In this document: positions 1 to 64,000 of the stretch, piece by piece
How positions within the stretch are numbered: position 1 is the stretch's first letter
Layout: each line of letters opens with the position of its first letter
NCBI RefSeq assembly: GCF_004118265.1
Contig: NZ_SDHW01000003.1
Location: 1-64,000 of the forward strand
Reading direction: 5' to 3'
DNA length: 64,000 nucleotides
From: Lacibacter luteus
Lineage (GTDB): Bacteria > Bacteroidota > Bacteroidia > Chitinophagales > Chitinophagaceae
Program-made: the position numbers and the translations under genes
The notes under the pieces: generated by a model
What the model was told of the DNA's origin: nothing
Databases searched by the model: none
Seen by the model: the letters and a program-made list of their open reading frames with translations, nothing else

Positions 1-127
1 AAAAACAACTAATCTTTTTATCAACTTCAGGGGGTCAGTTTGAAATGGCCGCAGGGGGTCACATTGGTCTGGCGAATGGGGGTCACATTAAGCCGGTAGC
101 AGGGGGTCAATTTGAGTGGATTTTCCA
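1..127. mobile_element. End of an IS21-family-like insertion sequence (partial)
   Basis: Four copies of a 13-base motif, GGGGGTCAnnTTG/A, begin at 30, 54, 78 and 102, exactly 24 bases apart. Ends carrying several spaced GGGGGTCA-type repeats are typical of IS21-family elements, where the IstA transposase binds them. The sequence after the last repeat ends in TTTTCCA at 127; read from the other strand it starts TGGAAAA, which fits the 5'-TG...CA-3' tips of this family. The istA/istB genes would lie to the left, outside the window. The exact boundary and any target duplication cannot be seen from here. Confidence 0.55.
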
Positions 128-162
128 ATTAGTTTAAGGCTTTTAACCAAAAACATCTTGCA

Positions 163-351
163 ATGGCAGACAATCCAATTTACCGTGACGGGCGTGATGA
201 TACACGCATCAATCTTAACCAAGCGCATGAGGTGCGTTACTGGACAGGAAAGTGGGGTATAACAGAAACAGTACTGCGTGCTGCTGTAGCAGCAGTTGGG
301 GTGTTGGTGAAGGATGTGGAAGCATGGTTACGCAGAAACGGGCATGTTTAA
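163..351 (+). CDS. DUF3606 domain-containing small protein
   Basis: This is a 62-residue protein with the DUF3606 pattern: an N-terminal D-D-T-R-I-N segment, then E-V-R-Y-W-T, then a helix-turn-helix-like stretch ending in V-x-x-V-E-x-W-L (residues about 12-58). Family members are short, usually 55-75 residues, so this copy appears complete. No function is established for the family. It begins 36 bases after the putative insertion-sequence tip and has no obvious operon partner. The ATG at 163 is the only sensible start. Confidence 0.8.
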   Translation: MADNPIYRDGRDDTRINLNQAHEVRYWTGKWGITETVLRAAVAAVGVLVKDVEAWLRRNGHV

Positions 352-683
352 TAAGGGGAAGAAAGAAGTAAGAAAAAATAATGTGTGAATCCCGTGTCTC
401 TTGCGGAAGATCCTTGGCAGAAAGAAATGACGATTTTCAAGCAGCATTAAAACTGAATGTACTGAACAGCTACCTGATCGGTTAACCACACCCCGTTATC
501 GGATAAGAAGAAGGAATAACCATCGGTTTGCATTGTGCTCTATAATTGTTCAGCCTGCTGCAGCGTGCCGACCAGGAATGGGTGAGGAGTGGCAAATGGT
601 TTCAGAATTCGGTCAGACCGGTAAACCGGGCCGACCGGGAAGCGTTCAGCCGGCTGGTACATACTTCTATTTTTGAGCTATGG
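352..683. other. Intergenic region with no convincing gene
   Basis: The stretch between the DUF3606 gene and the arginyl-transferase-like gene contains no reading frame with recognisable content. A 76-codon frame starting at 546 runs into the antisense of the next gene and is probably chance. GGTCAGACCGG and CGGGCCGACCGG-like words around 610-640 form short internal repeats. The region may be residue from the adjacent insertion event, but that is only inference. Confidence 0.4.
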
Positions 684-1400
684 TTATTTACTCTGCGCTC
701 TAAAAAAACTCCGCAACATTTCTTCATGCAGCTGAAGAAGGTCAACGCTGTTATAAGCTATCCATGCATCGTTTAACCGGTGGTACAGTTCGGTAGCATT
801 CAGATCGGGAAATAATTTGTAATCGAATTTGGGTGTGTGCAAACTAACATAGCCGGGATAGAAATAGGTTTTGTGCTGTTGTATTGCTTCATCGAGTTTC
901 AGCAATACCAATGTTTTTCCCAGGCTGTATTTTTTATAAGCAGGATCGTACATGTTGAGGATACCCATGGTTGTGGTTTCCCCTTCATCGTAACAACCTG
1001 CAGCAATCAGTTTGCCTTCATGACGGATACTGATCATTTTCGTTGCAAATACCGATTCAGTTTTGTCGCCCAATAAATACCCCTGAATGGTTTCACTCAT
1101 GTCAAAATTGATTGCACTGCGGTAACAGGTAAATAGCTGTTCCAGTTCATCCGTTATTTGTAAAGGCTCTATTGTTATGGAAAAGTCTGCAATTGCTTTG
1201 AGCAGTTTCCTGCTTTTGTTGCTGTGTTGATAGTCTGCTAAACGGTAACGCAACCAGAACACAGCAAGAAAATCATTTTCTTTTGTAATAAGATCGGTGG
1301 TGATCAACATCTGCTGTATACGGTACCAGCCTTTGCTGAGATAAACATCAAGCAACGCAGGATCGATGGACGCAGGGTAAAAATGTTGGTAGTAGATCAT
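684..1400 (-). CDS. Arginyl-tRNA--protein transferase-like protein (ATE C-terminal/GNAT fold)
   Basis: The 238-residue product resembles the C-terminal half of arginine-tRNA-protein transferases. Residues about 125-210 show the family succession: I-R-H-E-G-K-L-I-A-A-G, then Y-D-P-A-Y-K-K-Y-S-L-G-K-T, then Y-F-Y-P-G-Y-V, then F-D-Y-K. The true enzymes add arginine or leucine to N-terminal residues for the N-degron pathway. The N-terminal cysteine-bearing domain of canonical ATE/Bpt is not evident, since the first 40 residues lack a CxxC cluster, so the activity may differ. It lies 62 bases after a small hypothetical gene on the same strand and may be cotranscribed with it. The start is a plain ATG at 1400. 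Confidence 0.65.
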   Translation of the reverse strand: MIYYQHFYPASIDPALLDVYLSKGWYRIQQMLITTDLITKENDFLAVFWLRYRLADYQHSNKSRKLLKAIADFSITIEPLQITDELEQLFTCYRSAINFDMSETIQGYLLGDKTESVFATKMISIRHEGKLIAAGCYDEGETTTMGILNMYDPAYKKYSLGKTLVLLKLDEAIQQHKTYFYPGYVSLHTPKFDYKLFPDLNATELYHRLNDAWIAYNSVDLLQLHEEMLRSFFRAQSK

Positions 1401-1462
1401 ACAGGTAAATCAAAACTCCGGCTGTAAGATACTTCATACCATGTTTTGCAGAAGAGTAAACA

Positions 1463-1816
1463 TTACATACCTGTATCAATATCCAGCAGCAGTGTTACCT
1501 GTTCCTTATCCTGCAACACATAGTCACCGGTGTTCAAACAAAACTCTTTTAGGTTGTGTATACTGCCTGGCTTCACAGTTGTTATGGGTTGCAGCTGGTA
1601 ACTGTAGCCGGCCTCATCACCAGGGGTAAGTAACAAACAATCGGGGCTGGCAGCTGTTTGCGAACGGTCGATGATACGCCAGCCGATGTTGAGTGGTGGC
1701 TGGTTGGGATCGTTGCTTTGTACTTGTTTACTAAGAACCAACGCATCTACATACGCTCCATGCATTAATAATTTTAGTTCGGGGGTTGTGGCGGTAAGTT
1801 GAACAATGAGCAGCAT
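1463..1816 (-). CDS. Hypothetical protein, 117 aa
   Basis: I do not recognise this protein. It is 117 residues with no clear signal peptide or membrane segment, and a beta-rich pattern (L-L-L-T-P-G, Y-V-L-Q-D, V-T-L-L-L-D-I-D). It precedes the arginyl-transferase-like gene on the same strand. Thirty-two bases before its ATG lies a 24-base element that occurs again, identically placed, before the gene at 53383; this supports the ATG at 1816 and the reality of the gene. The two proteins show no visible similarity. Confidence 0.5.
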   Translation of the reverse strand: MLLIVQLTATTPELKLLMHGAYVDALVLSKQVQSNDPNQPPLNIGWRIIDRSQTAASPDCLLLTPGDEAGYSYQLQPITTVKPGSIHNLKEFCLNTGDYVLQDKEQVTLLLDIDTGM

Positions 1817-1848
1817 AATAAATTTTTTATGCTACGAAACTAAACAGG

Positions 1849-1872
1849 CACTTTGCAGTGTATTTGCGGAGT
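1849..1872 (-). promoter_or_regulatory. Shared upstream element, copy A
   Basis: On the minus strand this 24-base element contains GCAAATACACTGCAAAG, which is two GCAAA words 11 bases apart. It ends 32 bases before the ATG at 1816. An exact copy occurs at 53327-53350, also ending 32 bases before an ATG. Fixed spacing and one-turn direct repeats suggest an activator or regulator site, but no factor can be named. Confidence 0.55.
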
Positions 1873-1873
1873 A

Positions 1874-1995
1874 GAAAGAAACAAGGAACAAGAACCAAAA
1901 TCCAAAATTCAAGGCACAAGGAAGATGACACAAGGCGGAAGGCAGAAGAAAATCAAAATCCAAAACAAAGCCCAAAAAGCAAGGGGCAAGAGCAT
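1874..1995. repeat. Purine-rich low-complexity repeat (CCAAAATCC / CAAGGAACAAG words)
   Basis: The stretch is built from variations on AAGGAACAAG, CCAAAATCCAAAATTC and CACAAGGAAG. The same vocabulary, partly inverted, appears at 59855-59970. This type of sequence seems to be a dispersed intergenic repeat of this genome. It is not protein-coding despite an open frame. Confidence 0.45.
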
Positions 1996-2156
1996 ACTGC
2001 GTGCTAAAACTTCGGAGCATCAAAAGAACAGGTAACCGGCAATCGCAAATAAAAGTGCTGTAACTATTTTAGATGGCATCGCAACTTTTTAAGCTGCACA
2101 TTCGTCAATATATACAGGTAAAAGAAGAAACCTTTTTTAATAAGAAGGCTGGTTTG

Positions 2157-2184
2157 AAATGTGCTGTTCGCAGCACATTTTTGT
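2157..2184 (+). terminator. Hairpin with UUCG loop and T-run (terminator-like)
   Basis: AAATGTGCTG pairs perfectly with CAGCACATTT around a TTCG tetraloop, followed by TT. This is a very stable terminator-like structure. No gene is visible immediately upstream on the plus strand, so it either ends an unrecognised small transcript or works for another purpose. Confidence 0.5.
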
Positions 2185-2531
2185 GCGTTTGCACTTCCAG
2201 TAAGCAAGTATGATCCTGATTAATTATCTATTCCATAAGCATCGCCGCATTAAAACAACTCTTTTGTTTTACAGGGCGGTCTTGTTTTTAATACCGTATC
2301 CTGTTTTTTATTTATTAGCTGTTAGCGGCCACATGGTCAACACAACAATTACTCAACCCAAATACACATTTACTATGCATACTCATCATTAACAATCAGC
2401 AATACCTGTTTAGTGCTTTATAAAAATGTCTTTGTCCTTATGAATGCTGCCTTTGCAAACGAAAAACATGCACTGTCTTGACGATTTTCTTTGCCTATAA
2501 GTTTCGTCGTAAAACTGTCATACAAAGAAGA

Positions 2532-3095
2532 ATGAAAAAAAAGGAAACCGAAGGCGACCCTAACACTGAGATTGGCGTCTTAATTAAACAAAGCATAGCG
2601 GGCGACGATAAATCCTTTAAAACCCTGTACGATCGTATTGCCGGAAAAATGTACAGTCTTTGCCTGCGGTATATCAAAAACCAGGAAGATGCAAACGATG
2701 CATTCCAGGATGGATGCACCCGGCTTTACGCCAATTTAAAAAATTACAGATCGGATGGTGTGTTTGAAGGATGGGTACGCCGCATTTTTGTAACAACCTG
2801 TCTCGACCATTTAAAGAAAAAAGAACTGCAGCTTGTGGAGATAGATGAACAGGCACCTGTAAAATCGTCGGACCTGTCGGCTGTTTCCCGTCTCGAGCTG
2901 TCGGATCTTTTTCATAAGATCAAACAACTGCCCGATGGGCAACGGGTAATATTTAACCTTTACATGGTGGAAGGGTATAGTCATAAAGAAATTGCTGCTA
3001 TGCTGAATATTTCAGAAAGCGGAAGTAAATCACAGTTTCACAGAGCCAAGCTGTCGCTAAAGCATATTTTGTCGAATGAGCAAGACGCCAACTGA
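2532..3095 (+). CDS. ECF-type RNA polymerase sigma-70 factor
   Basis: This 187-residue protein has both ECF sigma domains. The sigma2 region (about residues 30-90) includes the R-Y-I-K-N-x-E-D-A-N-D-A-F-Q-D core-binding and -10-recognition helices and F-E-G-W-V-R-R-I. The sigma4 region (about 125-178) includes L-P-D-G-Q-R-V-I-F-N-L-Y, then the helix-turn-helix H-K-E-I-A-A-M-L-N-I-S-E-S-G-S-K-S-Q. It belongs to the Bacteroidota ECF group that works with an inner-membrane anti-sigma factor. An upstream in-frame ATG at 2478 exists, but the 2532 ATG with AAAGAAG before it gives a normal length. The next gene overlaps its 3' end by 20 bases, which indicates translational coupling. Confidence 0.92.
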   Translation: MKKKETEGDPNTEIGVLIKQSIAGDDKSFKTLYDRIAGKMYSLCLRYIKNQEDANDAFQDGCTRLYANLKNYRSDGVFEGWVRRIFVTTCLDHLKKKELQLVEIDEQAPVKSSDLSAVSRLELSDLFHKIKQLPDGQRVIFNLYMVEGYSHKEIAAMLNISESGSKSQFHRAKLSLKHILSNEQDAN

Positions 3096-3984
3096 TATTT
3101 TCAAACAACTTCAGCAATACGAAGTAACCGTTCCTGCAAACTTGTGGGAACAGCTTCGTATTGCATTGTTTGAACAGGATGAACAAAGCAGTCTGCATAA
3201 ACTGCAAATGCTCGAAGTGCCTCCTCCCGATCATTTGTTTGAACAGGTAATGGAAGAAGTTGAAGACCTGCGTTTGAAAGAGGAAACAAGTAAGCTTACT
3301 CAGTTTGAGCTTGCGCCACCTGTATTACTTTACGATCGGCTTAAACAGAAACAACAGCCTGCAACTGTATGGACATTATTCAATTATAAACGTAGATTCT
3401 TTTATTATGCAGCAGCGATCCTGTTGTTCATGCTTGCTGTGGCCATAGCATTTCGTATAAGTTTTACAAAAGAGAAAACGGATGCAACAGCAGATGCTCC
3501 CAAACAAAACCAATCGGTTTCTCCTGTAAGCGATACAGCTACAGTAGTAACAACACCGGTACAAACAAAGACAGCTGTTGCGGCAAATAAACGGACCGTT
3601 TACTTAAATAGTGGAATAAAAGAAAAGTTCTATATGGATGTGCCTTCTGTTTTTATTGGAAGAAGGCGGGTGCCTGTTTATAACAATGATCTTTTGTTTT
3701 CATTTACATCCATGTCGTTTTCAGAGGGACGTTCTGTATTTAAAGAAAAGAACAAACCTGTAATTGTGAAAGTGGATGACTACACCAACATCCGGGTGTC
3801 GGATTTTATGAGTAAGCAATTGAGTGATGTATTTAGAACAAAACGAAACGGGAAACCTGCACATGCAGCAAAAAGAGCAAAAGCCCGAATTAATAACTGG
3901 CAAAAGGCCGATCGGAAAGCGTTTGATAAGAGTAAAACAAAAAGTCCGCATGATATTATTGATCTTACTGAAACAATTTTTTAA
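3076..3984 (+). CDS. Probable membrane anti-sigma factor
   Basis: This is a 302-residue protein with one strong transmembrane segment (about residues 111-128, F-Y-Y-A-A-A-I-L-L-F-M-L-A-V-A-I-A). The cytoplasmic N-terminus carries three imperfect helical repeats: V-P-A-N-L-W-E-Q-L, V-P-P-P-D-H-L-F-E-Q-V and A-P-P-V-L-L-Y-D-R-L. The C-terminal part after the membrane would be periplasmic, basic and Lys/Arg-rich. Overlap with the sigma gene and topology point to an anti-sigma role, although no zinc-binding H-x3-C-x2-C motif is present. The next gene starts inside its last 35 bases. The role is inferred from context. Confidence 0.7.
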   Translation: MSKTPTDIFKQLQQYEVTVPANLWEQLRIALFEQDEQSSLHKLQMLEVPPPDHLFEQVMEEVEDLRLKEETSKLTQFELAPPVLLYDRLKQKQQPATVWTLFNYKRRFFYYAAAILLFMLAVAIAFRISFTKEKTDATADAPKQNQSVSPVSDTATVVTTPVQTKTAVAANKRTVYLNSGIKEKFYMDVPSVFIGRRRVPVYNNDLLFSFTSMSFSEGRSVFKEKNKPVIVKVDDYTNIRVSDFMSKQLSDVFRTKRNGKPAHAAKRAKARINNWQKADRKAFDKSKTKSPHDIIDLTETIF

Positions 3985-4648
3985 ACTGCAAAGATCTGTT
4001 TGTGTGCTGCTGTTTTTTGCAGTTGCAGGAGTATGTATACCTGTATATGCCCAGGAGAGTAATGCGGTGCAGTTGAAGGGCACAGGTCGTGTATCAACAT
4101 TAACCATTACCTACGAACTGCAAATTGCATCTGCAAAAAAGCGGGGGCATGCAGAGAGTTATAATGGCAGCATTAAAACCATTTTTATTCAGGATGGAAA
4201 AGTGCGCAACAGGCTTGTAGCGCTGATGCGTATACAGAGTTTGTTTTATTTTCAATCGGCTATACAAGGTGCAGATACCATTATCAGCGTAAAGGAAACA
4301 GGCAAGGATCGGATTGTAAACAGGTTTTCAAATACCGAGTGGGATGATCTTAACAGGAAGTACCGGAACAAACGGCTTGCGTTTTTCTCCGACTCGATAC
4401 TGATCTTGAACTATACCTGTTACAGAGCTGTTGTTTCATTAAGTGATGGGAAAGAAATTACGGTCTTTTATACAACAGCTATACAAAACGAAATGCTGCA
4501 ACTTACAGAGCCAGCCTTTGCCGGTATTCCCGGTGTTGTGTTGCAATACACTTATCAAAACAAAGAAGCAACTGTTGTTTATAAGGCTACCAATGTTACT
4601 ACAGATGCAATTGACCCTGCAGTATTTCAATTACCTGCAGCAAAATAA
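3950..4648 (+). CDS. Secreted GLPGLI-like protein
   Basis: From the ATG at 3950 the product is 232 residues with a signal peptide (M-I-L-L-I-L-L ... V-P-V-Y-A-Q, about 35 residues). The mature part resembles GLPGLI/DUF4412-type Bacteroidota proteins: beta-strand pairs, then E-P-A-F-A-G-I-P-G-V-V-L-Q-Y, and a final A-T-N-V ... I-D-P-A-V-F-Q-L-P near the C-terminus. A longer frame begins at 3824, but its extra 42 residues are antisense-like and precede the signal peptide. It overlaps the anti-sigma gene and completes a three-gene unit. It may be a client or sensor of the sigma system, which is inference. Confidence 0.7.
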   Translation: MILLILLKQFFKLQRSVCVLLFFAVAGVCIPVYAQESNAVQLKGTGRVSTLTITYELQIASAKKRGHAESYNGSIKTIFIQDGKVRNRLVALMRIQSLFYFQSAIQGADTIISVKETGKDRIVNRFSNTEWDDLNRKYRNKRLAFFSDSILILNYTCYRAVVSLSDGKEITVFYTTAIQNEMLQLTEPAFAGIPGVVLQYTYQNKEATVVYKATNVTTDAIDPAVFQLPAAK

Positions 4649-4957
4649 AATCAACACATTTTTGTGTAACATAAAAGAGGGACCGTAAAGAATTACAGTC
4701 CCTTCACTCTTTGCATAGGTAGCACTAAAATGAAAACCAAATTCGAGTCTCAAAAAAATCTTTGAATAAACATTACCCTTTTTAAAGACGATCCGATAAA
4801 ACAAAAAGTTGCGGTTCGTTATCAAAAAGAAGGATTGTAATGAAACTGAAGAATACAATTACATGTATGCAGTTATAACAGCAACTTTTGCATTGTTGCG
4901 GTCGTCTATATTTATTAAAGCACTTTCAAAAAATACTGCAAACAACAGCATGTGTCA
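4649..4957. other. Intergenic region with a weak hairpin
   Basis: Just after the GLPGLI-like gene, ACACATTTTTGTGT (about 4654-4667) and then AGGGAC/GTCCCT (4678-4683 with 4698-4703, 14-base loop) could form weak terminator stems. Nothing gene-like is seen between them and the ATG at 4958. Confidence 0.35.
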
Positions 4958-5290
4958 ATGGAGAAATTTATTGTGTGTTTAAAACGAAATGGTCTTTTCC
5001 AGTTTAAGCTGGTAAACGAACAGGAGCAAACACTGCTTGCAAGTTTAAGCTATACACATAAACAAACATGTTTGAATGATATTGAAATGTTACGATCCGG
5101 CTTTGATTTCACAAACCGGTATTTTGTAACCGAAGTAGCGGCAAATAAATTTTGCTTTGCGCTTTTAAAGAGTGATATAGAGTTGTTGGCAGTAAGCAAA
5201 GAATTTACATCCGAATCGGATTGCGAAAACTATATCAAAAGAATGCAGGAAACAGTAAGCGGCATGATCATCGATGAACAGATCCATTAG
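4958..5290 (+). CDS. DUF1508 (YegP-like) domain protein
   Basis: This 110-residue protein has two tandem copies of the YegP/DUF1508 motif. Copy one is K-F-I-V-C-L-K-R-N-G-L-F-Q-F-K-L followed by L-A-S-L-S-Y-T. Copy two is Y-F-V-T-E-V-A-A-N-K-F-C-F-A-L-L followed by A-V-S-K-E-F-T. Each has the usual strand-strand-helix pattern. The Escherichia coli homologue YegP has no settled function. The frame can be opened at a GTG six bases earlier, but the ATG at 4958 matches the normal domain start. It stands alone, converging with the desulfurase gene. Confidence 0.72.
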   Translation: MEKFIVCLKRNGLFQFKLVNEQEQTLLASLSYTHKQTCLNDIEMLRSGFDFTNRYFVTEVAANKFCFALLKSDIELLAVSKEFTSESDCENYIKRMQETVSGMIIDEQIH

Positions 5291-5328
5291 ATAATTTTGA
5301 TGTTGGTCGACCGACCAACTATAGTCAA

Positions 5329-6471
5329 TCATTCACTCAATATCTTCTTTATAGTTTCCAACGCAAACGCAACTTCTTCCTCAGTTGTAAACCTCCCCAG
5401 GCTGAACCGGATACTTCCACCGGCAGCTTCATCATTTATTCCCATTGCTTTTAATACATGCGAAGGTTCTGCAAGTGCACTGCTGCAGGCCGAACCTGAT
5501 GACAGCGCCAGTTGTTGGTTTAAACGGGCAATCAGTTGGTTTGCTCCCGGAATGGTAAAAGAGAGATTTGCAACATGCGGCAAAAGAAAACTACGGCTAC
5601 CGCTTAACGTACAGGAACCTGTTTGCAGTAAACCATCGAGCAGTTGATTGCGGACTGTTGTGAGTCGCCCGGATTCTGTTTGCATCAAACCGCCTGCGAG
5701 TGCACAGGCTTTACCCAACCCAACAATGCCAGGTACATTGAGTGTGCCGCTGCGCAACCCTTTTTCATGACCACCACCATAAATAAGCGGAGTTAGTTTT
5801 ACACGGGGATTTCTTCTTCGCACATACAATGCGCCAACTCCTTTTGGTCCGTAGATCTTGTGTGCTGATAGAGCCAGAAGATCGATACCATCCGCTTGCA
5901 CATCTACCGGAACTTTGCCTACAGCTTGTGTTGCATCGCAGAAAAAAAGCACTTGTTTTTCTTTTGCCATTGCCCCGATTGATCGGATAGGAAACAATAC
6001 ACCTGTTTCGTTATTGGCAAACATGCCTGCAATTAAAATGGTATCAGGTCTGATGCTTTGATTCAGCAAATCCAGATCGGGGCGACCGTTGCTGTTTACC
6101 GGCAAATAGCTGATGTCTGCACCCTGCTTTTCAAGTGCCGCACAGGTATCCAGCACAGCTTTGTGTTCGGTTTGCCAGGTGATGATATGCTTGCCCTTAT
6201 TGGTATACGTATGAAATACAGCTTGTATGGCCAGGTTGATGGCTTCTGTAGCGCCTGAGGTAAACACAATTTCAGAAGCATCGGCTTTTAACAGCTGGGC
6301 TACCTGTTCTCTTGCAATACTTATAGCCTCGTCTGCCTCCCAGCCATAGCGATGGGTTTTGCTGGCGGCATTCCCAAACCGGGTAGTAAACCAAGGCAAC
6401 ATGGCTTCCAACACCTGCGGATCGCAGGGGGTAGTTGCATTGTAATCGAGATATACAGGTAATTGAAGCAT
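5329..6471 (-). CDS. Cysteine desulfurase (NifS/IscS-type)
   Basis: This is a 380-residue class V aminotransferase-fold enzyme that removes sulfur from cysteine for Fe-S cluster and thio-cofactor assembly. Visible features are the N-terminal Y-L-D-Y-N-A-T-T-P, G-N-A-A-S-K-T-H near residue 33, F-T-S-G-A-T-E-A-I-N (about 69-78), T-E-H-K-A-V-L with the PLP-contacting histidine (about 102), and the PLP lysine in S-A-H-K-I-Y-G-P-K-G (about 204). G-G-G-H-E-K-G-L-R-S-G-T-L-N follows, and the catalytic cysteine is in S-S-G-S-A-C-S-S near residue 328. No iscU or other Fe-S gene is adjacent, so the partner is unknown. Length and motifs are complete. Confidence 0.92.
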   Translation of the reverse strand: MLQLPVYLDYNATTPCDPQVLEAMLPWFTTRFGNAASKTHRYGWEADEAISIAREQVAQLLKADASEIVFTSGATEAINLAIQAVFHTYTNKGKHIITWQTEHKAVLDTCAALEKQGADISYLPVNSNGRPDLDLLNQSIRPDTILIAGMFANNETGVLFPIRSIGAMAKEKQVLFFCDATQAVGKVPVDVQADGIDLLALSAHKIYGPKGVGALYVRRRNPRVKLTPLIYGGGHEKGLRSGTLNVPGIVGLGKACALAGGLMQTESGRLTTVRNQLLDGLLQTGSCTLSGSRSFLLPHVANLSFTIPGANQLIARLNQQLALSSGSACSSALAEPSHVLKAMGINDEAAGGSIRFSLGRFTTEEEVAFALETIKKILSE

Positions 6472-6650
6472 CTAACTATCTGCAAGTTACGCTATTCTTC
6501 AAACCGCTATATCCTGAGCGGCTTGCCCTCCCTTACGAAGTGAAGGAGAGAGTTGAAGGGTGAGCGTTAACTGAATCTTTTCACCCGATGCAGGCAGATT
6601 CTTGCCCCATCAGGCGGCTATTTTAACAAATCGGCCCCGGCGAAACAGCC

Positions 6651-6658
6651 TAACTTTG
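6651..6658 (+). promoter_or_regulatory. Candidate -7 promoter box (TAACTTTG)
   Basis: TAACTTTG matches the Bacteroidota -7 consensus TAnnTTTG, followed by CCGC. It lies about 95 bases before the ATG at 6754. No clear TTTG -33 box is found at the expected distance, so the assignment is tentative. Confidence 0.35.
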
Positions 6659-6753
6659 CCGCACTTCACCACCCATCAGGCTATAGAAACCCTTAGTTTC
6701 CCAATTCTTCTGCTGCGAGAGATACTATTAAATTTAAAAAATCGTTACCGGCT

Positions 6754-7593
6754 ATGAGTTTGGTGAAAAGAATCAAATTATTATTTTTACGTATCCTTTA
6801 TCCGACAAAAACCTATTCTATGAAGCTATTACGTACCAACGTACTCTACATCGTTATTACCGCCATTATTACTTTACAAATTCCTATTGCTATTGCCGGT
6901 AACAGTCCCGAAGCCGGTACTTTACAATACTATACCGACAACAACAAAGCCGCCGAGCCGGTAGCTCCTGCGCTTAGTGCGGAGGAAATGTTGCTGGCTA
7001 CCGCCGACAGCATTTATGATACACTGCATTTACTCAATGCAGGTTTGGAGGAAGAAGCATTTGAACAGGCTTATAAAGGCTATTTCAAATTAAAGGAGCT
7101 GGGGCAGATCAGTAAAACAGATGTGTTGACCATTGCCGATTTCTCAAAACCATCTTCTGCAAAGCGTTTGTTTGTGCTGGATATGGAAGAAGGGAAGATC
7201 CTTTTTCAAACACTGGTAGCCCATGGCCGTAACAGCGGCTTGATCTATGCCAAAGAGTTTTCGAATAAACCCGAATCGAACAAAAGCAGCCTTGGTTTTT
7301 ACCGCACTTTACAATCGTATTATGGCGAAAAAGGTTATGCCATGCGTTTAGAGGGATTAGAGAGAGGCATCAACGACAAAGCATTTGAACGTGCAATTGT
7401 ATTTCACGGTTCCGATTATGTAACCAACAGTTTTCTGCAAAGCAATGGTTACCTGGGCCGCAGCCTGGGTTGTCCCGCAGTGCCTATGCAACAGACAAAG
7501 CCCATCATCAATACCATTAAAAACGGAAGCCTTTTGTTCATTTATCACCCGAACGAGCAATACAAAACAAAATCAACCATATTAAACAGCTGA
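6754..7593 (+). CDS. Murein L,D-transpeptidase catalytic-domain family protein
   Basis: This is a 279-residue secreted protein. The C-terminal half (about 125-270) has the YkuD_2-type active site: R-A-I-V-F-H-G-S-D-Y-V, then G-R-S-L-G-C-P-A-V-P with the catalytic cysteine near residue 247. Such enzymes cross-link peptidoglycan or attach proteins to it. The N-terminus contains a hydrophobic stretch suited to a signal peptide. An internal ATG at 6820 (M-K-L-L-R-T-N-V-L-Y-I-V-I-T) would give a cleaner signal peptide and may be the true start. A strong terminator follows the stop. Confidence 0.82.
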   Translation: MSLVKRIKLLFLRILYPTKTYSMKLLRTNVLYIVITAIITLQIPIAIAGNSPEAGTLQYYTDNNKAAEPVAPALSAEEMLLATADSIYDTLHLLNAGLEEEAFEQAYKGYFKLKELGQISKTDVLTIADFSKPSSAKRLFVLDMEEGKILFQTLVAHGRNSGLIYAKEFSNKPESNKSSLGFYRTLQSYYGEKGYAMRLEGLERGINDKAFERAIVFHGSDYVTNSFLQSNGYLGRSLGCPAVPMQQTKPIINTIKNGSLLFIYHPNEQYKTKSTILNS

Positions 7594-7640
7594 CGCTGTA
7601 AATCATTAACCTGTTAAGATTCGGAATTTCTGATGATGAT

Positions 7641-7668
7641 AAACCCTGGCTTTTGCCGGGGTTTATTT
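7641..7668. terminator. Bidirectional-type terminator between convergent genes
   Basis: AAACCCTGGC pairs with GCCGGGGTTT (one T-G wobble) across a TTTT loop and is followed by ATTTTT. It sits between the plus-strand transpeptidase gene and the minus-strand membrane phosphatase gene, so it likely ends the former. Confidence 0.8.
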
Positions 7669-8346
7669 TTAATACACGATCATCCATGCAACAAACTGAA
7701 TCAATGCACCGGCGATAAGCCCTACTGTTATTTCGGCTTGTTTATGATCGCTAACCAGTAAGCGGCTGGTGCAGGTAATACCTGTAATGAGTATGGCCAG
7801 CAGCAGTGGCAGTACATCATCGAGCAGGTTGCCAAACAAAAGCAGCAGAAAAAAACTAAACATACCCCCAACACCCGTTGCATGCATGCTCACTTTTATA
7901 TAATTGTTGATGAGGAGCGAAGCTGATGCTGCAATAAATGCACTTAATAAAAATGCTCTCAGTGGTAATGGGTCGTTCAGTTGTTTGGACACATAATAAC
8001 TCCAGAAGAAAAAGGTAATACAAGCTACATAAGGTATAATGCGGTCTTTTTGTGTACGCAGTTGAATTGATTGGATAAAGCCCAGCCCTTTTAACAACAA
8101 CACTGTAACAAGCGGCAGAAAAATGCTGGTGCTGAATACACGCAGAAAAACAGTAATGCGCATATCCTGCTCCATGCCCACAAACACATTATTGTTTCTG
8201 TACAGCAGGAATAATACAACCCATGCAATAACAAATACGGGATGAAATAGGTAAGAGAAAAATACAGCGAACGCTTTTACAACAGGATTGATCTTGCCAT
8301 CTTTTACATCAAGATTCCCTTCTTCTGTAACCACCAGTTGTTCCAT
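7669..8346 (-). CDS. PAP2-like integral membrane protein
   Basis: This 225-residue protein has about six predicted membrane helices after a 25-residue soluble N-terminus. Residues about 155-205 contain K-V-S-M-H-A-T-G and later S-R-L-L-V-S-D-H-K-Q-A-E, which match the second and third phosphatase motifs of the PAP2 superfamily (S-x-H-A and S-R-x5-H). Those enzymes dephosphorylate lipid phosphates such as undecaprenyl-PP or phosphatidic acid. The first K-x6-R-P motif is weak (K-D-R-I-I-P), so the substrate is uncertain. The gene ends at the start of the sigma-54 unit and is six bases from the rpoN stop, probably cotranscribed downstream of it. Confidence 0.65.
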   Translation of the reverse strand: MEQLVVTEEGNLDVKDGKINPVVKAFAVFFSYLFHPVFVIAWVVLFLLYRNNNVFVGMEQDMRITVFLRVFSTSIFLPLVTVLLLKGLGFIQSIQLRTQKDRIIPYVACITFFFWSYYVSKQLNDPLPLRAFLLSAFIAASASLLINNYIKVSMHATGVGGMFSFFLLLLFGNLLDDVLPLLLAILITGITCTSRLLVSDHKQAEITVGLIAGALIQFVAWMIVY

Positions 8347-8352
8347 AACAGC

Positions 8353-9849
8353 TTATAATTGTTTACGCAAACGGGCAACAGGTATATTCAGTTGCTCACG
8401 GTATTTCGCTACCGTACGTCGTGCAATATTATAGCCTTTTTCCTGAAGTAATTCGGTTAAACGTTCATCGCTGAGGGGTTTGCGTTTTTCTTCTGCTTCC
8501 ACCAGGTCGAAGAGGATCTTTTTTACCTCACGGGTTGATACCTCTTCACCGCTTTCTGTACTCAGCGATTCACTGAAGAAGAACTTCAATCGGTAAGTAC
8601 CAAACTCTGTTTGCACAAACTTACTGTTGGCAACACGGCTTACGGTGGAGATGTCGAGATCGGTCTTTTCAGCAATATCTTTTAAGATCATAGGCCTCAG
8701 GTTGGTTTCATCGCCTGTGAGGAAAAACTCTTCCTGGTGCTGCATAATGGCACTCATGGTATGCAGTAATGTATTTTGCCGTTGCTTGATGGCATCAATA
8801 AACCATTTGGCCGCATCAATCTTTTGTTTGATGAAGAGTACGGCTTCTTTCTGACGCTTGTCTTTTTTGCTGCCACGGTCATATTCTTTCAACATATCCC
8901 TGTATCCTTCACTGATGCGCAGATCAGGGGCATTGCGGGAGTTGAGTGTTAACTCCAGTTTGCCATTATTGTTCAGTATAAAGAAGTCGGGAACGATATA
9001 GGTTTCGGCTTTGTTCACCTCGCCTACATTACCACCCGGTTTAGGATTCAATTTAATGATTTGCTGAATAATGGCTTTGAGGTCTTCATCTGTAAGCGAC
9101 AGACTCCTTTGTATTTTCTCGTAATGTTTTTTCGTAAACTCGTCGAAGTATTTTTCAAGAATTACAATAGCCTGTTCAAGATCTTTTGATGAATTGTTTT
9201 TTTGTTTGTGCCTTAATTGAATAAGCAAACATTCCTGCAGATCTCTTGCACAAATACCGGGCGGGTCGAATTGTTGAATAAGCAGTATGATGTCTTCCAC
9301 TTCCTGTTCAGAAGAGTCGATGTTTTGACGAAAAGCCAGGTCGTTTACAATTGCACTGTTTTCACGACGGAGATAACCATCATCATCAATACTTCCCACA
9401 ATCTGTTCTGCAATAACACTTCTTTTTTCATCGAGTTTTAACATGCCCAGCTGTTGCAATAGCAATTCGTAAAAACTGGTCTCCAGTTTAACCGGAGTTG
9501 TTTTCTGTTCTTCATGATCGCCGTAGTTATCATCACGTGTGCGGTAATCGGCAATATCATCATCACTATCGCTTACATATTCAGCTATATCAATATTCTC
9601 GTATTCATCTTCGCTTCCATCCAGATCATAATCTTCTTCATCTGAAGAATCGAACTCATCTTTTGGTTCTTCCATAGCCTGGTCATCGTTCTCTTCGTTC
9701 GATTGCTCAAGAGCGGGGTTTTCTTCCAGTTCTTCTTTGATTCGTTCTTCAAGATTGGCCGTAGGTACCTGGAGCAACTTCATTAGTTGAATTTGCTGAG
9801 GCGATAATTTTTGCAGTAATTTTTGATGTAGTCCCTGACTCAGTGCCAT
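8353..9849 (-). CDS. rpoN: RNA polymerase sigma-54 factor
   Basis: This is a 498-residue sigma-54. Region I is the Gln/Leu-rich N-terminus (Q-G-L-H-Q-K-L-L-Q-K-L-S-P-Q-Q-I-Q-L-M-K-L-L). Region II is an acidic linker (about 45-115). The core-binding domain contains I-L-L-I-Q-Q-F-D-P-P-G-I-C-A-R-D-L-Q-E-C-L (about 190). The DNA-binding part has D-I-A-E-K-T-D-L-D-I-S-T-V-S-R-V, and the C-terminal RpoN box A-R-R-T-V-A-K-Y-R-E-Q-L is intact. A longer frame begins at 9879, but M-A-L-S-Q-G-L is the normal family start. Activators are not in the window. Confidence 0.95.
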   Translation of the reverse strand: MALSQGLHQKLLQKLSPQQIQLMKLLQVPTANLEERIKEELEENPALEQSNEENDDQAMEEPKDEFDSSDEEDYDLDGSEDEYENIDIAEYVSDSDDDIADYRTRDDNYGDHEEQKTTPVKLETSFYELLLQQLGMLKLDEKRSVIAEQIVGSIDDDGYLRRENSAIVNDLAFRQNIDSSEQEVEDIILLIQQFDPPGICARDLQECLLIQLRHKQKNNSSKDLEQAIVILEKYFDEFTKKHYEKIQRSLSLTDEDLKAIIQQIIKLNPKPGGNVGEVNKAETYIVPDFFILNNNGKLELTLNSRNAPDLRISEGYRDMLKEYDRGSKKDKRQKEAVLFIKQKIDAAKWFIDAIKQRQNTLLHTMSAIMQHQEEFFLTGDETNLRPMILKDIAEKTDLDISTVSRVANSKFVQTEFGTYRLKFFFSESLSTESGEEVSTREVKKILFDLVEAEEKRKPLSDERLTELLQEKGYNIARRTVAKYREQLNIPVARLRKQL

Positions 9850-9886
9850 TTTCTCAATACATTTAGGTGTACAATGCAAATTTCGT

Positions 9887-10240
9887 ATGGCTAAATTAGG
9901 GAAAAATTACACCCGTTTTAAAAATTGGAACAATTTTTGCTGTTTGGCTGCTGCCTGCCTGCTGAATCTTCCCAATTCAACTTCGCAAACAATTGATTCT
10001 GTTAAACTTAAAGCAAGTGTAAATAATCAGTCAGATTTTAAATACTTTAACAGTTCACTGCCTCTATTACCGATAAACAACGCAATCGGCAAAAAAGTTC
10101 AAATAAATTTTGGCAGTCCTTTTTCGCACTGGGGCTTTATATGCGTGGGTGAGTATAAACTGGAACAGAAAACAGGTATTCCATTCCGTTTCCGGCTTGG
10201 TTCGCTTGAATATGTAAACAAACTCGAAGGGAAACGATAA
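9887..10240 (+). CDS. Conserved hypothetical secreted protein
   Basis: This is a 117-residue protein with an N-terminal hydrophobic segment (about 15-35, ending S-T-S-Q-T) that looks like a signal peptide. The C-terminus P-F-R-F-R-L-G-S-L-E-Y-V-N-K-L-E-G-K-R recalls a small family common in Chitinophagaceae, but I know of no function. It is divergent from rpoN with 37 bases between the starts and convergent with the helicase gene, only two bases from its stop. Confidence 0.6.
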   Translation: MAKLGKNYTRFKNWNNFCCLAAACLLNLPNSTSQTIDSVKLKASVNNQSDFKYFNSSLPLLPINNAIGKKVQINFGSPFSHWGFICVGEYKLEQKTGIPFRFRLGSLEYVNKLEGKR

Positions 10241-10242
10241 AC

Positions 10243-12717
10243 TTATACCTCACTTAATTTTAAAAAGGCCAGGTGATTTTGCACGGCCCTGACATCTGTG
10301 AAACTATAAGCATCACCTAAGGCAAGTTTATGTTCGGTATTTGTTTGTTCGGGATAGAGTTCAATACGGTTAAGAATAGTTTGAAGCTTCTCTGCTGATA
10401 ATAATTGGTTCACTTTTACACTGCCTGTTTTAATAAGATCCACCAAATGGCCTTCAATTGTTCCGGCGGTAAGATTTCTCAAGGTTGCAATCTCAGTAAT
10501 GGATTTGCCTTCGGTAAAATAAGTGAGGGTAGTGGTCTTCGTATCAACTTTCGCTTCCGTTGATTTTTCTTTTCGTTCTCTTTTTGGTGCTGCTTTTTTT
10601 GCTTCGATATTGGTTGTAAGATTGTGCTCTTCGCAGTAATCAATTACTAATTCCAATATTTCATCGCCATATTTATCAACCTTGGCTTTACCAAACCCTG
10701 AAAGTAACAGAAGATGTTCTTTTGTAAATGGCAGGTAGGTACAAATATCCTGCAGGCTGTGGCTGTTCGCCAGCATATAAATGGGCAAACTGTTTTCGTC
10801 GCAAATACGATCACGCCATTCTTTTAACTGGAAATACAGTTCCGGGTTTGTAATGCCGGTAGCTGTTTGTTTTTTATTGGCAGCATAACTGCTAAGATTA
10901 GCCCTTGTTGTAACCAGGTTTAATTTATGTTTCAGGTGTTGCGTAATACCAAAAGGTTGTTTACACGACTGTAAAAAATAAATTTCTGTATGTAATATAA
11001 CATATAAGTTGTTGAGCTGTTCGTTCACTTCATCGGCTGCCGTTTTGTGTTCGGTTATAAGCGGATGTTGTTTCAGTTGCTGCTGCAATTCTTCCAGGCG
11101 GGGAATAAAATAATTGCCGGCATCCTGCACCCGCTTTTGTAATGGTGCATTTTCTTCTACCAACGGATGTTGTTTGCTGAGTTCATTTAACTGCAGCAAA
11201 AACTTTTGTGCAACAATGCATAGTTGCTGCAGTTGTTGTTGCCAATTGCTGATCCAGGTTTCGGCTTCTTCATTTAAATCGAACTTATGTTTGCTGATGC
11301 TTTGCTGCAATTGTTTTGTTGCAACATTTGTTTGTGGAAAGGAGAATAATTCTTCGAGCAACTGTTGTACAAATACTTTTCGGGCTTCTTCGAAACGTTG
11401 TGGCAACGAACCCTTTGGCAATAATGCTTTCTGTCCGTCTACTACCTGTTGATTACTGAAGATGACTGAAGGTTGAATTTTCGATAACAATACTATTCCA
11501 TCCAGACTTGTACAACGACTCAATGCCACATACACTTGTCCGCTGGTGAACGAAAGCCCTGCATCGATCATTACTTTTTCAAACGTCAATCCCTGGCTTT
11601 TGTGAATGGTGATGGCCCATGCCAAACGCAGCGGATACTGTTCAAACGTACCCAATACATCCTGCTCTAGTTTACCATCGGTTCGGTTAAGCGTATAACG
11701 TGAATGATCCCAGGTTTCTTTTTGCACACGGATGTTTTCGTTACCGCAACGGACAATGATTTCATCATCGGTTAAAGAATGCACAACACCGATCTTGCCA
11801 TTAAAGAAGCGACGGCCAACCGTATCATTCTTTAAAAACATCACCTGTGCACCTTCACGCAGTACCAATTCGGCATCGGCAGGATAACTGTTCTCAGGAA
11901 AGTCGCCCTCAATTTTTGCAGTGTATGTATAGGGTGGAGCAGTTAAACGTTGCAGCTGCTGACGATTGATGAGCTCTGCCTGGTTATTATGCGATGTGAG
12001 TGTAATGTATGTTTCATCACGATCGGGTTGAAAGCCGGGTATGTAGCGTTCATTTAATATTTCCAGGTCTTCAGCATCGAGTTGATTGTTGCGCACTTTA
12101 TTGAGCAGTTTTACAAACAACTCTTCTTTTTGCCGGTAGATTGTGGTTAGCTCAATCAACAAAGGCATTTGTTCCTGTATCACTTTACTATCAAAAAAGA
12201 AAGTAGAACTGTAGTATTCCTGCAGCACCTGCCATTCCTGGTTTTGAGCAACAGGCGGTAACTGAAACAGATCGCCAATAAACAAAACCTGCACACCACC
12301 AAACGGAACAGCATGTTGCCAGCGCACACTCCGCAGAATGGTATCGATCGCATCCATCACATCGCAACGCACCATACTTACTTCATCAATTACCAACACT
12401 TCCATTTTACGTAACAGCTGCAGCCGTTGTTTGTTGTAACGGATCTTTGCAAGCAGCTCCTGTTTACCGGCATTGGTTGGTAAGAAAGGATGAAAGGGCA
12501 AATGAAATAAACTGTGCAACGTAACGCCACCTGCATTAATAGCTGCCACACCGGTTGGCGCTGCCACAATGGTATTTTTGGCTGTATGCTCTTTGAGGTA
12601 TTTTAGAAAAGTGGTTTTGCCTGTACCAGCTTTGCCGGTAAGAAAAATACTTTCCTGTGTTTCGGTTACAAAACGATAAGCCAGTTCAAACCGTTCGTTG
12701 CGTTCCACAGATTGCAT
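10243..12717 (-). CDS. PIF1-like superfamily 1 helicase with HRDC and HTH domains
   Basis: This is an 824-residue helicase. The N-terminal motor (about 1-430) has Walker A G-K-A-G-T-G-K-T-T, A-P-T-G-V-A-A-I-N-A-G-G-V-T, Walker B I-D-E-V-S-M-V, the G-D-L-F-Q-L-P-P motif III and the C-terminal A-I-T-I-H-K-S-Q-G-L-T-F and Y-V-A-L-S-R-C motifs, all typical of PIF1/RecD-like 5'-3' helicases. A coiled middle (about 450-600) precedes an HRDC domain (about 620-705) and a RecQ/YpbB-type helix-turn-helix (about 735-790). This architecture is common in Bacteroidota and suggests a role in replication-fork or recombination maintenance. Eleven bases separate it from the GxxExxY gene upstream. Confidence 0.9.
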   Translation of the reverse strand: MQSVERNERFELAYRFVTETQESIFLTGKAGTGKTTFLKYLKEHTAKNTIVAAPTGVAAINAGGVTLHSLFHLPFHPFLPTNAGKQELLAKIRYNKQRLQLLRKMEVLVIDEVSMVRCDVMDAIDTILRSVRWQHAVPFGGVQVLFIGDLFQLPPVAQNQEWQVLQEYYSSTFFFDSKVIQEQMPLLIELTTIYRQKEELFVKLLNKVRNNQLDAEDLEILNERYIPGFQPDRDETYITLTSHNNQAELINRQQLQRLTAPPYTYTAKIEGDFPENSYPADAELVLREGAQVMFLKNDTVGRRFFNGKIGVVHSLTDDEIIVRCGNENIRVQKETWDHSRYTLNRTDGKLEQDVLGTFEQYPLRLAWAITIHKSQGLTFEKVMIDAGLSFTSGQVYVALSRCTSLDGIVLLSKIQPSVIFSNQQVVDGQKALLPKGSLPQRFEEARKVFVQQLLEELFSFPQTNVATKQLQQSISKHKFDLNEEAETWISNWQQQLQQLCIVAQKFLLQLNELSKQHPLVEENAPLQKRVQDAGNYFIPRLEELQQQLKQHPLITEHKTAADEVNEQLNNLYVILHTEIYFLQSCKQPFGITQHLKHKLNLVTTRANLSSYAANKKQTATGITNPELYFQLKEWRDRICDENSLPIYMLANSHSLQDICTYLPFTKEHLLLLSGFGKAKVDKYGDEILELVIDYCEEHNLTTNIEAKKAAPKRERKEKSTEAKVDTKTTTLTYFTEGKSITEIATLRNLTAGTIEGHLVDLIKTGSVKVNQLLSAEKLQTILNRIELYPEQTNTEHKLALGDAYSFTDVRAVQNHLAFLKLSEV

Positions 12718-12727
12718 AATCTATAAA

Positions 12728-13105
12728 TTAATAAATAAGACGTTTGTAATTAAGCGATGTTCCGCCAAAGTTAACAACCAGGCCTAATTTCATTCCGGAA
12801 GCTTTTAAATAATTAAGTGTTTGCGCCACAGCAGAATCGGCAATACCATCTTTATTCACTTTAACTTCTACAAGAAATTTCTCATGAATGGTAAAGTCTG
12901 TATTAAACGTTCGGTTTAATTGCTTCCCTTTATATAATACGACTAATTTGTTTTCACGTACATATTTTATTCCTCTTTCCAGAAACTCAATTTCCATAGC
13001 GTCTTTATACACTACTTCCTGAAAGCCAAAGCCAAGAGTTTTGTAAACTTCAAGGCAAACGCCAATAATCTGGTATACTTCCGTTTTGTATATAATCCCT
13101 GTCAT
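12728..13105 (-). CDS. GxxExxY protein (PD-(D/E)xK nuclease-like fold)
   Basis: This is a 125-residue member of the GxxExxY family. The name motif appears as G-F-Q-E-V-V-Y (about 27-33). Later, D-F-T-I-H-E-K-F-L-V-E-V-K-V (about 70-83) supplies the D and E-x-K residues of a PD-(D/E)xK-type nuclease core, then Q-T-L-N-Y-L-K-A-S-G and L-G-L-V-V-N-F-G. Function is unknown. It lies between ssb and the PIF1-like helicase on the same strand. A 56-base nested palindrome sits 18 bases before its start codon. Confidence 0.85.
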   Translation of the reverse strand: MTGIIYKTEVYQIIGVCLEVYKTLGFGFQEVVYKDAMEIEFLERGIKYVRENKLVVLYKGKQLNRTFNTDFTIHEKFLVEVKVNKDGIADSAVAQTLNYLKASGMKLGLVVNFGGTSLNYKRLIY

Positions 13106-13123
13106 AAAATTTGTTTAACAATG

Positions 13124-13179
13124 CCACGAAATGCACAAAAGGACACGAATTTGTTTCGTGTAATTCGTGCATTTCGTGG
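13124..13179. repeat. Nested palindromic hairpin beside the GxxExxY gene
   Basis: The outer arms CCACGAAATGCAC (13124-13136) and GTGCATTTCGTGG (13167-13179) are perfectly complementary. Inside them ACACGAA (13143-13149) and TTCGTGT (13155-13161) form a second perfect stem around TTTGT. The element fills the gap between the ssb stop and the GxxExxY start. It is not followed by a T-run, so it is unlike a simple terminator. It looks like a mobile or dispersed palindromic repeat. Confidence 0.8.
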
Positions 13180-13187
13180 TCAAATAA

Positions 13188-13532
13188 TTATGCGGTAGTT
13201 TTTTCTCCCAACATCAACAACTCATTCACCTGTACTTCACAGATGTATTTTTTATTCCCTTCTTTATCGTTGTAACTGCGGTTGATGAGTTTGCCTTCCA
13301 CTAAAATTTCTTTGCCTTTCGCTAAATATTTTTCAGCAAGCTCAGCTACCTTACCCCAGGCCACCAACGTATGCCATTGTGTTTCGGTTATTTTTTCACC
13401 TTTAGCGTTGCGATAGCTTTCGCTGGTTGCTAAACTGAAACGGGCCATTTTCTTACCACTTTCCAATGTTTTTACTTCGGGAGCATTACCCAGGTTACCG
13501 ATCAGCTGCACTTTGTTTTTTACTGCGTACAT
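13188..13532 (-). CDS. ssb: Single-stranded DNA-binding protein
   Basis: This is a 114-residue OB-fold SSB: V-Q-L-I-G-N-L-G-N-A-P-E-V at the N-terminus, F-S-L-A-T-S-E-S-Y, E-T-Q-W-H-T-L-V-A-W-G-K-V-A-E-L-A-E-K-Y-L-A-K-G, and V-E-G-K-L-I-N-R-S-Y in the second half. It binds single-stranded DNA during replication and repair. The acidic C-terminal tail that recruits partner proteins in typical SSBs is absent: the protein stops at G-E-K-T-T-A. It may therefore be an accessory paralogue. A helicase and a nuclease-fold gene lie downstream on the same strand. Confidence 0.92.
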   Translation of the reverse strand: MYAVKNKVQLIGNLGNAPEVKTLESGKKMARFSLATSESYRNAKGEKITETQWHTLVAWGKVAELAEKYLAKGKEILVEGKLINRSYNDKEGNKKYICEVQVNELLMLGEKTTA

Positions 13533-13678
13533 AGTTTTGAAATTTGCCGCCTGATTCTGCTGCAGGCGAGGTTTTAAAATTTGTTATCTCAGTCGAACAG
13601 TTTGTCCCGTCGACAGAACAAAGTTGTTACAGCAACAAAGCCTTATTCGGTTTTTAACCGTTTCTACCCGAAGCTAAA

Positions 13679-13700
13679 CGTGTATAAACGTTTGCACACG
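13679..13700. promoter_or_regulatory. 22-bp palindrome with AAACGTTT core (candidate operator)
   Basis: Arms CGTGT and ACACG surround a central AAACGTTT with two unmatched positions on each side, so 9 of 11 pairs match. A C-G centre flanked by AA/TT is the hallmark of LacI/PurR-type operators. It lies 38 bases before the ATG at 13739 and about 150 bases from the divergent ssb start. The LacI-type gene nearby is a possible but unproven binder. Confidence 0.45.
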
Positions 13701-13738
13701 GATAAATTAATTGTATCTTATCCTGCAAAAGCTTTACT

Positions 13739-14116
13739 ATGACTGCATCTGACAGCAAAACCTGCCTGGCCTGTGGCAAAGCATTAAAAGGAAGAATTGA
13801 TAAGAAGTTCTGCGATGATTATTGCCGCAACAACTACAACAATCTGCAAAAAGCAAAAGGCAATTACAGCAGCTTTGTACGCAATATCAACAACACATTG
13901 CTGAAGAACAGAAAGATCATGGAAAGTATTTTGCCCGATGCAGAAGAAACTGCCAAAGCAACAAAAGACAAACTGCAGCGCATGGGTTTTCATTTCAAGT
14001 ACTTCACACACCTGTACACAACTAAAGGTGGTAAAACGTATTTCTATTGTTACGATTATGGCTATCTGCCACTCGAAAACGAATGGTATTTGATTGTAAA
14101 GAAAAAAGAAGAGTAA
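13739..14116 (+). CDS. Small zinc-ribbon-like conserved protein
   Basis: This is a 125-residue protein with a four-cysteine N-terminal cluster: C-L-A-C-G-K-A-L followed by F-C-D-D-Y-C-R-N-N-Y (residues about 9-31), which likely binds zinc. The remainder is helical, then has aromatic strands (F-K-Y-F-T-H, Y-F-Y-C-Y-D-Y-G-Y). It resembles small Bacteroidota proteins annotated only as hypothetical. Its stop is three bases from the stop of the convergent LacI-type gene. A palindrome lies in its upstream region. Confidence 0.7.
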   Translation: MTASDSKTCLACGKALKGRIDKKFCDDYCRNNYNNLQKAKGNYSSFVRNINNTLLKNRKIMESILPDAEETAKATKDKLQRMGFHFKYFTHLYTTKGGKTYFYCYDYGYLPLENEWYLIVKKKEE

Positions 14117-14119
14117 CGC

Positions 14120-15151
14120 TTATCGTTTGATAGCTGATTCACGCACCTGCAGTTCGGGTGTAAGCACACGTTTTTCAAACTCTTTTACAGGCCGTTTACT
14201 TTCCACCAATTGCAATAAAAGATCGGTAGCAGCTTTTCCCATTTCTTCGGCGGGTTGGCGAATAACAGTAAGCGGAGGGTCAACCAGCTCGGCAATATCG
14301 TAATTGGAAAAGCCGATCATACCCAGCTCGTCCGGTATTGAAATGCCACGGCGTTTCACTGTTCGTAAACAGTTTGTAGTTAATTTATCGCTGGTGGTAA
14401 GAATGGCATCGGGTTTTTGTTTTAACGTAAGCAACTTGTTTACGGCTTCTTCCACTTCCGAAAAAATCATTCCGCCATAATAACAATGCTGCACATATTC
14501 TTTACTGTATTCCAATCCGTGTGCTTTTAATGCATCGTTATAGCCGGCTAAACGTTCGGAAGTGATCGATAAAAATTCTGAACCGGCTAATGCTGCAATA
14601 CGTTTATATCCGTTTTTGATGAGGTGTTCTGTTGCATCGTAAGCACCACGATAATTATCAACAATCACTTTATGTGTATTGATCTCTTCGGTTATACGAT
14701 CGAACAACACAATAGGCATACCCCGATCGTGCAATGCTTTAATATGGCTTAGATCGGTTGTTTCTGTTGCGAGTGAAATAATTAAACCATCAACCGAACG
14801 GGAAGAAAGAAACTGCAGATCCACTACTTCCCGATCGTAACTTTCGTGGCTTTGCGATACAATTACATTGTAACCTCTGTCGTAAGCTATTGATTCAATA
14901 CCATTGATCACCTGCGAAAAGAAACTGTTGGCAATTTCGCATACCACCACACCAATTGAACGGCTGCGTTTTTCTTTTAAACTTAACGCAATGGGATTGG
15001 GTTTGTAGTTGAGCTTTTCTGCACACTCCAAAACAAGTTGTTTTGTTTCGGCACTGATCTCGTGACTGTCACGCAGCGCACGTGAAATCGTGGAGGTAGA
15101 AAGCCCTAATGCCTTTGCAATATCTTTAATGGTGACAGCTTCAAACTTCAT
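14120..15151 (-). CDS. LacI-family transcriptional regulator of the pectin locus
   Basis: This is a 343-residue LacI-type regulator. The N-terminal helix-turn-helix T-I-K-D-I-A-K-A-L-G-L-S-T-S-T-I-S-R-A-L (about 7-26) is followed by the hinge helix P-N-P-I-A-L-S-L-K. The periplasmic-binding-protein-like effector domain (about 62-335) includes I-G-V-V-V-C-E-I-A-N-S-F-F-S, V-D-G-L-I-I-S-L and the C-terminal T-V-I-R-Q-P-A-E-E-M-G. It is divergent from the SusC operon. Two near-identical LacI-like operators, at 15293-15308 and 38886-38901, are the likely targets, making this the local pectin or uronate regulator. The effector is unknown; a uronate or KDG-type metabolite is a reasonable guess. Confidence 0.9.
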   Translation of the reverse strand: MKFEAVTIKDIAKALGLSTSTISRALRDSHEISAETKQLVLECAEKLNYKPNPIALSLKEKRSRSIGVVVCEIANSFFSQVINGIESIAYDRGYNVIVSQSHESYDREVVDLQFLSSRSVDGLIISLATETTDLSHIKALHDRGMPIVLFDRITEEINTHKVIVDNYRGAYDATEHLIKNGYKRIAALAGSEFLSITSERLAGYNDALKAHGLEYSKEYVQHCYYGGMIFSEVEEAVNKLLTLKQKPDAILTTSDKLTTNCLRTVKRRGISIPDELGMIGFSNYDIAELVDPPLTVIRQPAEEMGKAATDLLLQLVESKRPVKEFEKRVLTPELQVRESAIKR

Positions 15152-15525
15152 ATAAACAATCTTGCGTTAAAGATAGCTGATTAAAATCTTACTTACTAAA
15201 CGGCCTTGTGATGATTTTGTATAACCGATTGTTAATCATTAAAAAGCAAAATACAGACAGCACAGGACAGTTGCGGAAAAATGGCATCGTTCTCGGGAAC
15301 GATTGCGTAAATAAACCCCTTTACAAGCCTTTAGGATTCGTTAAAAACAGAGTAGACTTGTTTTGTTAAACGAACGGATTTGCTTGTGTTGAACGTAGTT
15401 CAGAAGATGCTTTTACAACGGCCATTAAATAGTTAACGATTCAAAACAATCACCAAAACATTCAACTTTTTTATTGCATCCCCTTGCAGTAAAAGTCTAT
15501 TGATTATTTTAAAACTAAACACAGT
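15152..15525. other. Divergent control region between the LacI-type gene and susC
   Basis: This 374-base region holds the promoter of the SusC operon and of the regulator. The LacI-like operator is at 15293-15308. Other suggestive words are GATTGTTAATC (15228-15238) and CGTT...AACG pairs around 15339-15375. No clear TAnnTTTG box could be fixed for either direction, and there is no reading frame worth reporting. Confidence 0.6.
15292..15320. promoter_or_regulatory. LacI-type operator in the susC control region
   Basis: TCGGGAACGATTGCGT (15293-15308) is a 16-bp pseudo-palindrome with a C-G centre; it matches the PurR consensus ACGCAAACGTTTGCGT at 12 of 16 positions. The surrounding 29 bases recur at 38885-38913 with one difference. 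It sits between the LacI-type gene and susC, about 220 bases before the susC ATG. Confidence 0.7.
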
Positions 15526-18500
15526 ATGAAACAGTTTTTCTCTCTGTTTTTGCTTTGCATGTGTTGTACGATTGCATTTGCCCAAAACCGCCAGATAAAA
15601 GGAAAGGTTACGGACGAAACCGGTGCCGGTTTAGCAGGTGTAAGTGTATTGCTGAGTGGAGCCAACAACGGTGTGCAAACAGATGCCAATGGTAATTTTT
15701 CTATTACTGCGCCGGGTACAGGTGCTGTAACATTAACCATCAGTTATTCGGGTTACAAACAACAAACAGTTAAAACCGATGGCAAATCGGAACTAAACAT
15801 CAGTCTTGAAAAAGATGTTACAGCATTAGAAGATGTGGTGGTAATTGGTTATGGAACAATTAAACGTAAAGATCTTACGGGTACTGTTTCATCAATTGGT
15901 GCGAATGAATTATCAAAGATCCCGGTTTCAAGTGCAGCCGAAGCAATTACGGGTCGCTTACCTGGTGTACAGGTAACATCTGTTGATGGTGCACCCGGTG
16001 CTGAAATCGTCATTCGTGTACGTGGTGGTGGTTCGGTTACACAGGATAACTCGCCGCTTTATATTGTTGATGGTTTTCCTGTTAACAACATTAATGATAT
16101 TGCCCCCTCCGATATTGCGAGCATCGACATCTTGAAAGATGCGGCTACAACAGCGATCTACGGTGCACGTGGTGCGAACGGTGTTGTTATTATTTCTACC
16201 AAAAATGCAAAGGCGGGTAAAACAACGATTACGTTTAACTCGTTTGGTACTGCACGCACTTTACCCCGCCAGCTCGAAGTTTTATCGCCTTACGAATTTG
16301 TATTGGCCAACTATGAGTATGCACGTTTGCAAAACCAAACAACAGTTGATGGTTTCACCAAATACTTTGGTGCTTATGAAGATCTTGAATTGTATAAATA
16401 TCAGAAGGGTACCAACTGGCAAAAGGAGTTATTTGGTAAGCCGGTGTATTCGCAACAACATAATCTTGGTATTACAGGGGGTACTGCTAAAACAAAATTC
16501 AGTTTAAGTGCAACCAACAATACCGATCAGGGTTTAATGCAGGGATCGGGCTACCAACGCAACTACCTCAACTTTAAATTAAACCATGAAGTTGCAAAGA
16601 ATTTAAAGCTCGACTATTCCTCCCGTTTTGTACATACTGTAACTGATGGTGCAGGTTCATCCGGTTCATCGAATTTCCGTATTGGAGATGCCATCACTAC
16701 ACGCCCTGTAAATGGTATTGCCGATTTTATCCAGATCGATCCAAATCCGGGTGGTACAGATGATGATTACGAACAGTTCCTGAAGAGTCTCATCAGCCCA
16801 ACCCAACTGCTTGCACAGGATTACCGTAAGCGTGTGGCACATACATTAAATATGAATGCTGCTGCAACATGGAACATCATTCCAAGTCTTATCTATCGCA
16901 CAGAGTTTGGTATGGATCTTACATTCGGTCAGCTGAAGCGTTATTACGGTCCGTTAACTTCTGTTTCACGTAACGAAGGAAGTAATTTGCCAATGGGCGA
17001 AATTACAAACTCCAATGCACGTAGCTTCCGTTGGGCAAATACACTTACATATAAAAAAGAAATTGGTAAGCACGATTTTACTGTGCTTGGCGGACAGGAG
17101 ATCAATATCCTCAACAAAGGATTTTCTGAATATACACGTGCAAAACTGTTTGTTGAAAATACAAGCCCTGAACGCATGTTTGCCAATATGCAATTGGGTA
17201 CAACAGACAGACATACAACCAATATTGCAGCCGGACAAAAACTTGCTTCTTTCTTCGGACGTATCAACTATCAATACGATTCACGTTACCTGCTTACGCT
17301 TACACTTCGTGCAGATGCCTCAACCAAATTTTCGCCAGAAAAACAATGGGGCTACTTTCCTGCTGCTGCGTTTGCATGGCGTGTGTCGAGAGAAAACTTC
17401 ATGAGCAATATTAAGTGGATTGATGATCTGAAATTCCGCATCAGCTACGGTGCTGCAGGTAACGACCGCATTGCCGATAATATCTGGCGTGTACTCTTCC
17501 AGGCAAGTGATAACAGAACAATTGGGTTTGGTGATGTTGCCAACCCTTATTATACCTACGCAACAAGCTCATTGCCCAACCCGTTTGTACAATGGGAAAC
17601 AAATATTACCCGTAACACAGGTCTTGATTTTACATTGTTTAAACAACGCTTAACCGGTGCGTTAGATTTTTACTGGAACAGTGCAAAAAATCTGCTGGTA
17701 TTAACAGATATTCCGCAAAACACAGGTTTCAGTACACAGCAACAAAACATCGGTCAAACATCAAACAAAGGTGTTGAGCTTGGTTTAAATGCTTCAATTA
17801 TTCAAAAAAGAGATTTTCAACTGAATGCTACATTCAACATTGGTTTCAATAAAGCAAAAATTGACAACCTTGGCGGCCCTTCAGAAAAATCATTGCAATC
17901 GAACTGGGCAAGTACCGATCTGAAACAACAGGACGATTACCGTGTTTATGTTGGACAAACAATTGGTTTAATGTATGGCTATGTAACAGATGGCTGGTAC
18001 ACAGCAGACGATTTTGCATCGTATAACCCAATTACAAGAACATATACACTTAAAGCAGGTGTACCAACTGTTGGTTCTTTACTGGGTGGTGTAATTGGTG
18101 TGCGCCCCGGTACAATGAAGTTGAAAGACCTCGACAGCAATGGTGTTATCAACGCTTCCGATCGTAAAGTAATTGGCAGTGCCTTACCAAAATACTCAGG
18201 TGGTTTTGGTTTAAGTGCTACCATTAAAAACTTCGACATCAGTGCATACTTCAATTTTGTTGTAGGTAACGATGTGTACAACACAGGTAAAATTTCATTC
18301 AACCAGTTTTACCGTACCAACTATGGCAACATGCTGAATACTGTTAATTCTGATAACCGTTATAAATACATTGATGCATCAGGTAACCTTGTAACAGATC
18401 TTACAGAATTGAGCAAGTTAAATGCAAATGCAAAAATCTGGTCGCCATTTTCATTTGGTAATGCTACACCTGTGTTTCATTCATGGGCTGTGGAAAATGG

Positions 18501-18753
18501 ATCGTTCCTTCGTTTAAATACATTAACGGTTGGGTACTCATTACCAAAACGTATTACATCGGTTGTACACATGACCAAAGTGCGTGTATATGCAACTGTT
18601 TACAACGCATTCCTCTGGACAAAATATTCCGGTTACGATCCTGAAGTGAGTTCTACAAGAAGCGATGGCTATTCACAATTAACTCCCGGTGTTGATTATT
18701 CGGCCTATCCTAAGAGCCGCAACTTTACAGCGGGTATTAACGTAACATTTTAA
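15526..18753 (+). CDS. susC: SusC/RagA-type TonB-dependent outer-membrane transporter
   Basis: This is a 1075-residue importer for pectin-derived oligosaccharides. It has a signal peptide (residues 1-20, ending A-F-A-Q), then a carboxypeptidase-regulatory-like domain (about 24-100, I-K-G-K-V-T-D-E-T-G). The TonB-box region L-E-D-V-V-V-I-G-Y-G-T follows, then the plug (about 115-230, I-Y-G-A-R-G-A-N-G-V-V-I-I-S-T-K) and the beta barrel to the C-terminal phenylalanine. It heads block 1 and is followed 10 bases later by SusD. The LacI-type operator upstream implies repression without substrate. Assignment of pectin as substrate comes from the neighbours, not from the protein itself. Confidence 0.95.
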   Translation: MKQFFSLFLLCMCCTIAFAQNRQIKGKVTDETGAGLAGVSVLLSGANNGVQTDANGNFSITAPGTGAVTLTISYSGYKQQTVKTDGKSELNISLEKDVTALEDVVVIGYGTIKRKDLTGTVSSIGANELSKIPVSSAAEAITGRLPGVQVTSVDGAPGAEIVIRVRGGGSVTQDNSPLYIVDGFPVNNINDIAPSDIASIDILKDAATTAIYGARGANGVVIISTKNAKAGKTTITFNSFGTARTLPRQLEVLSPYEFVLANYEYARLQNQTTVDGFTKYFGAYEDLELYKYQKGTNWQKELFGKPVYSQQHNLGITGGTAKTKFSLSATNNTDQGLMQGSGYQRNYLNFKLNHEVAKNLKLDYSSRFVHTVTDGAGSSGSSNFRIGDAITTRPVNGIADFIQIDPNPGGTDDDYEQFLKSLISPTQLLAQDYRKRVAHTLNMNAAATWNIIPSLIYRTEFGMDLTFGQLKRYYGPLTSVSRNEGSNLPMGEITNSNARSFRWANTLTYKKEIGKHDFTVLGGQEINILNKGFSEYTRAKLFVENTSPERMFANMQLGTTDRHTTNIAAGQKLASFFGRINYQYDSRYLLTLTLRADASTKFSPEKQWGYFPAAAFAWRVSRENFMSNIKWIDDLKFRISYGAAGNDRIADNIWRVLFQASDNRTIGFGDVANPYYTYATSSLPNPFVQWETNITRNTGLDFTLFKQRLTGALDFYWNSAKNLLVLTDIPQNTGFSTQQQNIGQTSNKGVELGLNASIIQKRDFQLNATFNIGFNKAKIDNLGGPSEKSLQSNWASTDLKQQDDYRVYVGQTIGLMYGYVTDGWYTADDFASYNPITRTYTLKAGVPTVGSLLGGVIGVRPGTMKLKDLDSNGVINASDRKVIGSALPKYSGGFGLSATIKNFDISAYFNFVVGNDVYNTGKISFNQFYRTNYGNMLNTVNSDNRYKYIDASGNLVTDLTELSKLNANAKIWSPFSFGNATPVFHSWAVENGSFLRLNTLTVGYSLPKRITSVVHMTKVRVYATVYNAFLWTKYSGYDPEVSSTRSDGYSQLTPGVDYSAYPKSRNFTAGINVTF

Positions 18754-18763
18754 AGCAATTGCC

Positions 18764-20593
18764 ATGAAAAAAATATATTTCATTTTATTATTAATAGCAA
18801 TTACTTCGCTGCAGTCGTGCAAGAAGTTTTTAACGGCCGATTCGCCTTCGTTAACCGATCTTGAGTATGTATTTAATACAGAAGCCGATGCAAAAAAAGC
18901 GGTGAATTCGGTTTATGCATTGTTTAATCAGGATGCATTTACTTCACGTCTTTCCAATAATTTTTCGGGCAACTCCGATATTGAATGTGGTGGTGTTTCT
19001 GCATCGCCCGATAACTCACGCCGTGACATTTGGTCGTTTGAATGTACACCTGCCAATGGCGATTTGTTAACAGTATGGAACAATGGTTACAATGCCATTA
19101 ACCGTGCCAACGAATGTGAAAAGGGTTTGAAAGAAGTATCGTTGGTAAAAGATCCTACGAACAAAGTATTTAATAACCTGCTTGGCGAAACAAGAGCATT
19201 GCGTGCTCTTTGGTTTTATTGGTTAATGAATCACTGGGGTGATGTTCCGTTTAAAACAACTCCTTCACGTGCGGGTGATAATTTTTATTTAGGAAGAACA
19301 GGAAGAGATACCATACTTACATTCCTGATCAATGATCTGATTGAAATAGAACCCAAAATGTCGTGGGCAGATGAACTTGATTTTGGTATCGAGCGCATCA
19401 ACCGTGAGTTTGTAATTGGAATGATAGCACGTTTATCGTTAATGCGTGGTGGTTACTGGTTATATCCTGATAAAACCATGAAGCGTAAAGACGATTATTT
19501 GAAGTATTACGAGATAGCAAATACATATACGAAGAAACTGATGGATCTGAAGCCCCGTGCTCTTCCTGATTATGCAACTGTTTTCCAAAACGTAAACAAA
19601 TACATCAAACCATTAAACAGCGATGTGTTGTACGAAGTAGCGTTTCATCCCGGTTTTGGTGATGTGGGTTGGAACCATGGTATAAGAGTAGATGCAGGTA
19701 CACATCCATACGGTTCGGGTTCAAACTATTTGTCTTTGCCCATCACGTATTATCACTCGTTCGATACAACTGACAAACGCTTACCGGTTTCCTGTTTTCT
19801 TGTTTATTACGATAAAGATCTTATTCAGCAACCTGCAGGTGCAACTTCTGTTGCTCCGGGTAAATGGAACAGGTTATTGGTGCCAACACCACTGGGAGCA
19901 TCTACTGCAAAGGGTACAGGCATTAACTGGCCGTTGATGCGCTATTCCGACATTTTATTAATGTTTGCTGAAAGTGAAAACGAATTGAACGGACCAACTG
20001 CCGCTGCACAAAATGCGTTGCGTTTGGTACGTCAGCGTGCATTTTCTGAAAGCTTGTGGAGCGATAAAGTAACTGCTTACATTACTACTGCAGCTGCAGG
20101 CAAGCAAACTTTCTTCGATGCTATTGTAAACGAGCGTGCATGGGAATTTGGCGGTGAATGTTTACGCAAATATGATCTTGCCCGTTGGAACCTCTATGGG
20201 AAAAAAGTAGCAGATGCAAGAAATGCATTGATTCAAATGGGTATTGATGGTACCACAAACACAGGTACATATGCCAACTTACCAGACTATATGTATTATA
20301 AGAAAAGTGCCAACGGTGTAATTACCTGGTTAAACTTATACAGAAGACCGGCAGTGGAACCTCCTGTAAAAGATGTGCCTACAGTTGGCAGTAACCCCGA
20401 TGGTTATACACGTATTGCATGGACCAGATCGATGTACAACACAACTACCAGCGGCCCGGCAAACTTTCCGCTTTGGACCTGGAGAGGTTATTCCGATTAT
20501 ACAGGTGCTACAGCTGTACGTTATATTTTGCCTTTACATAGTTCGGTTGTAACAAGCAGCCTTGGTGCACTGCAAAATCAATATGGGTACTAA
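18764..20593 (+). CDS. susD: SusD/RagB-type glycan-binding lipoprotein
   Basis: This is a 609-residue surface lipoprotein. The lipobox L-Q-S-C places the acylated cysteine at residue 19. The N-terminal TPR-like helical part (about 35-290) has the W-N-N-G-Y-N-A-I-N-R-A-N and T-R-A-L-R-A-L-W-F-Y-W-L patterns. The C-terminal SusD part has R-Y-S-D-I-L-L-M-F-A-E-S-E-N, L-R-L-V-R-Q-R-A and I-V-N-E-R-A-W-E-F-G-G-E. It caps SusC and captures the oligosaccharide. It is cotranscribed with susC and with the next lipoprotein gene. Confidence 0.95.
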   Translation: MKKIYFILLLIAITSLQSCKKFLTADSPSLTDLEYVFNTEADAKKAVNSVYALFNQDAFTSRLSNNFSGNSDIECGGVSASPDNSRRDIWSFECTPANGDLLTVWNNGYNAINRANECEKGLKEVSLVKDPTNKVFNNLLGETRALRALWFYWLMNHWGDVPFKTTPSRAGDNFYLGRTGRDTILTFLINDLIEIEPKMSWADELDFGIERINREFVIGMIARLSLMRGGYWLYPDKTMKRKDDYLKYYEIANTYTKKLMDLKPRALPDYATVFQNVNKYIKPLNSDVLYEVAFHPGFGDVGWNHGIRVDAGTHPYGSGSNYLSLPITYYHSFDTTDKRLPVSCFLVYYDKDLIQQPAGATSVAPGKWNRLLVPTPLGASTAKGTGINWPLMRYSDILLMFAESENELNGPTAAAQNALRLVRQRAFSESLWSDKVTAYITTAAAGKQTFFDAIVNERAWEFGGECLRKYDLARWNLYGKKVADARNALIQMGIDGTTNTGTYANLPDYMYYKKSANGVITWLNLYRRPAVEPPVKDVPTVGSNPDGYTRIAWTRSMYNTTTSGPANFPLWTWRGYSDYTGATAVRYILPLHSSVVTSSLGALQNQYGY

Positions 20594-20625
20594 TTAAACT
20601 GATTGGCCATTCTAAAAAAACAGCA

Positions 20626-22200
20626 ATGAAAAAATTACTTTTTATATCACTGGCTGCAACATTGGTATTCATCGCTTGTAAAAAAGTGGAAGACCTTGGT
20701 GAAGCGCCACGTTTATTCCGACCTGTTATTAAAGATGCCTTGCTGTCGGAAGGTAACTGGATAAAGGTATCGTGGCAGCCCATTAAAGGTGCAGCATCGT
20801 ACACAGCAGAAATAAGTGTAGATAGTTTTAAAACAGTTGCAGGAAGAATAACAACTGATACCAATGTGCATGTGTTTGAAAATCTTTATTGGGAAAAATT
20901 ATACCAGGTAAGGGTGAAAGCAGTTGCAGCAGATACATCGCACAACTCGAAGTTTGCCGATCTGGGTGCAATTAAAACAGCACGTTTTCCTACCATCTTA
21001 AACATACCGTCTCTCAGCGAAGTAAATGATAACTCAGTAAAAGTTAGCTGGACAACAAGTGGAGCAGCAGTAACAGAAGTAAAGATCTTACTTGCTGCCG
21101 ATAGTTCTGTTGTAAAAACTGCAACCATGAATGGTACCGATGTAGCAAACGCCTACAAACTTGTTTCCGGGTTGAATGCATCAACTGCTTATATCATTTT
21201 TCTGTATAGTGGTACAACAGTTCGTGGTTGGGCAAACTTTACAACCAAGGCAGCCTTAACGGGTGCGTTAATTGATCTTCGCAATATTACCGGTGTGCCA
21301 AGTTTGTTAATTGATACCATTCCTGATATTGCATCGGGTAGTATTATCTTACTGAAACGTGGTGAAACTTATAATATCAGTACATCCCTCAGCCTTAATA
21401 AAACGCTCACCTTTATGGCAGGCGATGATTTGTTGAACCCGGCAAAACCAATCATCTTAATGCCATCAAATTTCAATATTGCATCAGGTGCAGTAATTGA
21501 CTCTATCGTATTTAATGATGTGGTGTTGCGTGGTACTGATTATGCATCGAAATATGTATTCAATATCAATGCTGCCTGTACCATTGGCAAAATACGTTTT
21601 GAAAACTGCGTTGCAGAAATTTTCAGAGGTGTACTTCGTGCCCAAAGTCAGCCGGTTATTATCACAAATCTGGAAATGAATAATTGCATTGTTGACAGCA
21701 TTTCTAATTACGGAGTATTTAATATTGATGTAGCAACAAGCCGTGCGGACTATATTAAAATAACGAACAGTACTATTTATAAAGCAGAAAAAGTTATCAC
21801 AAGTCGTAACAACTCCATTGCTGTTTTAGTAGAAAACTGTACGTTCAACGAGGCACCTGCAGGTAACAGCTCTTCATATTATATCGATTACAGTACGTCC
21901 GGTACCAATAACGTAACAAACGGTATTACTGTAAATAATTGCATTTTTGGAATTGGAAAAAACAGTTCGGGTGCATACACTGTACGAGATGTGCGTGCAA
22001 ATGCGGCTACAATAATCAATACAAGTAATAACTTTCGTACTTCCGATCATTTGTCGGCAGGTAATGATTTTCCGAGTATCACAACGTTAGGAATATCTGC
22101 AGCACAATTATGGCAAGACCCTGCTGCGGGCAATTTCAAAATAATTAATACTTCCTTCACCGGCAGAAGTAACTCAGGTGATCCACGCTGGAGATTGTAA
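20626..22200 (+). CDS. Surface lipoprotein with FN3 and DUF4957/DUF5123 domains
   Basis: This is a 524-residue lipoprotein with lipobox V-F-I-A-C (cysteine 18). Two fibronectin-III-like domains (about 30-112 and 118-212) are followed by a DUF4957-like segment (about 215-360) and a DUF5123-like right-handed beta-helix (about 360-515) rich in N-N-C-I, F-x-N-C and I-x-N-S-T turns. This arrangement is common as the third gene after susCD in pectin loci, where it is thought to bind homogalacturonan or related glycans at the surface. Catalysis is not excluded, but no active site is obvious. A strong terminator follows. Confidence 0.8.
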   Translation: MKKLLFISLAATLVFIACKKVEDLGEAPRLFRPVIKDALLSEGNWIKVSWQPIKGAASYTAEISVDSFKTVAGRITTDTNVHVFENLYWEKLYQVRVKAVAADTSHNSKFADLGAIKTARFPTILNIPSLSEVNDNSVKVSWTTSGAAVTEVKILLAADSSVVKTATMNGTDVANAYKLVSGLNASTAYIIFLYSGTTVRGWANFTTKAALTGALIDLRNITGVPSLLIDTIPDIASGSIILLKRGETYNISTSLSLNKTLTFMAGDDLLNPAKPIILMPSNFNIASGAVIDSIVFNDVVLRGTDYASKYVFNINAACTIGKIRFENCVAEIFRGVLRAQSQPVIITNLEMNNCIVDSISNYGVFNIDVATSRADYIKITNSTIYKAEKVITSRNNSIAVLVENCTFNEAPAGNSSSYYIDYSTSGTNNVTNGITVNNCIFGIGKNSSGAYTVRDVRANAATIINTSNNFRTSDHLSAGNDFPSITTLGISAAQLWQDPAAGNFKIINTSFTGRSNSGDPRWRL

Positions 22201-22221
22201 GCATCATTGAAGAAAAACCAT

Positions 22222-22251
22222 AAAACGCCGCAGCAATTGTTGCGGCGTTTT
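22222..22251 (+). terminator. Terminator ending the susCD operon
   Basis: AAAACGCCGCA (22222-22232) pairs perfectly with TGCGGCGTTTT (22241-22251) around an 8-base loop. This 11-bp stem ending in a T-run separates block 1 from the lyase block. Confidence 0.88.
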
Positions 22252-22282
22252 CCCCAAAATCTGTTGTTAACGAAAATGCTGC

Positions 22283-22299
22283 CGGTATGATTAATACCG
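22283..22299. promoter_or_regulatory. Inverted repeat before the pectate lyase operon
   Basis: CGGTAT and ATACCG flank GATTA, 47 bases before the ATG at 22346 and just after the terminator. It is a candidate operator for block 2. It is unlike the LacI-type sites of blocks 1 and 3. Confidence 0.35.
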
Positions 22300-22345
22300 A
22301 TAAGAATGTTATTGTAAAAATTGATTCAACAGAAAGACGCAGTTA

Positions 22346-23770
22346 ATGAAAACAAAACAGGTTACACTTGCACTTGCAGTATTGCTGCAGTTTGCAACCG
22401 GTGCATGTGCACAAACAAAACAGGTAACAGGCAACAATACAACAGCTATCGCTTTCCCCGGTGCCGAAGGCTATGGCAAATACACAACCGGTGGTCGTGG
22501 TGGAAAAGTGATGGTCGTTACTAATCTCAACGATAATGGCGCAGGTAGTTTTCGTGAAGCTGCTGAAGCAAAAGGCAAACGTATTGTTGTGTTTGCTGTT
22601 TCAGGAACCATTCATCTCGAAACCAAATTATTTATTAAAGGCGACATCACTGTTGCCGGGCAAACTGCTCCCGGTGATGGCATTTGTTTTGCTGATCAGC
22701 CGGTGAGTTTAGCTGGTGATAACATTATTGTGCGTTACATACGTGTACGCATGGGCGATAAATATCAGCGACAAAAAGGAATGGTGGATGGTAGCGGTGG
22801 CGATGATGCATTTGGCGCTTCGGGCCGCAAGCATATCATCATCGATCATTGTTCGTTCAGCTGGAGTACTGATGAAGTATGTTCTGTTTACAAAGGCGAT
22901 AGCACTACATTACAATGGAATATCATTACCGAACCACTCAATTACTCTTATCATTTTGAAACAGGTGATAAGGATTGGGAACATCATGGCTATGGTGGTA
23001 TCTGGGGCGGACAGCATTTATCAGCACATCATAACCTGTTTGCACATTGTGTAAGTCGCAATCCACGCTTCAATGGCGCACGACTTGGTGCTGATGCAGA
23101 GTTTGTTGATTTCAGAAACAATCTTATCTACAACTGGCAGGGCAATAATGTGTATGGTGGTGAAGGTGGCACTTACAATATGGTGAATAATTATTATCGC
23201 TATGGCCCCTCCACAAACAAAAACGTTCGCTTTCGTATTGTGAATCCTTCCAAACTGGATAAACAACCATACGGACAATTTTATGTAGAAGGGAATTTTG
23301 TTGAGGATGCACCCGATGTAACAAAGAATAATGTTGCTGGTGTACACATTGATCCGAAAGGAACAGAAGAAGAAAAGAAAACAGTTGTACAAACAAAAGC
23401 ATTCCCAACAGATGCTATTCCTGTACAAAGTGCAGAAGATGCCTACAAAGCAATTCTGTTGCAAGTGGGTGCTTCGTACAAACGTGATACAATGGATGCA
23501 CGCATCATCAACAACGTCATTAACCGTACCGGAGCGATCATTGATGTGCAGGGGCACTACCCACATCATTCAGCTTTTGAAATCACCACGAATGCATGGC
23601 CCGTTTTAAAATCCGTACCTGTGCTAACCGATACTGATAAAGATGGTATGCCTGATGAATGGGAAAAAAAGAATGGATTAAATGCAAATGATGCTGGCGA
23701 TGCAAGTACAAACAAGCTGCATCAGCATTATACCAATATTGAAGTTTACATCAACAGTTTAGTTAAGTAA
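22346..23770 (+). CDS. Pectate lyase, polysaccharide lyase family 1
   Basis: This is a 474-residue secreted lyase with a signal peptide (1-22, ending G-A-C-A-Q). The PL1 parallel beta-helix begins A-F-P-G-A-E-G-Y-G-K-Y-T-T-G-G-R-G-G and continues with V-T-N-L-N-D-N-G-A-G-S-F-R, T-V-A-G-Q-T-A-P-G-D-G-I, I-I-D-H-C-S-F-S-W-S-T-D-E and S-R-N-P-R-F, where the conserved arginine is the expected catalytic base. A C-terminal D-T-D-K-D-G-M-P-D-E-W-E calcium-binding repeat follows (about 428-440). It cuts de-esterified homogalacturonan by beta-elimination, yielding unsaturated oligogalacturonides. It opens block 2 and is two bases from the next gene. Confidence 0.92.
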   Translation: MKTKQVTLALAVLLQFATGACAQTKQVTGNNTTAIAFPGAEGYGKYTTGGRGGKVMVVTNLNDNGAGSFREAAEAKGKRIVVFAVSGTIHLETKLFIKGDITVAGQTAPGDGICFADQPVSLAGDNIIVRYIRVRMGDKYQRQKGMVDGSGGDDAFGASGRKHIIIDHCSFSWSTDEVCSVYKGDSTTLQWNIITEPLNYSYHFETGDKDWEHHGYGGIWGGQHLSAHHNLFAHCVSRNPRFNGARLGADAEFVDFRNNLIYNWQGNNVYGGEGGTYNMVNNYYRYGPSTNKNVRFRIVNPSKLDKQPYGQFYVEGNFVEDAPDVTKNNVAGVHIDPKGTEEEKKTVVQTKAFPTDAIPVQSAEDAYKAILLQVGASYKRDTMDARIINNVINRTGAIIDVQGHYPHHSAFEITTNAWPVLKSVPVLTDTDKDGMPDEWEKKNGLNANDAGDASTNKLHQHYTNIEVYINSLVK

Positions 23771-23771
23771 C

Positions 23772-24515
23772 ATGAAGAAGATTATTGTATGTATGGCACT
23801 GCCACTGTTTGCATTGGTGCTGCCGCCAAAAAAGAAGATCAAAGTTTTTATTGCAGGCGATTCTACTGCAAGCATTAAAGATGTAAAAGCGTTTCCTGAA
23901 AACGGCTGGGGAATGCCCTTTGTTTATTTCTGGGATTCAACTGTAACTGTGGTGAACAAAGCAAAGAACGGCAGAAGTACATCTTCGTTTCAAACAGAAG
24001 GTTTGTGGAAGCAGATCATGGATGAAGCAGGCGAAGGCGATTATGTATTCATCCAGTTTGGACATAACGATGAAGTGCCCACCAAGAAAACGGCTACTAC
24101 TCCTGAACAGTTTAAAAACAATCTCAAAAAGTTTATAACAGAAACAAGAGAGAAGAAAGCAATTCCTGTGTTACTCACTTCAATGGCCAGAAGAAAATTC
24201 GACAGCACAGGTAAGATCGTTGGTACACACGATGAGTATATGAAGATTACAAGAGCAGTTGCCGCAGAAGAAAAAGCTATACTCTTTGACATGGATGTAT
24301 TGACGCAACAGCTCTATCAACAATTCGGGCCTGAAAATTCTGCATGGTTGTTTCTGCAATTAAAACCCGGCGAACACCCCAATCATCCGCAGGGTAAAGA
24401 TGACAACACACACTTTAATGAATTTGGTGCAAGACAGGTTGCACAGTTGGTATTAAAAGAGATCCGTTCGCAATTGCCGGAACTCGCATCAAGAATTGTA
24501 AATACAAAAGAATAA
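23772..24515 (+). CDS. Rhamnogalacturonan acetylesterase-like SGNH hydrolase (CE12)
   Basis: This is a 247-residue esterase. The four SGNH blocks are visible: F-I-A-G-D-S-T-A-S (serine near 33), N-K-A-K-N-G-R-S-T-S-S-F (glycine), Q-F-G-H-N-D-E (asparagine) and D-N-T-H-F-N-E-F-G-A (Asp-His). The spacing and the G-D-S-T-A start match rhamnogalacturonan acetylesterases, which remove acetyl groups from pectin backbones. The N-terminus has a short hydrophobic signal-like stretch. It lies between the two PL1 genes, so deacetylation is probably coupled with lyase attack. Confidence 0.9.
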   Translation: MKKIIVCMALPLFALVLPPKKKIKVFIAGDSTASIKDVKAFPENGWGMPFVYFWDSTVTVVNKAKNGRSTSSFQTEGLWKQIMDEAGEGDYVFIQFGHNDEVPTKKTATTPEQFKNNLKKFITETREKKAIPVLLTSMARRKFDSTGKIVGTHDEYMKITRAVAAEEKAILFDMDVLTQQLYQQFGPENSAWLFLQLKPGEHPNHPQGKDDNTHFNEFGARQVAQLVLKEIRSQLPELASRIVNTKE

Positions 24516-24525
24516 CTACTGCCAA

Positions 24526-27500
24526 ATGAAACTGCTTGTTAATGCTTGCTTGCCAAAACGTATTGTAACTATTTTTTCAATGCTGCTGTGCATGTGTACC
24601 ATGTATGCACAACAGATTGCTTTTCCCGGTGCTGAAGGTGCCGGTCGTTTTACTTCCGGTGGACGGGGAACGGTAAGTGTTCCAACAACTGTATTTGAAG
24701 TAACGAATCTCAACGATGATGGCAGTGTTGGTACGTTGCGTTATGCTGTAAATCAAACAGCAACACATCGTACGGTTGTGTTTCGTGTATCGGGCACCAT
24801 TCATCTTACATCAAAACTTAACATTCGTGCAAATACAACCATTGCGGGACAAACTGCTCCCGGTGATGGTATTTGTTTAGCTGATTATCCCGTAGTGATC
24901 AGTGGCGATAATGTGATCATGCGTTATATCCGTTGTCGTATGGGTGATAAAAATCAGTTGAAAACATCACCTGCAAATTGCGGTGTGCCTGTTGCGCCAT
25001 TCACTGCAGCCTGTATGCCGTTGGATGGAAGTGGTGGCGATGATGCATTGGGTAATCTCGGCAATAAAAATATCATCATCGATCATTGCAGTGTAAGCTG
25101 GAGCAGCGATGAAGCGTTGACGGTTTACCGTGGTGACAGTGTAACGATGCAGTGGAATATTATTTCCGAGCCGTTGAACTATTCTTATCATTTCGAAACG
25201 GGTGATACTGATTTTGAAAATCATGGTTACGGTGGCATCTGGGGTTCCTTGCATGGAAGTTTTCATCATAACCTTATTGCACATTGCCGCAACCGTAATC
25301 CACGTTTTGCAGGTAACAGCACTTATCCAGCAGGTTCTGTTGAAAGTGCTGACTTTCGTAATAACGTTTTATACAACTGGGGCATCAATACGATTTATGG
25401 TGGCGATGGCGGACAATACAATCTTGTAAACAACTATTACAAGTACGGTCCTAACACCAGCAGTGGTGTGCGTTACAGAATTGTGGGTGTTGACAGTACT
25501 GCAGAGTTTGGTTATGCAAAATATTTTCTTTCGGGTAACTATGTAGATGGTTCAACAACCAATACCAATAATAACTGGCTTGGTGCAAGTATGAATACCG
25601 GTGTTGTGGCCGATACGGTGAAATCAAAATCAACATCCGCATTTTTATCTGCTTACTTACCAGTAACAACACACACTGCACAGGAAGCGTATGAATTGGT
25701 ATTGCAATATGCAGGCGCCAGTTTAAAGCGTGATACATTGGATGCACGTGTTGCTAATGATGTACGCAACCGTACAGGAAAAATTATTGATGTGCAGGGT
25801 GGCTTTCCACACGGCACGCCGTATGCAAGCACCTTAAATGCATGGCCAACGTTGAGTTCAACAGCAGCGCCAACCGATACCGATCATGATGGTATGCCTG
25901 ATGCATGGGAAACAGCCAATAGTTTAAATCCGAACGATGCAAGTGATCGTGGCATTTTTGCAGCGAACAATTATACCAACTTAGAAAATTATCTCAACTC
26001 TATCCTTGAATCGCAACAGAATAATACCCCCACCATTTATTCTTCCGCATCATTCACTGCATTTGCACAAACAATCGGCTCGCCTTCAACCTCACAATCA
26101 TTTACAGTTTCAGCATTGAATCTTACAGCAGCGTTAAACATTACAGCACCTGCATCCTACGAAGTGTCATTGAATAATACAGCATGGGGCAATAACGTAT
26201 CACTCACACCAAACAGCGGTGTTGTTGGTTCCACTACCATTTATGTTCGTTTGAACGCAACAACCGCAGGATCTTATGTAGGGAATATTGTTGGAACAAG
26301 TACAGGCGCAACAAACATGTCGGTTGCAGTAACAGGTACAGCATCACAAAATTTACAGGATGCTGCCATTGGCTATTTCCCCAATATTGATGGTGGTTTT
26401 GAAAACCAAACTGTGGGCACTTATTCAACTGTTACCTCACACACATCAGCAACCAATTGGGAAGTATCTGCTGCATGGGATATTAAAACCGGTGATGCAC
26501 GCACAGGTAATAAGATCATGTATTACAAACAGGCAAGCACCAGTGTAAAGTATATGTTCTCACCGGTGCTGAGCAATCCGGCACTAAGTCAGAATACAGA
26601 TTATGTGATTCAGTTTTGGTATAAACCTGTTGGAACATTAAGTGCAGCAACTGTATTAACAGGTTCAGCAACGCTTGTTGGAGCAACCGGCGGAACAGGT
26701 ACTTCGTTAACAACAGCAACTGCTACATTAGATGCATCTACTCCGCAAGACTGGCAATTGTTTACAGGCACATTAAAAACAGCGGCCACAACTCCAACGA
26801 GTACTTACTTCGGAATGAAAATTTCAAATCCGCAGTCGCCCTATTTTTATATTGATGATTATGTAGCGTATCCCGGCACTGCAGTTGATAATACTGCACC
26901 CGATGCAGTTACAAATCTTGCAGCAGTTGGTTCTCCAACTGCTGTTGCATTAACATGGTCGGCTCCGGCAACAGGTATTGATAACGGTGGTTATTTGATT
27001 GTTAGAAGTACAGTGAGTGCAGCGCCTTCTTTAAATACAAAAGGTGTGTATGCAGCCGGCAATACCATTGGTGCTGATTACACTGTTTTATATACCGGAA
27101 CAAGTACATCGTTTAATGATGGTACGGTTACTACTGGCGCAACTTATTATTATCATGTGTTCACTGCTGATAAAGCCTTTAACTATGCACCTGTTGCAAC
27201 AATATCAGCACTTGCAAATAATTCAAACACCCCAACCATTCTTGCAACTGCAAGCTTTACCAATTTCACACAAACAATTGGTTCAGCATCAGCAGTGCAA
27301 AAAGCAACAGTAAGCGGAACAAATCTTACAGGTGATGTTACGGTTACAGCCCCATCAAACTACGAAGTGTCTTTGAACGGAACCACCTGGACAAGCAGTG
27401 TTACATTATCTCCTTCATCAGGAACAATTGCCGCAACAGAAATTTCTGTTCGGTTAAATGCAGCAAGTGCAGGTATCTACAACGGCAACATTACTGTTGC

Positions 27501-30132
27501 AGGTGGTGGCGCTACTTCAAAAAACTTAGCTGTAAACGGTGTTGCATCAAATCCTGTTGTTACACCAGCGTATGATGTGCTCGTTGCAAAAGATGGTTCA
27601 GGAAATTATACATCGGTACAGGCTGCCATCACTGCAGCACCAACAAACCGCACAACACCGTGGAGAATTTTTATTAAGAAAGGAAAGTATGTGGAAACAG
27701 TTGTCATTCCATCAAACAAACCATTCATGCAGTTGATGGGTGAGAACATGGCGGAGACAATTATTTCTTACGATAACTATTCAGGCAAAGTAAATCCTGC
27801 AGGTGGTACCTATGGCACATCAACATGCGGCACTATGATCATTAATGCAGCGGATGTGATGTTGATGAACCTTTCTGTTGAAAATGCAACGGGTTATGGT
27901 ATCAATGCCAACGCAATTGTTCCGGCACCGGGCGATGGTCCGCAGGCAGTTGCTGTGTACACTACATCAGACAGAGTTGTATTCTTCAATGTTCGTATGA
28001 ACAGTGGGCAGGATACTTACTACGGTGGTAACAACAGGGGTACACGGGTGTATATGAAGAACAGTTATATTGATGGTAATACTGATTTCATTTTTGGATC
28101 ATCTACGATCATCTTCGATACTTGTGTGATATATCCCCGTACACGTTTGGATAATGGTAGCGGTGGTTTTGTAACGGCAGCGAATACAAAACTTGAATCG
28201 GGTTATGGTTATGTGTTCCGAGATTGTAAGCTCACGAAAAACCGTGGCATTACATTCTATACATTAGGCCGCCCATGGCAGAACGATGCAGGCACAGCCG
28301 ATGCATCAAAGTCACGCAACAAAACGGTATTCCTGAATTCATTTATGGGTTCATCAATTAAACCCGAAGGTTGGAGTGCATGGGATGCAGGTACCAACAC
28401 ATCATACATTACCTATGCAGAATACAATACAAAAAATTATGATGGCACAGTGAAAGATGTAAGCGGTCGTGTAAACTGGAGTAAACAATTAACTGCAGGC
28501 GAAGCGGCAAAGTATTACAATAACGATACAGTATTTGTGAATGCGAACACTCCGGTAATGGCAACATGGAATCCATACAGCACATGGCCCGAACTGAACA
28601 ATACATTTGTTCCGGAGTTATCTGCATCAAACCTTATTGCACGCAAACCCAACGTTACATCCGCAACAGTGAATGTAACATGGAATATTACATGGCCGAT
28701 GTCGGGCATTAAATGCGAATTGTACAGAAGTGCAGATAAACAGAATTTCAGTTTGATCGATACACAACACAGCAGTGAAGATTCTGCAGCCAACTTCAGC
28801 TTTGCAGATGTTGCACCTGCCGCAGGAACAAGTTATTATTATATTGTACGTTTATCGAAAACAGGATTTACAACTACCACTTCTGATACTGCTTTTGTAT
28901 CGAGCAAACCAACCATTACTGTAACAGGTGCTTTGTCCGATTTCTTACAGGGAATCGGTACGCCATCAACCACACAAACTTTTTTAGTTTCAGGTTTGAA
29001 TATCATCGACAGTATTAAAATTGCGCCGCCTGTTAACTATGAAGTATCGGCCAATGGCGGTACTACCTGGTATAACAATGCAACGCCGTTAGGATTGAAA
29101 CCAACAAGCGGAACAGTTGCGAGTACAACCATCACACTTCGTTTAAACGGAACTGTCGTTGGCACTTACAACGATAATATTATTCACAGCGGTACATTGG
29201 CCGATACAGTGAAACTTGCAGTGAGAGGAACAATTCAATCACAAGCGGTACAGATCTCAAGTGTGTTGCAACACTGGCCGTTTACACAAAACAACCAGGA
29301 CAGTGCAGCCATCCGTTCAGCAGCTGTTATTGCAAGCGCTCCAACATTCAACAAATTTGCAGTGTCTGATGGTGTAACAGTTGCGGGTTTGTTGTCTTAC
29401 TCATTAACACGTGGACAAGCATTTGCAGCAACTGCAGATGGTTACTGGACAACTGCATCAGGCGGGCCCGGTGGTAATTTAAACCGAACAAACTACCAGC
29501 AATTCACTATTACTGCCAATGCAGGTTATACTGCAAGGGTTGATAGTATGTTATTCAATCATGCATTTTATGCAACCAGCAGTAATACAAAAATTGCTGT
29601 TGTGTACTCACGCAGCGGATTTACAACTGATTCTGTTGAGGTAACCGGCTATGAATTTGCTACGGGAAAAACAGTGGCACAGGATAACAATGGTCCATCA
29701 ATTGTAAATCGCTTTCCACTGAATGGTTCAACAGGTGTAACGTTAACCGAAGGACAAACGCTGAGCATTCGTCTTTACTATAGCTGCGGAAGCACAAGCG
29801 CAGGCAGGTACTTGCAATTGAAAGATTTTATTGTAAAAGGAATTCCAACGCAGAATGTTCCTACATCTGTGATTGATAATCTTGCAGCACGTGGGTTTGC
29901 ATTATATCCAAACCCTGCAAGCAGCAGTGTGATCATTAAGCATCCACGTAGTGGCAGCAATACAAGTATTGCGTTGTATTCATTACTTGGAGTGAAAATA
30001 GCGGAGTGGAAAGCAACGCCGAATACAACACAAACGTCTGTGGATGTACAGGCTTTACCACAAGGCCAGTATTTTATTCATTATAATTCCGGAAAAGAGA
30101 AAGCCGTTTTAAAATGCATCGTAGTACATTAG
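24526..30132 (+). CDS. Giant fusion: PL1 pectate lyase + CE8 pectin methylesterase with T9SS tail
   Basis: This is an 1868-residue secreted protein. The order is: signal peptide (1-29), PL1 lyase (about 30-450, with D-H-C-S-V-S-W-S-S-D-E and R-N-R-N-P-R-F), calcium repeat (about 451-480), beta-sandwich repeat 1 (about 498-606), jelly-roll CBM-like domain (about 608-785), FN3 (about 792-898) and repeat 2 (about 900-1007). It continues with CE8 methylesterase (about 1013-1365, G-Q-D-T-Y-Y, N-T-D-F-I-F-G, L-G-R-P-W), FN3-like (about 1367-1460), repeat 3 (about 1460-1568), an unassigned beta domain (about 1575-1777) and a C-terminal type IX sorting domain (about 1787-1868, G-F-A-L-Y-P-N-P-A). The two activities act in sequence: the esterase creates free galacturonate for the lyase. 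Confidence 0.93.
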   Translation: MKLLVNACLPKRIVTIFSMLLCMCTMYAQQIAFPGAEGAGRFTSGGRGTVSVPTTVFEVTNLNDDGSVGTLRYAVNQTATHRTVVFRVSGTIHLTSKLNIRANTTIAGQTAPGDGICLADYPVVISGDNVIMRYIRCRMGDKNQLKTSPANCGVPVAPFTAACMPLDGSGGDDALGNLGNKNIIIDHCSVSWSSDEALTVYRGDSVTMQWNIISEPLNYSYHFETGDTDFENHGYGGIWGSLHGSFHHNLIAHCRNRNPRFAGNSTYPAGSVESADFRNNVLYNWGINTIYGGDGGQYNLVNNYYKYGPNTSSGVRYRIVGVDSTAEFGYAKYFLSGNYVDGSTTNTNNNWLGASMNTGVVADTVKSKSTSAFLSAYLPVTTHTAQEAYELVLQYAGASLKRDTLDARVANDVRNRTGKIIDVQGGFPHGTPYASTLNAWPTLSSTAAPTDTDHDGMPDAWETANSLNPNDASDRGIFAANNYTNLENYLNSILESQQNNTPTIYSSASFTAFAQTIGSPSTSQSFTVSALNLTAALNITAPASYEVSLNNTAWGNNVSLTPNSGVVGSTTIYVRLNATTAGSYVGNIVGTSTGATNMSVAVTGTASQNLQDAAIGYFPNIDGGFENQTVGTYSTVTSHTSATNWEVSAAWDIKTGDARTGNKIMYYKQASTSVKYMFSPVLSNPALSQNTDYVIQFWYKPVGTLSAATVLTGSATLVGATGGTGTSLTTATATLDASTPQDWQLFTGTLKTAATTPTSTYFGMKISNPQSPYFYIDDYVAYPGTAVDNTAPDAVTNLAAVGSPTAVALTWSAPATGIDNGGYLIVRSTVSAAPSLNTKGVYAAGNTIGADYTVLYTGTSTSFNDGTVTTGATYYYHVFTADKAFNYAPVATISALANNSNTPTILATASFTNFTQTIGSASAVQKATVSGTNLTGDVTVTAPSNYEVSLNGTTWTSSVTLSPSSGTIAATEISVRLNAASAGIYNGNITVAGGGATSKNLAVNGVASNPVVTPAYDVLVAKDGSGNYTSVQAAITAAPTNRTTPWRIFIKKGKYVETVVIPSNKPFMQLMGENMAETIISYDNYSGKVNPAGGTYGTSTCGTMIINAADVMLMNLSVENATGYGINANAIVPAPGDGPQAVAVYTTSDRVVFFNVRMNSGQDTYYGGNNRGTRVYMKNSYIDGNTDFIFGSSTIIFDTCVIYPRTRLDNGSGGFVTAANTKLESGYGYVFRDCKLTKNRGITFYTLGRPWQNDAGTADASKSRNKTVFLNSFMGSSIKPEGWSAWDAGTNTSYITYAEYNTKNYDGTVKDVSGRVNWSKQLTAGEAAKYYNNDTVFVNANTPVMATWNPYSTWPELNNTFVPELSASNLIARKPNVTSATVNVTWNITWPMSGIKCELYRSADKQNFSLIDTQHSSEDSAANFSFADVAPAAGTSYYYIVRLSKTGFTTTTSDTAFVSSKPTITVTGALSDFLQGIGTPSTTQTFLVSGLNIIDSIKIAPPVNYEVSANGGTTWYNNATPLGLKPTSGTVASTTITLRLNGTVVGTYNDNIIHSGTLADTVKLAVRGTIQSQAVQISSVLQHWPFTQNNQDSAAIRSAAVIASAPTFNKFAVSDGVTVAGLLSYSLTRGQAFAATADGYWTTASGGPGGNLNRTNYQQFTITANAGYTARVDSMLFNHAFYATSSNTKIAVVYSRSGFTTDSVEVTGYEFATGKTVAQDNNGPSIVNRFPLNGSTGVTLTEGQTLSIRLYYSCGSTSAGRYLQLKDFIVKGIPTQNVPTSVIDNLAARGFALYPNPASSSVIIKHPRSGSNTSIALYSLLGVKIAEWKATPNTTQTSVDVQALPQGQYFIHYNSGKEKAVLKCIVVH

Positions 30133-30137
30133 TTGGT

Positions 30138-31157
30138 ATGAAAAATTTATTGTTGATCGCTTTGATCTTTACTTGCCATTTCGCTATTGCACAAACAGCC
30201 AATCCGCAACAGTATAAATATGTGTTCACTGTAGCGAAAGATGGCAGTGGCGAATTCAAATACATACAGGATGCCATTGATGCCATGCGTGTTTACCCGT
30301 TGGCATCGATCACATTGTATATTAAGAATGGTGTGTACAATGAAAAGATCGAGATCCCTGCCACCAATACTGATGTAACATTTATTGGCGAAAGTGTAGA
30401 GAAGACGATCATTACCTTCAACGATTATTCAGGAAGAGGAAAGCACACCACCTTTACTTCGTACACTGCAAAAGTTTCGGGCAACCGGTTTTATGCCGAG
30501 AACATTACGTTCGCCAACAGTGCAGGTCCTGTAGGACAAGCTGTGGCTTTGTATGTTGATGCTGATAAAGCCGTATTCAAAAACTGCAAGTTCCTCGGCA
30601 ACCAGGATACCATTTTTGCAGCAGGCGAAAACTCACGTCAATTATTTCTTGATTGTTATATTGAAGGAACAACCGATTTTATTTTTGGTCCATCAACAGC
30701 AGTGTTTCAAGGTTGCACTATCCGCTCCAAAACAAATTCCTACATCACTGCTGCAAGTACCACTCCGGGTAAAAAGTTTGGCTATGTGTTTATTGATTGT
30801 AAGATCGTGGCGGATTCATCAGTAACGAAGACAATGCTTGGTCGTCCTTGGCGTGCACATGCAAAAACGGTGTTCATCCGTTGCGAAATGCCTAAACAAA
30901 TTGCACCTGAAGGCTGGAGCAACTGGAGTAATCCAGCCAATGAACAAACTGCATTCTATGCCGAATATAAATGCACAGGCGAAGGTGCAGCAACTGATAA
31001 GCGTGTTGCATGGAGCAAACAGCTGAGCGATAAAGAAGCAAGAGAGTACACACTCGATAATATTTTTTCTAATAACAGTCTGGTGAAAGATGAAAGTGGA
31101 TGGTTTATGCAATTGCGCAGCAAGGCATTTGAATGGCCGGAGCTAAAAAAACAATAG
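30138..31157 (+). CDS. Pectin methylesterase, carbohydrate esterase family 8
   Basis: This is a 339-residue secreted pectinesterase that releases methanol from homogalacturonan. The signal peptide M-K-N-L-L-L-I-A ... A-I-A-Q supports the ATG at 30138 over the in-frame one at 30114, which also overlaps the preceding gene. CE8 motifs are complete: V-A-K-D-G-S-G-E-F at the start of the beta-helix, G-Q-A-V-A-L-Y-V-D, G-N-Q-D-T-I-F with the acid/base aspartate, G-T-T-D-F-I-F-G with the nucleophile, and L-G-R-P-W with the substrate-binding Arg/Trp. It follows the fusion protein by five bases. Confidence 0.93.
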   Translation: MKNLLLIALIFTCHFAIAQTANPQQYKYVFTVAKDGSGEFKYIQDAIDAMRVYPLASITLYIKNGVYNEKIEIPATNTDVTFIGESVEKTIITFNDYSGRGKHTTFTSYTAKVSGNRFYAENITFANSAGPVGQAVALYVDADKAVFKNCKFLGNQDTIFAAGENSRQLFLDCYIEGTTDFIFGPSTAVFQGCTIRSKTNSYITAASTTPGKKFGYVFIDCKIVADSSVTKTMLGRPWRAHAKTVFIRCEMPKQIAPEGWSNWSNPANEQTAFYAEYKCTGEGAATDKRVAWSKQLSDKEAREYTLDNIFSNNSLVKDESGWFMQLRSKAFEWPELKKQ

Positions 31158-31181
31158 GGAAAAGACAACGGGCAAATAAAA

Positions 31182-32105
31182 ATGAAAAAGTCATTTTACA
31201 TAGCATGTTTTTTACTGTTGAATTTGTTTGCAAAAGCGCAGGAGTTTATTCCCTTGTGGCCTGCAGGAAAAATGCCCAACTACAATGGCAAAAAAGTAAC
31301 CGACAGTTTGTTCAACGAGCGCATTTGGCGTGTGGCAACACCGGGCATGTATAGCTTTCTTGTTCCGAAAGCTGAGAACAAAGGCACAGCCATTCTCATT
31401 GTTCCCGGTGGTGGTTACGAACGCTTATCATATATCTATAACGGATTCAATTTTGCAAAGTGGTACAACAGCATTGGTGTAAATGTATTTGTGCTCATTC
31501 ATCGTTTGCCGCATCAGCAGGATCTTATCAATAAACAAATTGGTCCGGTGCAGGATGCACAACGGGCCATGCGTATCATTCGTGCAAATGCTGCACTATG
31601 GAATATCAAAACAGATAAAATTGGTGTGATGGGTGTTAGTGCCGGTGGTCATGTGGCAAGCACACTTGGTACACATGCAAAAGATGAAAGTACTATCAAT
31701 GATTCATTAACGGCTCACAGTTTTCGTCCCGATTTTATGGTACTGCTCTCTCCTGTTATAACAATGGGTGAATTTGCACATCCCGGCAGCAAGAAAAATT
31801 TTCTGGGTGCAGATACAACGAAGGCCAATATCCAGAATTATTCTGGTGAATTGCAGGTGAGTTCCTTCACACCTCCAACATTTTTGGTGCATGCACAAAA
31901 CGATAGTACTGTGAAGGCGCAGAACAGTGTATTGTTTTACAATGAATTACTCAATAAAAAGATCAATGCAAGTCTGCATATCTTTCCACAAGGTGGACAT
32001 GGAATACGATTGGATGACAATCCCGGATCAACCGATCAGTGGATGAATTTGCTGGAAGCGTGGTTAAAAGAAATGAATTTTATCATCCCTATTCCGTTTA
32101 AATAA
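31182..32105 (+). CDS. Secreted alpha/beta-hydrolase esterase (first copy)
   Basis: This is a 307-residue alpha/beta hydrolase with a signal peptide (about 1-19, ending A-K-A-Q). The oxyanion loop V-P-G-G-G-Y, nucleophile elbow G-V-S-A-G-G-H, acid H-A-Q-N-D-S-T and base G-G-H-G-I-R form a full triad. It resembles acetyl esterases of the bifunctional BD-FAE/Axe type and is paralogous to the gene at 33423. In a pectin locus the likely job is removing acetyl groups from galacturonate or side-chain sugars. The exact ester is unknown. Confidence 0.85.
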   Translation: MKKSFYIACFLLLNLFAKAQEFIPLWPAGKMPNYNGKKVTDSLFNERIWRVATPGMYSFLVPKAENKGTAILIVPGGGYERLSYIYNGFNFAKWYNSIGVNVFVLIHRLPHQQDLINKQIGPVQDAQRAMRIIRANAALWNIKTDKIGVMGVSAGGHVASTLGTHAKDESTINDSLTAHSFRPDFMVLLSPVITMGEFAHPGSKKNFLGADTTKANIQNYSGELQVSSFTPPTFLVHAQNDSTVKAQNSVLFYNELLNKKINASLHIFPQGGHGIRLDDNPGSTDQWMNLLEAWLKEMNFIIPIPFK

Positions 32106-32106
32106 A

Positions 32107-33405
32107 ATGCATACACACAAGATCATATTCATTTGCTTGCTTGGATTAGCACCACTTGCATTGGTTGCACAAAAACCTGTGCCGGTGAAGCCACGCATTC
32201 TTATCAGTACAGATATTGGTGGCACCGATCCCGACGATAATCAATCGATCACACATTTTCTCATGTACAGTCACCTGTTTCAAACAGAAGGATTAATTTC
32301 TTCACCTTCTTACGGACAAGGAAACAAACGGGAATTATTACGCATGATCGATCTGTATGAAAAAGATCTTCCTCTTTTACAAAAACATCAACAAGGATAT
32401 CCTTCGCCTGCTTCATTAAAAGCAGTTTGCAAACAAGGAAGATTAGGCGCTGCTCCGTTTAAAGGATATTCAACTGCTACCGAAGGATCAGATTGGATCA
32501 TTAAGTGCGCAAAGAAGAAAAGCACACAACCACTTTGGATACTTGTGTGGGGTGGATTAGAAGATGTAGCACAAGCCTTGCATGATGCACCGGAAATTCA
32601 AACCAACATTAAAGTGTATTGGATCGGTGGACCAAACAAAAAATGGAGCGCCAACAGCTATGCATACATTGTTGCAAATTTTCCCAACCTCTGGTTTATA
32701 GAAACCAACAGTTCATACTATGGCTTCTTTTCTGATAATGTGCCGGATAGTTTGCATAACAAAAACTATTATGATCGTTTTATTAAAGCTGCGGGATTTT
32801 TAGGGAAAGACTTCAAACAATATTATAAAGGAAACATCAAGATGGGCGATACACCTTCTTTACTTTACATGATGGATGGTGATCCAAATGATGCATCTAA
32901 AGAAAGTTGGGGAGGCAGTTTTGAAAAATTTACACATAGTCCGAGAATTGTATTTAGCCGCAACACAACACTTGCAGATACGGTTACAGTCTATTCGGTG
33001 ATTGAATTACATTTCAAAGGACCCGTTATTAATATCCCTGCTGATTCAAGTTGCTTTACCATGAGTGTGAAAGCCAAGATCGGTGAACAAAAATGGGCCG
33101 GTTATTATTTAGGCAATGGCGATTATGCAGTAAGATATTGTCCCAAACAAACAGAAACGATAACTTACAACATCACATCAGATGTGAAAGGTTTTGCAGA
33201 GCAAAGCGGACAATTTGTAGTGGATAATATTTGGCCGGGCAAACCCCGTTCAACCGATTATCAATTAGGCGCAAACTGGTTCACTGATCGTGGTAATCCT
33301 GAACTTTTTGATGAGATCTATCAAGGAGGGCAAACAGTATTGAAATGGAGAACTGAAATTTTATTAGATTGGGCAAAGCGTTGGTCGTGGCTACAGGAAA
33401 ATTAA
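32107..33405 (+). CDS. DUF1593 / nucleoside-hydrolase-like secreted protein
   Basis: This is a 432-residue protein with a signal peptide (about 1-21). The N-terminal domain (about 30-290) begins I-L-I-S-T-D-I-G-G-T-D-P-D-D-N-Q-S, the calcium-binding aspartate motif of the nucleoside-hydrolase fold as seen in DUF1593 proteins, and later W-I-L-V-W-G-G-L-E-D-V-A-Q-A-L. The C-terminal part (about 300-430) is a beta domain. DUF1593 proteins occur in many plant-glycan loci, and some were first noted as cellulose-binding (Sde182). Their pectin-related reaction is not established. It starts one base after the previous stop. Confidence 0.75.
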   Translation: MHTHKIIFICLLGLAPLALVAQKPVPVKPRILISTDIGGTDPDDNQSITHFLMYSHLFQTEGLISSPSYGQGNKRELLRMIDLYEKDLPLLQKHQQGYPSPASLKAVCKQGRLGAAPFKGYSTATEGSDWIIKCAKKKSTQPLWILVWGGLEDVAQALHDAPEIQTNIKVYWIGGPNKKWSANSYAYIVANFPNLWFIETNSSYYGFFSDNVPDSLHNKNYYDRFIKAAGFLGKDFKQYYKGNIKMGDTPSLLYMMDGDPNDASKESWGGSFEKFTHSPRIVFSRNTTLADTVTVYSVIELHFKGPVINIPADSSCFTMSVKAKIGEQKWAGYYLGNGDYAVRYCPKQTETITYNITSDVKGFAEQSGQFVVDNIWPGKPRSTDYQLGANWFTDRGNPELFDEIYQGGQTVLKWRTEILLDWAKRWSWLQEN

Positions 33406-33422
33406 ACCGTTAAAAATATTTT

Positions 33423-34319
33423 ATGAAGAAACTGATTTTATTGATGGCAATTTTTACAGGCTTAAAAACGTATGCGCAAACAGAAATGCCTTTGTATACT
33501 GCTGCGGTTCCCAATTCAAAACCCGCACCGAATAAAGAAAAAGCAGAAACAAGGGACAATGTTACACGCATTTCAAAAGTGAGTGTTCCAACCCTTACCG
33601 TTTACAAACCTGCAAACCCGAATGGTATGTCGGTGATCATTTGCCCAGGCGGTGGTTATGGTATTTTAGCATTTGATAAAGAAGGAACACGTGTTGCAGA
33701 AGAAATGAACAAGTGGGGCATCACTGCATTTGTGTTGAAATACCGTTTGCCTGATGATACAACCAATATCGATCGCAGCATTGCTCCGCTCATGGATGCA
33801 CAGCAAGCCATTCGTTTGGTGCGCAACAAAGCAACTGAATGGGGATTGAAAAAAGATAAGATAGGCATCATGGGTTTTTCAGCAGGCGGACATTTAGCTT
33901 CAACTGCTGCAACACATTTCAGCAGCAATGCAGATGTTACAAACAAAGACACAAGTTCTGTTCGTCCTGATTTTGCAGTGTTGATCTATCCTGTCATCAG
34001 TTTCGATAGTACCATTACACACAAAGGATCAAGAAATAATTTAGTGGGTGCAACTGCGTCGGCCGAACAAATCAAACTCTATTCAAACGAATTGCAGGTA
34101 ACAGCAAAAACGCCTCCCTCCTTTTTAGTGCATGCAGGCGATGATGGTTCTGTAGTTGTTGAGAACAGTATCCGTTATTACCAGGCTTGTATAAAATATA
34201 AAGTGTCTGTTGAAATGCATCTCTATCCAAAAGGCGGACATGGTTTTGCTATGTACAATAAAACAACAACTGATAATTGGATGGAGCGATTGAAAAATTG
34301 GTTAACAACATTGAACTAA
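33423..34319 (+). CDS. Secreted alpha/beta-hydrolase esterase (second copy)
   Basis: This is a 298-residue alpha/beta hydrolase with a signal peptide (about 1-18, ending T-Y-A-Q). The triad and oxyanion motifs are C-P-G-G-G-Y, G-F-S-A-G-G-H, H-A-G-D-D-G-S and G-G-H-G-F. The V-R-P-D-F-A-V-L-I-Y-P-V-I segment matches the paralogue at 31182. Two copies imply two ester positions or two substrates. It is typical of the BD-FAE/acetyl-xylan-esterase-like group found in pectin and xylan loci. It sits 17 bases after the DUF1593 gene. Confidence 0.86.
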   Translation: MKKLILLMAIFTGLKTYAQTEMPLYTAAVPNSKPAPNKEKAETRDNVTRISKVSVPTLTVYKPANPNGMSVIICPGGGYGILAFDKEGTRVAEEMNKWGITAFVLKYRLPDDTTNIDRSIAPLMDAQQAIRLVRNKATEWGLKKDKIGIMGFSAGGHLASTAATHFSSNADVTNKDTSSVRPDFAVLIYPVISFDSTITHKGSRNNLVGATASAEQIKLYSNELQVTAKTPPSFLVHAGDDGSVVVENSIRYYQACIKYKVSVEMHLYPKGGHGFAMYNKTTTDNWMERLKNWLTTLN

Positions 34320-34366
34320 CAATTGTGTTTTTGTTTGGTGTTACCTTGTAAGCAAAATAGAAACAG

Positions 34367-35410
34367 ATGCAACCGATCAATACAGCAATATGTTCTTTCG
34401 GCATGAGTGGATGGGTGTTTCATGCGCCGTTCATTACTGCGCATCCCGGCTTTAATTTTTATGGCGTGTGGGAACGAACAAAAAACCTGGCGCAGGAAAA
34501 ATATCCATCGGTAAAAACATTCCGCACACTGGAAGAAATGCTGGCTGATGAAAACATTGAATTAGTGGTCGTGAATACTCCCAATGTTACGCATTACGAT
34601 TATGTGAAGCAGGCATTGTTGGCGGGTAAACATGTGGTGTGTGAAAAACCATTTACTGTTGAAGTAAGTGAAGCAGAAGAGTTGATTGCATTAGCGGCTG
34701 AAAAAAATCTGAAGCTTTCTGTTTTCCAAAACAGAAGATACGACAGTGATTATAAAACCATCAAGTCTGTTCTCGATCAAAAGTTGTTAGGCAATATTGT
34801 AGAAGCAGAATTTCATTTCGATCGGTATAAAGAAGAGATCAGTCCCAAAGCACACAAAGAAGTACCAATGAAAGGCACAGGTGCCTTGTACGATCTTGGT
34901 TCGCATCTCATTGACCAGGCATTGCAGTTGTTTGGTAAACCAACAGCAGTGTTTGCTGATATCGCCATCATACGACCGGTATCGTTGGTAGATGATTATT
35001 TCGAGATACTCTTATACTATCCATCATCAAGAGTACGCATCAAAGGCAGTTACCAGGTACGTGAAGCATTACCCGGTTATGTGTTGCATGGCAGCAAGGG
35101 TTCGTTCATCAAGCCAAAGACAGATATGCAGGAAGCGCAACTGCAGGCCCATATGTTGCCAACCGATGTGGCTTATGGCATCGAACCTGAAAGTGAAAAT
35201 GGTTTGCTGCATACAGAGGCAGATGGAAAGATCATCAACGAAAAAATTCCTTCGCTAACAGGAAATTATACAGCGTATTACGAAGGCATTTATCAAGCCA
35301 TCCGTAACAATGCGCCTTTGCCTGTAACAGCAGAACAGGGAACAGATGTAATACGGATTATTGAAGCAGCATTTAAAAGTAACGACGAAAAAAGAGTGAT
35401 AACATTATGA
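34367..35410 (+). CDS. Gfo/Idh/MocA-family oxidoreductase (cytoplasmic)
   Basis: This is a 347-residue NAD(P)-dependent oxidoreductase. It has an N-terminal Rossmann fold, then V-V-N-T-P-N-V-T-H-Y-D and C-E-K-P-F-T-V (the E-K-P motif with the catalytic-site lysine, about 93-99). The C-terminal alpha/beta domain carries the G-A-L-Y-D-L-G-S-H-L-I-D-Q-A sequence with the usual active-site D/H pair. There is no signal peptide. It resembles YdgJ/YvaA-like sugar dehydrogenases. Its stop overlaps the GH43 start in ATGA. A role in converting a side-chain sugar is plausible, but the substrate is unknown. Confidence 0.88.
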   Translation: MQPINTAICSFGMSGWVFHAPFITAHPGFNFYGVWERTKNLAQEKYPSVKTFRTLEEMLADENIELVVVNTPNVTHYDYVKQALLAGKHVVCEKPFTVEVSEAEELIALAAEKNLKLSVFQNRRYDSDYKTIKSVLDQKLLGNIVEAEFHFDRYKEEISPKAHKEVPMKGTGALYDLGSHLIDQALQLFGKPTAVFADIAIIRPVSLVDDYFEILLYYPSSRVRIKGSYQVREALPGYVLHGSKGSFIKPKTDMQEAQLQAHMLPTDVAYGIEPESENGLLHTEADGKIINEKIPSLTGNYTAYYEGIYQAIRNNAPLPVTAEQGTDVIRIIEAAFKSNDEKRVITL

Positions 35411-37011
35411 AGTTAATAGCAGTAGTTGGGTTTGTATTGACAGGCATTTGTGCATCGGCACAAACAGTTTCGAATGTTTGGGTAAGCGATCAGAAAAATG
35501 GTACGTATAAAAATCCGGTAATAGATGCAGATTACAGCGATCCCGATGCTATTCGTGTAGGCGATGATTTTTATATGGTCTCTTCATCGTTCACACATAT
35601 TCCCGGCTTACCTATTCTTCATTCAAAAGATTTGGTGAATTGGAAATTGATCGGTCATGCATTGAAACGTCAGCCACCATTCGATCATTTTTCAACAGTG
35701 CAACATGGTGGTGGTGTGTGGGCTCCAGCGATCCGTTATTACAACAACGAATTTTATATCTATTATCCCGATCCTGACTTTGGCATTTATGTAACGAAAG
35801 CAAAAAATATCACAGGTCCATGGACAGAGCCTGTTCTTATTGAAACAGGAAAAGGTTTGATAGATCCTTGTCCGTTGTGGGATACTGATGGTAAAGTTTA
35901 TCTCGTACATGCATACGCTGGTAGTCGTGCAGGTTTCAAATCGATCATTGTTGTAAAAGAACTCAATAAAGAAGGAACAAAAGTGATTGGCGATCCGGTG
36001 TTGGTGTTCGATGGTCATGCAACAGATCCTACATTGGAAGGACCGAAGTTTTATAAACGCAATGGCTACTATTACATTTTTGCTCCGGCGGGTGGTGTTG
36101 CCACAGGTTGGCAATTAGTAATGCGTTCAAAAAATGTATATGGACCTTATGAACGTAAAGTGGTGATGGATCAAGGCTCATCGCCGGTAAATGGTCCGCA
36201 CCAAGGTGCATGGGTAAACACACAAACAGGTGAAGATTGGTTTTTGCATTTCCAGGATAAAGATGCGTATGGACGTGTGGTGCATCTGCAACCCATGACA
36301 TGGAAAAATGATTGGCCGGTGATTGGTATTGATAAAGACGGCGATGGAAAAGGTGAACCGGTAATGGTTTATAAAAAACCAAATGTTGGAAAAGCATATC
36401 CTGTTGCAACAGTTGCCGACAGCGATGAATTCAATACACCCAAACTTGGTTTGCAATGGCAGTGGCAGGCCAACCCGCAACAGGGCTGGGCATTTCCAAC
36501 TGCAGAAGGCGTGTTGCGTTTGTTCTCTGCGTTGTTGCCCGATAGTATTAAACTGGCATGGGATTATCCCAACCTGCTGGCACAAAAATTCCCGACAGAG
36601 GAATTTACAGCCACAACAAAAATCTCCTTTCAACCCAAACATGAAAAAGAACGTTTTGGCTTGATGATACATGGCGCCAGTTATGCATACATCTCTATAG
36701 AAAAAAGAGCCGATGGAAACTACATCAGCTTTGTGAAATGTGTGGATGCAGACAGGAAGGGAAAGGAAACAGTGCAGGATGGTGAAAAACTGAAGAGTAA
36801 GGATATTTATTTGCGTGTGCAGGTGCGTCAAAAAGCTGTTTGCACATTCAGTTACAGCGAAGATGGAACAAACTTTAAAACGATCGGTGAATCGCTAACT
36901 GCAAAACCCGGTCGTTGGGTGGGTGCAAAAATTGGTTTCTTCTTTAACCGCAGTAACAAGACAAACGATGCTGGTGTGGTGGATATTGATTGGTTCCGCA
37001 TCGAAAAATAA
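35407..37011 (+). CDS. Glycoside hydrolase family 43 (arabinan/xylan-side-chain type)
   Basis: This is a 534-residue enzyme with a signal peptide (about 1-19, ending A-S-A-Q). The GH43 five-blade propeller (about 35-320) shows the catalytic base in D-A-D-Y-S-D-P-D-A-I-R, the middle aspartate in I-D-P-C-P-L-W-D, and the acid in L-E-G-P-K-F-Y-K-R. A C-terminal beta-sandwich (about 340-530, F-G-L-M-I-H-G, F-F-F-N-R-S-N) matches the GH43 C2 concanavalin-like domain. It likely removes arabinose, xylose or galactose from pectin side chains. The 4-base ATGA overlap with the upstream oxidoreductase indicates translational coupling. Confidence 0.9.
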   Translation: MKLIAVVGFVLTGICASAQTVSNVWVSDQKNGTYKNPVIDADYSDPDAIRVGDDFYMVSSSFTHIPGLPILHSKDLVNWKLIGHALKRQPPFDHFSTVQHGGGVWAPAIRYYNNEFYIYYPDPDFGIYVTKAKNITGPWTEPVLIETGKGLIDPCPLWDTDGKVYLVHAYAGSRAGFKSIIVVKELNKEGTKVIGDPVLVFDGHATDPTLEGPKFYKRNGYYYIFAPAGGVATGWQLVMRSKNVYGPYERKVVMDQGSSPVNGPHQGAWVNTQTGEDWFLHFQDKDAYGRVVHLQPMTWKNDWPVIGIDKDGDGKGEPVMVYKKPNVGKAYPVATVADSDEFNTPKLGLQWQWQANPQQGWAFPTAEGVLRLFSALLPDSIKLAWDYPNLLAQKFPTEEFTATTKISFQPKHEKERFGLMIHGASYAYISIEKRADGNYISFVKCVDADRKGKETVQDGEKLKSKDIYLRVQVRQKAVCTFSYSEDGTNFKTIGESLTAKPGRWVGAKIGFFFNRSNKTNDAGVVDIDWFRIEK

Positions 37012-37037
37012 GGGTTCGTAAAAAATATAATTGCCAT

Positions 37038-38441
37038 ATGGAAAGAAGATCATTTGTAAAATACACTGCAGCAGCAGGCGCATCGCTTATGCTGCACCCG
37101 TTTACTTCAATCGCCTCATCAAAGCCCGGACAAAAAATAAAACTTGCACTTGTTGGTACAGGTTCACGTGGCAGCAGCCTCTGGGGTAAAACCATTCTCA
37201 CCGAATTTAAAGATGTGTGCGAATTTGTTGGCTTGTGCGATATCAATCCAGGCCGTGTGGCGTATGTAAAACAATACATGGGTGTAACCTGTCCTACTTT
37301 CACCAGCATTGATGCCATGTTGAAAGCGGTAAAAGCCGATTACATTATTGTAACAACAGTTGACGCTACACACGATGAAATGATTATAAAATCCCTCAAC
37401 GCAGGGTTTAATGTTATTACTGAAAAACCAATGACAACCGACGAAGATAAATGTCGGAAGATCTTAGAAGCAGAGAAGAAAACCGGAAAAAAAGTAACTG
37501 TTGCTTTTAACTATCGCCACAGTGTACACGCTATGCAGTTGAAAGAATTGCTGGCAGCTAATCGTGTTGGAAAGATCACTTCTGTTGATTTTAATTGGTA
37601 CCTCAATGTGCATCACGGAGCCGATTATTTCCGTCGCTGGCATGGCCGTATGAACAAAGGCGGCTCCTTATGGGTGCATAAGGCAACACATCATTTCGAT
37701 CTGCTCAACTGGTGGCTTAACAGTGAACCGGTTGAAGTAAGTGCTTATGGTTCATTGGAACATTATGGAAAGAACAATGAGTTCCGTGGTACAAAATGCC
37801 GTGGTTGTGAACACAAACCCAATTGCAAATTCTATTGGGACATTACCAGCAACAAACAAAATGTAAATCTCTATGTAAACAACGAACAGCACGATGGTTA
37901 TATCCGTGATGGTTGTGTGTGGAGCAATGAGATCGACATTTTTGATAAGATGAGTGCACAGATCATTTATGCAAATGGCGTAACGGTTAACTATTCACTC
38001 ACAACTTATTCCCCTTATGAAGGCTGGCAGATTGCTTTCAATGGTAAGAAGGGACGCATTGAAACATGGGAAGACATTCCTTACCTGCAAAAAACAAAGG
38101 TGGATGAAGAGAAACGTCATGCTATTGAAATGAGCAATGCCGATGATGCTATTGCAGGTGAAGCAAATGAAATACTTGCCTGGGATAATTTCGGTAAAGA
38201 TTTTGAAGTGTACACCACAGCAAAGATCCGTGGCGGGCATGGTGGTGGCGATATTCGTATGCAACGCAGAATGTTTACCAACACCAACGACAATCCACAC
38301 CATGTAATGGCCGGAACAAGAGAAGGCGCCATGAGCATACTCATTGGTATTGCTGCAAGAAAGAGCATTGCCTTAAAACGTCCGGTAAAAATTTCTGAAT
38401 TAACCGATCTTGTGCCCAAAGCAAACAGACACGAAGTATGA
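37038..38441 (+). CDS. Exported Gfo/Idh/MocA-family oxidoreductase with cysteine cluster
   Basis: This is a 467-residue protein. The N-terminus M-E-R-R-S-F-V-K-Y-T-A-A-A-G-A-S is a twin-arginine-like signal, as in many Bacteroidota exported members that fold with NAD in the cytoplasm. The Rossmann part has V-G-T-G-S-R-G-S-S and T-E-K-P-M-T-T (about 122-128). The C-terminal part contains C-R-G-C-E-H-K-P-N-C (about 255-264), a cysteine cluster known from GH109-like or related exported members. The ATG at 37038 is preferred: the frame extends to a TTG inside the GH43 gene. Substrate is unknown. Confidence 0.87.
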   Translation: MERRSFVKYTAAAGASLMLHPFTSIASSKPGQKIKLALVGTGSRGSSLWGKTILTEFKDVCEFVGLCDINPGRVAYVKQYMGVTCPTFTSIDAMLKAVKADYIIVTTVDATHDEMIIKSLNAGFNVITEKPMTTDEDKCRKILEAEKKTGKKVTVAFNYRHSVHAMQLKELLAANRVGKITSVDFNWYLNVHHGADYFRRWHGRMNKGGSLWVHKATHHFDLLNWWLNSEPVEVSAYGSLEHYGKNNEFRGTKCRGCEHKPNCKFYWDITSNKQNVNLYVNNEQHDGYIRDGCVWSNEIDIFDKMSAQIIYANGVTVNYSLTTYSPYEGWQIAFNGKKGRIETWEDIPYLQKTKVDEEKRHAIEMSNADDAIAGEANEILAWDNFGKDFEVYTTAKIRGGHGGGDIRMQRRMFTNTNDNPHHVMAGTREGAMSILIGIAARKSIALKRPVKISELTDLVPKANRHEV

Positions 38442-38872
38442 AACAGTTAATCCTATCAGTATTACTAACAATTGTTCTTGGTTTTAACAGTATAGCGCAA
38501 TCAAAGCAAGAAACAGCAGTTGCTAATGCAGTTGAAAAACTCCGCCTGGCAATGATCAGTGGTAACGAAGCTGAGTTGCGTGCTGTTACAAGTGATAAAC
38601 TCAGCTACGGACATTCAGGAGGTTTGGTCGAAAACCAAGAGCAGTTTCTTGAAAAATTCAAAACCGGTGCTTCCGATTTTGTAACCATTGAGCTAAAGAA
38701 TCAAACCATTTCTGTCAGTGGAAAAGTGGCTATTGTCCGTCATGAACTACACGGCACCAACAATGATAATAACAAACCCGGCGAAGTGCATTTACGCATT
38801 TTGCTGGTGTTTGAAAAGAGCGGCAAAGAATGGAAAATGCTTGCCCGGCAGGCGGTTAAAATTACACCGTAA
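38438..38872 (+). CDS. Secreted NTF2-like (DUF4440/SnoaL-type) protein
   Basis: This is a 144-residue protein with a signal peptide (about 1-21, ending S-I-A-Q). The mature region fits a nuclear-transport-factor-2 cone fold: the helix A-V-E-K-L-R-L-A-M-I-S-G-N, then L-S-Y-G-H-S-G-G-L-V-E-N-Q-E-Q-F-L, and the closing strands L-R-I-L-L-V-F-E-K-S and W-K-M-L-A-R-Q-A. Such proteins occur beside sugar oxidoreductases, but no reaction is assigned. The start overlaps the previous stop by four bases. It closes block 2. Confidence 0.82.
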   Translation: MKQLILSVLLTIVLGFNSIAQSKQETAVANAVEKLRLAMISGNEAELRAVTSDKLSYGHSGGLVENQEQFLEKFKTGASDFVTIELKNQTISVSGKVAIVRHELHGTNNDNNKPGEVHLRILLVFEKSGKEWKMLARQAVKITP

Positions 38873-38884
38873 ATAACCCGTTTG

Positions 38885-38913
38885 CTCGGTAACGATTGCG
38901 TAAATAAACCCCT
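38885..38913. promoter_or_regulatory. LacI-type operator before the GH28 operon
   Basis: TCGGTAACGATTGCGT (38886-38901) differs by one base from the operator near susC, and the identity continues over 29 bases in all. It begins 13 bases after the NTF2-like stop and ends 67 bases before the ATG of the GH28 gene. A CCCCTC/GAGGGG hairpin (38909-38923) abuts it. Confidence 0.7.
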
Positions 38914-38980
38914 CCCCGAGGGGACATAACCTTGTCTATCAAGGTTAACTTGTGGCCTGTTTCAAAAACAACGAACAAGT

Positions 38981-40633
38981 ATGCTGTCATTTAAAAAAAT
39001 ATCTTCTCTTGCCGTTCTGTTGCTTGCAGCATTTGCATCAACAGCACAGTGGAATAAAAAACTACCGGTTGTTATTTCACCTAAGTTCAAAAAAGATACA
39101 GTCAGCATTGTAAAGTTTGGAGCGGTTCCCGATGGTAATAAACTTAACACAAAAGCCATCAACAATGCCATTGAAACATTGGCAAAAAAAGGTGGCGGGG
39201 TTGTATTGGTGCCCGCCGGTTTGTGGTTAACAGGCCCCATTGTTTTAAAGAGCAACATTAATCTCCATGTTGCAGCGAGTGCTACTTTGTTGTTTACTGC
39301 CGATAAATCGCAATACCCATTGGTAAAAGCAAACTGGGAAGGCTTAGCGCAAATGCGTAACCAATCGCCCATTTCTGCTACAGATGCAAGTAACATAGCC
39401 ATTACAGGTAAAGGTATTATTGATGGTAATGGAGATGTTTGGCGTTCGGTAAAAAGCGATAAGCTTACGGCAACACAATGGAAAAACTTAGTAGCATCAG
39501 GTGGTGTGGTAAGTGAAGATAAAAAAACATGGTACCCTTCCGAAGCTTTTATGAAAGCGAGTAAAGGGCCAGCCAATCCCGGACAAATCACTCCTGAGCG
39601 TGATGCTGCTTATTACGAAAGCATCAAAGACTTTTTACGTCCCAATCTTTTTTTGGTTACCAACTGCAAATACATTTTGCTGGAGGGTGTCACCTTTCAA
39701 AATTCAGCTGCATGGTGTTTACATCCGCTGATGAGTGAGCATTTAACTGTTCGCAATGTATTTGTAAAAAACCCATGGTATGCACAAAATGGGGATGGTA
39801 TTGATGTGGAAAGCTGCAGCAATGTGCTTATCGAAAATTCAACATTTGATGTAGGTGATGATGCGTTGTGTATGAAGAGCGGTCGTGATGCCGATGGTCG
39901 TAAACGTGGTATGCCAACACAAAATGTCATCATCCGTAACTGTACCGTTTATGCATCGCATGGTGGCTTTGTAATTGGCAGCGAAATGAGTGGTGGTGCA
40001 CGCAACATGTACATCAGCAACTGCACATTTATTGGAACCGATATTGGTTTGCGTTTTAAAACAACCCGTGGTCGTGGTGGTGTGGTAGAGAATATCTTCA
40101 TCAAAGACATTTACATGAAAGATATTCCTGCAGAAGCTATTTTGTTCGATATGTATTACATGGCTAAAGATCCTGTTGCGTTGGCAGGTGAAAAAAGAGA
40201 GTTGCCAAAAGTGGAGTTTAAACCGGTTGATGAAACAACTCCTGTGTTTAAAAACTTCCATATCAGCAATGTGTATTGCAATGGCGCAGCCAAAGGAATT
40301 TTTCTGCGTGGTGTACCCGAAATGCATGTAAAAGATATTGTACTGGAAAATATGGTACTGCAGGCCGATAAAGGAATTGATGTGCAGGAAGCAAGCAATA
40401 TCACATTCCGCAACATCACCATCATTCCAACTAATACAAATCCTGTTGTGGATGTTATCAACAGCGATAATCTTGTATTCGATAACCTCAAGTATAAAGA
40501 TGGCAGCGAGGTACTGTTTCGTGCAGGTGGCGAACGCACAAAAAATATTCTTGTAAAAAATACCGATGCATCAAAAGCAAAAGAGAAACTGGTAGTAGAG
40601 TTTGGAACCGATGCAAAGGAAATTAAATTATAA
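38981..40633 (+). CDS. Polygalacturonase, glycoside hydrolase family 28
   Basis: This is a 550-residue secreted GH28 with a signal peptide (about 1-22). All four family motifs are present: N-G-D-G-I-D-V (in place of the usual N-T-D), the pair G-D-D-A-L-C with two catalytic aspartates, S-H-G-G-F-V-I-G-S-E for G-H-G, and L-R-F-K-T-T-R-G for R-x-K. The spacing suits a bacterial exo-type or rhamnogalacturonan-type enzyme, since an extended insertion (about 175-230) precedes the core. It hydrolyses galacturonate links, making monomers or unsaturated ends for the following GH105. It opens block 3. Confidence 0.93.
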   Translation: MLSFKKISSLAVLLLAAFASTAQWNKKLPVVISPKFKKDTVSIVKFGAVPDGNKLNTKAINNAIETLAKKGGGVVLVPAGLWLTGPIVLKSNINLHVAASATLLFTADKSQYPLVKANWEGLAQMRNQSPISATDASNIAITGKGIIDGNGDVWRSVKSDKLTATQWKNLVASGGVVSEDKKTWYPSEAFMKASKGPANPGQITPERDAAYYESIKDFLRPNLFLVTNCKYILLEGVTFQNSAAWCLHPLMSEHLTVRNVFVKNPWYAQNGDGIDVESCSNVLIENSTFDVGDDALCMKSGRDADGRKRGMPTQNVIIRNCTVYASHGGFVIGSEMSGGARNMYISNCTFIGTDIGLRFKTTRGRGGVVENIFIKDIYMKDIPAEAILFDMYYMAKDPVALAGEKRELPKVEFKPVDETTPVFKNFHISNVYCNGAAKGIFLRGVPEMHVKDIVLENMVLQADKGIDVQEASNITFRNITIIPTNTNPVVDVINSDNLVFDNLKYKDGSEVLFRAGGERTKNILVKNTDASKAKEKLVVEFGTDAKEIKL

Positions 40634-40752
40634 TACTTGCCAAACAGATAAAAAAGGAACATGAAATGAGCCGAAAAAAACAGTCAATTTATTACCATAC
40701 AGTAATGAATATTTTTTGGGCGAATAACATGTGGCAAAAAGCAAACTAAAAA

Positions 40753-42663
40753 ATGCACATGAAAAAACTGACCTTACTTGTATTACTGGCTATAGCCCTG
40801 CAGTCGTCTGCACAAACAAAATGGAGCGAAAAGGTTGCCGCAACAGTTGATAAGATATGGCCCGACAGCTTACCTATTGGCAGCCGCACAAAATGGAGTT
40901 ACGATATGGGTGTGGTGTTGAAAGGTTTTGAAAGTTTGTGGATGCGTACAGGTAATGTTGCGTACTATAACTCGCTCAAAAACCGCATGGACTATTTTGT
41001 GCAGAACGATGGTAGTATTAAAGGTTACGAGCTTGAAGAATACAATATCGATCATGTAAACAACGGCAAGCTGGTGTTAATGCTCTACCGCATCACCGGT
41101 GCGGAAAAGTATAAGAAAGCAGCAATGCATCTGCGTGATCAGTTGCGTACACATCCCCGTACAAAAGAAGGCGGTTTCTGGCATAAGAAAATTTACACCA
41201 ATCAAATGTGGCTCGATGGTTTGTACATGGGTGCTCCGTTCTATGCAGAGTATGCCATGCTCTTTCACGAAGACACAGCCTTTAACGATATTGCCAACCA
41301 GTTTATCTGGATGGAAAAAAATGCACGTGATCCAAAAACAGGATTGATCTATCATGCGTGGGATGAAAGCAAAGAGCAACAATGGGCCAATAAAACAACC
41401 GGTACATCACCACACTTCTGGGCAAGAGCAATGGGTTGGTATTCTGATGCATTGGTGGATGCATTGGATTATTTTCCAGCTGATCATCCAAAACGCAAAG
41501 ACCTGATCGCAATTCTCAACCGTTTGGTCAATGCCATCGAAAAGCAGCAAGATCCAACAACAGGTTTGTGGTACGACGTAATGAATTATAACGGTCCCGG
41601 TAAAGAAAAAAATTATTTTGAAGCATCGGCTTCGTCACAATTTGTATATGCAATAGCAAAAGGTGTACGCAAAGGTTATTTGCCTGCTGCTAAACTTGCT
41701 ATTGCAAAGAAAGGCTACGATGGTATTGTAAAGCGTTTCATTAAAGAAGAAAACGGACAAACCAATTTACATGGTACAGTAAAAGTATCAGGACTTGGTG
41801 GCAAGCCTTACCGTGATGGCAGCTTTGCTTATTACATGAGCGAAGATGTAATTGTAAACGATGCAAAAGGTGTTGGTGCATTTTTATTAGCTGCGGGAGA
41901 AATGGAACAGTTGCCAACACAGGCAGTTGGTAAAGGCAAAACTGTTTTACTCGATCGCTGGTTTAACAGTGAGAAGAAAAAAGATGCAGGTGGCGAAATG
42001 AGCTACTGGCATTATACATGGGAAGAAAGAAGTCATGGTGGTTATTATACATGGGGGACTATTTTTGAAAGTTATGGTGCAACCTTAAAATCATTGGATG
42101 TTGCGCCAACAGCAAGTAACCTCAGCAAAGCTTCGGTATATATTATTGTTGATCCTGATCATGTGCGTGATAATCCTAACCCGAATTATGTTACTGCAAC
42201 AGATGTAACAGCAATCAGCAATTGGGTAAATGCAGGTGGTGTGTTGATTTTATTGGCAAACGACAGCAACAATTGCGATCTGAAACATTTCAATCTGCTG
42301 GCACAAAAGTTTGGAGTAACCTTTACAGATAACAGTCTGAACATGGTGAAGAATGATACCTATGTTCAAGGCGAAGTTTTACCCGGCGCTAACAACCCTG
42401 TTTTCAAAACAACAAAAAAAATGTTCCTGAAAGAGATCAGTGAACTAAATGTAAAAGCTCCTGCAAAAGCAATTGTAACAAAAGACGGTGCAGCCATCAT
42501 CGCTGTTGCAAAATATGGCAAAGGAACCGTGTTTAGTGTTGGTGATCCATGGATCTATAACGAGTATATCGACAACCGGAAATTGTTACCGGCCGATTTT
42601 GAAAATTATAAAGCAGCAGAAGATCTTGCAAAATGGCTGCTGCAAACTGCAACGAAGAAGTGA
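40753..42663 (+). CDS. Unsaturated rhamnogalacturonyl hydrolase GH105 with DUF4350-like tail
   Basis: This is a 636-residue protein; a second ATG two codons on (40759) gives the same signal peptide. The (alpha/alpha)6 GH105 domain (about 25-390) has Q-M-W-L-D-G-L-Y-M-G-A-P-F with the catalytic aspartate, H-F-W-A-R-A-M-G-W-Y and the helix S-D-A-L-V-D. The extra C-terminal part (about 400-630) resembles DUF4350 and the glutamine-amidotransferase-like fold (V-L-I-L-L-A-N-D, F-S-V-G-D-P-W). It removes the unsaturated uronic residue from lyase products and delivers the monomer to the KduI-KduD pathway. The tail's role is unknown. Confidence 0.9.
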   Translation: MHMKKLTLLVLLAIALQSSAQTKWSEKVAATVDKIWPDSLPIGSRTKWSYDMGVVLKGFESLWMRTGNVAYYNSLKNRMDYFVQNDGSIKGYELEEYNIDHVNNGKLVLMLYRITGAEKYKKAAMHLRDQLRTHPRTKEGGFWHKKIYTNQMWLDGLYMGAPFYAEYAMLFHEDTAFNDIANQFIWMEKNARDPKTGLIYHAWDESKEQQWANKTTGTSPHFWARAMGWYSDALVDALDYFPADHPKRKDLIAILNRLVNAIEKQQDPTTGLWYDVMNYNGPGKEKNYFEASASSQFVYAIAKGVRKGYLPAAKLAIAKKGYDGIVKRFIKEENGQTNLHGTVKVSGLGGKPYRDGSFAYYMSEDVIVNDAKGVGAFLLAAGEMEQLPTQAVGKGKTVLLDRWFNSEKKKDAGGEMSYWHYTWEERSHGGYYTWGTIFESYGATLKSLDVAPTASNLSKASVYIIVDPDHVRDNPNPNYVTATDVTAISNWVNAGGVLILLANDSNNCDLKHFNLLAQKFGVTFTDNSLNMVKNDTYVQGEVLPGANNPVFKTTKKMFLKEISELNVKAPAKAIVTKDGAAIIAVAKYGKGTVFSVGDPWIYNEYIDNRKLLPADFENYKAAEDLAKWLLQTATKK

Positions 42664-43667
42664 CGGCGTTTCTACGATATGGCTGGATGGGTTTAATGTT
42701 CCTGTGTAGTATAACTATACAGGCGCAAAAAAAGATTATTGTCGACGCAAAAGGTAAAGGCGATTTTAAAACCATACAAGGTGCAATCAACAGTTTAAGT
42801 GATTCGGCTGCAACAGCCCGGATCATTTTTATTAAGAAGGGTGTTTACAAAGAGAAACTCTACATCGAAAAACACAATATTGTTTTTGAAGGCGAAGACA
42901 AAGCTTCAACTGTTATTACTGCAGCTATTGCAAGAGATGAATGGCGTTGCGAACACAACGACGATTGGGGCGTAGCAACAATGAACGTAAGCGGTAACGA
43001 CATCACCCTTAAAAATCTCAGCATCAACAATACCTACGGTTTCGACTATGTGCAGGATCGTGTGGTCAACTGTCCGCAGGATACCATCAACAAACAAAAA
43101 ACCATTTCACGTAACAGTCACCAGATGGCGTTGCGTACCATGCATTGTACAAGGTTAAAAGCCGTCAACTGTCATTTCAAAGCCTACGCAGGCGATACCG
43201 TAAGTCCTTGGGAAGTGGAGAATGGTTTGTGGTATTTTAAAGATTGTGTAATGGAAGGTGGTGTTGATTTTTATTGTCCTCGTGGATGGGCATGGGCCGA
43301 GAACTGTGAGTTTGTAGCACTCACCGGCAGTGCTGCTATCTGGCATGATGGATCGAGAAACAAAGATTCAAAAACAGTATTGCTCAATTGTCGCTTCAAA
43401 GGTTATGATGGTTTTTTACTGGGCCGCTATCATCGTGATGCACAGTTTTATCTCATCAACTGTTTGTTTGCCGATAACATGAAAGATGCTGCTATATACA
43501 AAGCAGGAGCAAACAATCTGCAATGGGGCGAACGGATTTTTTATTACAACTGTATACGCAAAGCCGGCAATTACCGCTGGTTTGCCAATAATATTTCGAA
43601 GGATTTAGTTGATATGATCACAGTGCAATGGGTTTTCGGCAATCGCTGGAAACCGATTGCATCCTAA
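42660..43667 (+). CDS. Divergent pectinesterase-like protein (CE8)
   Basis: This is a 335-residue beta-helix protein of the CE8 type: I-V-D-A-K-G-K-G-D-F-K-T-I-Q-G-A-I, then S-H-Q-M-A-L-R, and G-G-V-D-F-Y with the nucleophile. Two usual motifs are altered: A-G-D-T replaces Q-D-T, and L-G-R-Y-H replaces L-G-R-P-W. The start is uncertain. GTG at 42660 overlaps the previous stop as GTGA and gives a normal signal peptide; ATG at 42633 lies further inside GH105, and ATG at 42687 is later. It may recognise an unusual methylated or acetylated uronate. Confidence 0.85.
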   Translation: MTAFLRYGWMGLMFLCSITIQAQKKIIVDAKGKGDFKTIQGAINSLSDSAATARIIFIKKGVYKEKLYIEKHNIVFEGEDKASTVITAAIARDEWRCEHNDDWGVATMNVSGNDITLKNLSINNTYGFDYVQDRVVNCPQDTINKQKTISRNSHQMALRTMHCTRLKAVNCHFKAYAGDTVSPWEVENGLWYFKDCVMEGGVDFYCPRGWAWAENCEFVALTGSAAIWHDGSRNKDSKTVLLNCRFKGYDGFLLGRYHRDAQFYLINCLFADNMKDAAIYKAGANNLQWGERIFYYNCIRKAGNYRWFANNISKDLVDMITVQWVFGNRWKPIAS

Positions 43668-43723
43668 CAAACCATAAAACAGGCATCGGTGCAAACCGGT
43701 GTAGCAAAACAATCGATAACGTT

Positions 43724-45241
43724 ATGCAATTAACGAGAGAAGCGTGCAAACAATTGCAATCAAAAACCGGTCTGCAGGTTCCTGCCGATCATTTATTGGA
43801 ACTGCCTGAAAAAGTTCTGCAGTTTGGTACCGGCGTATTGCTGCGAGCATTACCGGATTATTTTATTGACAAAGCCAATAAACAAGGCATCTTTAACGGG
43901 CGCATTGTTGTAGTAAAGTCAACCGAAAGCGACAGCACCGCATTTGATATGCAAAACGGATTGTACACAGTTTGTGTACGGGGTATTGAAAGCGGCAAAA
44001 GCGTTGAAGAGAATATCATTAACGCATCTGTAAGCCGTGTATTGAGTGCAAAAAGTGAATGGCAGATCATTTTGAAATGTGCGTACAATCCCGATCTGAA
44101 AGTTGTGATCTCGAACACAACAGAAGTAGGTATCCAGTTAGTGGAAGATAATATCCAGGCCGACCCGCCAATTTCATTTCCCGGAAAATTATTGGCGTTT
44201 TTATACGAACGTTTTAAAGCGTTTGGCGGTACACCCGAAAGCGGACTGGTGATTGTTCCTACCGAACTCATTACCGACAACGGCACCAAACTCGAAAGCA
44301 TTGTACTGGAGCTTGCACATCTTAATAAACTCGAATTTGCATTTATTGAATGGCTGGAGCAACACAATACTTTTTGCAATTCGTTGGTAGATCGTATTGT
44401 GCCGGGCAAACCCAATGCAGCCGAACTAAAAAAACTGGAAGATGAATTAGGTTATGCCGATAATCTTTTAACCATGAGCGAAGTGTTTCGCCTCTGGGCT
44501 ATTGAAGGTGATGAAAAAGTAAAAGAAACATTATCGTTTGCACAGGTTGATACTGCAGTGGTAATTACTCCCGACATTACTTTGTTTAAAGAGTTGAAAT
44601 TACGTTTGCTCAACGGCACACATACCTTCAACTGTGGCATTTCATTTTTAGGTGGTTTTAATATTACACGTGAGGTAGTGCAGGACGATGTATTTGGGCG
44701 TTTTACAAAAGAGTTGATGCACAAAGAAATTGCGCCATCCATTCCCTTCGATATTCCGGTAAAACAAAAAGAAGATTTTGCCAACAGTACGTTCGATCGC
44801 TTTTGTAATCCGGCAATCGATCACCAACTGTTGAGTATTACTGTGCAGTACACATCAAAAATGAAGATGCGTAATCTGCCGCTTATTCAACGTCATTACG
44901 AATTAAGCAGCAATGCGCCTTTGCGTATGGCTGCAGGTTTTGCGGCTTTCCTGCTATTTATGAAAGTAACACGTAAAGACGGGAATAAATACTTTGGTGA
45001 ACGTGATGGCGTAGAGTATGAAATTAAAGACGATAGTGCTGCTTACTTCTACGAAGTATGGCAACAGCACGAAGCTGCTGCAGTACCTGCAGTAGTTATG
45101 CAAAACACCGCATTGTGGGAAGTGGATCTTACAGCATATCCAGGTTTCTTACGTGCCGTTGAAGAGCAGCTGAACAGCATGCTTACCAAAGGTGTTGCAC
45201 AAACCGTAGCCGAACTGGAACAGGCAAGTGTAACGTTGTAA
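43724..45241 (+). CDS. uxaB: Tagaturonate reductase (altronate oxidoreductase)
   Basis: This is a 505-residue polyol-type dehydrogenase of the mannitol-dehydrogenase family that reduces D-tagaturonate to D-altronate with NADH. Visible are V-L-Q-F-G-T-G-V-L-L-R-A (nucleotide-binding turn, about 31), I-S-N-T-T-E-V-G-I (about 125), P-T-E-L-I-T-D-N-G and V-D-R-I-V-P-G (about 255). The catalytic lysine/asparagine region has L-L-N-G-T-H-T-F. The ATG at 43724 is chosen, since the longer frame from 43628 overlaps CE8. It follows the CE8 gene directly and precedes uxaC. Confidence 0.92.
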   Translation: MQLTREACKQLQSKTGLQVPADHLLELPEKVLQFGTGVLLRALPDYFIDKANKQGIFNGRIVVVKSTESDSTAFDMQNGLYTVCVRGIESGKSVEENIINASVSRVLSAKSEWQIILKCAYNPDLKVVISNTTEVGIQLVEDNIQADPPISFPGKLLAFLYERFKAFGGTPESGLVIVPTELITDNGTKLESIVLELAHLNKLEFAFIEWLEQHNTFCNSLVDRIVPGKPNAAELKKLEDELGYADNLLTMSEVFRLWAIEGDEKVKETLSFAQVDTAVVITPDITLFKELKLRLLNGTHTFNCGISFLGGFNITREVVQDDVFGRFTKELMHKEIAPSIPFDIPVKQKEDFANSTFDRFCNPAIDHQLLSITVQYTSKMKMRNLPLIQRHYELSSNAPLRMAAGFAAFLLFMKVTRKDGNKYFGERDGVEYEIKDDSAAYFYEVWQQHEAAAVPAVVMQNTALWEVDLTAYPGFLRAVEEQLNSMLTKGVAQTVAELEQASVTL

Positions 45242-45250
45242 TTGTTCATC

Positions 45251-45266
45251 GCTGCAGTAATGCAGC
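45251..45266. repeat. Small hairpin between uxaB and uxaC
   Basis: GCTGCA pairs with TGCAGC around GTAA. There is no T-run, so it is not a terminator. It may stabilise or process the operon mRNA. Confidence 0.3.
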
Positions 45267-45289
45267 ATTAGCTAAAAGGAAACAAACAC

Positions 45290-46732
45290 ATGAAACAGTT
45301 TTTGAACGAAGATTTTTTACTGCAAAGTAAAACAGCACAGCGTCTCTATCACGAGTACGCAAAGCAAATGCCTATCATCGATTATCATAACCATTTGTTA
45401 CCCGACCAGGTGGCAAACAATATCAACTTTGAAAATCTTACACAAGTATGGTTGTATGGCGATCACTACAAATGGAGAGCCATGCGTACCAATGGTGTGA
45501 ATGAAAATTTTATTACCGGTACTGCAAGTGATTGGGAAAAGTTTGAACAATGGGCTGCTACTGTTCCTTACACGTTACGTAATCCATTATATCATTGGAC
45601 GCATCTTGAACTGCAACGCTATTTCAACATCAACGAAGTATTGAATGCAGACAGTGCTAAACGTATTTATGAGGATGCCACTGCACAATTACAGCATGCA
45701 TCGCACAATGTGCAGGGTTTGTTGCAAAAGATGAATGTAAAACTCATTTGCACAACAGATGATCCTGTTGATGATCTGAAATACCATCAGCAACACAGGG
45801 CACAAGGTGGCTTCACCAAAATGAATCCTGCTTTTCGTCCCGATAAAGCAATGAATGTAGATGATACCATCAGCTTCAACAATTATCTCACCTTATTGGA
45901 AAAAGCTGCTGATACTTCTATCAGCACCTTCAACGATTATTTAGCAGCGTTGAAAAAGCGTCATGATTATTTTGCAGAAAATGGTTGTGCTGTTTCTGAT
46001 CATGGGTTGGAAGAGATCTATGCAGAAGATTATACACAAACAGAGATCGTTGGCATTTTTGCACAGGTACGCAGTGGCGGCAACTTAACACTCGAAGAAA
46101 AGAAAAAATTCAAGAGTGCCATGCTGGTGATCTTTGCTGAATGGGATCATGAAAAAGGTTGGGTGCAACAATATCATCTTGGTGCATTGCGTAATAACAA
46201 TAGTCGTATGTTAAAGCAATTAGGCCCTGATACTGGCTGGGACAGCATCGGCGATTTTTCACAGGCACGTGCTTTATCAAAATTCCTGAATCGTTTAGAT
46301 ACAAATGATAAACTGGCGAAGACCATTATTTACAATTTGAATCCTGCCGATAATGAATTGTTCGCAACCATGATCGGTAACTTCAACGATGGTTCTGTTG
46401 CAGGTAAAGTGCAATGGGGCAGCGGCTGGTGGTTCCTCGATCAGAAAGATGGTATGATCAAACAAATCAACGCACTCAGCAACATGGGCTTGCTCAGTCG
46501 CTTTGTTGGTATGTTAACCGATAGCCGTAGTTTCCTTTCGTTCCCACGCCACGAATATTTCCGTCGCATACTTTGTAATATGTATGGCGAAGAAGTAGAG
46601 AATGGTGAATTGCCGAACGATATTGATCTTATTGGTAAAACCATTCAGGATATTTGCTACAACAACGCAAAAGAATATTTCAATTTGCAGCATCTCGATG
46701 CTGTACAAACAGCAACTACTAATAAACTATAA
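45290..46732 (+). CDS. uxaC: Glucuronate/galacturonate isomerase
   Basis: This is a 480-residue uronate isomerase of the amidohydrolase-like superfamily. It converts D-galacturonate to D-tagaturonate, the first cytoplasmic step, and also D-glucuronate to fructuronate. Family signs are M-P-I-I-D-Y-H-N-H-L-L-P near residue 25 (metal-binding His), I-C-T-T-D-D-P-V-D-D (about 157), Q-Y-H-L-G-A-L-R-N-N (about 297), and G-M-L-T-D-S-R-S-F-L-S-F-P-R-H-E-Y-F-R-R near the C-terminus. Length is normal. Confidence 0.95.
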   Translation: MKQFLNEDFLLQSKTAQRLYHEYAKQMPIIDYHNHLLPDQVANNINFENLTQVWLYGDHYKWRAMRTNGVNENFITGTASDWEKFEQWAATVPYTLRNPLYHWTHLELQRYFNINEVLNADSAKRIYEDATAQLQHASHNVQGLLQKMNVKLICTTDDPVDDLKYHQQHRAQGGFTKMNPAFRPDKAMNVDDTISFNNYLTLLEKAADTSISTFNDYLAALKKRHDYFAENGCAVSDHGLEEIYAEDYTQTEIVGIFAQVRSGGNLTLEEKKKFKSAMLVIFAEWDHEKGWVQQYHLGALRNNNSRMLKQLGPDTGWDSIGDFSQARALSKFLNRLDTNDKLAKTIIYNLNPADNELFATMIGNFNDGSVAGKVQWGSGWWFLDQKDGMIKQINALSNMGLLSRFVGMLTDSRSFLSFPRHEYFRRILCNMYGEEVENGELPNDIDLIGKTIQDICYNNAKEYFNLQHLDAVQTATTNKL

Positions 46733-46743
46733 TTAAGAACAAA

Positions 46744-47508
46744 ATGCAAACATTGGATCTATTTAATCTCGCAGGTAAAACCGCAGTAGTAACAGGTTGC
46801 GATACCGGTTTAGGTATGGGTATGGCAACAGCTTTGGCCGAAGCCGGTGCAGACATCATCGGCGCATCAATCGTTGAAGATTACAGCGATGTAAAAGCTG
46901 CAGTTGAAGCTACGGGAAGAAAATTCACCTATCACCGTGTTGATATTTCAAACAGAGAAGCATTGTATGCTTTCATCAATAAAGTAAAAGCAGAAAACGA
47001 ACGCATCGATATTCTTGTAAACAACGCCGGTATCATTATGCGTAAACCTGCTGCTGAACATCCTGATGAATATTGGGATAAAGTGGTTGACATTAACCTC
47101 AACGCACAATTCATCCTCGGTCGTGAGTTTGGAAAACATATGATTGAAAAAGGCGGTGGTAAGATTATCTTTACCTGTTCGTTGCTGAGCTTCCAGGGTG
47201 GTATTAATGTACCTGGGTACACTGCAACAAAATCTGCCGTTGCCGGTTTGGTGCGTGCATTTGGTAATGAGTGGGGAAGCAAAGGTGTTTGTGTAAATGG
47301 TATTGCTCCCGGTTATATCGCAACCAATAACACACAGGCTTTGCGTGAAGATGCAGACAGAAGCAAAGCAATTCTTGAACGTATTCCTGTTGGTCGCTGG
47401 GGTGTACCTGCCGACTTTAAAGGACCGGTTACTTTCCTTGCATCATCAGCATCAGATTATGTAAACGGAACTGTGTTGTTTGTTGATGGTGGATGGATGG
47501 CACGTTAA
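46744..47508 (+). CDS. kduD: 2-dehydro-3-deoxy-D-gluconate 5-dehydrogenase (KduD-type SDR)
   Basis: This is a 254-residue classical short-chain dehydrogenase. The cofactor motif T-G-C-D-T-G-L-G-M-G is near residue 18, N-N-A-G is near 92, serine is in T-C-S-L-L-S, and the catalytic pair is Y-T-A-T-K. It reduces 2,5-diketo-3-deoxygluconate, made by KduI, to KDG. It sits directly upstream of kduI. The KduD-specific L-F-N-L-A-G-K-T-A-V-V-T-G start is present. Confidence 0.93.
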   Translation: MQTLDLFNLAGKTAVVTGCDTGLGMGMATALAEAGADIIGASIVEDYSDVKAAVEATGRKFTYHRVDISNREALYAFINKVKAENERIDILVNNAGIIMRKPAAEHPDEYWDKVVDINLNAQFILGREFGKHMIEKGGGKIIFTCSLLSFQGGINVPGYTATKSAVAGLVRAFGNEWGSKGVCVNGIAPGYIATNNTQALREDADRSKAILERIPVGRWGVPADFKGPVTFLASSASDYVNGTVLFVDGGWMAR

Positions 47509-47555
47509 TACAAGCCGATAGTTAATAGTAATTAGTCATTAGTAATAAGAAAGAC

Positions 47556-48461
47556 ATGGCAACGAAAAAAATAAAAGCTCCGGCAGTTCAATTAAAAGAT
47601 TACAACAGCAACACTTACATGGATGGCGATATGGAAGTTCGTTTTGCTGTTGGGCCGGAAGAAACAAAAGGCTTCAATACACAACAACTCATCGATAATT
47701 TTTTGGTGAAGGATCTCATGGTGGCCGATAAATTGAAACTCGTGTATTCGCATTATGATCGTGTGATCATTGGTGGTGCAGTACCGGTTGCAAAAGCGAT
47801 CACACTCAGCAATCATCCCGAATTAAGAGCGGAATATTTTTTAGAAAGAAGAGAACTCGGCATCATCAATATTGGTGGTAAAGGAACAATTACTGCTGAT
47901 GGTAAGAAGTATGATCTCGAAAAACTTTCTTGTCTCTACCTCGGTAAAGGAACACAGAAAGTAAGTTTTGCTTCAGCATCGAAGAAGAATCCTGCTGTGT
48001 TTTATTTATTGTCGGCTCCTGCACATGCAACCTATCCAAATACATTGTACACAAAAGAACAGGCATCACCTGTTGAGTTGGGTGCAGTTGAAACAGCAAA
48101 TAAACGTACTGTTTATAAATACATTCACCTCGATGGTTTAAAAAGCTGTCAGTTGGTAATGGGTTTAACGGTGCTTGCGCCAGGTAGTGTATGGAATTCT
48201 ATTCCACCACACACACATACACGTCGTATGGAAGTGTATTTATACTTCGATTTACCCGAAGGACAACGTTTGTTCCACTTCATGGGCAACCCGATGGAAA
48301 CACGTCATTTGGTTATGACCAACAACGAAGCGGTGATCTCTGCTCCATGGAGCACACACTACGGTTGTGGTACTACCAACTATGGTTTCATTTGGGGAAT
48401 GGCAGGTGAAAATTTAGTGTACACCGATATGGATCCTGCTCCTGTTCCAACATTGAAATAG
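47556..48461 (+). CDS. kduI: 5-keto-4-deoxyuronate isomerase (DKI isomerase)
   Basis: This is a 301-residue cupin enzyme that isomerises 5-keto-4-deoxyuronate from unsaturated uronates to 2,5-diketo-3-deoxygluconate. The metal-binding histidines are in I-P-P-H-T-H-T-R-R-M-E-V-Y-L-Y-F (about 219-234), with the following glutamate. Y-L-G-K-G-T-Q-K-V-S-F precedes them. It is about 20 residues longer than the usual 278-280 because of an N-terminal extension; the ATG at 47556 is the only start in a suitable position. It lies 47 bases after kduD. Confidence 0.94.
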   Translation: MATKKIKAPAVQLKDYNSNTYMDGDMEVRFAVGPEETKGFNTQQLIDNFLVKDLMVADKLKLVYSHYDRVIIGGAVPVAKAITLSNHPELRAEYFLERRELGIINIGGKGTITADGKKYDLEKLSCLYLGKGTQKVSFASASKKNPAVFYLLSAPAHATYPNTLYTKEQASPVELGAVETANKRTVYKYIHLDGLKSCQLVMGLTVLAPGSVWNSIPPHTHTRRMEVYLYFDLPEGQRLFHFMGNPMETRHLVMTNNEAVISAPWSTHYGCGTTNYGFIWGMAGENLVYTDMDPAPVPTLK

Positions 48462-48464
48462 GTT

Positions 48465-49505
48465 ATGAGTAAAGTGCTGTGTTTTGGTGAATTATTACTT
48501 CGATTACCGCCTGCCGACGGAGGTGAATGGTTGCGTGCCAACCAGGTGCCTGTGTTTGTTGGTGGTGCCGAATTAAATGTAGCCACTGCACTCGCTACCT
48601 GGCAAATGCCGGTAAAGTATTGCACAGCATTACCCGATAATATCATTACACGTGATATTATTTCTTTCCTGCAAACAAAGAACATCGATACATCACCCAT
48701 CATTCTTTCAGGTGAACGCATTGGTTTGTACTATTTGAAAGAAGGTGCGGACATGAAGAGTGAAGAGAATGTATTCGATCGCAAATATTCATCCTTCTCT
48801 ACACTGAGTATTGGCGTGGTGAACTGGGATGAAATTTTGAAAGATGTAAGCTGGTTTCATTTCAGTGCTATTGCACCTGCAGTAAGTGAAAAAGCAGCAG
48901 CGCTTTGTTTAGAAGCAGTGAAGGCAGCATCGCAACGCAACATTACCATTTCAGTTGATCTGAATTATCGTTCACTGTTGTGGAAGTATGGCAAGAAGCC
49001 CTGGGAAATTATGCCCGGTCTTGTAAAATATTGCGATGTGATCATGGGTAATGTATGGGCTGCAGAAACTTTGCTTGGCGTTTCTGTTGATGACAAACTG
49101 TTGGAGCCTCGCAGCAAAGAAGTGTTTCTGCAACATGCTACTTACACAGCAAAGCAGTTGTTCGATCGTTTTGCAAACTGTAAGTGGGTTGCCAATACAT
49201 TTCGATTTGATGCTGATGCGGGTAACATTCGTTACTATGCTGCACTCAATACAAAAACAGAACAGGCAGTTAGTCCGGTGTTTGCAACAGATGCTGTTGT
49301 TGACAAAGTAGGCAGTGGCGATTGTTTTATGGCAGGCCTCATCTACGGATTAAAATCGCAACAGGCATTGCAGGATGTCATTGGTTTTGCAGCCGCTGCT
49401 GCATTTGCCAAGCTGCACGAAAAAGGCGATTCAACACGAAACACAGTAGAACATATTCAACAAGTAAAAACAACATTCGAAACAAAACAAGTATCAATTA
49501 TTTAA
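48465..49505 (+). CDS. PfkB-family sugar kinase, KdgK-like (first copy)
   Basis: This is a 346-residue ribokinase-fold kinase. The N-terminal F-G-E-L-L-L-R-L-P and V-G-G-A-E-L-N-V-A-T-A-L match KDG kinases, and D-K-V-G-S-G-D-C-F holds the catalytic aspartate (about 285-293). S-V-D-L-N-Y-R-S-L-L-W also fits. It stands next to a second kinase gene; one may phosphorylate KDG and the other a related keto-deoxy sugar, or both may be KdgK isozymes. Only three bases separate it from kduI. Confidence 0.87.
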   Translation: MSKVLCFGELLLRLPPADGGEWLRANQVPVFVGGAELNVATALATWQMPVKYCTALPDNIITRDIISFLQTKNIDTSPIILSGERIGLYYLKEGADMKSEENVFDRKYSSFSTLSIGVVNWDEILKDVSWFHFSAIAPAVSEKAAALCLEAVKAASQRNITISVDLNYRSLLWKYGKKPWEIMPGLVKYCDVIMGNVWAAETLLGVSVDDKLLEPRSKEVFLQHATYTAKQLFDRFANCKWVANTFRFDADAGNIRYYAALNTKTEQAVSPVFATDAVVDKVGSGDCFMAGLIYGLKSQQALQDVIGFAAAAAFAKLHEKGDSTRNTVEHIQQVKTTFETKQVSII

Positions 49506-49529
49506 TCGTTAATAATTAAACCAATCTAT

Positions 49530-50555
49530 ATGTCGAAAAAAGTAGTAACACTCGGAGAGATTATGTTGCGTCTGTCAACTCCCGATTTCAAACGTTTTGT
49601 ACAAGCCGATACATTTGATATCACTTACGGTGGTGGAGAAGCAAACGTATCTGCTGCATTGTGTAACTATGGTTTGAATGGAACATTTGTTTCGAAAGTG
49701 CCTAACAATCCAATCGGTCAATCGGCCATTAATCATTTACGTCGTTATGGTGTAGATACACAGTTTGTAGCAAGAGGTGGTGATCGTTTAGGTATCTACT
49801 TCCTCGAAACAGGTGCATCAATGCGTGCATCGCAAGTAGTGTACGATCGTGCAGGTGCATCAATTGCAGAAGTGGAAGCAAGCGAATTTGATTGGGATAA
49901 AATTTTTGATGGTGCTGACTGGTTTCACACAACCGGTATCACACCTGCATTGAGCGATAAAGCGGCTGCTTTAACAGAAGCTGCATTGAAAGCTGCAAAA
50001 GCAAAAGGCATTACAACAAGTATCGATCTCAACTACCGCAAAAAATTGTGGAGCAAAGAAAAAGCGCAAAAGGTAATGACGCATCTCTGCCAATGGGTTG
50101 ATGTTTGTATCGGTAACGAAGAAGATGCGGAAACAACACTTGGCTTTAAACCCGGTGATACAGATGTTACAAAAGGTGAGCTTCACCTCGATGGCTTCCA
50201 GGATATCATGAAGCAGATGGTGGCGAAGTTTAATTTTAAATATGTTGCCTCATCACTCCGTGAAAGCTACAGTGCAAGTGATAATGGCTGGAGTGCATTG
50301 GTGTATGATGGTAAAGAATTCTATCACACAAAAAAATACAATGTACGTATTGTTGATCGTGTAGGTAGTGGCGATTCATTTGCAAGTGGTTTGATCTACG
50401 GTTTGGTAACCGGTATGCCAATGGGCGAAGCTGCTGAATTTGGTGTGGCTGCAAGTGCATTGAAACATACCATTCCGGGTGACCTCAACCACGCAACATT
50501 AGGTGATGTAAAAGACCTGATGAAAGGCGACGGCAGCGGACGGGTACAGAGATAA
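49530..50555 (+). CDS. kdgK: 2-keto-3-deoxygluconate kinase
   Basis: This is a 341-residue PfkB kinase that makes KDPG from KDG and ATP. Marks are T-L-G-E-I-M-L-R-L-S at the N-terminus, Y-G-G-G-E-A-N-V-S-A-A-L (about 32-43), S-I-D-L-N-Y-R-K-K-L-W (about 166) and D-R-V-G-S-G-D-S-F-A-S-G with the catalytic aspartate (about 275-286). It is closer to characterised KdgK proteins than its neighbour at 48465. It is followed by an intergenic hairpin and by the YhcH-family gene. Confidence 0.92.
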   Translation: MSKKVVTLGEIMLRLSTPDFKRFVQADTFDITYGGGEANVSAALCNYGLNGTFVSKVPNNPIGQSAINHLRRYGVDTQFVARGGDRLGIYFLETGASMRASQVVYDRAGASIAEVEASEFDWDKIFDGADWFHTTGITPALSDKAAALTEAALKAAKAKGITTSIDLNYRKKLWSKEKAQKVMTHLCQWVDVCIGNEEDAETTLGFKPGDTDVTKGELHLDGFQDIMKQMVAKFNFKYVASSLRESYSASDNGWSALVYDGKEFYHTKKYNVRIVDRVGSGDSFASGLIYGLVTGMPMGEAAEFGVAASALKHTIPGDLNHATLGDVKDLMKGDGSGRVQR

Positions 50556-50561
50556 TCAGTA

Positions 50562-50608
50562 ATGAGTGATGAATGATGAGGGGTCGCTACTCATTATTCA
50601 TCACTCAT
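50562..50608. repeat. Long imperfect hairpin (ATGAGTGATGAAT-type repeat)
   Basis: The 19-base arms 50562-50580 and 50590-50608 match at 18 positions around a 9-base loop. The words ATGAGTGATGAATG and CATTCATCACTC are simple-repeat-like. No T-run follows. It could be a dispersed intergenic hairpin repeat that modulates operon mRNA. Confidence 0.6.
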
Positions 50609-50632
50609 CATTCATTCATATAATTCACAACG

Positions 50633-51082
50633 ATGATCATAGATACAATTCAGAATGCACACAAATACTTCAGCGTACACCCGTTGTTCGCAAAAGCATT
50701 TGAATACATTCAACAAACCGACCTGGCAAATGCTGCCGATGGTAAGAGTGATATTGCTGAAGGTTTAAAAGCCATCATCAGCAATGCACCCGGTAAAACA
50801 AAAGAAACCAGCTTACAGAAATTTGAATGTCATAACAAAAACATCGACATTCAGCTTTGCATTAAAGGTGTTGAAACCATTGGCTGGAAGCCAAGAGAAA
50901 AATGTGTTACACCCAAAGGTGAATACAACGATGAAAAGGATGTGTTGTTTTACGATGATGCACCCGATATGTATTTCCAATTAACCGATGGACAGTTTGC
51001 GATCTTCTTTCCTGAAGATGTGCATGCACCGATGATCGGCGAAGGCGAGATCAAGAAATTAGTAATTAAAGTAAAAATCTAA
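50633..51082 (+). CDS. YhcH/YjgK/YiaL family protein
   Basis: This is a 149-residue cupin-like protein of the DUF386 family. Typical features are A-F-E-Y-I-Q-Q-T-D-L, F-E-C-H-N-K-N-I-D-I-Q, G-W-K-P, F-A-I-F-F-P-E-D-V-H-A-P and K-L-V-I-K-V at the end. Relatives accompany sialic-acid and other sugar operons and may act as sugar anomerases. In this operon, between the KDG kinase and KDPG aldolase, a role in balancing anomers of a keto-deoxy sugar is possible but unproven. Confidence 0.88.
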   Translation: MIIDTIQNAHKYFSVHPLFAKAFEYIQQTDLANAADGKSDIAEGLKAIISNAPGKTKETSLQKFECHNKNIDIQLCIKGVETIGWKPREKCVTPKGEYNDEKDVLFYDDAPDMYFQLTDGQFAIFFPEDVHAPMIGEGEIKKLVIKVKI

Positions 51083-51090
51083 TGACTGGC

Positions 51091-51108
51091 CCCGACATTC
51101 ATGTCGGG
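51091..51108. repeat. Palindrome CCCGACAT-TC-ATGTCGGG
   Basis: Perfect 8-base arms with a two-base loop lie between the YhcH and eda genes. There is no plus-strand T-run; on the minus strand it would precede rather than follow the T-run. It resembles a small dispersed palindromic repeat. Confidence 0.55.
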
Positions 51109-51124
51109 ATAAAAAATAAACACA

Positions 51125-51787
51125 ATGAGCAATACACAAAAAATAACAGATGCTATTGTAGCACAGGGTATTCTTCCTTTGTATTTCAATCCAAGCGAAG
51201 AAGTAAGCCTTGATGTGTTGAAAGCAATTTACAAAGCAGGCATTAAAGCAGTGGAGTACACCAACCGTGGCGATGCTGCATTGGCCAACTTCACCAAAAT
51301 GGTGCAACTGCGTAATGCAGAAATGCCCGGTTTATTATTGGGCGTTGGTACCATCAAGAACATGCAACATGCAACAGATTATATGGCTGCTGGTGCCGAC
51401 TTTTTAGTAAGTCCCGGGTTCGTGCCTGATGTTGCAGCGTATTGCGTAGCCAATGATATTTTCTATGCTCCCGGTTGTATGACACCGAGCGAAATCATTG
51501 CTGCAGAAAATGCAGGTGTTAAATTCATCAAATTATTCCCCGGTAATATGCTGGGTACAGAGTTTTTAACGACAATAAAGGATATCTTCCCTAAATTATT
51601 GTTTATGCCAACCGGTGGCGTTGATACAACAAAAGAAAGTATCGAAAGCTGGTACAAAGCTGGTGTATGTGCAGTAGGTATGGGCAGCAAACTCATCAGC
51701 AAAAAATTAATGGAAGCAAAAGATTATGCAACCATTGAAACAGCAACAAAACAGGTGCTTGAAGTAATTCAGGCAGTGAAGGCTTGA
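51125..51787 (+). CDS. eda: KDPG/KHG aldolase
   Basis: This is a 220-residue class I aldolase that splits KDPG into pyruvate and glyceraldehyde-3-phosphate, the last step of the uronate pathway. The Schiff-base lysine is in K-F-I-K-L-F-P-G-N, with L-G-V-G-T-I-K-N, Y-A-P-G-C-M-T-P-S-E and F-M-P-T-G-G-V all present. The N-terminus has I-L-P-L-Y-F-N. Length is normal. It precedes the hexuronate transporter gene. Confidence 0.94.
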   Translation: MSNTQKITDAIVAQGILPLYFNPSEEVSLDVLKAIYKAGIKAVEYTNRGDAALANFTKMVQLRNAEMPGLLLGVGTIKNMQHATDYMAAGADFLVSPGFVPDVAAYCVANDIFYAPGCMTPSEIIAAENAGVKFIKLFPGNMLGTEFLTTIKDIFPKLLFMPTGGVDTTKESIESWYKAGVCAVGMGSKLISKKLMEAKDYATIETATKQVLEVIQAVKA

Positions 51788-51813
51788 TTTACGTATCCAC
51801 ATAAAGCTTGTAT

Positions 51814-53241
51814 ATGATCAAAAAAATGTCGAATTACAGATGGAGCATCGTAGCACTCCTGTTTGTAGCAACTACTATCAATTACTTAGACAGACAGGTG
51901 TTGTCTTTAACCTGGGATGAATTCATTAAACCTGAATTTCACTGGAATGAAGATCACTACGGTACCATCACCTCCATATTCTCCATTGTGTATGCTGTTT
52001 CTATGTTGTTCGCAGGTCGGTTTATCGATTGGATGGGCACAAAGAAAGGTTTCCTTTGGGCAATTGGCGTTTGGTCTGTTGGTGCTTGTATACATGCCTT
52101 GTGTGGTGTTGTAACCGAGCAATATGTTGGCTTGCATACAGCTGCGGAATTGACGCAGGCAGTAGGAGATACTGCAGTAGTTATTTCTACAGTAAGTATG
52201 TACGCTTTTATTGTTGCACGTATTGTATTGGCCATTGGTGAAGCGGGCAACTTTCCTGCAGCGATTAAAGTAACTGCAGAATATTTTCCAAAGAAAGACC
52301 GTGCATTTGCTACCAGTATTTTCAATGCAGGTGCATCTGTAGGTGCGTTGTTGGCGCCACTGAGCATTCCGCCTTTGGCTAAAGCCACCAGTTGGGAAAT
52401 GGCCTTCATTATCATTGGTGCTTTGGGTTTTGTATGGATGGCTTTTTGGGTATTCATGTATAAAAAGCCGGAAGAACATCCCAAAGTAAATGCTGAGGAA
52501 CTGGCATACATTCTTTCCGACAAAGATGAAAATGGTGATGCTGAAAAAGCAGAAGACCCCAACAAGAAGAAAGTAACGCTTGGCGATTGTTTCAAGTACA
52601 AACAAACCTGGTCGTTTGCGGTTGGTAAGTTCATGACGGATGGTGTATGGTGGTTCTTTCTTTTCTGGACACCTTCTTATCTCAATACACAGTTTGGTAT
52701 CAAAACATCGCAGGGATTGGGTATCGCACTGGTATTTACGTTATATGCCATTACGATGTTGTCGATTTTGGGCGGCAAGTTACCTTCCATCATCATTCGC
52801 AAAACGGGACAAAACCCATACGCAGCCCGTATGAAATCGATGCTCATTTTTGCCTTCATTCCATTGCTCGTATTGTTGGCCCAACCATTAGGTACAATTT
52901 CACCATGGTTGCCGGTTATCATGATAGGTTTGGGAGGCGCAGCGCATCAATCCTGGTCGGCAAATATCTTTTCTACAGTGGGTGATATGTTTCCAAAATC
53001 GGCCATAGCAACCGTTACAGGTATTGGTGGTATGGCTGGCGGACTTGGTTCCATGCTCTTACAAAAATCTGCCGGTAAACTATTTGTATATGCAGGTGAA
53101 ACGAATCTGCAGTTTTTAGGGTTTGAGGGTAAGCCGGCCGGCTATTTTATTATCTTCTGTTTTTGTGCATTTGCTTATTTAATTGGCTGGGTTATTATGA
53201 AGAGCCTTGTGCCGAAGTATAAGCTTATTACTGATCTGTAA
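51814..53241 (+). CDS. exuT: MFS hexuronate transporter (ExuT-type)
   Basis: This is a 475-residue inner-membrane permease of the anion:cation symporter branch, with about 12 helices. Marks are N-Y-L-D-R-Q-V-L-S-L in helix 1, G-R-F-I-D-W-M-G-T-K-K-G in the loop after helix 2, and G-E-A-G-N-F-P-A-A-I-K-V-T-A-E-Y-F-P-K-K-D-R-A in helix 4, the signature of galacturonate/glucuronate carriers. A longer frame begins at a TTG (51808); ATG at 51814 is preferred. It ends block 3 and is followed by a strong terminator. Confidence 0.9.
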   Translation: MIKKMSNYRWSIVALLFVATTINYLDRQVLSLTWDEFIKPEFHWNEDHYGTITSIFSIVYAVSMLFAGRFIDWMGTKKGFLWAIGVWSVGACIHALCGVVTEQYVGLHTAAELTQAVGDTAVVISTVSMYAFIVARIVLAIGEAGNFPAAIKVTAEYFPKKDRAFATSIFNAGASVGALLAPLSIPPLAKATSWEMAFIIIGALGFVWMAFWVFMYKKPEEHPKVNAEELAYILSDKDENGDAEKAEDPNKKKVTLGDCFKYKQTWSFAVGKFMTDGVWWFFLFWTPSYLNTQFGIKTSQGLGIALVFTLYAITMLSILGGKLPSIIIRKTGQNPYAARMKSMLIFAFIPLLVLLAQPLGTISPWLPVIMIGLGGAAHQSWSANIFSTVGDMFPKSAIATVTGIGGMAGGLGSMLLQKSAGKLFVYAGETNLQFLGFEGKPAGYFIIFCFCAFAYLIGWVIMKSLVPKYKLITDL

Positions 53242-53265
53242 GCTAAAAGATAAACTCAATAATGT

Positions 53266-53314
53266 AAAGTTGCCAACCTGAGCCTGTTGAAGGATCGGGT
53301 TGGCAACTTTTTTT
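53266..53314 (+). terminator. Terminator ending the uronate catabolic operon
   Basis: AAAGTTGCCAACC pairs perfectly with GGTTGGCAACTTT, with a 19-base loop, and TTTTTT follows. This is the end of the GH28-to-exuT transcription unit. Confidence 0.9.
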
Positions 53315-53326
53315 ATGTGCCTGTTC

Positions 53327-53350
53327 ACTCCGCAAATACACTGCAAAGTG
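53327..53350 (+). promoter_or_regulatory. Shared upstream element, copy B
   Basis: This 24-base sequence is identical to the minus-strand sequence at 1849-1872 and includes GCAAATACACTGCAAAG. It ends 32 bases before the ATG at 53383, the same distance as copy A. Confidence 0.6.
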
Positions 53351-53382
53351 AGTTTGTTCTTTTACATTCTAAAGAACAAACA

Positions 53383-53820
53383 ATGCAACAGCTTTCATTT
53401 CCTTTCAGCAATAAATGTTACTTCAGTATTTGCGAAGGCAACCGCAGTTATGCCCCTGTTGAAGCAGAAGAAGCCGTAACAGCAGCTGAAATTTATCAAT
53501 CGCTCAACTACCGCAGCCAACACCAGTTCCGCAAGCCAATGGTGTTGCACTTTCCGGGAGTTGATCAACAGAGTGCTGTTTGGTTTGGGTATAGTTTTGA
53601 TGTGGAAGTGATTTTGGTTGATGCAACCGGCACCATCAGCAAAACCTTTGTTATGCCGAAGCGGAGAGAAGGTGATGCATTGTTTGTGCAGTTCTTTATT
53701 GATTGTGCATACGCCGTTCTTGTGCCGGTTGGTTTTTGCAGAAAATGGAATATCCGTGAGCGGCAGCATGCCGTGAAACTTACTTCGTTTGCCTTTCTGC
53801 AAAAACAAAAAATCGGTTAA
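53383..53820 (+). CDS. Hypothetical protein, 145 aa
   Basis: I do not recognise this protein. It has 145 residues, no signal peptide, and an aromatic-rich alpha/beta pattern, including V-W-F-G-Y-S-F-D-V-E-V-I-L-V-D and a basic C-terminus. An in-frame ATG at 53287 lies in the preceding terminator and is unlikely. The ATG at 53383 fits the shared upstream element. It stands between the pectin locus and the nuclease gene, 15 bases before the latter. Confidence 0.65.
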   Translation: MQQLSFPFSNKCYFSICEGNRSYAPVEAEEAVTAAEIYQSLNYRSQHQFRKPMVLHFPGVDQQSAVWFGYSFDVEVILVDATGTISKTFVMPKRREGDALFVQFFIDCAYAVLVPVGFCRKWNIRERQHAVKLTSFAFLQKQKIG

Positions 53821-53835
53821 TTCGTTTAAAGCTGC

Positions 53836-54318
53836 ATGAAGTATATGCGTTTTGTAGTTGTGTTTCTTTTGTTGTTGCCGTTGCCGGCCTTAACAGCACC
53901 TTCTTACACGCTTACAGGAAAAGCAGTTCGTATTGTTGATGGCGATACGTTTGATCTCTTGGTTGATAAAACCACCTATCGTATTCGCCTGGCAGGTATT
54001 GATGCGCCGGAAAAAGGACAGGATTTTGGAAATGCATCGAAACAACTGCTGGGTACTTTGTGCAAAGATGAACTGCTTACCGTTGTTGTAACCGATACCG
54101 ATCGTAACAAACGGAAAATTGCCGAAGTGTATACTTCAAAAAAAGTATGGATCAACAAAGAAATGATTGCAAAAGGTATGGCCTGGCATTTTGTAAAATA
54201 CTCCGCCAATAAAGAGCTTGCTGCTGCAGAACAACAGGCCCGCAAAAATAAAGTTGGCCTATGGAATGCAAGCAATGCAGTTGCACCGTGGGAGTGGAGA
54301 AAGAAGCGCCGTGGCTGA
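53836..54318 (+). CDS. Secreted thermonuclease-family (SNase-like) protein
   Basis: This is a 160-residue nuclease-fold protein with a signal peptide (about 1-20, ending A-L-T-A). The SNase domain (about 24-155) shows R-I-V-D-G-D-T-F-D, Y-R-I-R-L-A-G-I-D-A-P-E-K-G-Q-D-F-G, D-R-N-K-R-K-I-A and M-I-A-K-G-M-A-W-H. The arginines and aspartates of the active site are kept; the position equal to the staphylococcal glutamate is Q, as in many environmental homologues. It probably degrades extracellular nucleic acids. It lies 15 bases after the 145-residue gene. Confidence 0.88.
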   Translation: MKYMRFVVVFLLLLPLPALTAPSYTLTGKAVRIVDGDTFDLLVDKTTYRIRLAGIDAPEKGQDFGNASKQLLGTLCKDELLTVVVTDTDRNKRKIAEVYTSKKVWINKEMIAKGMAWHFVKYSANKELAAAEQQARKNKVGLWNASNAVAPWEWRKKRRG

Positions 54319-54372
54319 CAGATTAAAAGTACGGTTTACGAAATTAGAAGTACGAGCCTGTTATCTAACAAA

Positions 54373-55389
54373 TTAATAATACCCGATTGCTTTCTGTAAT
54401 TCTTCTTTCATTCTTTTTTTAAGCGATGCGGGTTTTACAACTTTCATTTCGTTACAGATACTCAACATCTGATGAATAAATTCTTCGTTGATCGTTACCT
54501 GCAATTCTATCACCGATTTTTCTTTTCCTTCCTTAATAAGGGTTTGTGTATGGTGCATGGGACTCACCTTTAACATGCGTGCTGCAGGACCGAACACTTC
54601 CAGTACAATTTTTTCAGGAGGCTTTGAGCCTTCCATAATTCCGGTAGAGTATTGATAGAAATGATCTGCATTAAACGCACGGCGATACTTAAATGCTTTT
54701 GCACCTTTTTCCATACTTGTAATACGGTCGAGTGCATAGGTGGTAAAGTTGTTGTGTTTGTTCGTCCAACCGATCAAATACCATTTGTTGCGTACCTCCT
54801 TTAATAAATATGGTTCCAGCTCATGCGTACGAGTTTCGTTCTTATAAATGTTGAAGTAAGTAAATGTTACAGGCAGCCGGTTTACAATTGCTTCGTACAA
54901 TGGTTTGATCCAGTCCTTACCGTTTTGTGTAACCGGTTTTTCAAACTGTACATATTGGTTAATGAAAGGGTCTTCCAGGTTTGCAGAGAGTGATAAGCGT
55001 GTGTTGATCTTTTCAATGGCTTCTTTTAAGTTTTCAAATAAAGGCACATCAGCAAACAAACTGAGTGTGTGTGCGGCACTACGCAATGCTTCACTTTCAT
55101 CTTCGTTCAAACCCACTGCGTCAATGCTGTAAGTCTCATCTTCATAATAATAACCTTTATGTAACCGATGATATTTAATAGGGGCGAAGTAACCAAGTCC
55201 GGCATCATCACGCATGGCGATGAGATCTTTTTCTATTGTTGAAACAGAAAGATCATCGGCCATATCGCCGTATAACTCTTCCATACATCGCTGACGGATG
55301 AATTCTTTGGTGGGATATTTATGTTGACGGTTACGCAAACAACGATCGATGATGCGGTAACGGATGGCTGCACTTTTATTTGCTGGCAT
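54373..55389 (-). CDS. WYL-domain transcriptional regulator
   Basis: This is a 338-residue regulator. The N-terminal helix-turn-helix region (about 1-70) is followed by the WYL domain (about 165-245, with V-T-F-T-Y-F-N-I-Y and K-W-Y-L-I-G-W-T) and a C-terminal WCX-like domain (about 255-335). WYL proteins respond to nucleotides or oligonucleotides and regulate stress or defence genes. It is divergent from the DUF2975 gene, but no defence cluster is visible around it. The ATG at 55389 is a normal start. Confidence 0.9.
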   Translation of the reverse strand: MPANKSAAIRYRIIDRCLRNRQHKYPTKEFIRQRCMEELYGDMADDLSVSTIEKDLIAMRDDAGLGYFAPIKYHRLHKGYYYEDETYSIDAVGLNEDESEALRSAAHTLSLFADVPLFENLKEAIEKINTRLSLSANLEDPFINQYVQFEKPVTQNGKDWIKPLYEAIVNRLPVTFTYFNIYKNETRTHELEPYLLKEVRNKWYLIGWTNKHNNFTTYALDRITSMEKGAKAFKYRRAFNADHFYQYSTGIMEGSKPPEKIVLEVFGPAARMLKVSPMHHTQTLIKEGKEKSVIELQVTINEEFIHQMLSICNEMKVVKPASLKKRMKEELQKAIGYY

Positions 55390-55547
55390 GTTACAAAGTT
55401 GCAGGAAGCATCTGCAATTTCAAACAGTAATATCAGCAGATTGAGGTCGCACAATCAGGAAAGCGTATTTTTCGAATTAATTTCAATATTTATTGTTTTT
55501 CAATAAATATTTATTTAATTTTGATTTTGTAATCAAATCATACAACT

Positions 55548-56096
55548 ATGCCTGTTACAACAAAACGCATGCTTAGCATTTTACATGTGCTTTCGTGGAT
55601 CATCTTTATTGGAGTTTGTATTGAAGCAGGAGCCATCCTGTTCAATATTGTGTTTTCGCTCTTTATTAATCCTTTATGGGCCGACACATTTGGAGGTATG
55701 GGCGATTTATCGGAGCTGTTAAAGTACGATCGTGGTTATTTCTTTGTCATTACTTTTCTTATGCTGATAGTAGCATTGTTGAGATCTGTCATGTTTTATG
55801 TGATCATAAAAATCTTTTTAGATAAAACGCTAAGTCTGTCGCAGCCCTTTAATTCTGCAGTTGTTCGTTTTATTCAACAGGTTGCTTATCTCGCATTGGG
55901 AATTGGTTTGTTTTCCGGCCTGGCAGTTAAGTATGCAAAATGGCTGGCACAAAAAGAAGTGGTATTGCCCGATGCTGAATCGTTACATGTAGCAGGAGCC
56001 GATGTGTGGCTATTTATGGGAGTGATTTTATTAGTAATTGCACATATTATTACAAGAGGAATTGAAATGCAAACAGAAAACGAATTAACAGTTTAA
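55548..56096 (+). CDS. DUF2975 membrane protein
   Basis: This is a 182-residue protein with four predicted membrane helices (about 12-35, 58-84, 108-128 and 146-168). The sequence pattern (G-L-F-S-G-L-A-V-K-Y-A, W-L-F-M-G-V-I-L-L-V-I-A-H-I) fits DUF2975, which is almost always followed by a small XRE-type regulator. The pair is thought to act in sensing or transport control, but its role is unknown. Three bases separate it from the regulator gene. The upstream AT-rich region contains TTGATTTTGTAATCAAA, an imperfect inverted repeat that could be the regulator's site. Confidence 0.82.
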   Translation: MPVTTKRMLSILHVLSWIIFIGVCIEAGAILFNIVFSLFINPLWADTFGGMGDLSELLKYDRGYFFVITFLMLIVALLRSVMFYVIIKIFLDKTLSLSQPFNSAVVRFIQQVAYLALGIGLFSGLAVKYAKWLAQKEVVLPDAESLHVAGADVWLFMGVILLVIAHIITRGIEMQTENELTV

Positions 56097-56099
56097 GTC

Positions 56100-56306
56100 A
56101 TGGCAATAATTGTAAATCTTGATGTAATGATGGCCAAACGCAAAATGAGCTTGAATGAATTGTCGGATAAAGTAGGGTTAACGCTGGCCAACTTATCAAT
56201 ACTTAAAACAGGAAAAGCAAAAGCCATCCGATTCAGCACATTAGAAGCTATTTGTAAAGTGCTCGATTGCCAACCCGGTGATATACTGGAGTATAGAGCT
56301 GAATAA
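56100..56306 (+). CDS. XRE-type HTH regulator paired with the DUF2975 protein
   Basis: This is a 68-residue protein that is almost wholly a Cro/C1-type helix-turn-helix (PF13443-like): M-M-A-K-R-K-M-S-L-N-E-L-S-D-K-V-G-L-T-L-A-N-L-S-I-L-K-T-G-K-A, then F-S-T-L-E-A-I-C-K-V-L-D-C-Q-P-G-D-I-L. It follows the DUF2975 gene in the usual arrangement. It probably autoregulates the pair. Confidence 0.92.
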   Translation: MAIIVNLDVMMAKRKMSLNELSDKVGLTLANLSILKTGKAKAIRFSTLEAICKVLDCQPGDILEYRAE

Positions 56307-56330
56307 TTTTTCTACTGATTTGGCATAAAT

Positions 56331-56362
56331 AAAAAACCTCGCAGAAATTGCGAGGTTTTTTT
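56331..56362. terminator. Terminator between the XRE gene and tRNA-Asn
   Basis: AAAAAACCTCGCA pairs with TGCGAGGTTTTTT around GAAAT. The symmetric A- and T-runs let it serve the plus-strand XRE unit and the minus-strand tRNA. Confidence 0.88.
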
Positions 56363-56363
56363 G

Positions 56364-56437
56364 CTCCCCCTTCAGGACTTGAACCTGAGACCCTCTGATT
56401 AACAGTCAGATGCTCTAACCAACTGAGCTAAGGAGGA
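56364..56437 (-). tRNA. tRNA-Asn (GTT)
   Basis: The 74-base minus-strand cloverleaf has acceptor TCCTCCT/AGGGGGA with one T-G wobble, D-loop A-GCTCAGTTGGTTAGAGC and anticodon loop CTGTTAA giving GTT. The T-arm is CAGG-TTCAAGT-CCTG. CCA is not encoded. Confidence 0.96.
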
Positions 56438-56508
56438 ATGTTTTCCCTTTCGGGGATGCAAAAATAGGGGAATTTGCTTTTTTGTTTGTTATTCGAACGA
56501 ACTTTTTT

Positions 56509-56871
56509 TTATTTAAAAAAGCTGAAAAAAGAATTTTCTTCCAGGCCTATGTAAATACCATCCTCTCTTTTTTCTATCGGATAAGTTTTAAGATAGTAAC
56601 CTTCACCACTAACATTGCGCCCGTTACTTAAATTAAATTTATACCTGTGCAGCGGACAAACAATATTTCCTGTGGCATCAAGAAATCCATCGGCCAAATG
56701 CCCACCTGCATGCGGACACTTATGCGCACAGGCAAACACTTCTTCATTATGCTTCGCCACACAAATGGTTTTACCCTTTACTACAATTTCGCAGAGTTTG
56801 TTTTCTTCCCAAAGAAAATCATCAACGCTTTCTGCAATTTTATGCCAGGTATATTTTTTTTCCGCAGGCAT
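56509..56871 (-). CDS. Rieske [2Fe-2S] domain protein
   Basis: This is a 120-residue small Rieske ferredoxin-like protein. The cluster ligands are in C-P-H-A-G and C-P-L-H-R-Y-K-F (about 53-57 and 72-79), with F-A-C-A-H-K just before. It resembles NirD-like or BphF-like electron-transfer proteins. No oxygenase subunit is nearby. Its ATG shares one base with the hflX stop, so the two are co-translated. Confidence 0.9.
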   Translation of the reverse strand: MPAEKKYTWHKIAESVDDFLWEENKLCEIVVKGKTICVAKHNEEVFACAHKCPHAGGHLADGFLDATGNIVCPLHRYKFNLSNGRNVSGEGYYLKTYPIEKREDGIYIGLEENSFFSFFK

Positions 56872-58061
56872 TAATACAGATATTCGGTTTTATAGGGATA
56901 ACGTATTCTGTAAAGCTGTCGAACGTTTTCAAGAATTTGCGTACGCAGTTCGTTCAGGTTTCTTTTTTCAGTAGCAGACACAAATACACATTGCCCCTGT
57001 GTTTCATTTTCCCAACGTTCTTTCAGTTCCTGTAAAATGGTTTCTTTTATTTCATCTTCCAGCCATTCGTCGAAATGCTTTTGCTCGTACAGATCCATTT
57101 TGTTGAAGATCGTAACCACGGGTTTGTCGTGGCACTTCAGATCCTGCAAGGTTTTGTTTACAACCGACATATGATCTTCATACTGCGGATGCGAAATATC
57201 TACCACATGCAACAACACATCACTTTCACGAACCTCATCGAGTGTACTTTTAAAACTTTCAACCAAATGGTGGGGCAGTTTGCGAATAAACCCAACCGTA
57301 TCACTTAAAAGAAAAGGCGTGTTTTCAAACACTACTTTACTGGTAGTGGTGTCGAGCGTTGCAAAAAGTTTGTTTTCGGCAAATACATCACGCTTGCTTA
57401 AAATATTCATCAATGTACTCTTGCCTACGTTGGTATAACCAACTAATGCCACACGAATAAACTCGCCTCTGTCTTTCCGTTGCGTGAAAGCCTGTTTATC
57501 TATTTCAGCCAAACGTTTACGGAGCAATGCAATTTTATCTTTTACTATACGACGGTCGGTTTCAATCTCTGTTTCACCCGGACCTCTTGTACCTACACCA
57601 CCACCTTGCCGTTCAAGGTGTTTCCACATTCCTTTCAATCGTGGTAAAATGTATTGGTATTGTGCAAGCTCAACCTGTGTTTTAGCTTGTGCGGTTTTTG
57701 CACGACGTGCAAAAATGTCGAGGATAAGATCACTTCGGTCAATGGTGTAAATACCCAGTTCTTTTTCAATATTCATAATCTGGGCACCTGTAAGCTCATC
57801 ATCAAAAATTACCAATGTAATATTTCGCTCCTGTACATAGGTTTTAATTTCCTGCAGCTTACCCTTGCCCACAAATGTTTTGCTATCGGGGTGAGAGAGT
57901 TTTTGCATGAACCGTTTTATTGTAACAGCGCCTGCTGTTTCAGCTAAAAAAGTAAGTTCATCCAGGTACTCTTCTACCTGTAAATCTGTTTGTCCTTTTT
58001 GAACCACACCAACAATAACGGCACGTTCTTCCTGTTGTATCTCCTGTTTACGATCAATCAC
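56871..58061 (-). CDS. hflX: Ribosome-associated GTPase HflX
   Basis: This is a 396-residue GTPase that splits or rescues stalled ribosomes. The N-terminal HflX domain (about 10-190) includes D-D-E-L-T-G-A-Q, R-A-K-T-A-Q-A-K-T-Q-V-E-L-A-Q and G-P-G-E-T-E-I-E-T-D. The GTPase domain has V-G-Y-T-N-V-G-K-S-T (P-loop), L-F-A-T-L-D-T-T, D-T-V-G-F-I and N-K-M-D. The start is a GTG at 58061; no in-frame ATG lies at a suitable place upstream. Its stop overlaps the Rieske gene. Confidence 0.94.
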   Translation of the reverse strand: MIDRKQEIQQEERAVIVGVVQKGQTDLQVEEYLDELTFLAETAGAVTIKRFMQKLSHPDSKTFVGKGKLQEIKTYVQERNITLVIFDDELTGAQIMNIEKELGIYTIDRSDLILDIFARRAKTAQAKTQVELAQYQYILPRLKGMWKHLERQGGGVGTRGPGETEIETDRRIVKDKIALLRKRLAEIDKQAFTQRKDRGEFIRVALVGYTNVGKSTLMNILSKRDVFAENKLFATLDTTTSKVVFENTPFLLSDTVGFIRKLPHHLVESFKSTLDEVRESDVLLHVVDISHPQYEDHMSVVNKTLQDLKCHDKPVVTIFNKMDLYEQKHFDEWLEDEIKETILQELKERWENETQGQCVFVSATEKRNLNELRTQILENVRQLYRIRYPYKTEYLY

Positions 58062-58113
58062 TTTGTATAAAATTCAGTGGGCAAAGGTAATTAAGTTGGC
58101 GGGTATGCCTAAC

Positions 58114-58142
58114 AAAAAAGCCCCTGCATGTGCAGAGGCTTT
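58114..58142 (-). terminator. Terminator of the outer-membrane barrel gene
   Basis: On the minus strand AAAGCCTCTGCA pairs with TGCAGGGGCTTT (one mismatch) around CA, followed by a T-run. It lies after the stop at 58162 and before hflX. Confidence 0.85.
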
Positions 58143-58161
58143 GCTTATCGGAAAAATAAAA

Positions 58162-58905
58162 TTATAACCCGGTTAATGTAATACCCACAGTCATCGGACG
58201 GATCATGTTTGGTCCCTGGCCTTCTTTGATCATATCGTTTAACTGGTACTGTCCAAAAATTCCGAAGTTGCCAAACCCGATTCTTGCAGTTGCTGCAAGG
58301 CGCAGGTTGTTGAAATTCTTACGGTCTTTTTCTTTTAATGTATAAGCAGTATTACCTGCTGCATCTTGTGTAAATCTTGTTTTGTCGGTAGCGCTGATCA
58401 AGGTACCCACCTTCATACCCAAAGCAAATTTGAGACTTTTGTTAGGGTTAGCAGGATCAACCATAAAACGAAGCTCAACCGGAGCCTCTAAATAAACAGT
58501 AGCCAGTTTGATTGACTTGTATTTATTGGCAGTGTCTTTACCCGTGTTCTTTGCAAAGCTGAAACCGTTGCTGTTTACAATATTAAGATTACGGCCTGCA
58601 TTTCTATTAAAGAACATGTTGTCGGCTCCTACACCTGCACCTAAACCAACGCTGAAACGTGGATCTGTCTTAAACGGAAAGTCGAAGGAGAAATAAGCAT
58701 TTATCGAACGGGCGAAACCTGCCGTTGCAATAGTATCCGGTTTCTGGAGCCAGTTTAAATAACCTACCTGGAAAATAAGATGATCTTTTGGACGATTGCC
58801 AAGATTTACTTTCGACCAATCTTTCTTTTTCTTCTTTTCTGTTTCCTGTGCGTTTACAGCAGCAACAGAAACAGCAATTAACATGAACAGTAATAGTTTC
58901 TTCAT
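58162..58905 (-). CDS. Outer-membrane beta-barrel protein
   Basis: This is a 247-residue protein with a signal peptide (about 1-19, ending V-N-A-Q), a Lys-rich linker, then alternating strands such as H-L-I-F-Q-V-G-Y-L-N-W-L, F-S-V-G-L-G-A-G-V-G and L-E-A-P-V-E-L-R-F-M-V. It ends in M-T-V-G-I-T-L-T-G-L. It resembles PorT-like or generic Bacteroidota 8-strand barrels. No function is assigned. A promoter candidate and a terminator bound it, so it is monocistronic. Confidence 0.82.
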   Translation of the reverse strand: MKKLLLFMLIAVSVAAVNAQETEKKKKKDWSKVNLGNRPKDHLIFQVGYLNWLQKPDTIATAGFARSINAYFSFDFPFKTDPRFSVGLGAGVGADNMFFNRNAGRNLNIVNSNGFSFAKNTGKDTANKYKSIKLATVYLEAPVELRFMVDPANPNKSLKFALGMKVGTLISATDKTRFTQDAAGNTAYTLKEKDRKNFNNLRLAATARIGFGNFGIFGQYQLNDMIKEGQGPNMIRPMTVGITLTGL

Positions 58906-58918
58906 AATTGTAAAGAGG

Positions 58919-58947
58919 CAAATGTATCTGCTTATCGGTTAAGCAAA
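58919..58947 (-). promoter_or_regulatory. Candidate promoter of the barrel gene
   Basis: On the minus strand TTTG, 17 bases, TACATTTG is close to the Bacteroidota -33/-7 consensus TTTG-N19-TAnnTTTG. The -7 box is 13 bases before the ATG, implying a very short leader. Confidence 0.5.
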
Positions 58948-59044
58948 GGTTAAAGCCGTTATTAAAAAAATTGCCGGGAAGAAACTAAGGCGGGAAGTAT
59001 TGCTGTTGCTTTCCGTCTTCCTGTCTTACCGGCATCTTTGTTTG

Positions 59045-59118
59045 TGGATCCTGTAGGATTTGAACCTACGACCCTCTGATTATGAGTCAGATGCTCTAAC
59101 CGTCTGAGCTAAGGATCC
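59045..59118 (-). tRNA. tRNA with CAT anticodon (Met, or Ile2 after lysidine modification)
   Basis: The 74-base minus-strand cloverleaf has acceptor GGATCCT/AGGATCC, anticodon loop CTCATAA and T-arm GTAGG-TTCAAAT-CCTAC, with discriminator A. It is not an initiator type. The body could be elongator Met or Ile2; this cannot be settled by eye. Confidence 0.92.
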
Positions 59119-59242
59119 GGCCTTTTGGGCGGGGGCAAAGATAGAAAAATCGATGTATCGGAAGTGGATTATTTATCAGCTAATTTTTTATGCCATAAAA
59201 TCCGTTTACGAAATACTGCAGCCGATACATTTTCTTTGCAGC

Positions 59243-59854
59243 ATGCAAACAGTAAAAGCAATCATCTTCGATTTGGGTGGCGTATTGCTCGATATCGATT
59301 TCCGTTTAACAGAAAAAGCATTTGCACATTTGGGTGTAAGCAATTTTACAAGCCTTTTCAATCAGTTTCATAGCAATGCGCTGTTTAAAAAACTGGAAAC
59401 AGGTGTGGACGAAGAATTGTTTTACGACGAATTTCGAACAGAAACAGGCTTATCCTTAACAGATGAGCAGATACGTGATGCATGGAATGCATTGTTACTT
59501 GATTTTAGGTTGGAAAGCCTGGCAGTTTTACCAGTACTGCGCAGCAAATACCAACTCTATCTTTTAAGCAACACCAACGAAATTCATTTGCAGGAGTTTC
59601 AACGCAGGTATGCATTGTTGGGAAAAGATGAAAATTTTGATGCTTTGTTTGATGCAGCCTATTATTCGCACCGCATTGGTGAACGCAAACCAAATGCATC
59701 TGCTTTTGAATATGTTTTAAATAAACACAGGCTCGATCCTGCCACTACTTTATTTATTGATGATAGTATTAATAATATTGAAGCTGCTGCTGCATTAGGT
59801 ATTCAAACAGTGCATCTTTTGCCTGGCATGAAAGTGGAAGAATTGGGTTTGTAA
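59243..59854 (+). CDS. HAD-family (subfamily IA-like) phosphatase
   Basis: This is a 203-residue haloacid-dehalogenase-type hydrolase. Motif I is F-D-L-G-G-V-L-L-D-I-D (nucleophile aspartate near residue 9), motif II is L-L-S-N-T-N, and motif III/IV is R-K-P-N-A-S and F-I-D-D-S-I-N-N. A helical cap lies at about 18-85. The ATG at 59243 is preferred over 59153, whose extra residues lie in the leader. The substrate is unknown. Confidence 0.9.
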   Translation: MQTVKAIIFDLGGVLLDIDFRLTEKAFAHLGVSNFTSLFNQFHSNALFKKLETGVDEELFYDEFRTETGLSLTDEQIRDAWNALLLDFRLESLAVLPVLRSKYQLYLLSNTNEIHLQEFQRRYALLGKDENFDALFDAAYYSHRIGERKPNASAFEYVLNKHRLDPATTLFIDDSINNIEAAAALGIQTVHLLPGMKVEELGL

Positions 59855-59970
59855 AAATCCAAAATTCAATGCCTAAAGTCCAAAACCAATAAATTTCATT
59901 AGGGATTTAATCTTGGTTTTTGGGTTTTGATACTTGGACTTTCCTCTTATGCCTTGTTCCTTGATTCTTG
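59855..59970. repeat. Imperfect inverted repeat of CCAAAA/TTTTGG words
   Basis: AAAGTCCAAAACCAA (59875-59889) and a partly complementary TTGGTTTTTGGG...CTTGGACTTT (59923-59952) form an imperfect long stem. The same words appear at 1874-1995. It is likely a dispersed intergenic repeat between convergent genes and may also act as a weak terminator. Confidence 0.45.
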
Positions 59971-59974
59971 TCTG

Positions 59975-60205
59975 TTACTTCACTTCTTCAAAATCTATAT
60001 AATCGCCTTCTTTTGCTTTGGGCGATTCCTTAACAGGTTCGGGGCGTTGCGGGTTAAAACCGTTTTGTTGCTCCTGCATGCGGTTTTGAAATTCGCTCAT
60101 TTTACTCCGCATTTCACGTGTAGCTCTCGAAACGGGTATAATAAAGTTGAAAATGAATCGGTATAAAAAGTAAAGCAATATGCCGAAAAGCAAATAACGT
60201 ATCAT
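59975..60205 (-). CDS. DUF4834 small membrane protein
   Basis: This is a 76-residue protein with one N-terminal membrane helix (about 3-24, L-L-F-G-I-L-L-Y-F-L-Y-R-F-I), a basic juxtamembrane part and a C-terminus ending G-D-Y-I-D-F-E-E-V-K. This is the DUF4834 pattern, restricted largely to Bacteroidota. Function is unknown. It is divergent from rimP. Confidence 0.82.
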   Translation of the reverse strand: MIRYLLFGILLYFLYRFIFNFIIPVSRATREMRSKMSEFQNRMQEQQNGFNPQRPEPVKESPKAKEGDYIDFEEVK

Positions 60206-60306
60206 ACTGCAAAGATAAACGAATACCCGGGCCGCTTTTGTGAAGAATCCCCTAAAGACCCCTTAGCAACAACTAAAAATAATTTTTCATTTCATCTGCA
60301 TTATGC

Positions 60307-60314
60307 TACTTTTG
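60307..60314 (+). promoter_or_regulatory. -7 promoter box of the rimP operon (TACTTTTG)
   Basis: TACTTTTG matches the TAnnTTTG consensus and is followed by CACC. It lies 59 bases before the rimP ATG. No exact TTTG -33 box is seen at the usual spacing. Confidence 0.5.
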
Positions 60315-60335
60315 CACCGGATAAAAGAAGCAGCA

Positions 60336-60363
60336 GAAGGGAACGGATACGTTCCCTTCTTTA
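60336..60363 (+). promoter_or_regulatory. Leader hairpin of the rimP-nusA-infB operon
   Basis: GAAGGGAACG pairs perfectly with CGTTCCCTTC around GATA, and TTTATTT follows. It sits in the 5' leader, ending about 10 bases before the rimP ATG. It looks like an attenuator; NusA made by the operon could act on it. Confidence 0.55.
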
Positions 60364-60373
60364 TTTCACCTAC

Positions 60374-60847
60374 ATGAACTTAGAACAAAAAGCAGCAAAC
60401 ATCAGGCAAATGGCCGAAGAACTCATTAGCAAAGATGCTGATGCCTTCCTGGTAGATATAAAACTGAAACCGGGAAATAATATCCAGGTTTTTGTTGATG
60501 GCGATGCTGGGATGCCCATTAGCCGCTGTATTGCGTATAACAGAGCATTATACAAGCAAATTGAAGAAGCGGCAATGTTTAACGAAGGCGATTTTTCGCT
60601 CGAAGTATCATCACCGGGATTGGAAGAACCGTTGAAACTTACCCGCCAGTATCTGAAAAATATCGGTCGCCCTGTAGAAGTACTATTAAAAGATGGCCGT
60701 AAAGTAAATGGAAAGCTGCTTGCAGCTGGCGAAACAGAAGTAACGGTAGAAGAAACAAGGGGAAAAGGTAAAAAGCAGGAAGTGTTGCAACATACACTTG
60801 CGTATGCAGATATTAAATCAACTAAAATTCAAATTGTATTTAACTGA
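60374..60847 (+). CDS. rimP: Ribosome maturation factor RimP
   Basis: This is a 157-residue factor needed for 30S subunit maturation. The N-terminal alpha/beta domain has F-V-D-G-D-A-G-M-P-I-S-R-C (about 38-50) and the conserved F-S-L-E-V-S-S-P-G-L-E-E-P-L (about 75-88). The C-terminal SH3-like domain follows. It opens the rimP-nusA-infB operon and is 49 bases from nusA. Confidence 0.95.
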   Translation: MNLEQKAANIRQMAEELISKDADAFLVDIKLKPGNNIQVFVDGDAGMPISRCIAYNRALYKQIEEAAMFNEGDFSLEVSSPGLEEPLKLTRQYLKNIGRPVEVLLKDGRKVNGKLLAAGETEVTVEETRGKGKKQEVLQHTLAYADIKSTKIQIVFN

Positions 60848-60896
60848 TTTCGGTTGCAAACATTGAAAACAACCGTTGTATTTAAAAAACAGAGTT

Positions 60897-62144
60897 ATGG
60901 CAAGTATCAATCTTATTGAGAGTTTCCAGGAGTTTAAGGATGCGGAAAATATTGACCGCCCCACGATGATGAAGGTGCTGGAAGATGTGTTTAAAACCCT
61001 GCTTCGTAAAAAATACGGAAGCGATGATAACTTCGACGTGATTGTGAATACCGAAAAAGGTGACTTGGAAATCATGCGTCGTCGTACAATCGTGGAAGAC
61101 GGACAGGTGGAAGATCCCCTGGCGCAGATTGCATACAGCGATGCTGTTAAGATTGAACCCGATTATGAAGTAGGCGAAGAGTTATATGAAGATGTGGATA
61201 TTCACGATTTTGGCCGTAGAGCTATCCTTGCAGCCAAGCAAACACTCGCAAGCCGCATTGGCGATTTAAAGAAAAATGTACTCGTAAAAAAATACGGCGA
61301 TCGCATTGGCGAAATCATTTCTGCAGAAGTTTACCAGGTATGGAAGAAAGAAGTGTTGTTGTTAGATGAAGAAGGTAACGAACTGTTATTGCCCAAAAGC
61401 GAACAGATTCCGCAGGATTATTTCAAAAAAGGCGAAAACATCCGTGCTGTTATTAAAAAAGTTGAATTAAAAAATAATGCACCCGTAATCATTTTATCAA
61501 GAACAAGTCCGTTGTTCCTTGCTAAATTGCTCGAAATTGAGGTGCCTGAAATTTTTGATGGCTTGATCGTAATCCGCAAAATCGTTCGTGAACCGGGCGA
61601 AAGAGCAAAAGTAGCTGTAGAAAGCTTCGACGATCGTATTGATCCGGTGGGTGCCTGCGTTGGTATGAAAGGTAGCCGTATACACGGTATTGTTCGTGAG
61701 CTGAAGAATGAGAACATTGATGTAATTAATTTTACAAACAACATCAATCTGCTTATTCAGCGTTCATTAACCCCTGCAAAAATTACCAGCATGGATATTG
61801 ATCAGGATGGTAAACATGCAGAAGTATACCTCAAACCCGACCAGGTATCGCTTGCAATTGGTAAGCGTGGTGTAAACATTAAACTTGCCTGCGAGTTAAC
61901 AGGCTTTGAAATTGATGTTTACCGTGATACAGAAGAAGAAACCAACGAATTCGATATCGATCTGGATGAATTTACAGATGAGATTGATGGTTGGGTAATT
62001 GATGAGTTGAAGCGTATTGGTTGCGATACTGCACGCAGCGTACTTGATCTTACAACCGAAGAGCTGGAACGCCGTACAGATCTGGAAAAAGAAACCATTG
62101 AAGAAGTGCGCAGGGTGTTGAAGGAAGAGTTTGAAAAAGAATAA
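60897..62144 (+). CDS. nusA: Transcription termination/antitermination factor NusA
   Basis: This is a 415-residue protein. The order is the N-terminal RNA polymerase-binding domain (about 1-125), S1 domain (about 130-200), KH1 (about 230-290, V-G-A-C-V-G-M-K-G-S-R-I) and KH2 (about 300-365, L-A-I-G-K-R-G-V-N-I-K-L-A). A short C-terminal helical region (about 370-415) ends the protein without the second acidic repeat of E. coli NusA. The ATG at 60897 is chosen; the frame extends to a TTG at 60876. It regulates pausing and antitermination. Confidence 0.95.
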   Translation: MASINLIESFQEFKDAENIDRPTMMKVLEDVFKTLLRKKYGSDDNFDVIVNTEKGDLEIMRRRTIVEDGQVEDPLAQIAYSDAVKIEPDYEVGEELYEDVDIHDFGRRAILAAKQTLASRIGDLKKNVLVKKYGDRIGEIISAEVYQVWKKEVLLLDEEGNELLLPKSEQIPQDYFKKGENIRAVIKKVELKNNAPVIILSRTSPLFLAKLLEIEVPEIFDGLIVIRKIVREPGERAKVAVESFDDRIDPVGACVGMKGSRIHGIVRELKNENIDVINFTNNINLLIQRSLTPAKITSMDIDQDGKHAEVYLKPDQVSLAIGKRGVNIKLACELTGFEIDVYRDTEEETNEFDIDLDEFTDEIDGWVIDELKRIGCDTARSVLDLTTEELERRTDLEKETIEEVRRVLKEEFEKE

Positions 62145-62229
62145 CCTTTACAGGTTATCGCAATAAGATTTATTTAAACAATTAAACAAGTTGTTCCCTT
62201 CATAAATAGCAGATGCAGGGAAAGAAATT

Positions 62230-64000
62230 ATGTCAGAAAGTAATACACCACGTTTAATGGCCGCTGCCAAAGAGTTTAATATTGGTAAGGATACCCTTAT
62301 CGACTTTTTGGCCGCAAAAGGTTTCAGTAAAGACGACTTAAAACCTACTGCAAAACTTACAGAAGCAATGTATCGTGCTTTGCAGTCGGAATTCTCATCT
62401 GATAAACTGGCGAAAGCAAAAAGTGATCAGATCGAAATTCCAAAAGGCGGTATGTCTGATCTGAAGAAGAAAAAGGAAGAAGAGGAAGTTTCTTTCAAAA
62501 AAGAAATTACAAAGAAGAAAGACGAACCAAAGGTAGAAGAAGTAAAACCTGTTACACCGGAAGAACAACAGCCGGTGGTAGCAGAAGAGGTAAAACCGGT
62601 AGTGGTAGAAGAGAAGCCGCCTGTAGTTGTTGTTGAAGAAACAAAAACAGAAGCAGCGCCGATAGTGGAAGAGAAAGCGGTTGCCAACGAACCTGAGGTA
62701 ACGAAAATTGAAGCGCCGGAAGTAGAAGGTCCAAAGATCATTGCCAAAATTGATCTGGATAAAATTGATTCTTCTACCAAACCAAAGAAGATTGAAAAGC
62801 GCAAGCCAGAAGCTGAGTCGAGAATTGAAATAGTGAAGAAAGAAGAAGTGGTTGCAGAACAACCTGCACCGCAACCGGTAGCAGAGCAACAAGAATCTGC
62901 AGAAGACGAAGAAGTTGTTATCGAAAACATCAAGGCAGACAAACTGGAAGGTCCGAAAATTCTCGGCAAAATTGATTTGCCGGTTAATCCCGATACAAGA
63001 CCTAAGCCCGCATCTGATAAAGAGAAGCGTAAACGTAAGCGTATTCCTATCGATAAAAAAGGATCGCAACCTGCGCAAGGCGAAGGACAACAAGGTGGTG
63101 GCGGACATCATCAGGGCGGTGGTTTCCAAAACCGTGGCGGACAACAACATGGCGGTGGCAATCAGCAACGCAGAGGTCCGGGTGGTCCTAACCAGGGCGG
63201 TAACAGAAACGATCGTGGGCGCATACAGGTTAAGCGTGAAGATAAAGTCATCGACGAAAAAGAAATTCAGGAAAAGTTGCGTGAAACGCAGGCGAAACTT
63301 GCCGGCCAGGGTGGTCGTGGTAAGAGCCTGAAAGCGAAGTACCGTAAGCTGAAGCGTGATGAAATGGCTGATAATATGAACGACGGTGCAGAAGATAACA
63401 AGCTGCAGGTAACCGAGTTCGTAAGTGCGGCAGAGTTGGCAAGCTTAATGGATGTTTCTGCAACCGATGTTGTGGCAAAATGTTTTGGTTTGGGTATGAT
63501 GGTTTCTATCAACCAGCGTCTCGATGCCGAAGTAATTGAACTTGTTGCCGGTGAATTTGGTTTTGAAGTTGAGTTCATCGATATGGAAAAGCAGGCCGAA
63601 ATGGAGGAAGAAGAAGAAGTGGATGATGTGGACAGTCTGCAGCCACGTGCGCCGATTGTAACCATCATGGGTCACGTAGATCATGGTAAAACTTCATTGC
63701 TCGATTATATCCGTAATGCGAATGTAGTGTCAGGTGAAGCGGGTGGTATTACCCAGCACATCGGTGCTTACGAAGTAAAAACAGAAAGTGGCAAAAAGAT
63801 CACCTTCCTCGATACACCTGGTCACGAAGCGTTTACAGCGATGCGTGCACGTGGTGCGAAGGTTACAGATATTGCTGTAATTGTGGTAGCGGCAGATGAT
63901 GCGGTGATGCCACAAACAAAAGAAGCGATCAGCCACGCTCAGGCAGCCGGTGTGCCAATGATTTTTGCGGTTAACAAAATCGATAAAGATGGGGCTAATC
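62230..64000 (+). CDS. infB: Translation initiation factor IF-2 (3' end outside window)
   Basis: At least 590 residues are visible, and the reading frame continues past the window edge. The N-terminal IF2_N domain (about 8-55, [13 protein letters not shown]) is followed by a long low-complexity linker with two E-G-P-K-I motifs and a Gly/Gln-rich patch (about 275-330). A second IF2_N domain (about 395-445) precedes the GTPase domain, whose P-loop G-H-V-D-H-G-K-T is at about residue 481 and D-T-P-G-H-E at about 528. N-K-I-D is just before the end. It recruits initiator tRNA to the ribosome. Confidence 0.95.

What the first reader, a model, noticed from the sequence alone, without database searches (positions are those of the whole stretch)
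15292..38913. Twin 29-bp LacI/PurR-like operators define a local pectin regulon
Seen: 15292-15320 and 38885-38913 are identical except at one base, and each contains a C-G-centred pseudo-palindrome (TCGGGAACGATTGCGT in copy 1) that matches the PurR box at 12 of 16 positions. One lies in the divergent region between a LacI-type regulator and susC, the other directly before the GH28-to-exuT operon 23 kb away. Known: LacI-family regulators use such sites. Inferred: this regulator controls import and uronate catabolism together, while block 2 may rely on read-through or another signal.
Basis: partly seen in the sequence, partly recalled or inferred. Interest (0 to 1): 0.75.

Follow-up and report, generated by a model that had tools for sequence, protein, structure and literature searches.

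The report
Pectin regulon with fixed operator-promoter spacing
The two near-identical DNA sites look like binding sites of a sugar-type regulator that links pectin breakdown genes across a bacterial family, and their rigid distance to an unusual promoter suggests that the regulator works by touching RNA polymerase, probably to switch genes on.

Summary
Observation confirmed: the 29-mers at 15292-15320 and 38885-38913 differ at one base (0 of 100 shuffles; only two in the 5.07 Mb genome). The conserved unit is CGGnAACGWTTGCGTAAAWAAA, a CG-centred LacI-type operator plus A-tract. It lies within 500 bp upstream of the divergent lacI in 89 of 101 ortholog loci, reading away from lacI in 87, two ties. 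Over 195 family genomes it tracks the lacI ortholog (74 both, 10 motif only, 9 lacI only, 102 neither). The regulon is not local: other sites lie before an altronate-dehydratase-type gene, a GH88/susC locus and PEPCK. The twin lacI-susC/GH28 layout recurs in 10 of 34 relatives. New: in 111 of 182 non-redundant sites a -7 box starts 57-59 bp from the operator start (shuffles: mean 1, maximum 4), and it is TAGAMTTG, not the TAnnTTTG of other promoters in the same loci. The operator centre thus lies about 63 bp upstream of the inferred start site, a geometry for contact with RNA polymerase. I favour activation; GalR-like contact repression is the main rival. There are no binding or expression data. 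New variant of LacI-family control.

The parts
14120..15151 (-). LacI-family regulator (343 aa), divergent from susC
   Evidence: Pfam PF00356 HTH, Peripla_BP_1/3; ortholog in 83 of 195 family genomes, own included, at E<=1e-105
15282..15295 (+). upstream overlapping operator-like site TGGCATCGTTCTCG, sharing its last CG with the main operator
   Evidence: TGnnATCGTT at 0.7 to 1.5 bits per fixed position in 89 aligned ortholog sites
15294..15307 (+). main LacI-type operator, copy 1 (CGGGAACGATTGCG)
15308..15315 (+). conserved TAAATAAA flank on the promoter side
   Evidence: 1.7 to 2 bits per position except the variable W (0.93), whose search pattern ended at the first A
15353..15360 (+). predicted -7 box TAGACTTG of the susC promoter, 59 bp from operator start
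   Evidence: position class of 111 of 182 sites
15526..18753 (+). susC (TonB-dependent receptor), first gene of the import and degradation run
   Evidence: Pfam plug and carboxypeptidase-regulatory domains
18764..38872 (+). rest of the first run: susD, DUF5123/DUF4957/fn3 protein, GDSL, pectinesterase, BD-FAE esterases, GFO/IDH/MocA, GH43, DUF4440 and others; the 1868-aa protein at 24526-30132 was not scanned
   Evidence: Pfam; no further match to the 17-base core at up to 3 mismatches
38887..38900 (+). LacI-type operator, copy 2 (CGGTAACGATTGCG)
   Evidence: a site before the GH28 homolog in 10 relatives
38901..38908 (+). TAAATAAA flank, copy 2
38945..38952 (+). -7-like box TTAACTTG, 58 bp from operator start (one mismatch to TAnnHTTG); a rival TAACCTTG lies at 38927 (offset 40)
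38981..40633 (+). GH28 (polygalacturonase-type) hydrolase
   Evidence: Pfam PF00295
40753..53241 (+). GH88/105, pectinesterase, UxaB-type dehydrogenase, UxaC, KduD-type SDR, KduI, two PfkB kinases, YhcH, KDPG aldolase, MFS transporter
   Evidence: Pfam; functional names beyond the Pfam family are inference

Best explanation
The two sites are operators of the LacI-family protein encoded at 14120-15151, the regulator of a pectin and galacturonate regulon found across much of Chitinophagaceae. A dimer binds CGGnAACG/WTTGCG. The operator centre sits about 63 bp upstream of the inferred start of transcription, on a fixed spacing to a distinctive, off-consensus -7 box (TAGAMTTG), with the A-tract flank (about -55 to -49) between. 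From there it contacts RNA polymerase and most likely activates these weak promoters when a pectin-derived uronate or its breakdown product is present. In the window this couples oligosaccharide import (susC run) to uronate catabolism (GH28-to-MFS run); in trans the same factor probably reaches an altronate-dehydratase-type gene (uxaA), the pathway step that I did not find in the window. Shown: sites, conservation, co-occurrence, neighbouring genes, spacing, promoter deviation. Inferred: that this LacI binds them, the start site, the sign of control, the effector, the contact with the alpha subunit.
For: Footprint: 89 of 101 ortholog loci carry the site within 500 bp upstream of lacI; searched on both strands, 87 read away from lacI, 2 tie, 0 read toward it, 12 have none. 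39 of 39 lacI-adjacent sites among the 139 family sites that I copied also read away. Co-occurrence 74/10/9/102, Fisher p 4e-32, not corrected for kinship; the reversed pattern has 1 hit in 195 genomes. Mostly confined to the family: 6 of 9 family genomes against 2 of 386 others in the class. Genes after the sites: susC types, GH28, UxaC, UxaB, KduD, KdgK-type kinase, KDPG aldolase, PME, GH88/105, AraC/uxaA, pectate lyases. Fixed spacing: 94 boxes at +58, 16 at +59, 1 at +57, no other offset above 2, in 182 sites deduplicated at 70% identity; 111 of 182 against a mean of 0.96 and a maximum of 4 in 200 single-base shuffles; 38 promoters with spacers under 50% identical still keep +58. Mirror control: toward lacI no offset holds more than one box, 68 sequences. 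Off-consensus -7: T at -8 in 3 of 112 boxes against 53 of 120 such boxes in 399 non-regulon upstream regions. Precedents: GalR at -60.5 contact-activates gal P2 (PMC4693257 passages); CcpA activates from cre sites upstream of -35, helix-face dependent (PMC3463425 passages). CcpA entries are among the top PDB matches of this protein (ranks 2-5 of 56, the last two under the name glucose-resistance amylase regulator; rank 1 is a LacI-family regulator without a further name).
Against: No expression, binding or start-site data. 71 of 182 sites lack a strict box at +57 to +59, including most of the mixed 'other' class (37 of 56). In the own genome the GH88/susC, fasciclin and PEPCK sites lack it, and the uxaA region has only a one-mismatch TTTTATTG at +58 with the operator in the opposite orientation. 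Copy 2 has only a one-mismatch box and a rival at offset 40. Helical phasing of the exceptions was not significant (p 0.08). GalR at nearly the same position represses P1, so geometry alone does not give the sign. Nine LacI genes share the genome, and related sites lie beside paralogues. Nine genomes have the ortholog without the motif and ten the motif without the ortholog. susC matches alone do not prove a pectin substrate.
Confidence: 0.62

Rival explanations
1. Contact repressor: the LacI protein sits at the same place and touches RNA polymerase but holds it back, as GalR does at gal P1, and a uronate releases it.
For: GalR at -60.5 represses P1 from the same DNA face (PMC4693257 passages); most sugar-responsive LacI proteins are repressors (recalled). 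Fixed spacing fits any RNA polymerase contact.
Against: The promoters deviate systematically from the usual -7 consensus, which suits a promoter needing help rather than one needing restraint.
Confidence: 0.2
2. Another DNA-binding protein (a second LacI paralogue, the AraC protein beside uxaA, or an unknown factor) uses the 22-mer, and the neighbouring lacI is incidental.
For: Nine LacI genes in the genome; related sites lie beside paralogues (lacI_L045, the lacI beside MIOX); 10 genomes have the motif without the ortholog, several of them incomplete or fragmented assemblies.
Against: The site sits beside this lacI clade in 89 of 101 loci and the co-occurrence is strong; no core within one mismatch lies in the upstream region of the uxaA-side LacI.
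Confidence: 0.1
3. Operator and promoter form one module read by an alternative sigma factor; TAGAMTTG is its -7 element and the LacI protein only tunes it.
For: The box is a tight, different consensus (TAGAMTTGT with AATATCTG upstream), not a random weakening; sigma-70 region 2/4 (ECF-type) genes follow some sites.
Against: No second strong upstream element was seen; only weak T at +35 to +37, and a -33 element is also faint in F. johnsoniae (PMC6847099 passages).
Confidence: 0.08

Closest known systems
Bacteroides LacI-family uronate regulators KdgR (BT0487), UxaR (BT0824), UxuR (BT1434), UxmR (BT3613) (PMC3878776 section 10 and passages; PMC4052901 passages)
   Same: LacI family, Bacteroidota, hexuronate catabolism, predicted by comparative genomics
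   Different: There the rhamnogalacturonan loci are assigned to HTCS regulators, and only a limited number of periplasmic or extracellular genes fall under KdgR and UxmR; here one motif covers SusC, pectinases and uronate enzymes. I could not compare motifs or orthology with them.
GalR at gal OE (PMC4693257 passages)
   Same: LacI-family dimer centred at -60.5, contacts RNA polymerase, activates one promoter
   Different: One operon; represses the overlapping P1 from the same site; -35/-10 promoter elements
CcpA activation from upstream cre sites (PMC3463425 passages)
   Same: LacI family; sites upstream of -35 activate; helix-face dependent; close by PDB sequence search
   Different: Catabolite control by CcpA with HPr-Ser-P; few activated genes; no single fixed spacing in the passages that I saw
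AraQ and MalR1 of Bifidobacterium (PMC6882875, search listing only)
   Same: LacI-type regulators of carbon metabolism; that AraQ can also activate is recalled
   Different: Another phylum; text not read
PurR
   Same: CGnnAACGTTnnCG operator grammar (box recalled)
   Different: Repressor of purine genes (recalled); no purine genes seen among annotated neighbours here

Membership tests
LacI/GalR family regulator | N-terminal LacI HTH plus periplasmic-binding-protein-like core | tested here: met
   Pfam above cut-off; PDB relatives CcpA, PurR, LacI
LacI/GalR family operator | even palindrome of about 16 bp with central CG | tested here: met
   CG at +6/+7 in 89 of 89 aligned sites (the search pattern held CG but allowed 2 mismatches). 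Only pseudo-palindromic: the two halves differ consistently.
PurR regulon | operators before purine genes | tested here: not met
   no purine gene among the annotated downstream genes, though the reference set held pectin, uronate and LacI neighbours only; 29 of 182 were unmatched
Local LacI regulon | confined to the neighbouring operon | tested here: not met
   unlinked sites in the own genome and in relatives
Class I-type activator promoter | operator at a fixed distance upstream of the promoter, near -61.5 or a turn further (recalled) | tested here: met
   111 of 182 at +57 to +59; the further-turn part was not significant
Class I-type activator promoter | transcription depends on the regulator and on the alpha C-terminal domain | not testable with these tools
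   no expression data
Bacteroidota primary sigma promoter (TTTG/TAnnTTTG) | -7 element TAnnTTTG with T at -8 and G rare at -10 | tested here: not met
   T at -8 in 3 of 112, G at -10 in 76 of 112, against the consensus in PMC6847099 passages
Bacteroides KdgR/UxaR orthologous group | orthology and shared motif | not tested
   their sequences and motifs were not obtained

The most novel reading that the evidence does not exclude
A dedicated LacI-family activator, with inverted logic (active with its uronate effector), has built a family-wide regulon around a private promoter class: operator, A-tract, and a TAGAMTTG -7 box on a spacing held to about one base pair across dozens of diverged promoters, so that regulator and core promoter have evolved as one unit.
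Probability: 0.5. Interest if true: 0.75.

Novelty: new variant of a known kind. Interest (0 to 1): 0.6.

Why it matters
LacI proteins are textbook repressors, and pectin loci of Bacteroidota are usually credited to HTCS or sigma/anti-sigma control (recalled; HTCS for B. thetaiotaomicron also in PMC3878776 passages). A rigid operator-promoter geometry in a motif carried by 54 of the 101 sampled genera of the family would give a directly testable case of a LacI protein acting through RNA polymerase contact, a promoter grammar for predicting its targets in environmental pectin degraders, and a natural test of what an off-consensus -7 box does under the unusual Bacteroidota sigma factor.

Tried and rejected
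Chance duplicate or dispersed repeat: rejected, the 29-mer occurs only twice in the genome and the core is conserved upstream of orthologous genes. Local two-site regulon: rejected. The -33 TTG lying inside the operator's TTGCG, which would make it a promoter-blocking site: considered from the sequence, dropped when the -7 box was found at +58. A fixed promoter on the lacI side: tested, none. Helical phasing of the exceptions at plus or minus one turn: tested, p 0.08, not claimed. Looping between the uxaA-side sites (114 and 115 bp apart): noted only; the third site has 2 mismatches. The A-tract as specific to this regulator: not so, the sites at both MIOX loci carry TAAATAAA as well. No report of a LacI protein with this fixed promoter geometry appeared in the listings (open-licence papers only; I read few of them); two searches returned no paper.

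Papers: PMC3878776 passages and one section; PMC4052901, PMC3463425, PMC12125979, PMC6847099, PMC4693257 passages only; PMC6882875 and the rest only as search listings. Recalled, from no call: the PurR box letters, CRP at -61.5, that most LacI proteins repress, what AraQ does.

Full report
What is there. The two 29-mers are present as described and differ at one base. Up to 3 mismatches gives two matches in the window, none in 100 shuffles, and no third copy in the 5,067,509-base genome. The window genome belongs to Lacibacter or a near relative: the nearest named ortholog of the regulator is from Lacibacter cauensis at 97% (lineage). This is an inference from one gene.

Gene context. The first site lies between lacI (14120-15151, minus) and susC (15526); the second lies between a DUF4440 gene and GH28 (38981). 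The run from GH28 to the MFS gene holds GH88/105, pectinesterase, mannitol-dehydrogenase-type UxaB, UxaC, KduD-type SDR, KduI, two PfkB kinases, YhcH, KDPG aldolase and MFS families. No altronate dehydratase family was found among the 30 window proteins scanned there; a gene with those domains (PF04295, PF20629; altronate or galactarate dehydratase, called uxaA here by inference) is on another contig.

Conservation. For 101 loci encoding orthologs (21, 80; some genomes appear in both) the site was found within 500 bp upstream of lacI in 89: 60 with no mismatch, 25 with one, 4 with two. On both strands, 87 read away from lacI, 2 tie (both from one 82%-identical ortholog), none reads toward it. 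Of the 12 misses, L148 has four bases of upstream sequence, L103 and L132 have the site at 1189 and 580 bp with a -7 box at +58, L067 has one 1.9 kb away, and in eight I found none. The aligned sites show CGGnAACGWTTGCGTAAAWAAA, close to 2 bits at most positions. The A-tract beyond its first base was not part of the search pattern, so its conservation there is not built in. A second block, TGnnATCGTT, lies 12 bp upstream at 0.7 to 1.5 bits per fixed position; with the main site it makes a ladder of CG (or TG) steps 6 bp apart, two operators sharing one half. By a relaxed count it is present in 34 of 55 lacI-adjacent sites, 15 of 28 GH28, 15 of 43 other susC and 10 of 56 other sites. Copy 2 in the window lacks it in register (sequence).

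Regulon. Own genome, core with no mismatch: five sites, none inside an ORF of 100 aa or more: the two in the window, one between an AraC gene and uxaA (C11), one between GH88 and another susC (C11), one between aminopeptidase P and PEPCK (C25). In 35 genomes (own plus 34 relatives) the core with two more bases of tail was found in 16 at up to one mismatch. The twin layout, a lacI-adjacent site and a GH28 site on one contig 14 to 34 kb apart, is present in 10 of the 34 relatives: G001, G002, G006, G007, G009, G010, G011, G013, G016, G017. Over 195 family genomes 84 have the 22-mer with at most one mismatch, against one hit of the reversed pattern; 83 have the ortholog; the overlap is 74, with 10 motif only and 9 ortholog only. 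The p value of 4e-32 ignores kinship. In 395 genomes of the class, 6 of 9 family members and 2 of 386 others have it.

Genes after the sites. Of 182 deduplicated sites, 55 were taken as lacI-adjacent (divergent gene not checked one by one), 43 stand before susC-type genes, 28 before GH28, 29 had no gene or no match in my reference set, and the other 27 fall on UxaC (5), GH88/105 (4), AraC beside uxaA (3), PME (3), UxaB (2), KduD (2), a KdgK-type kinase, KDPG aldolase and other window genes (per-site list). The reference set was made of genes of the own genome near LacI and pectin loci, so it favours such names. Ten of the 22 unmatched downstream proteins were scanned in Pfam: six are pectate-lyase-type (two PF00544, one PF03211, three Pel9A-like), two have sigma-70 regions 2 and 4, one is an aldehyde dehydrogenase, one had no match.

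Promoter geometry. On the 182 sites (deduplicated at 70% identity over 160 bp) the information profile has a second peak 58 bp from the operator start, TAGAMTTGT. By the expression TAnnHTTG, 94 start at +58, 16 at +59, one at +57; no other offset has more than two. In total 111 of 182 have one at +57 to +59; 200 single-base shuffles give 0.96 on average and at most 4. In a two-fold cross-validation the best-scoring window falls at +58 in 95 and at +59 in 16 of 182. By class: lacI-adjacent 43 of 55, GH28 21 of 28, other susC 28 of 43, others 19 of 56. The spacer is close to random (mean pairwise identity 0.31, 0.26 expected from composition), and 38 promoters with spacers under 50% identical keep exactly +58. 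Read toward lacI from the same operators, 68 sequences give 13 boxes and never two at one offset. In Flavobacterium johnsoniae the first T of the -7 element is at -12 (PMC6847099 passages); on that convention the operator centre is at about -63.5 and the A-tract at about -55 to -49. In the window copy 1 has TAGACTTG at +59 and copy 2 TTAACTTG at +58.

The -7 box is unusual. In 399 non-regulon upstream regions of the named loci TAnnTTTG is the only clear excess (53, against 29 in shuffles and 24 on the other strand; TAnnATTG 36 against 30). In the regulon, T at -8 occurs in 3 of 112 boxes, C or A in 108, and G at -10 in 76 of 112, a base reported as virtually absent there in F. johnsoniae.

Mechanism. 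A fixed spacing that survives sequence turnover means that the bound protein touches something positioned by the promoter, most simply RNA polymerase. A promoter kept off-consensus in one particular way fits dependence on that contact. LacI-family precedents exist for both signs at this position: GalR at -60.5 activates gal P2 and inhibits P1 by contact, and CcpA activates from upstream cre sites. I therefore put activation ahead of contact repression, roughly three to one. An activator that serves catabolic genes should work with its effector bound, the reverse of LacI itself; that is a prediction, and no effector was tested. The DNA-binding part is the most conserved part of the protein (mean majority frequency 0.92 in residues 1-60, 0.73 in the rest, 102 sequences), as expected if one operator sequence is held across the family.

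Limits. All evidence is sequence. 71 of 182 sites have no strict box at the place, and the own-genome GH88/susC, fasciclin and PEPCK sites lack it, while the uxaA region has only a one-mismatch TTTTATTG at +58 with the operator reversed; these may be controlled differently, use a weaker box, or not be targets. Family genomes are unevenly related. Part of the site set was selected with the A-tract or its start in the pattern; the -7 box was in no pattern by which sites were found.

Noticed in passing
L050:7904 and L046:7401 (own genome C27 and C23): Two myo-inositol oxygenase/susC loci carry CGAAAACGRTTTCGTAAATAAA, one beside its own LacI gene: apparently a sister regulon with other half-sites but the same A-tract flank.
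   Followed up: partly
L042:8626, 8740, 8855 (own genome C11:374624-374868): Three operator-like sites 114 and 115 bp apart between an AraC gene and uxaA, about eleven helical turns each; the two GalR operators of gal lie 113 bp apart. The third site has two mismatches.
   Followed up: no
L024:1501 (C21:421336), L313, L316: Genes with sigma-70 regions 2 and 4 (ECF-type) follow the operator in several genomes, in the own genome with TACACTTG at +59.
   Followed up: partly
window 15282-15315: CG/TG steps every 6 bp make two overlapping operators sharing a half; two canonical dimers could hardly fill both at once (inference).
   Followed up: partly
L273, L275: Sites of the form CGGAAACGTTTCCGTAAAAAAA lie beside relatives (47% and 50% identical) of the uxaA-side LacI, suggesting a dialect for that paralogue.
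   Followed up: no
L048:6635: CGCAATCGTTTGCGTACAATAA with TACACTTG at +69, eleven bases further than the main class, reading toward the 3' end of an arginase-family gene; no clear target.
   Followed up: no
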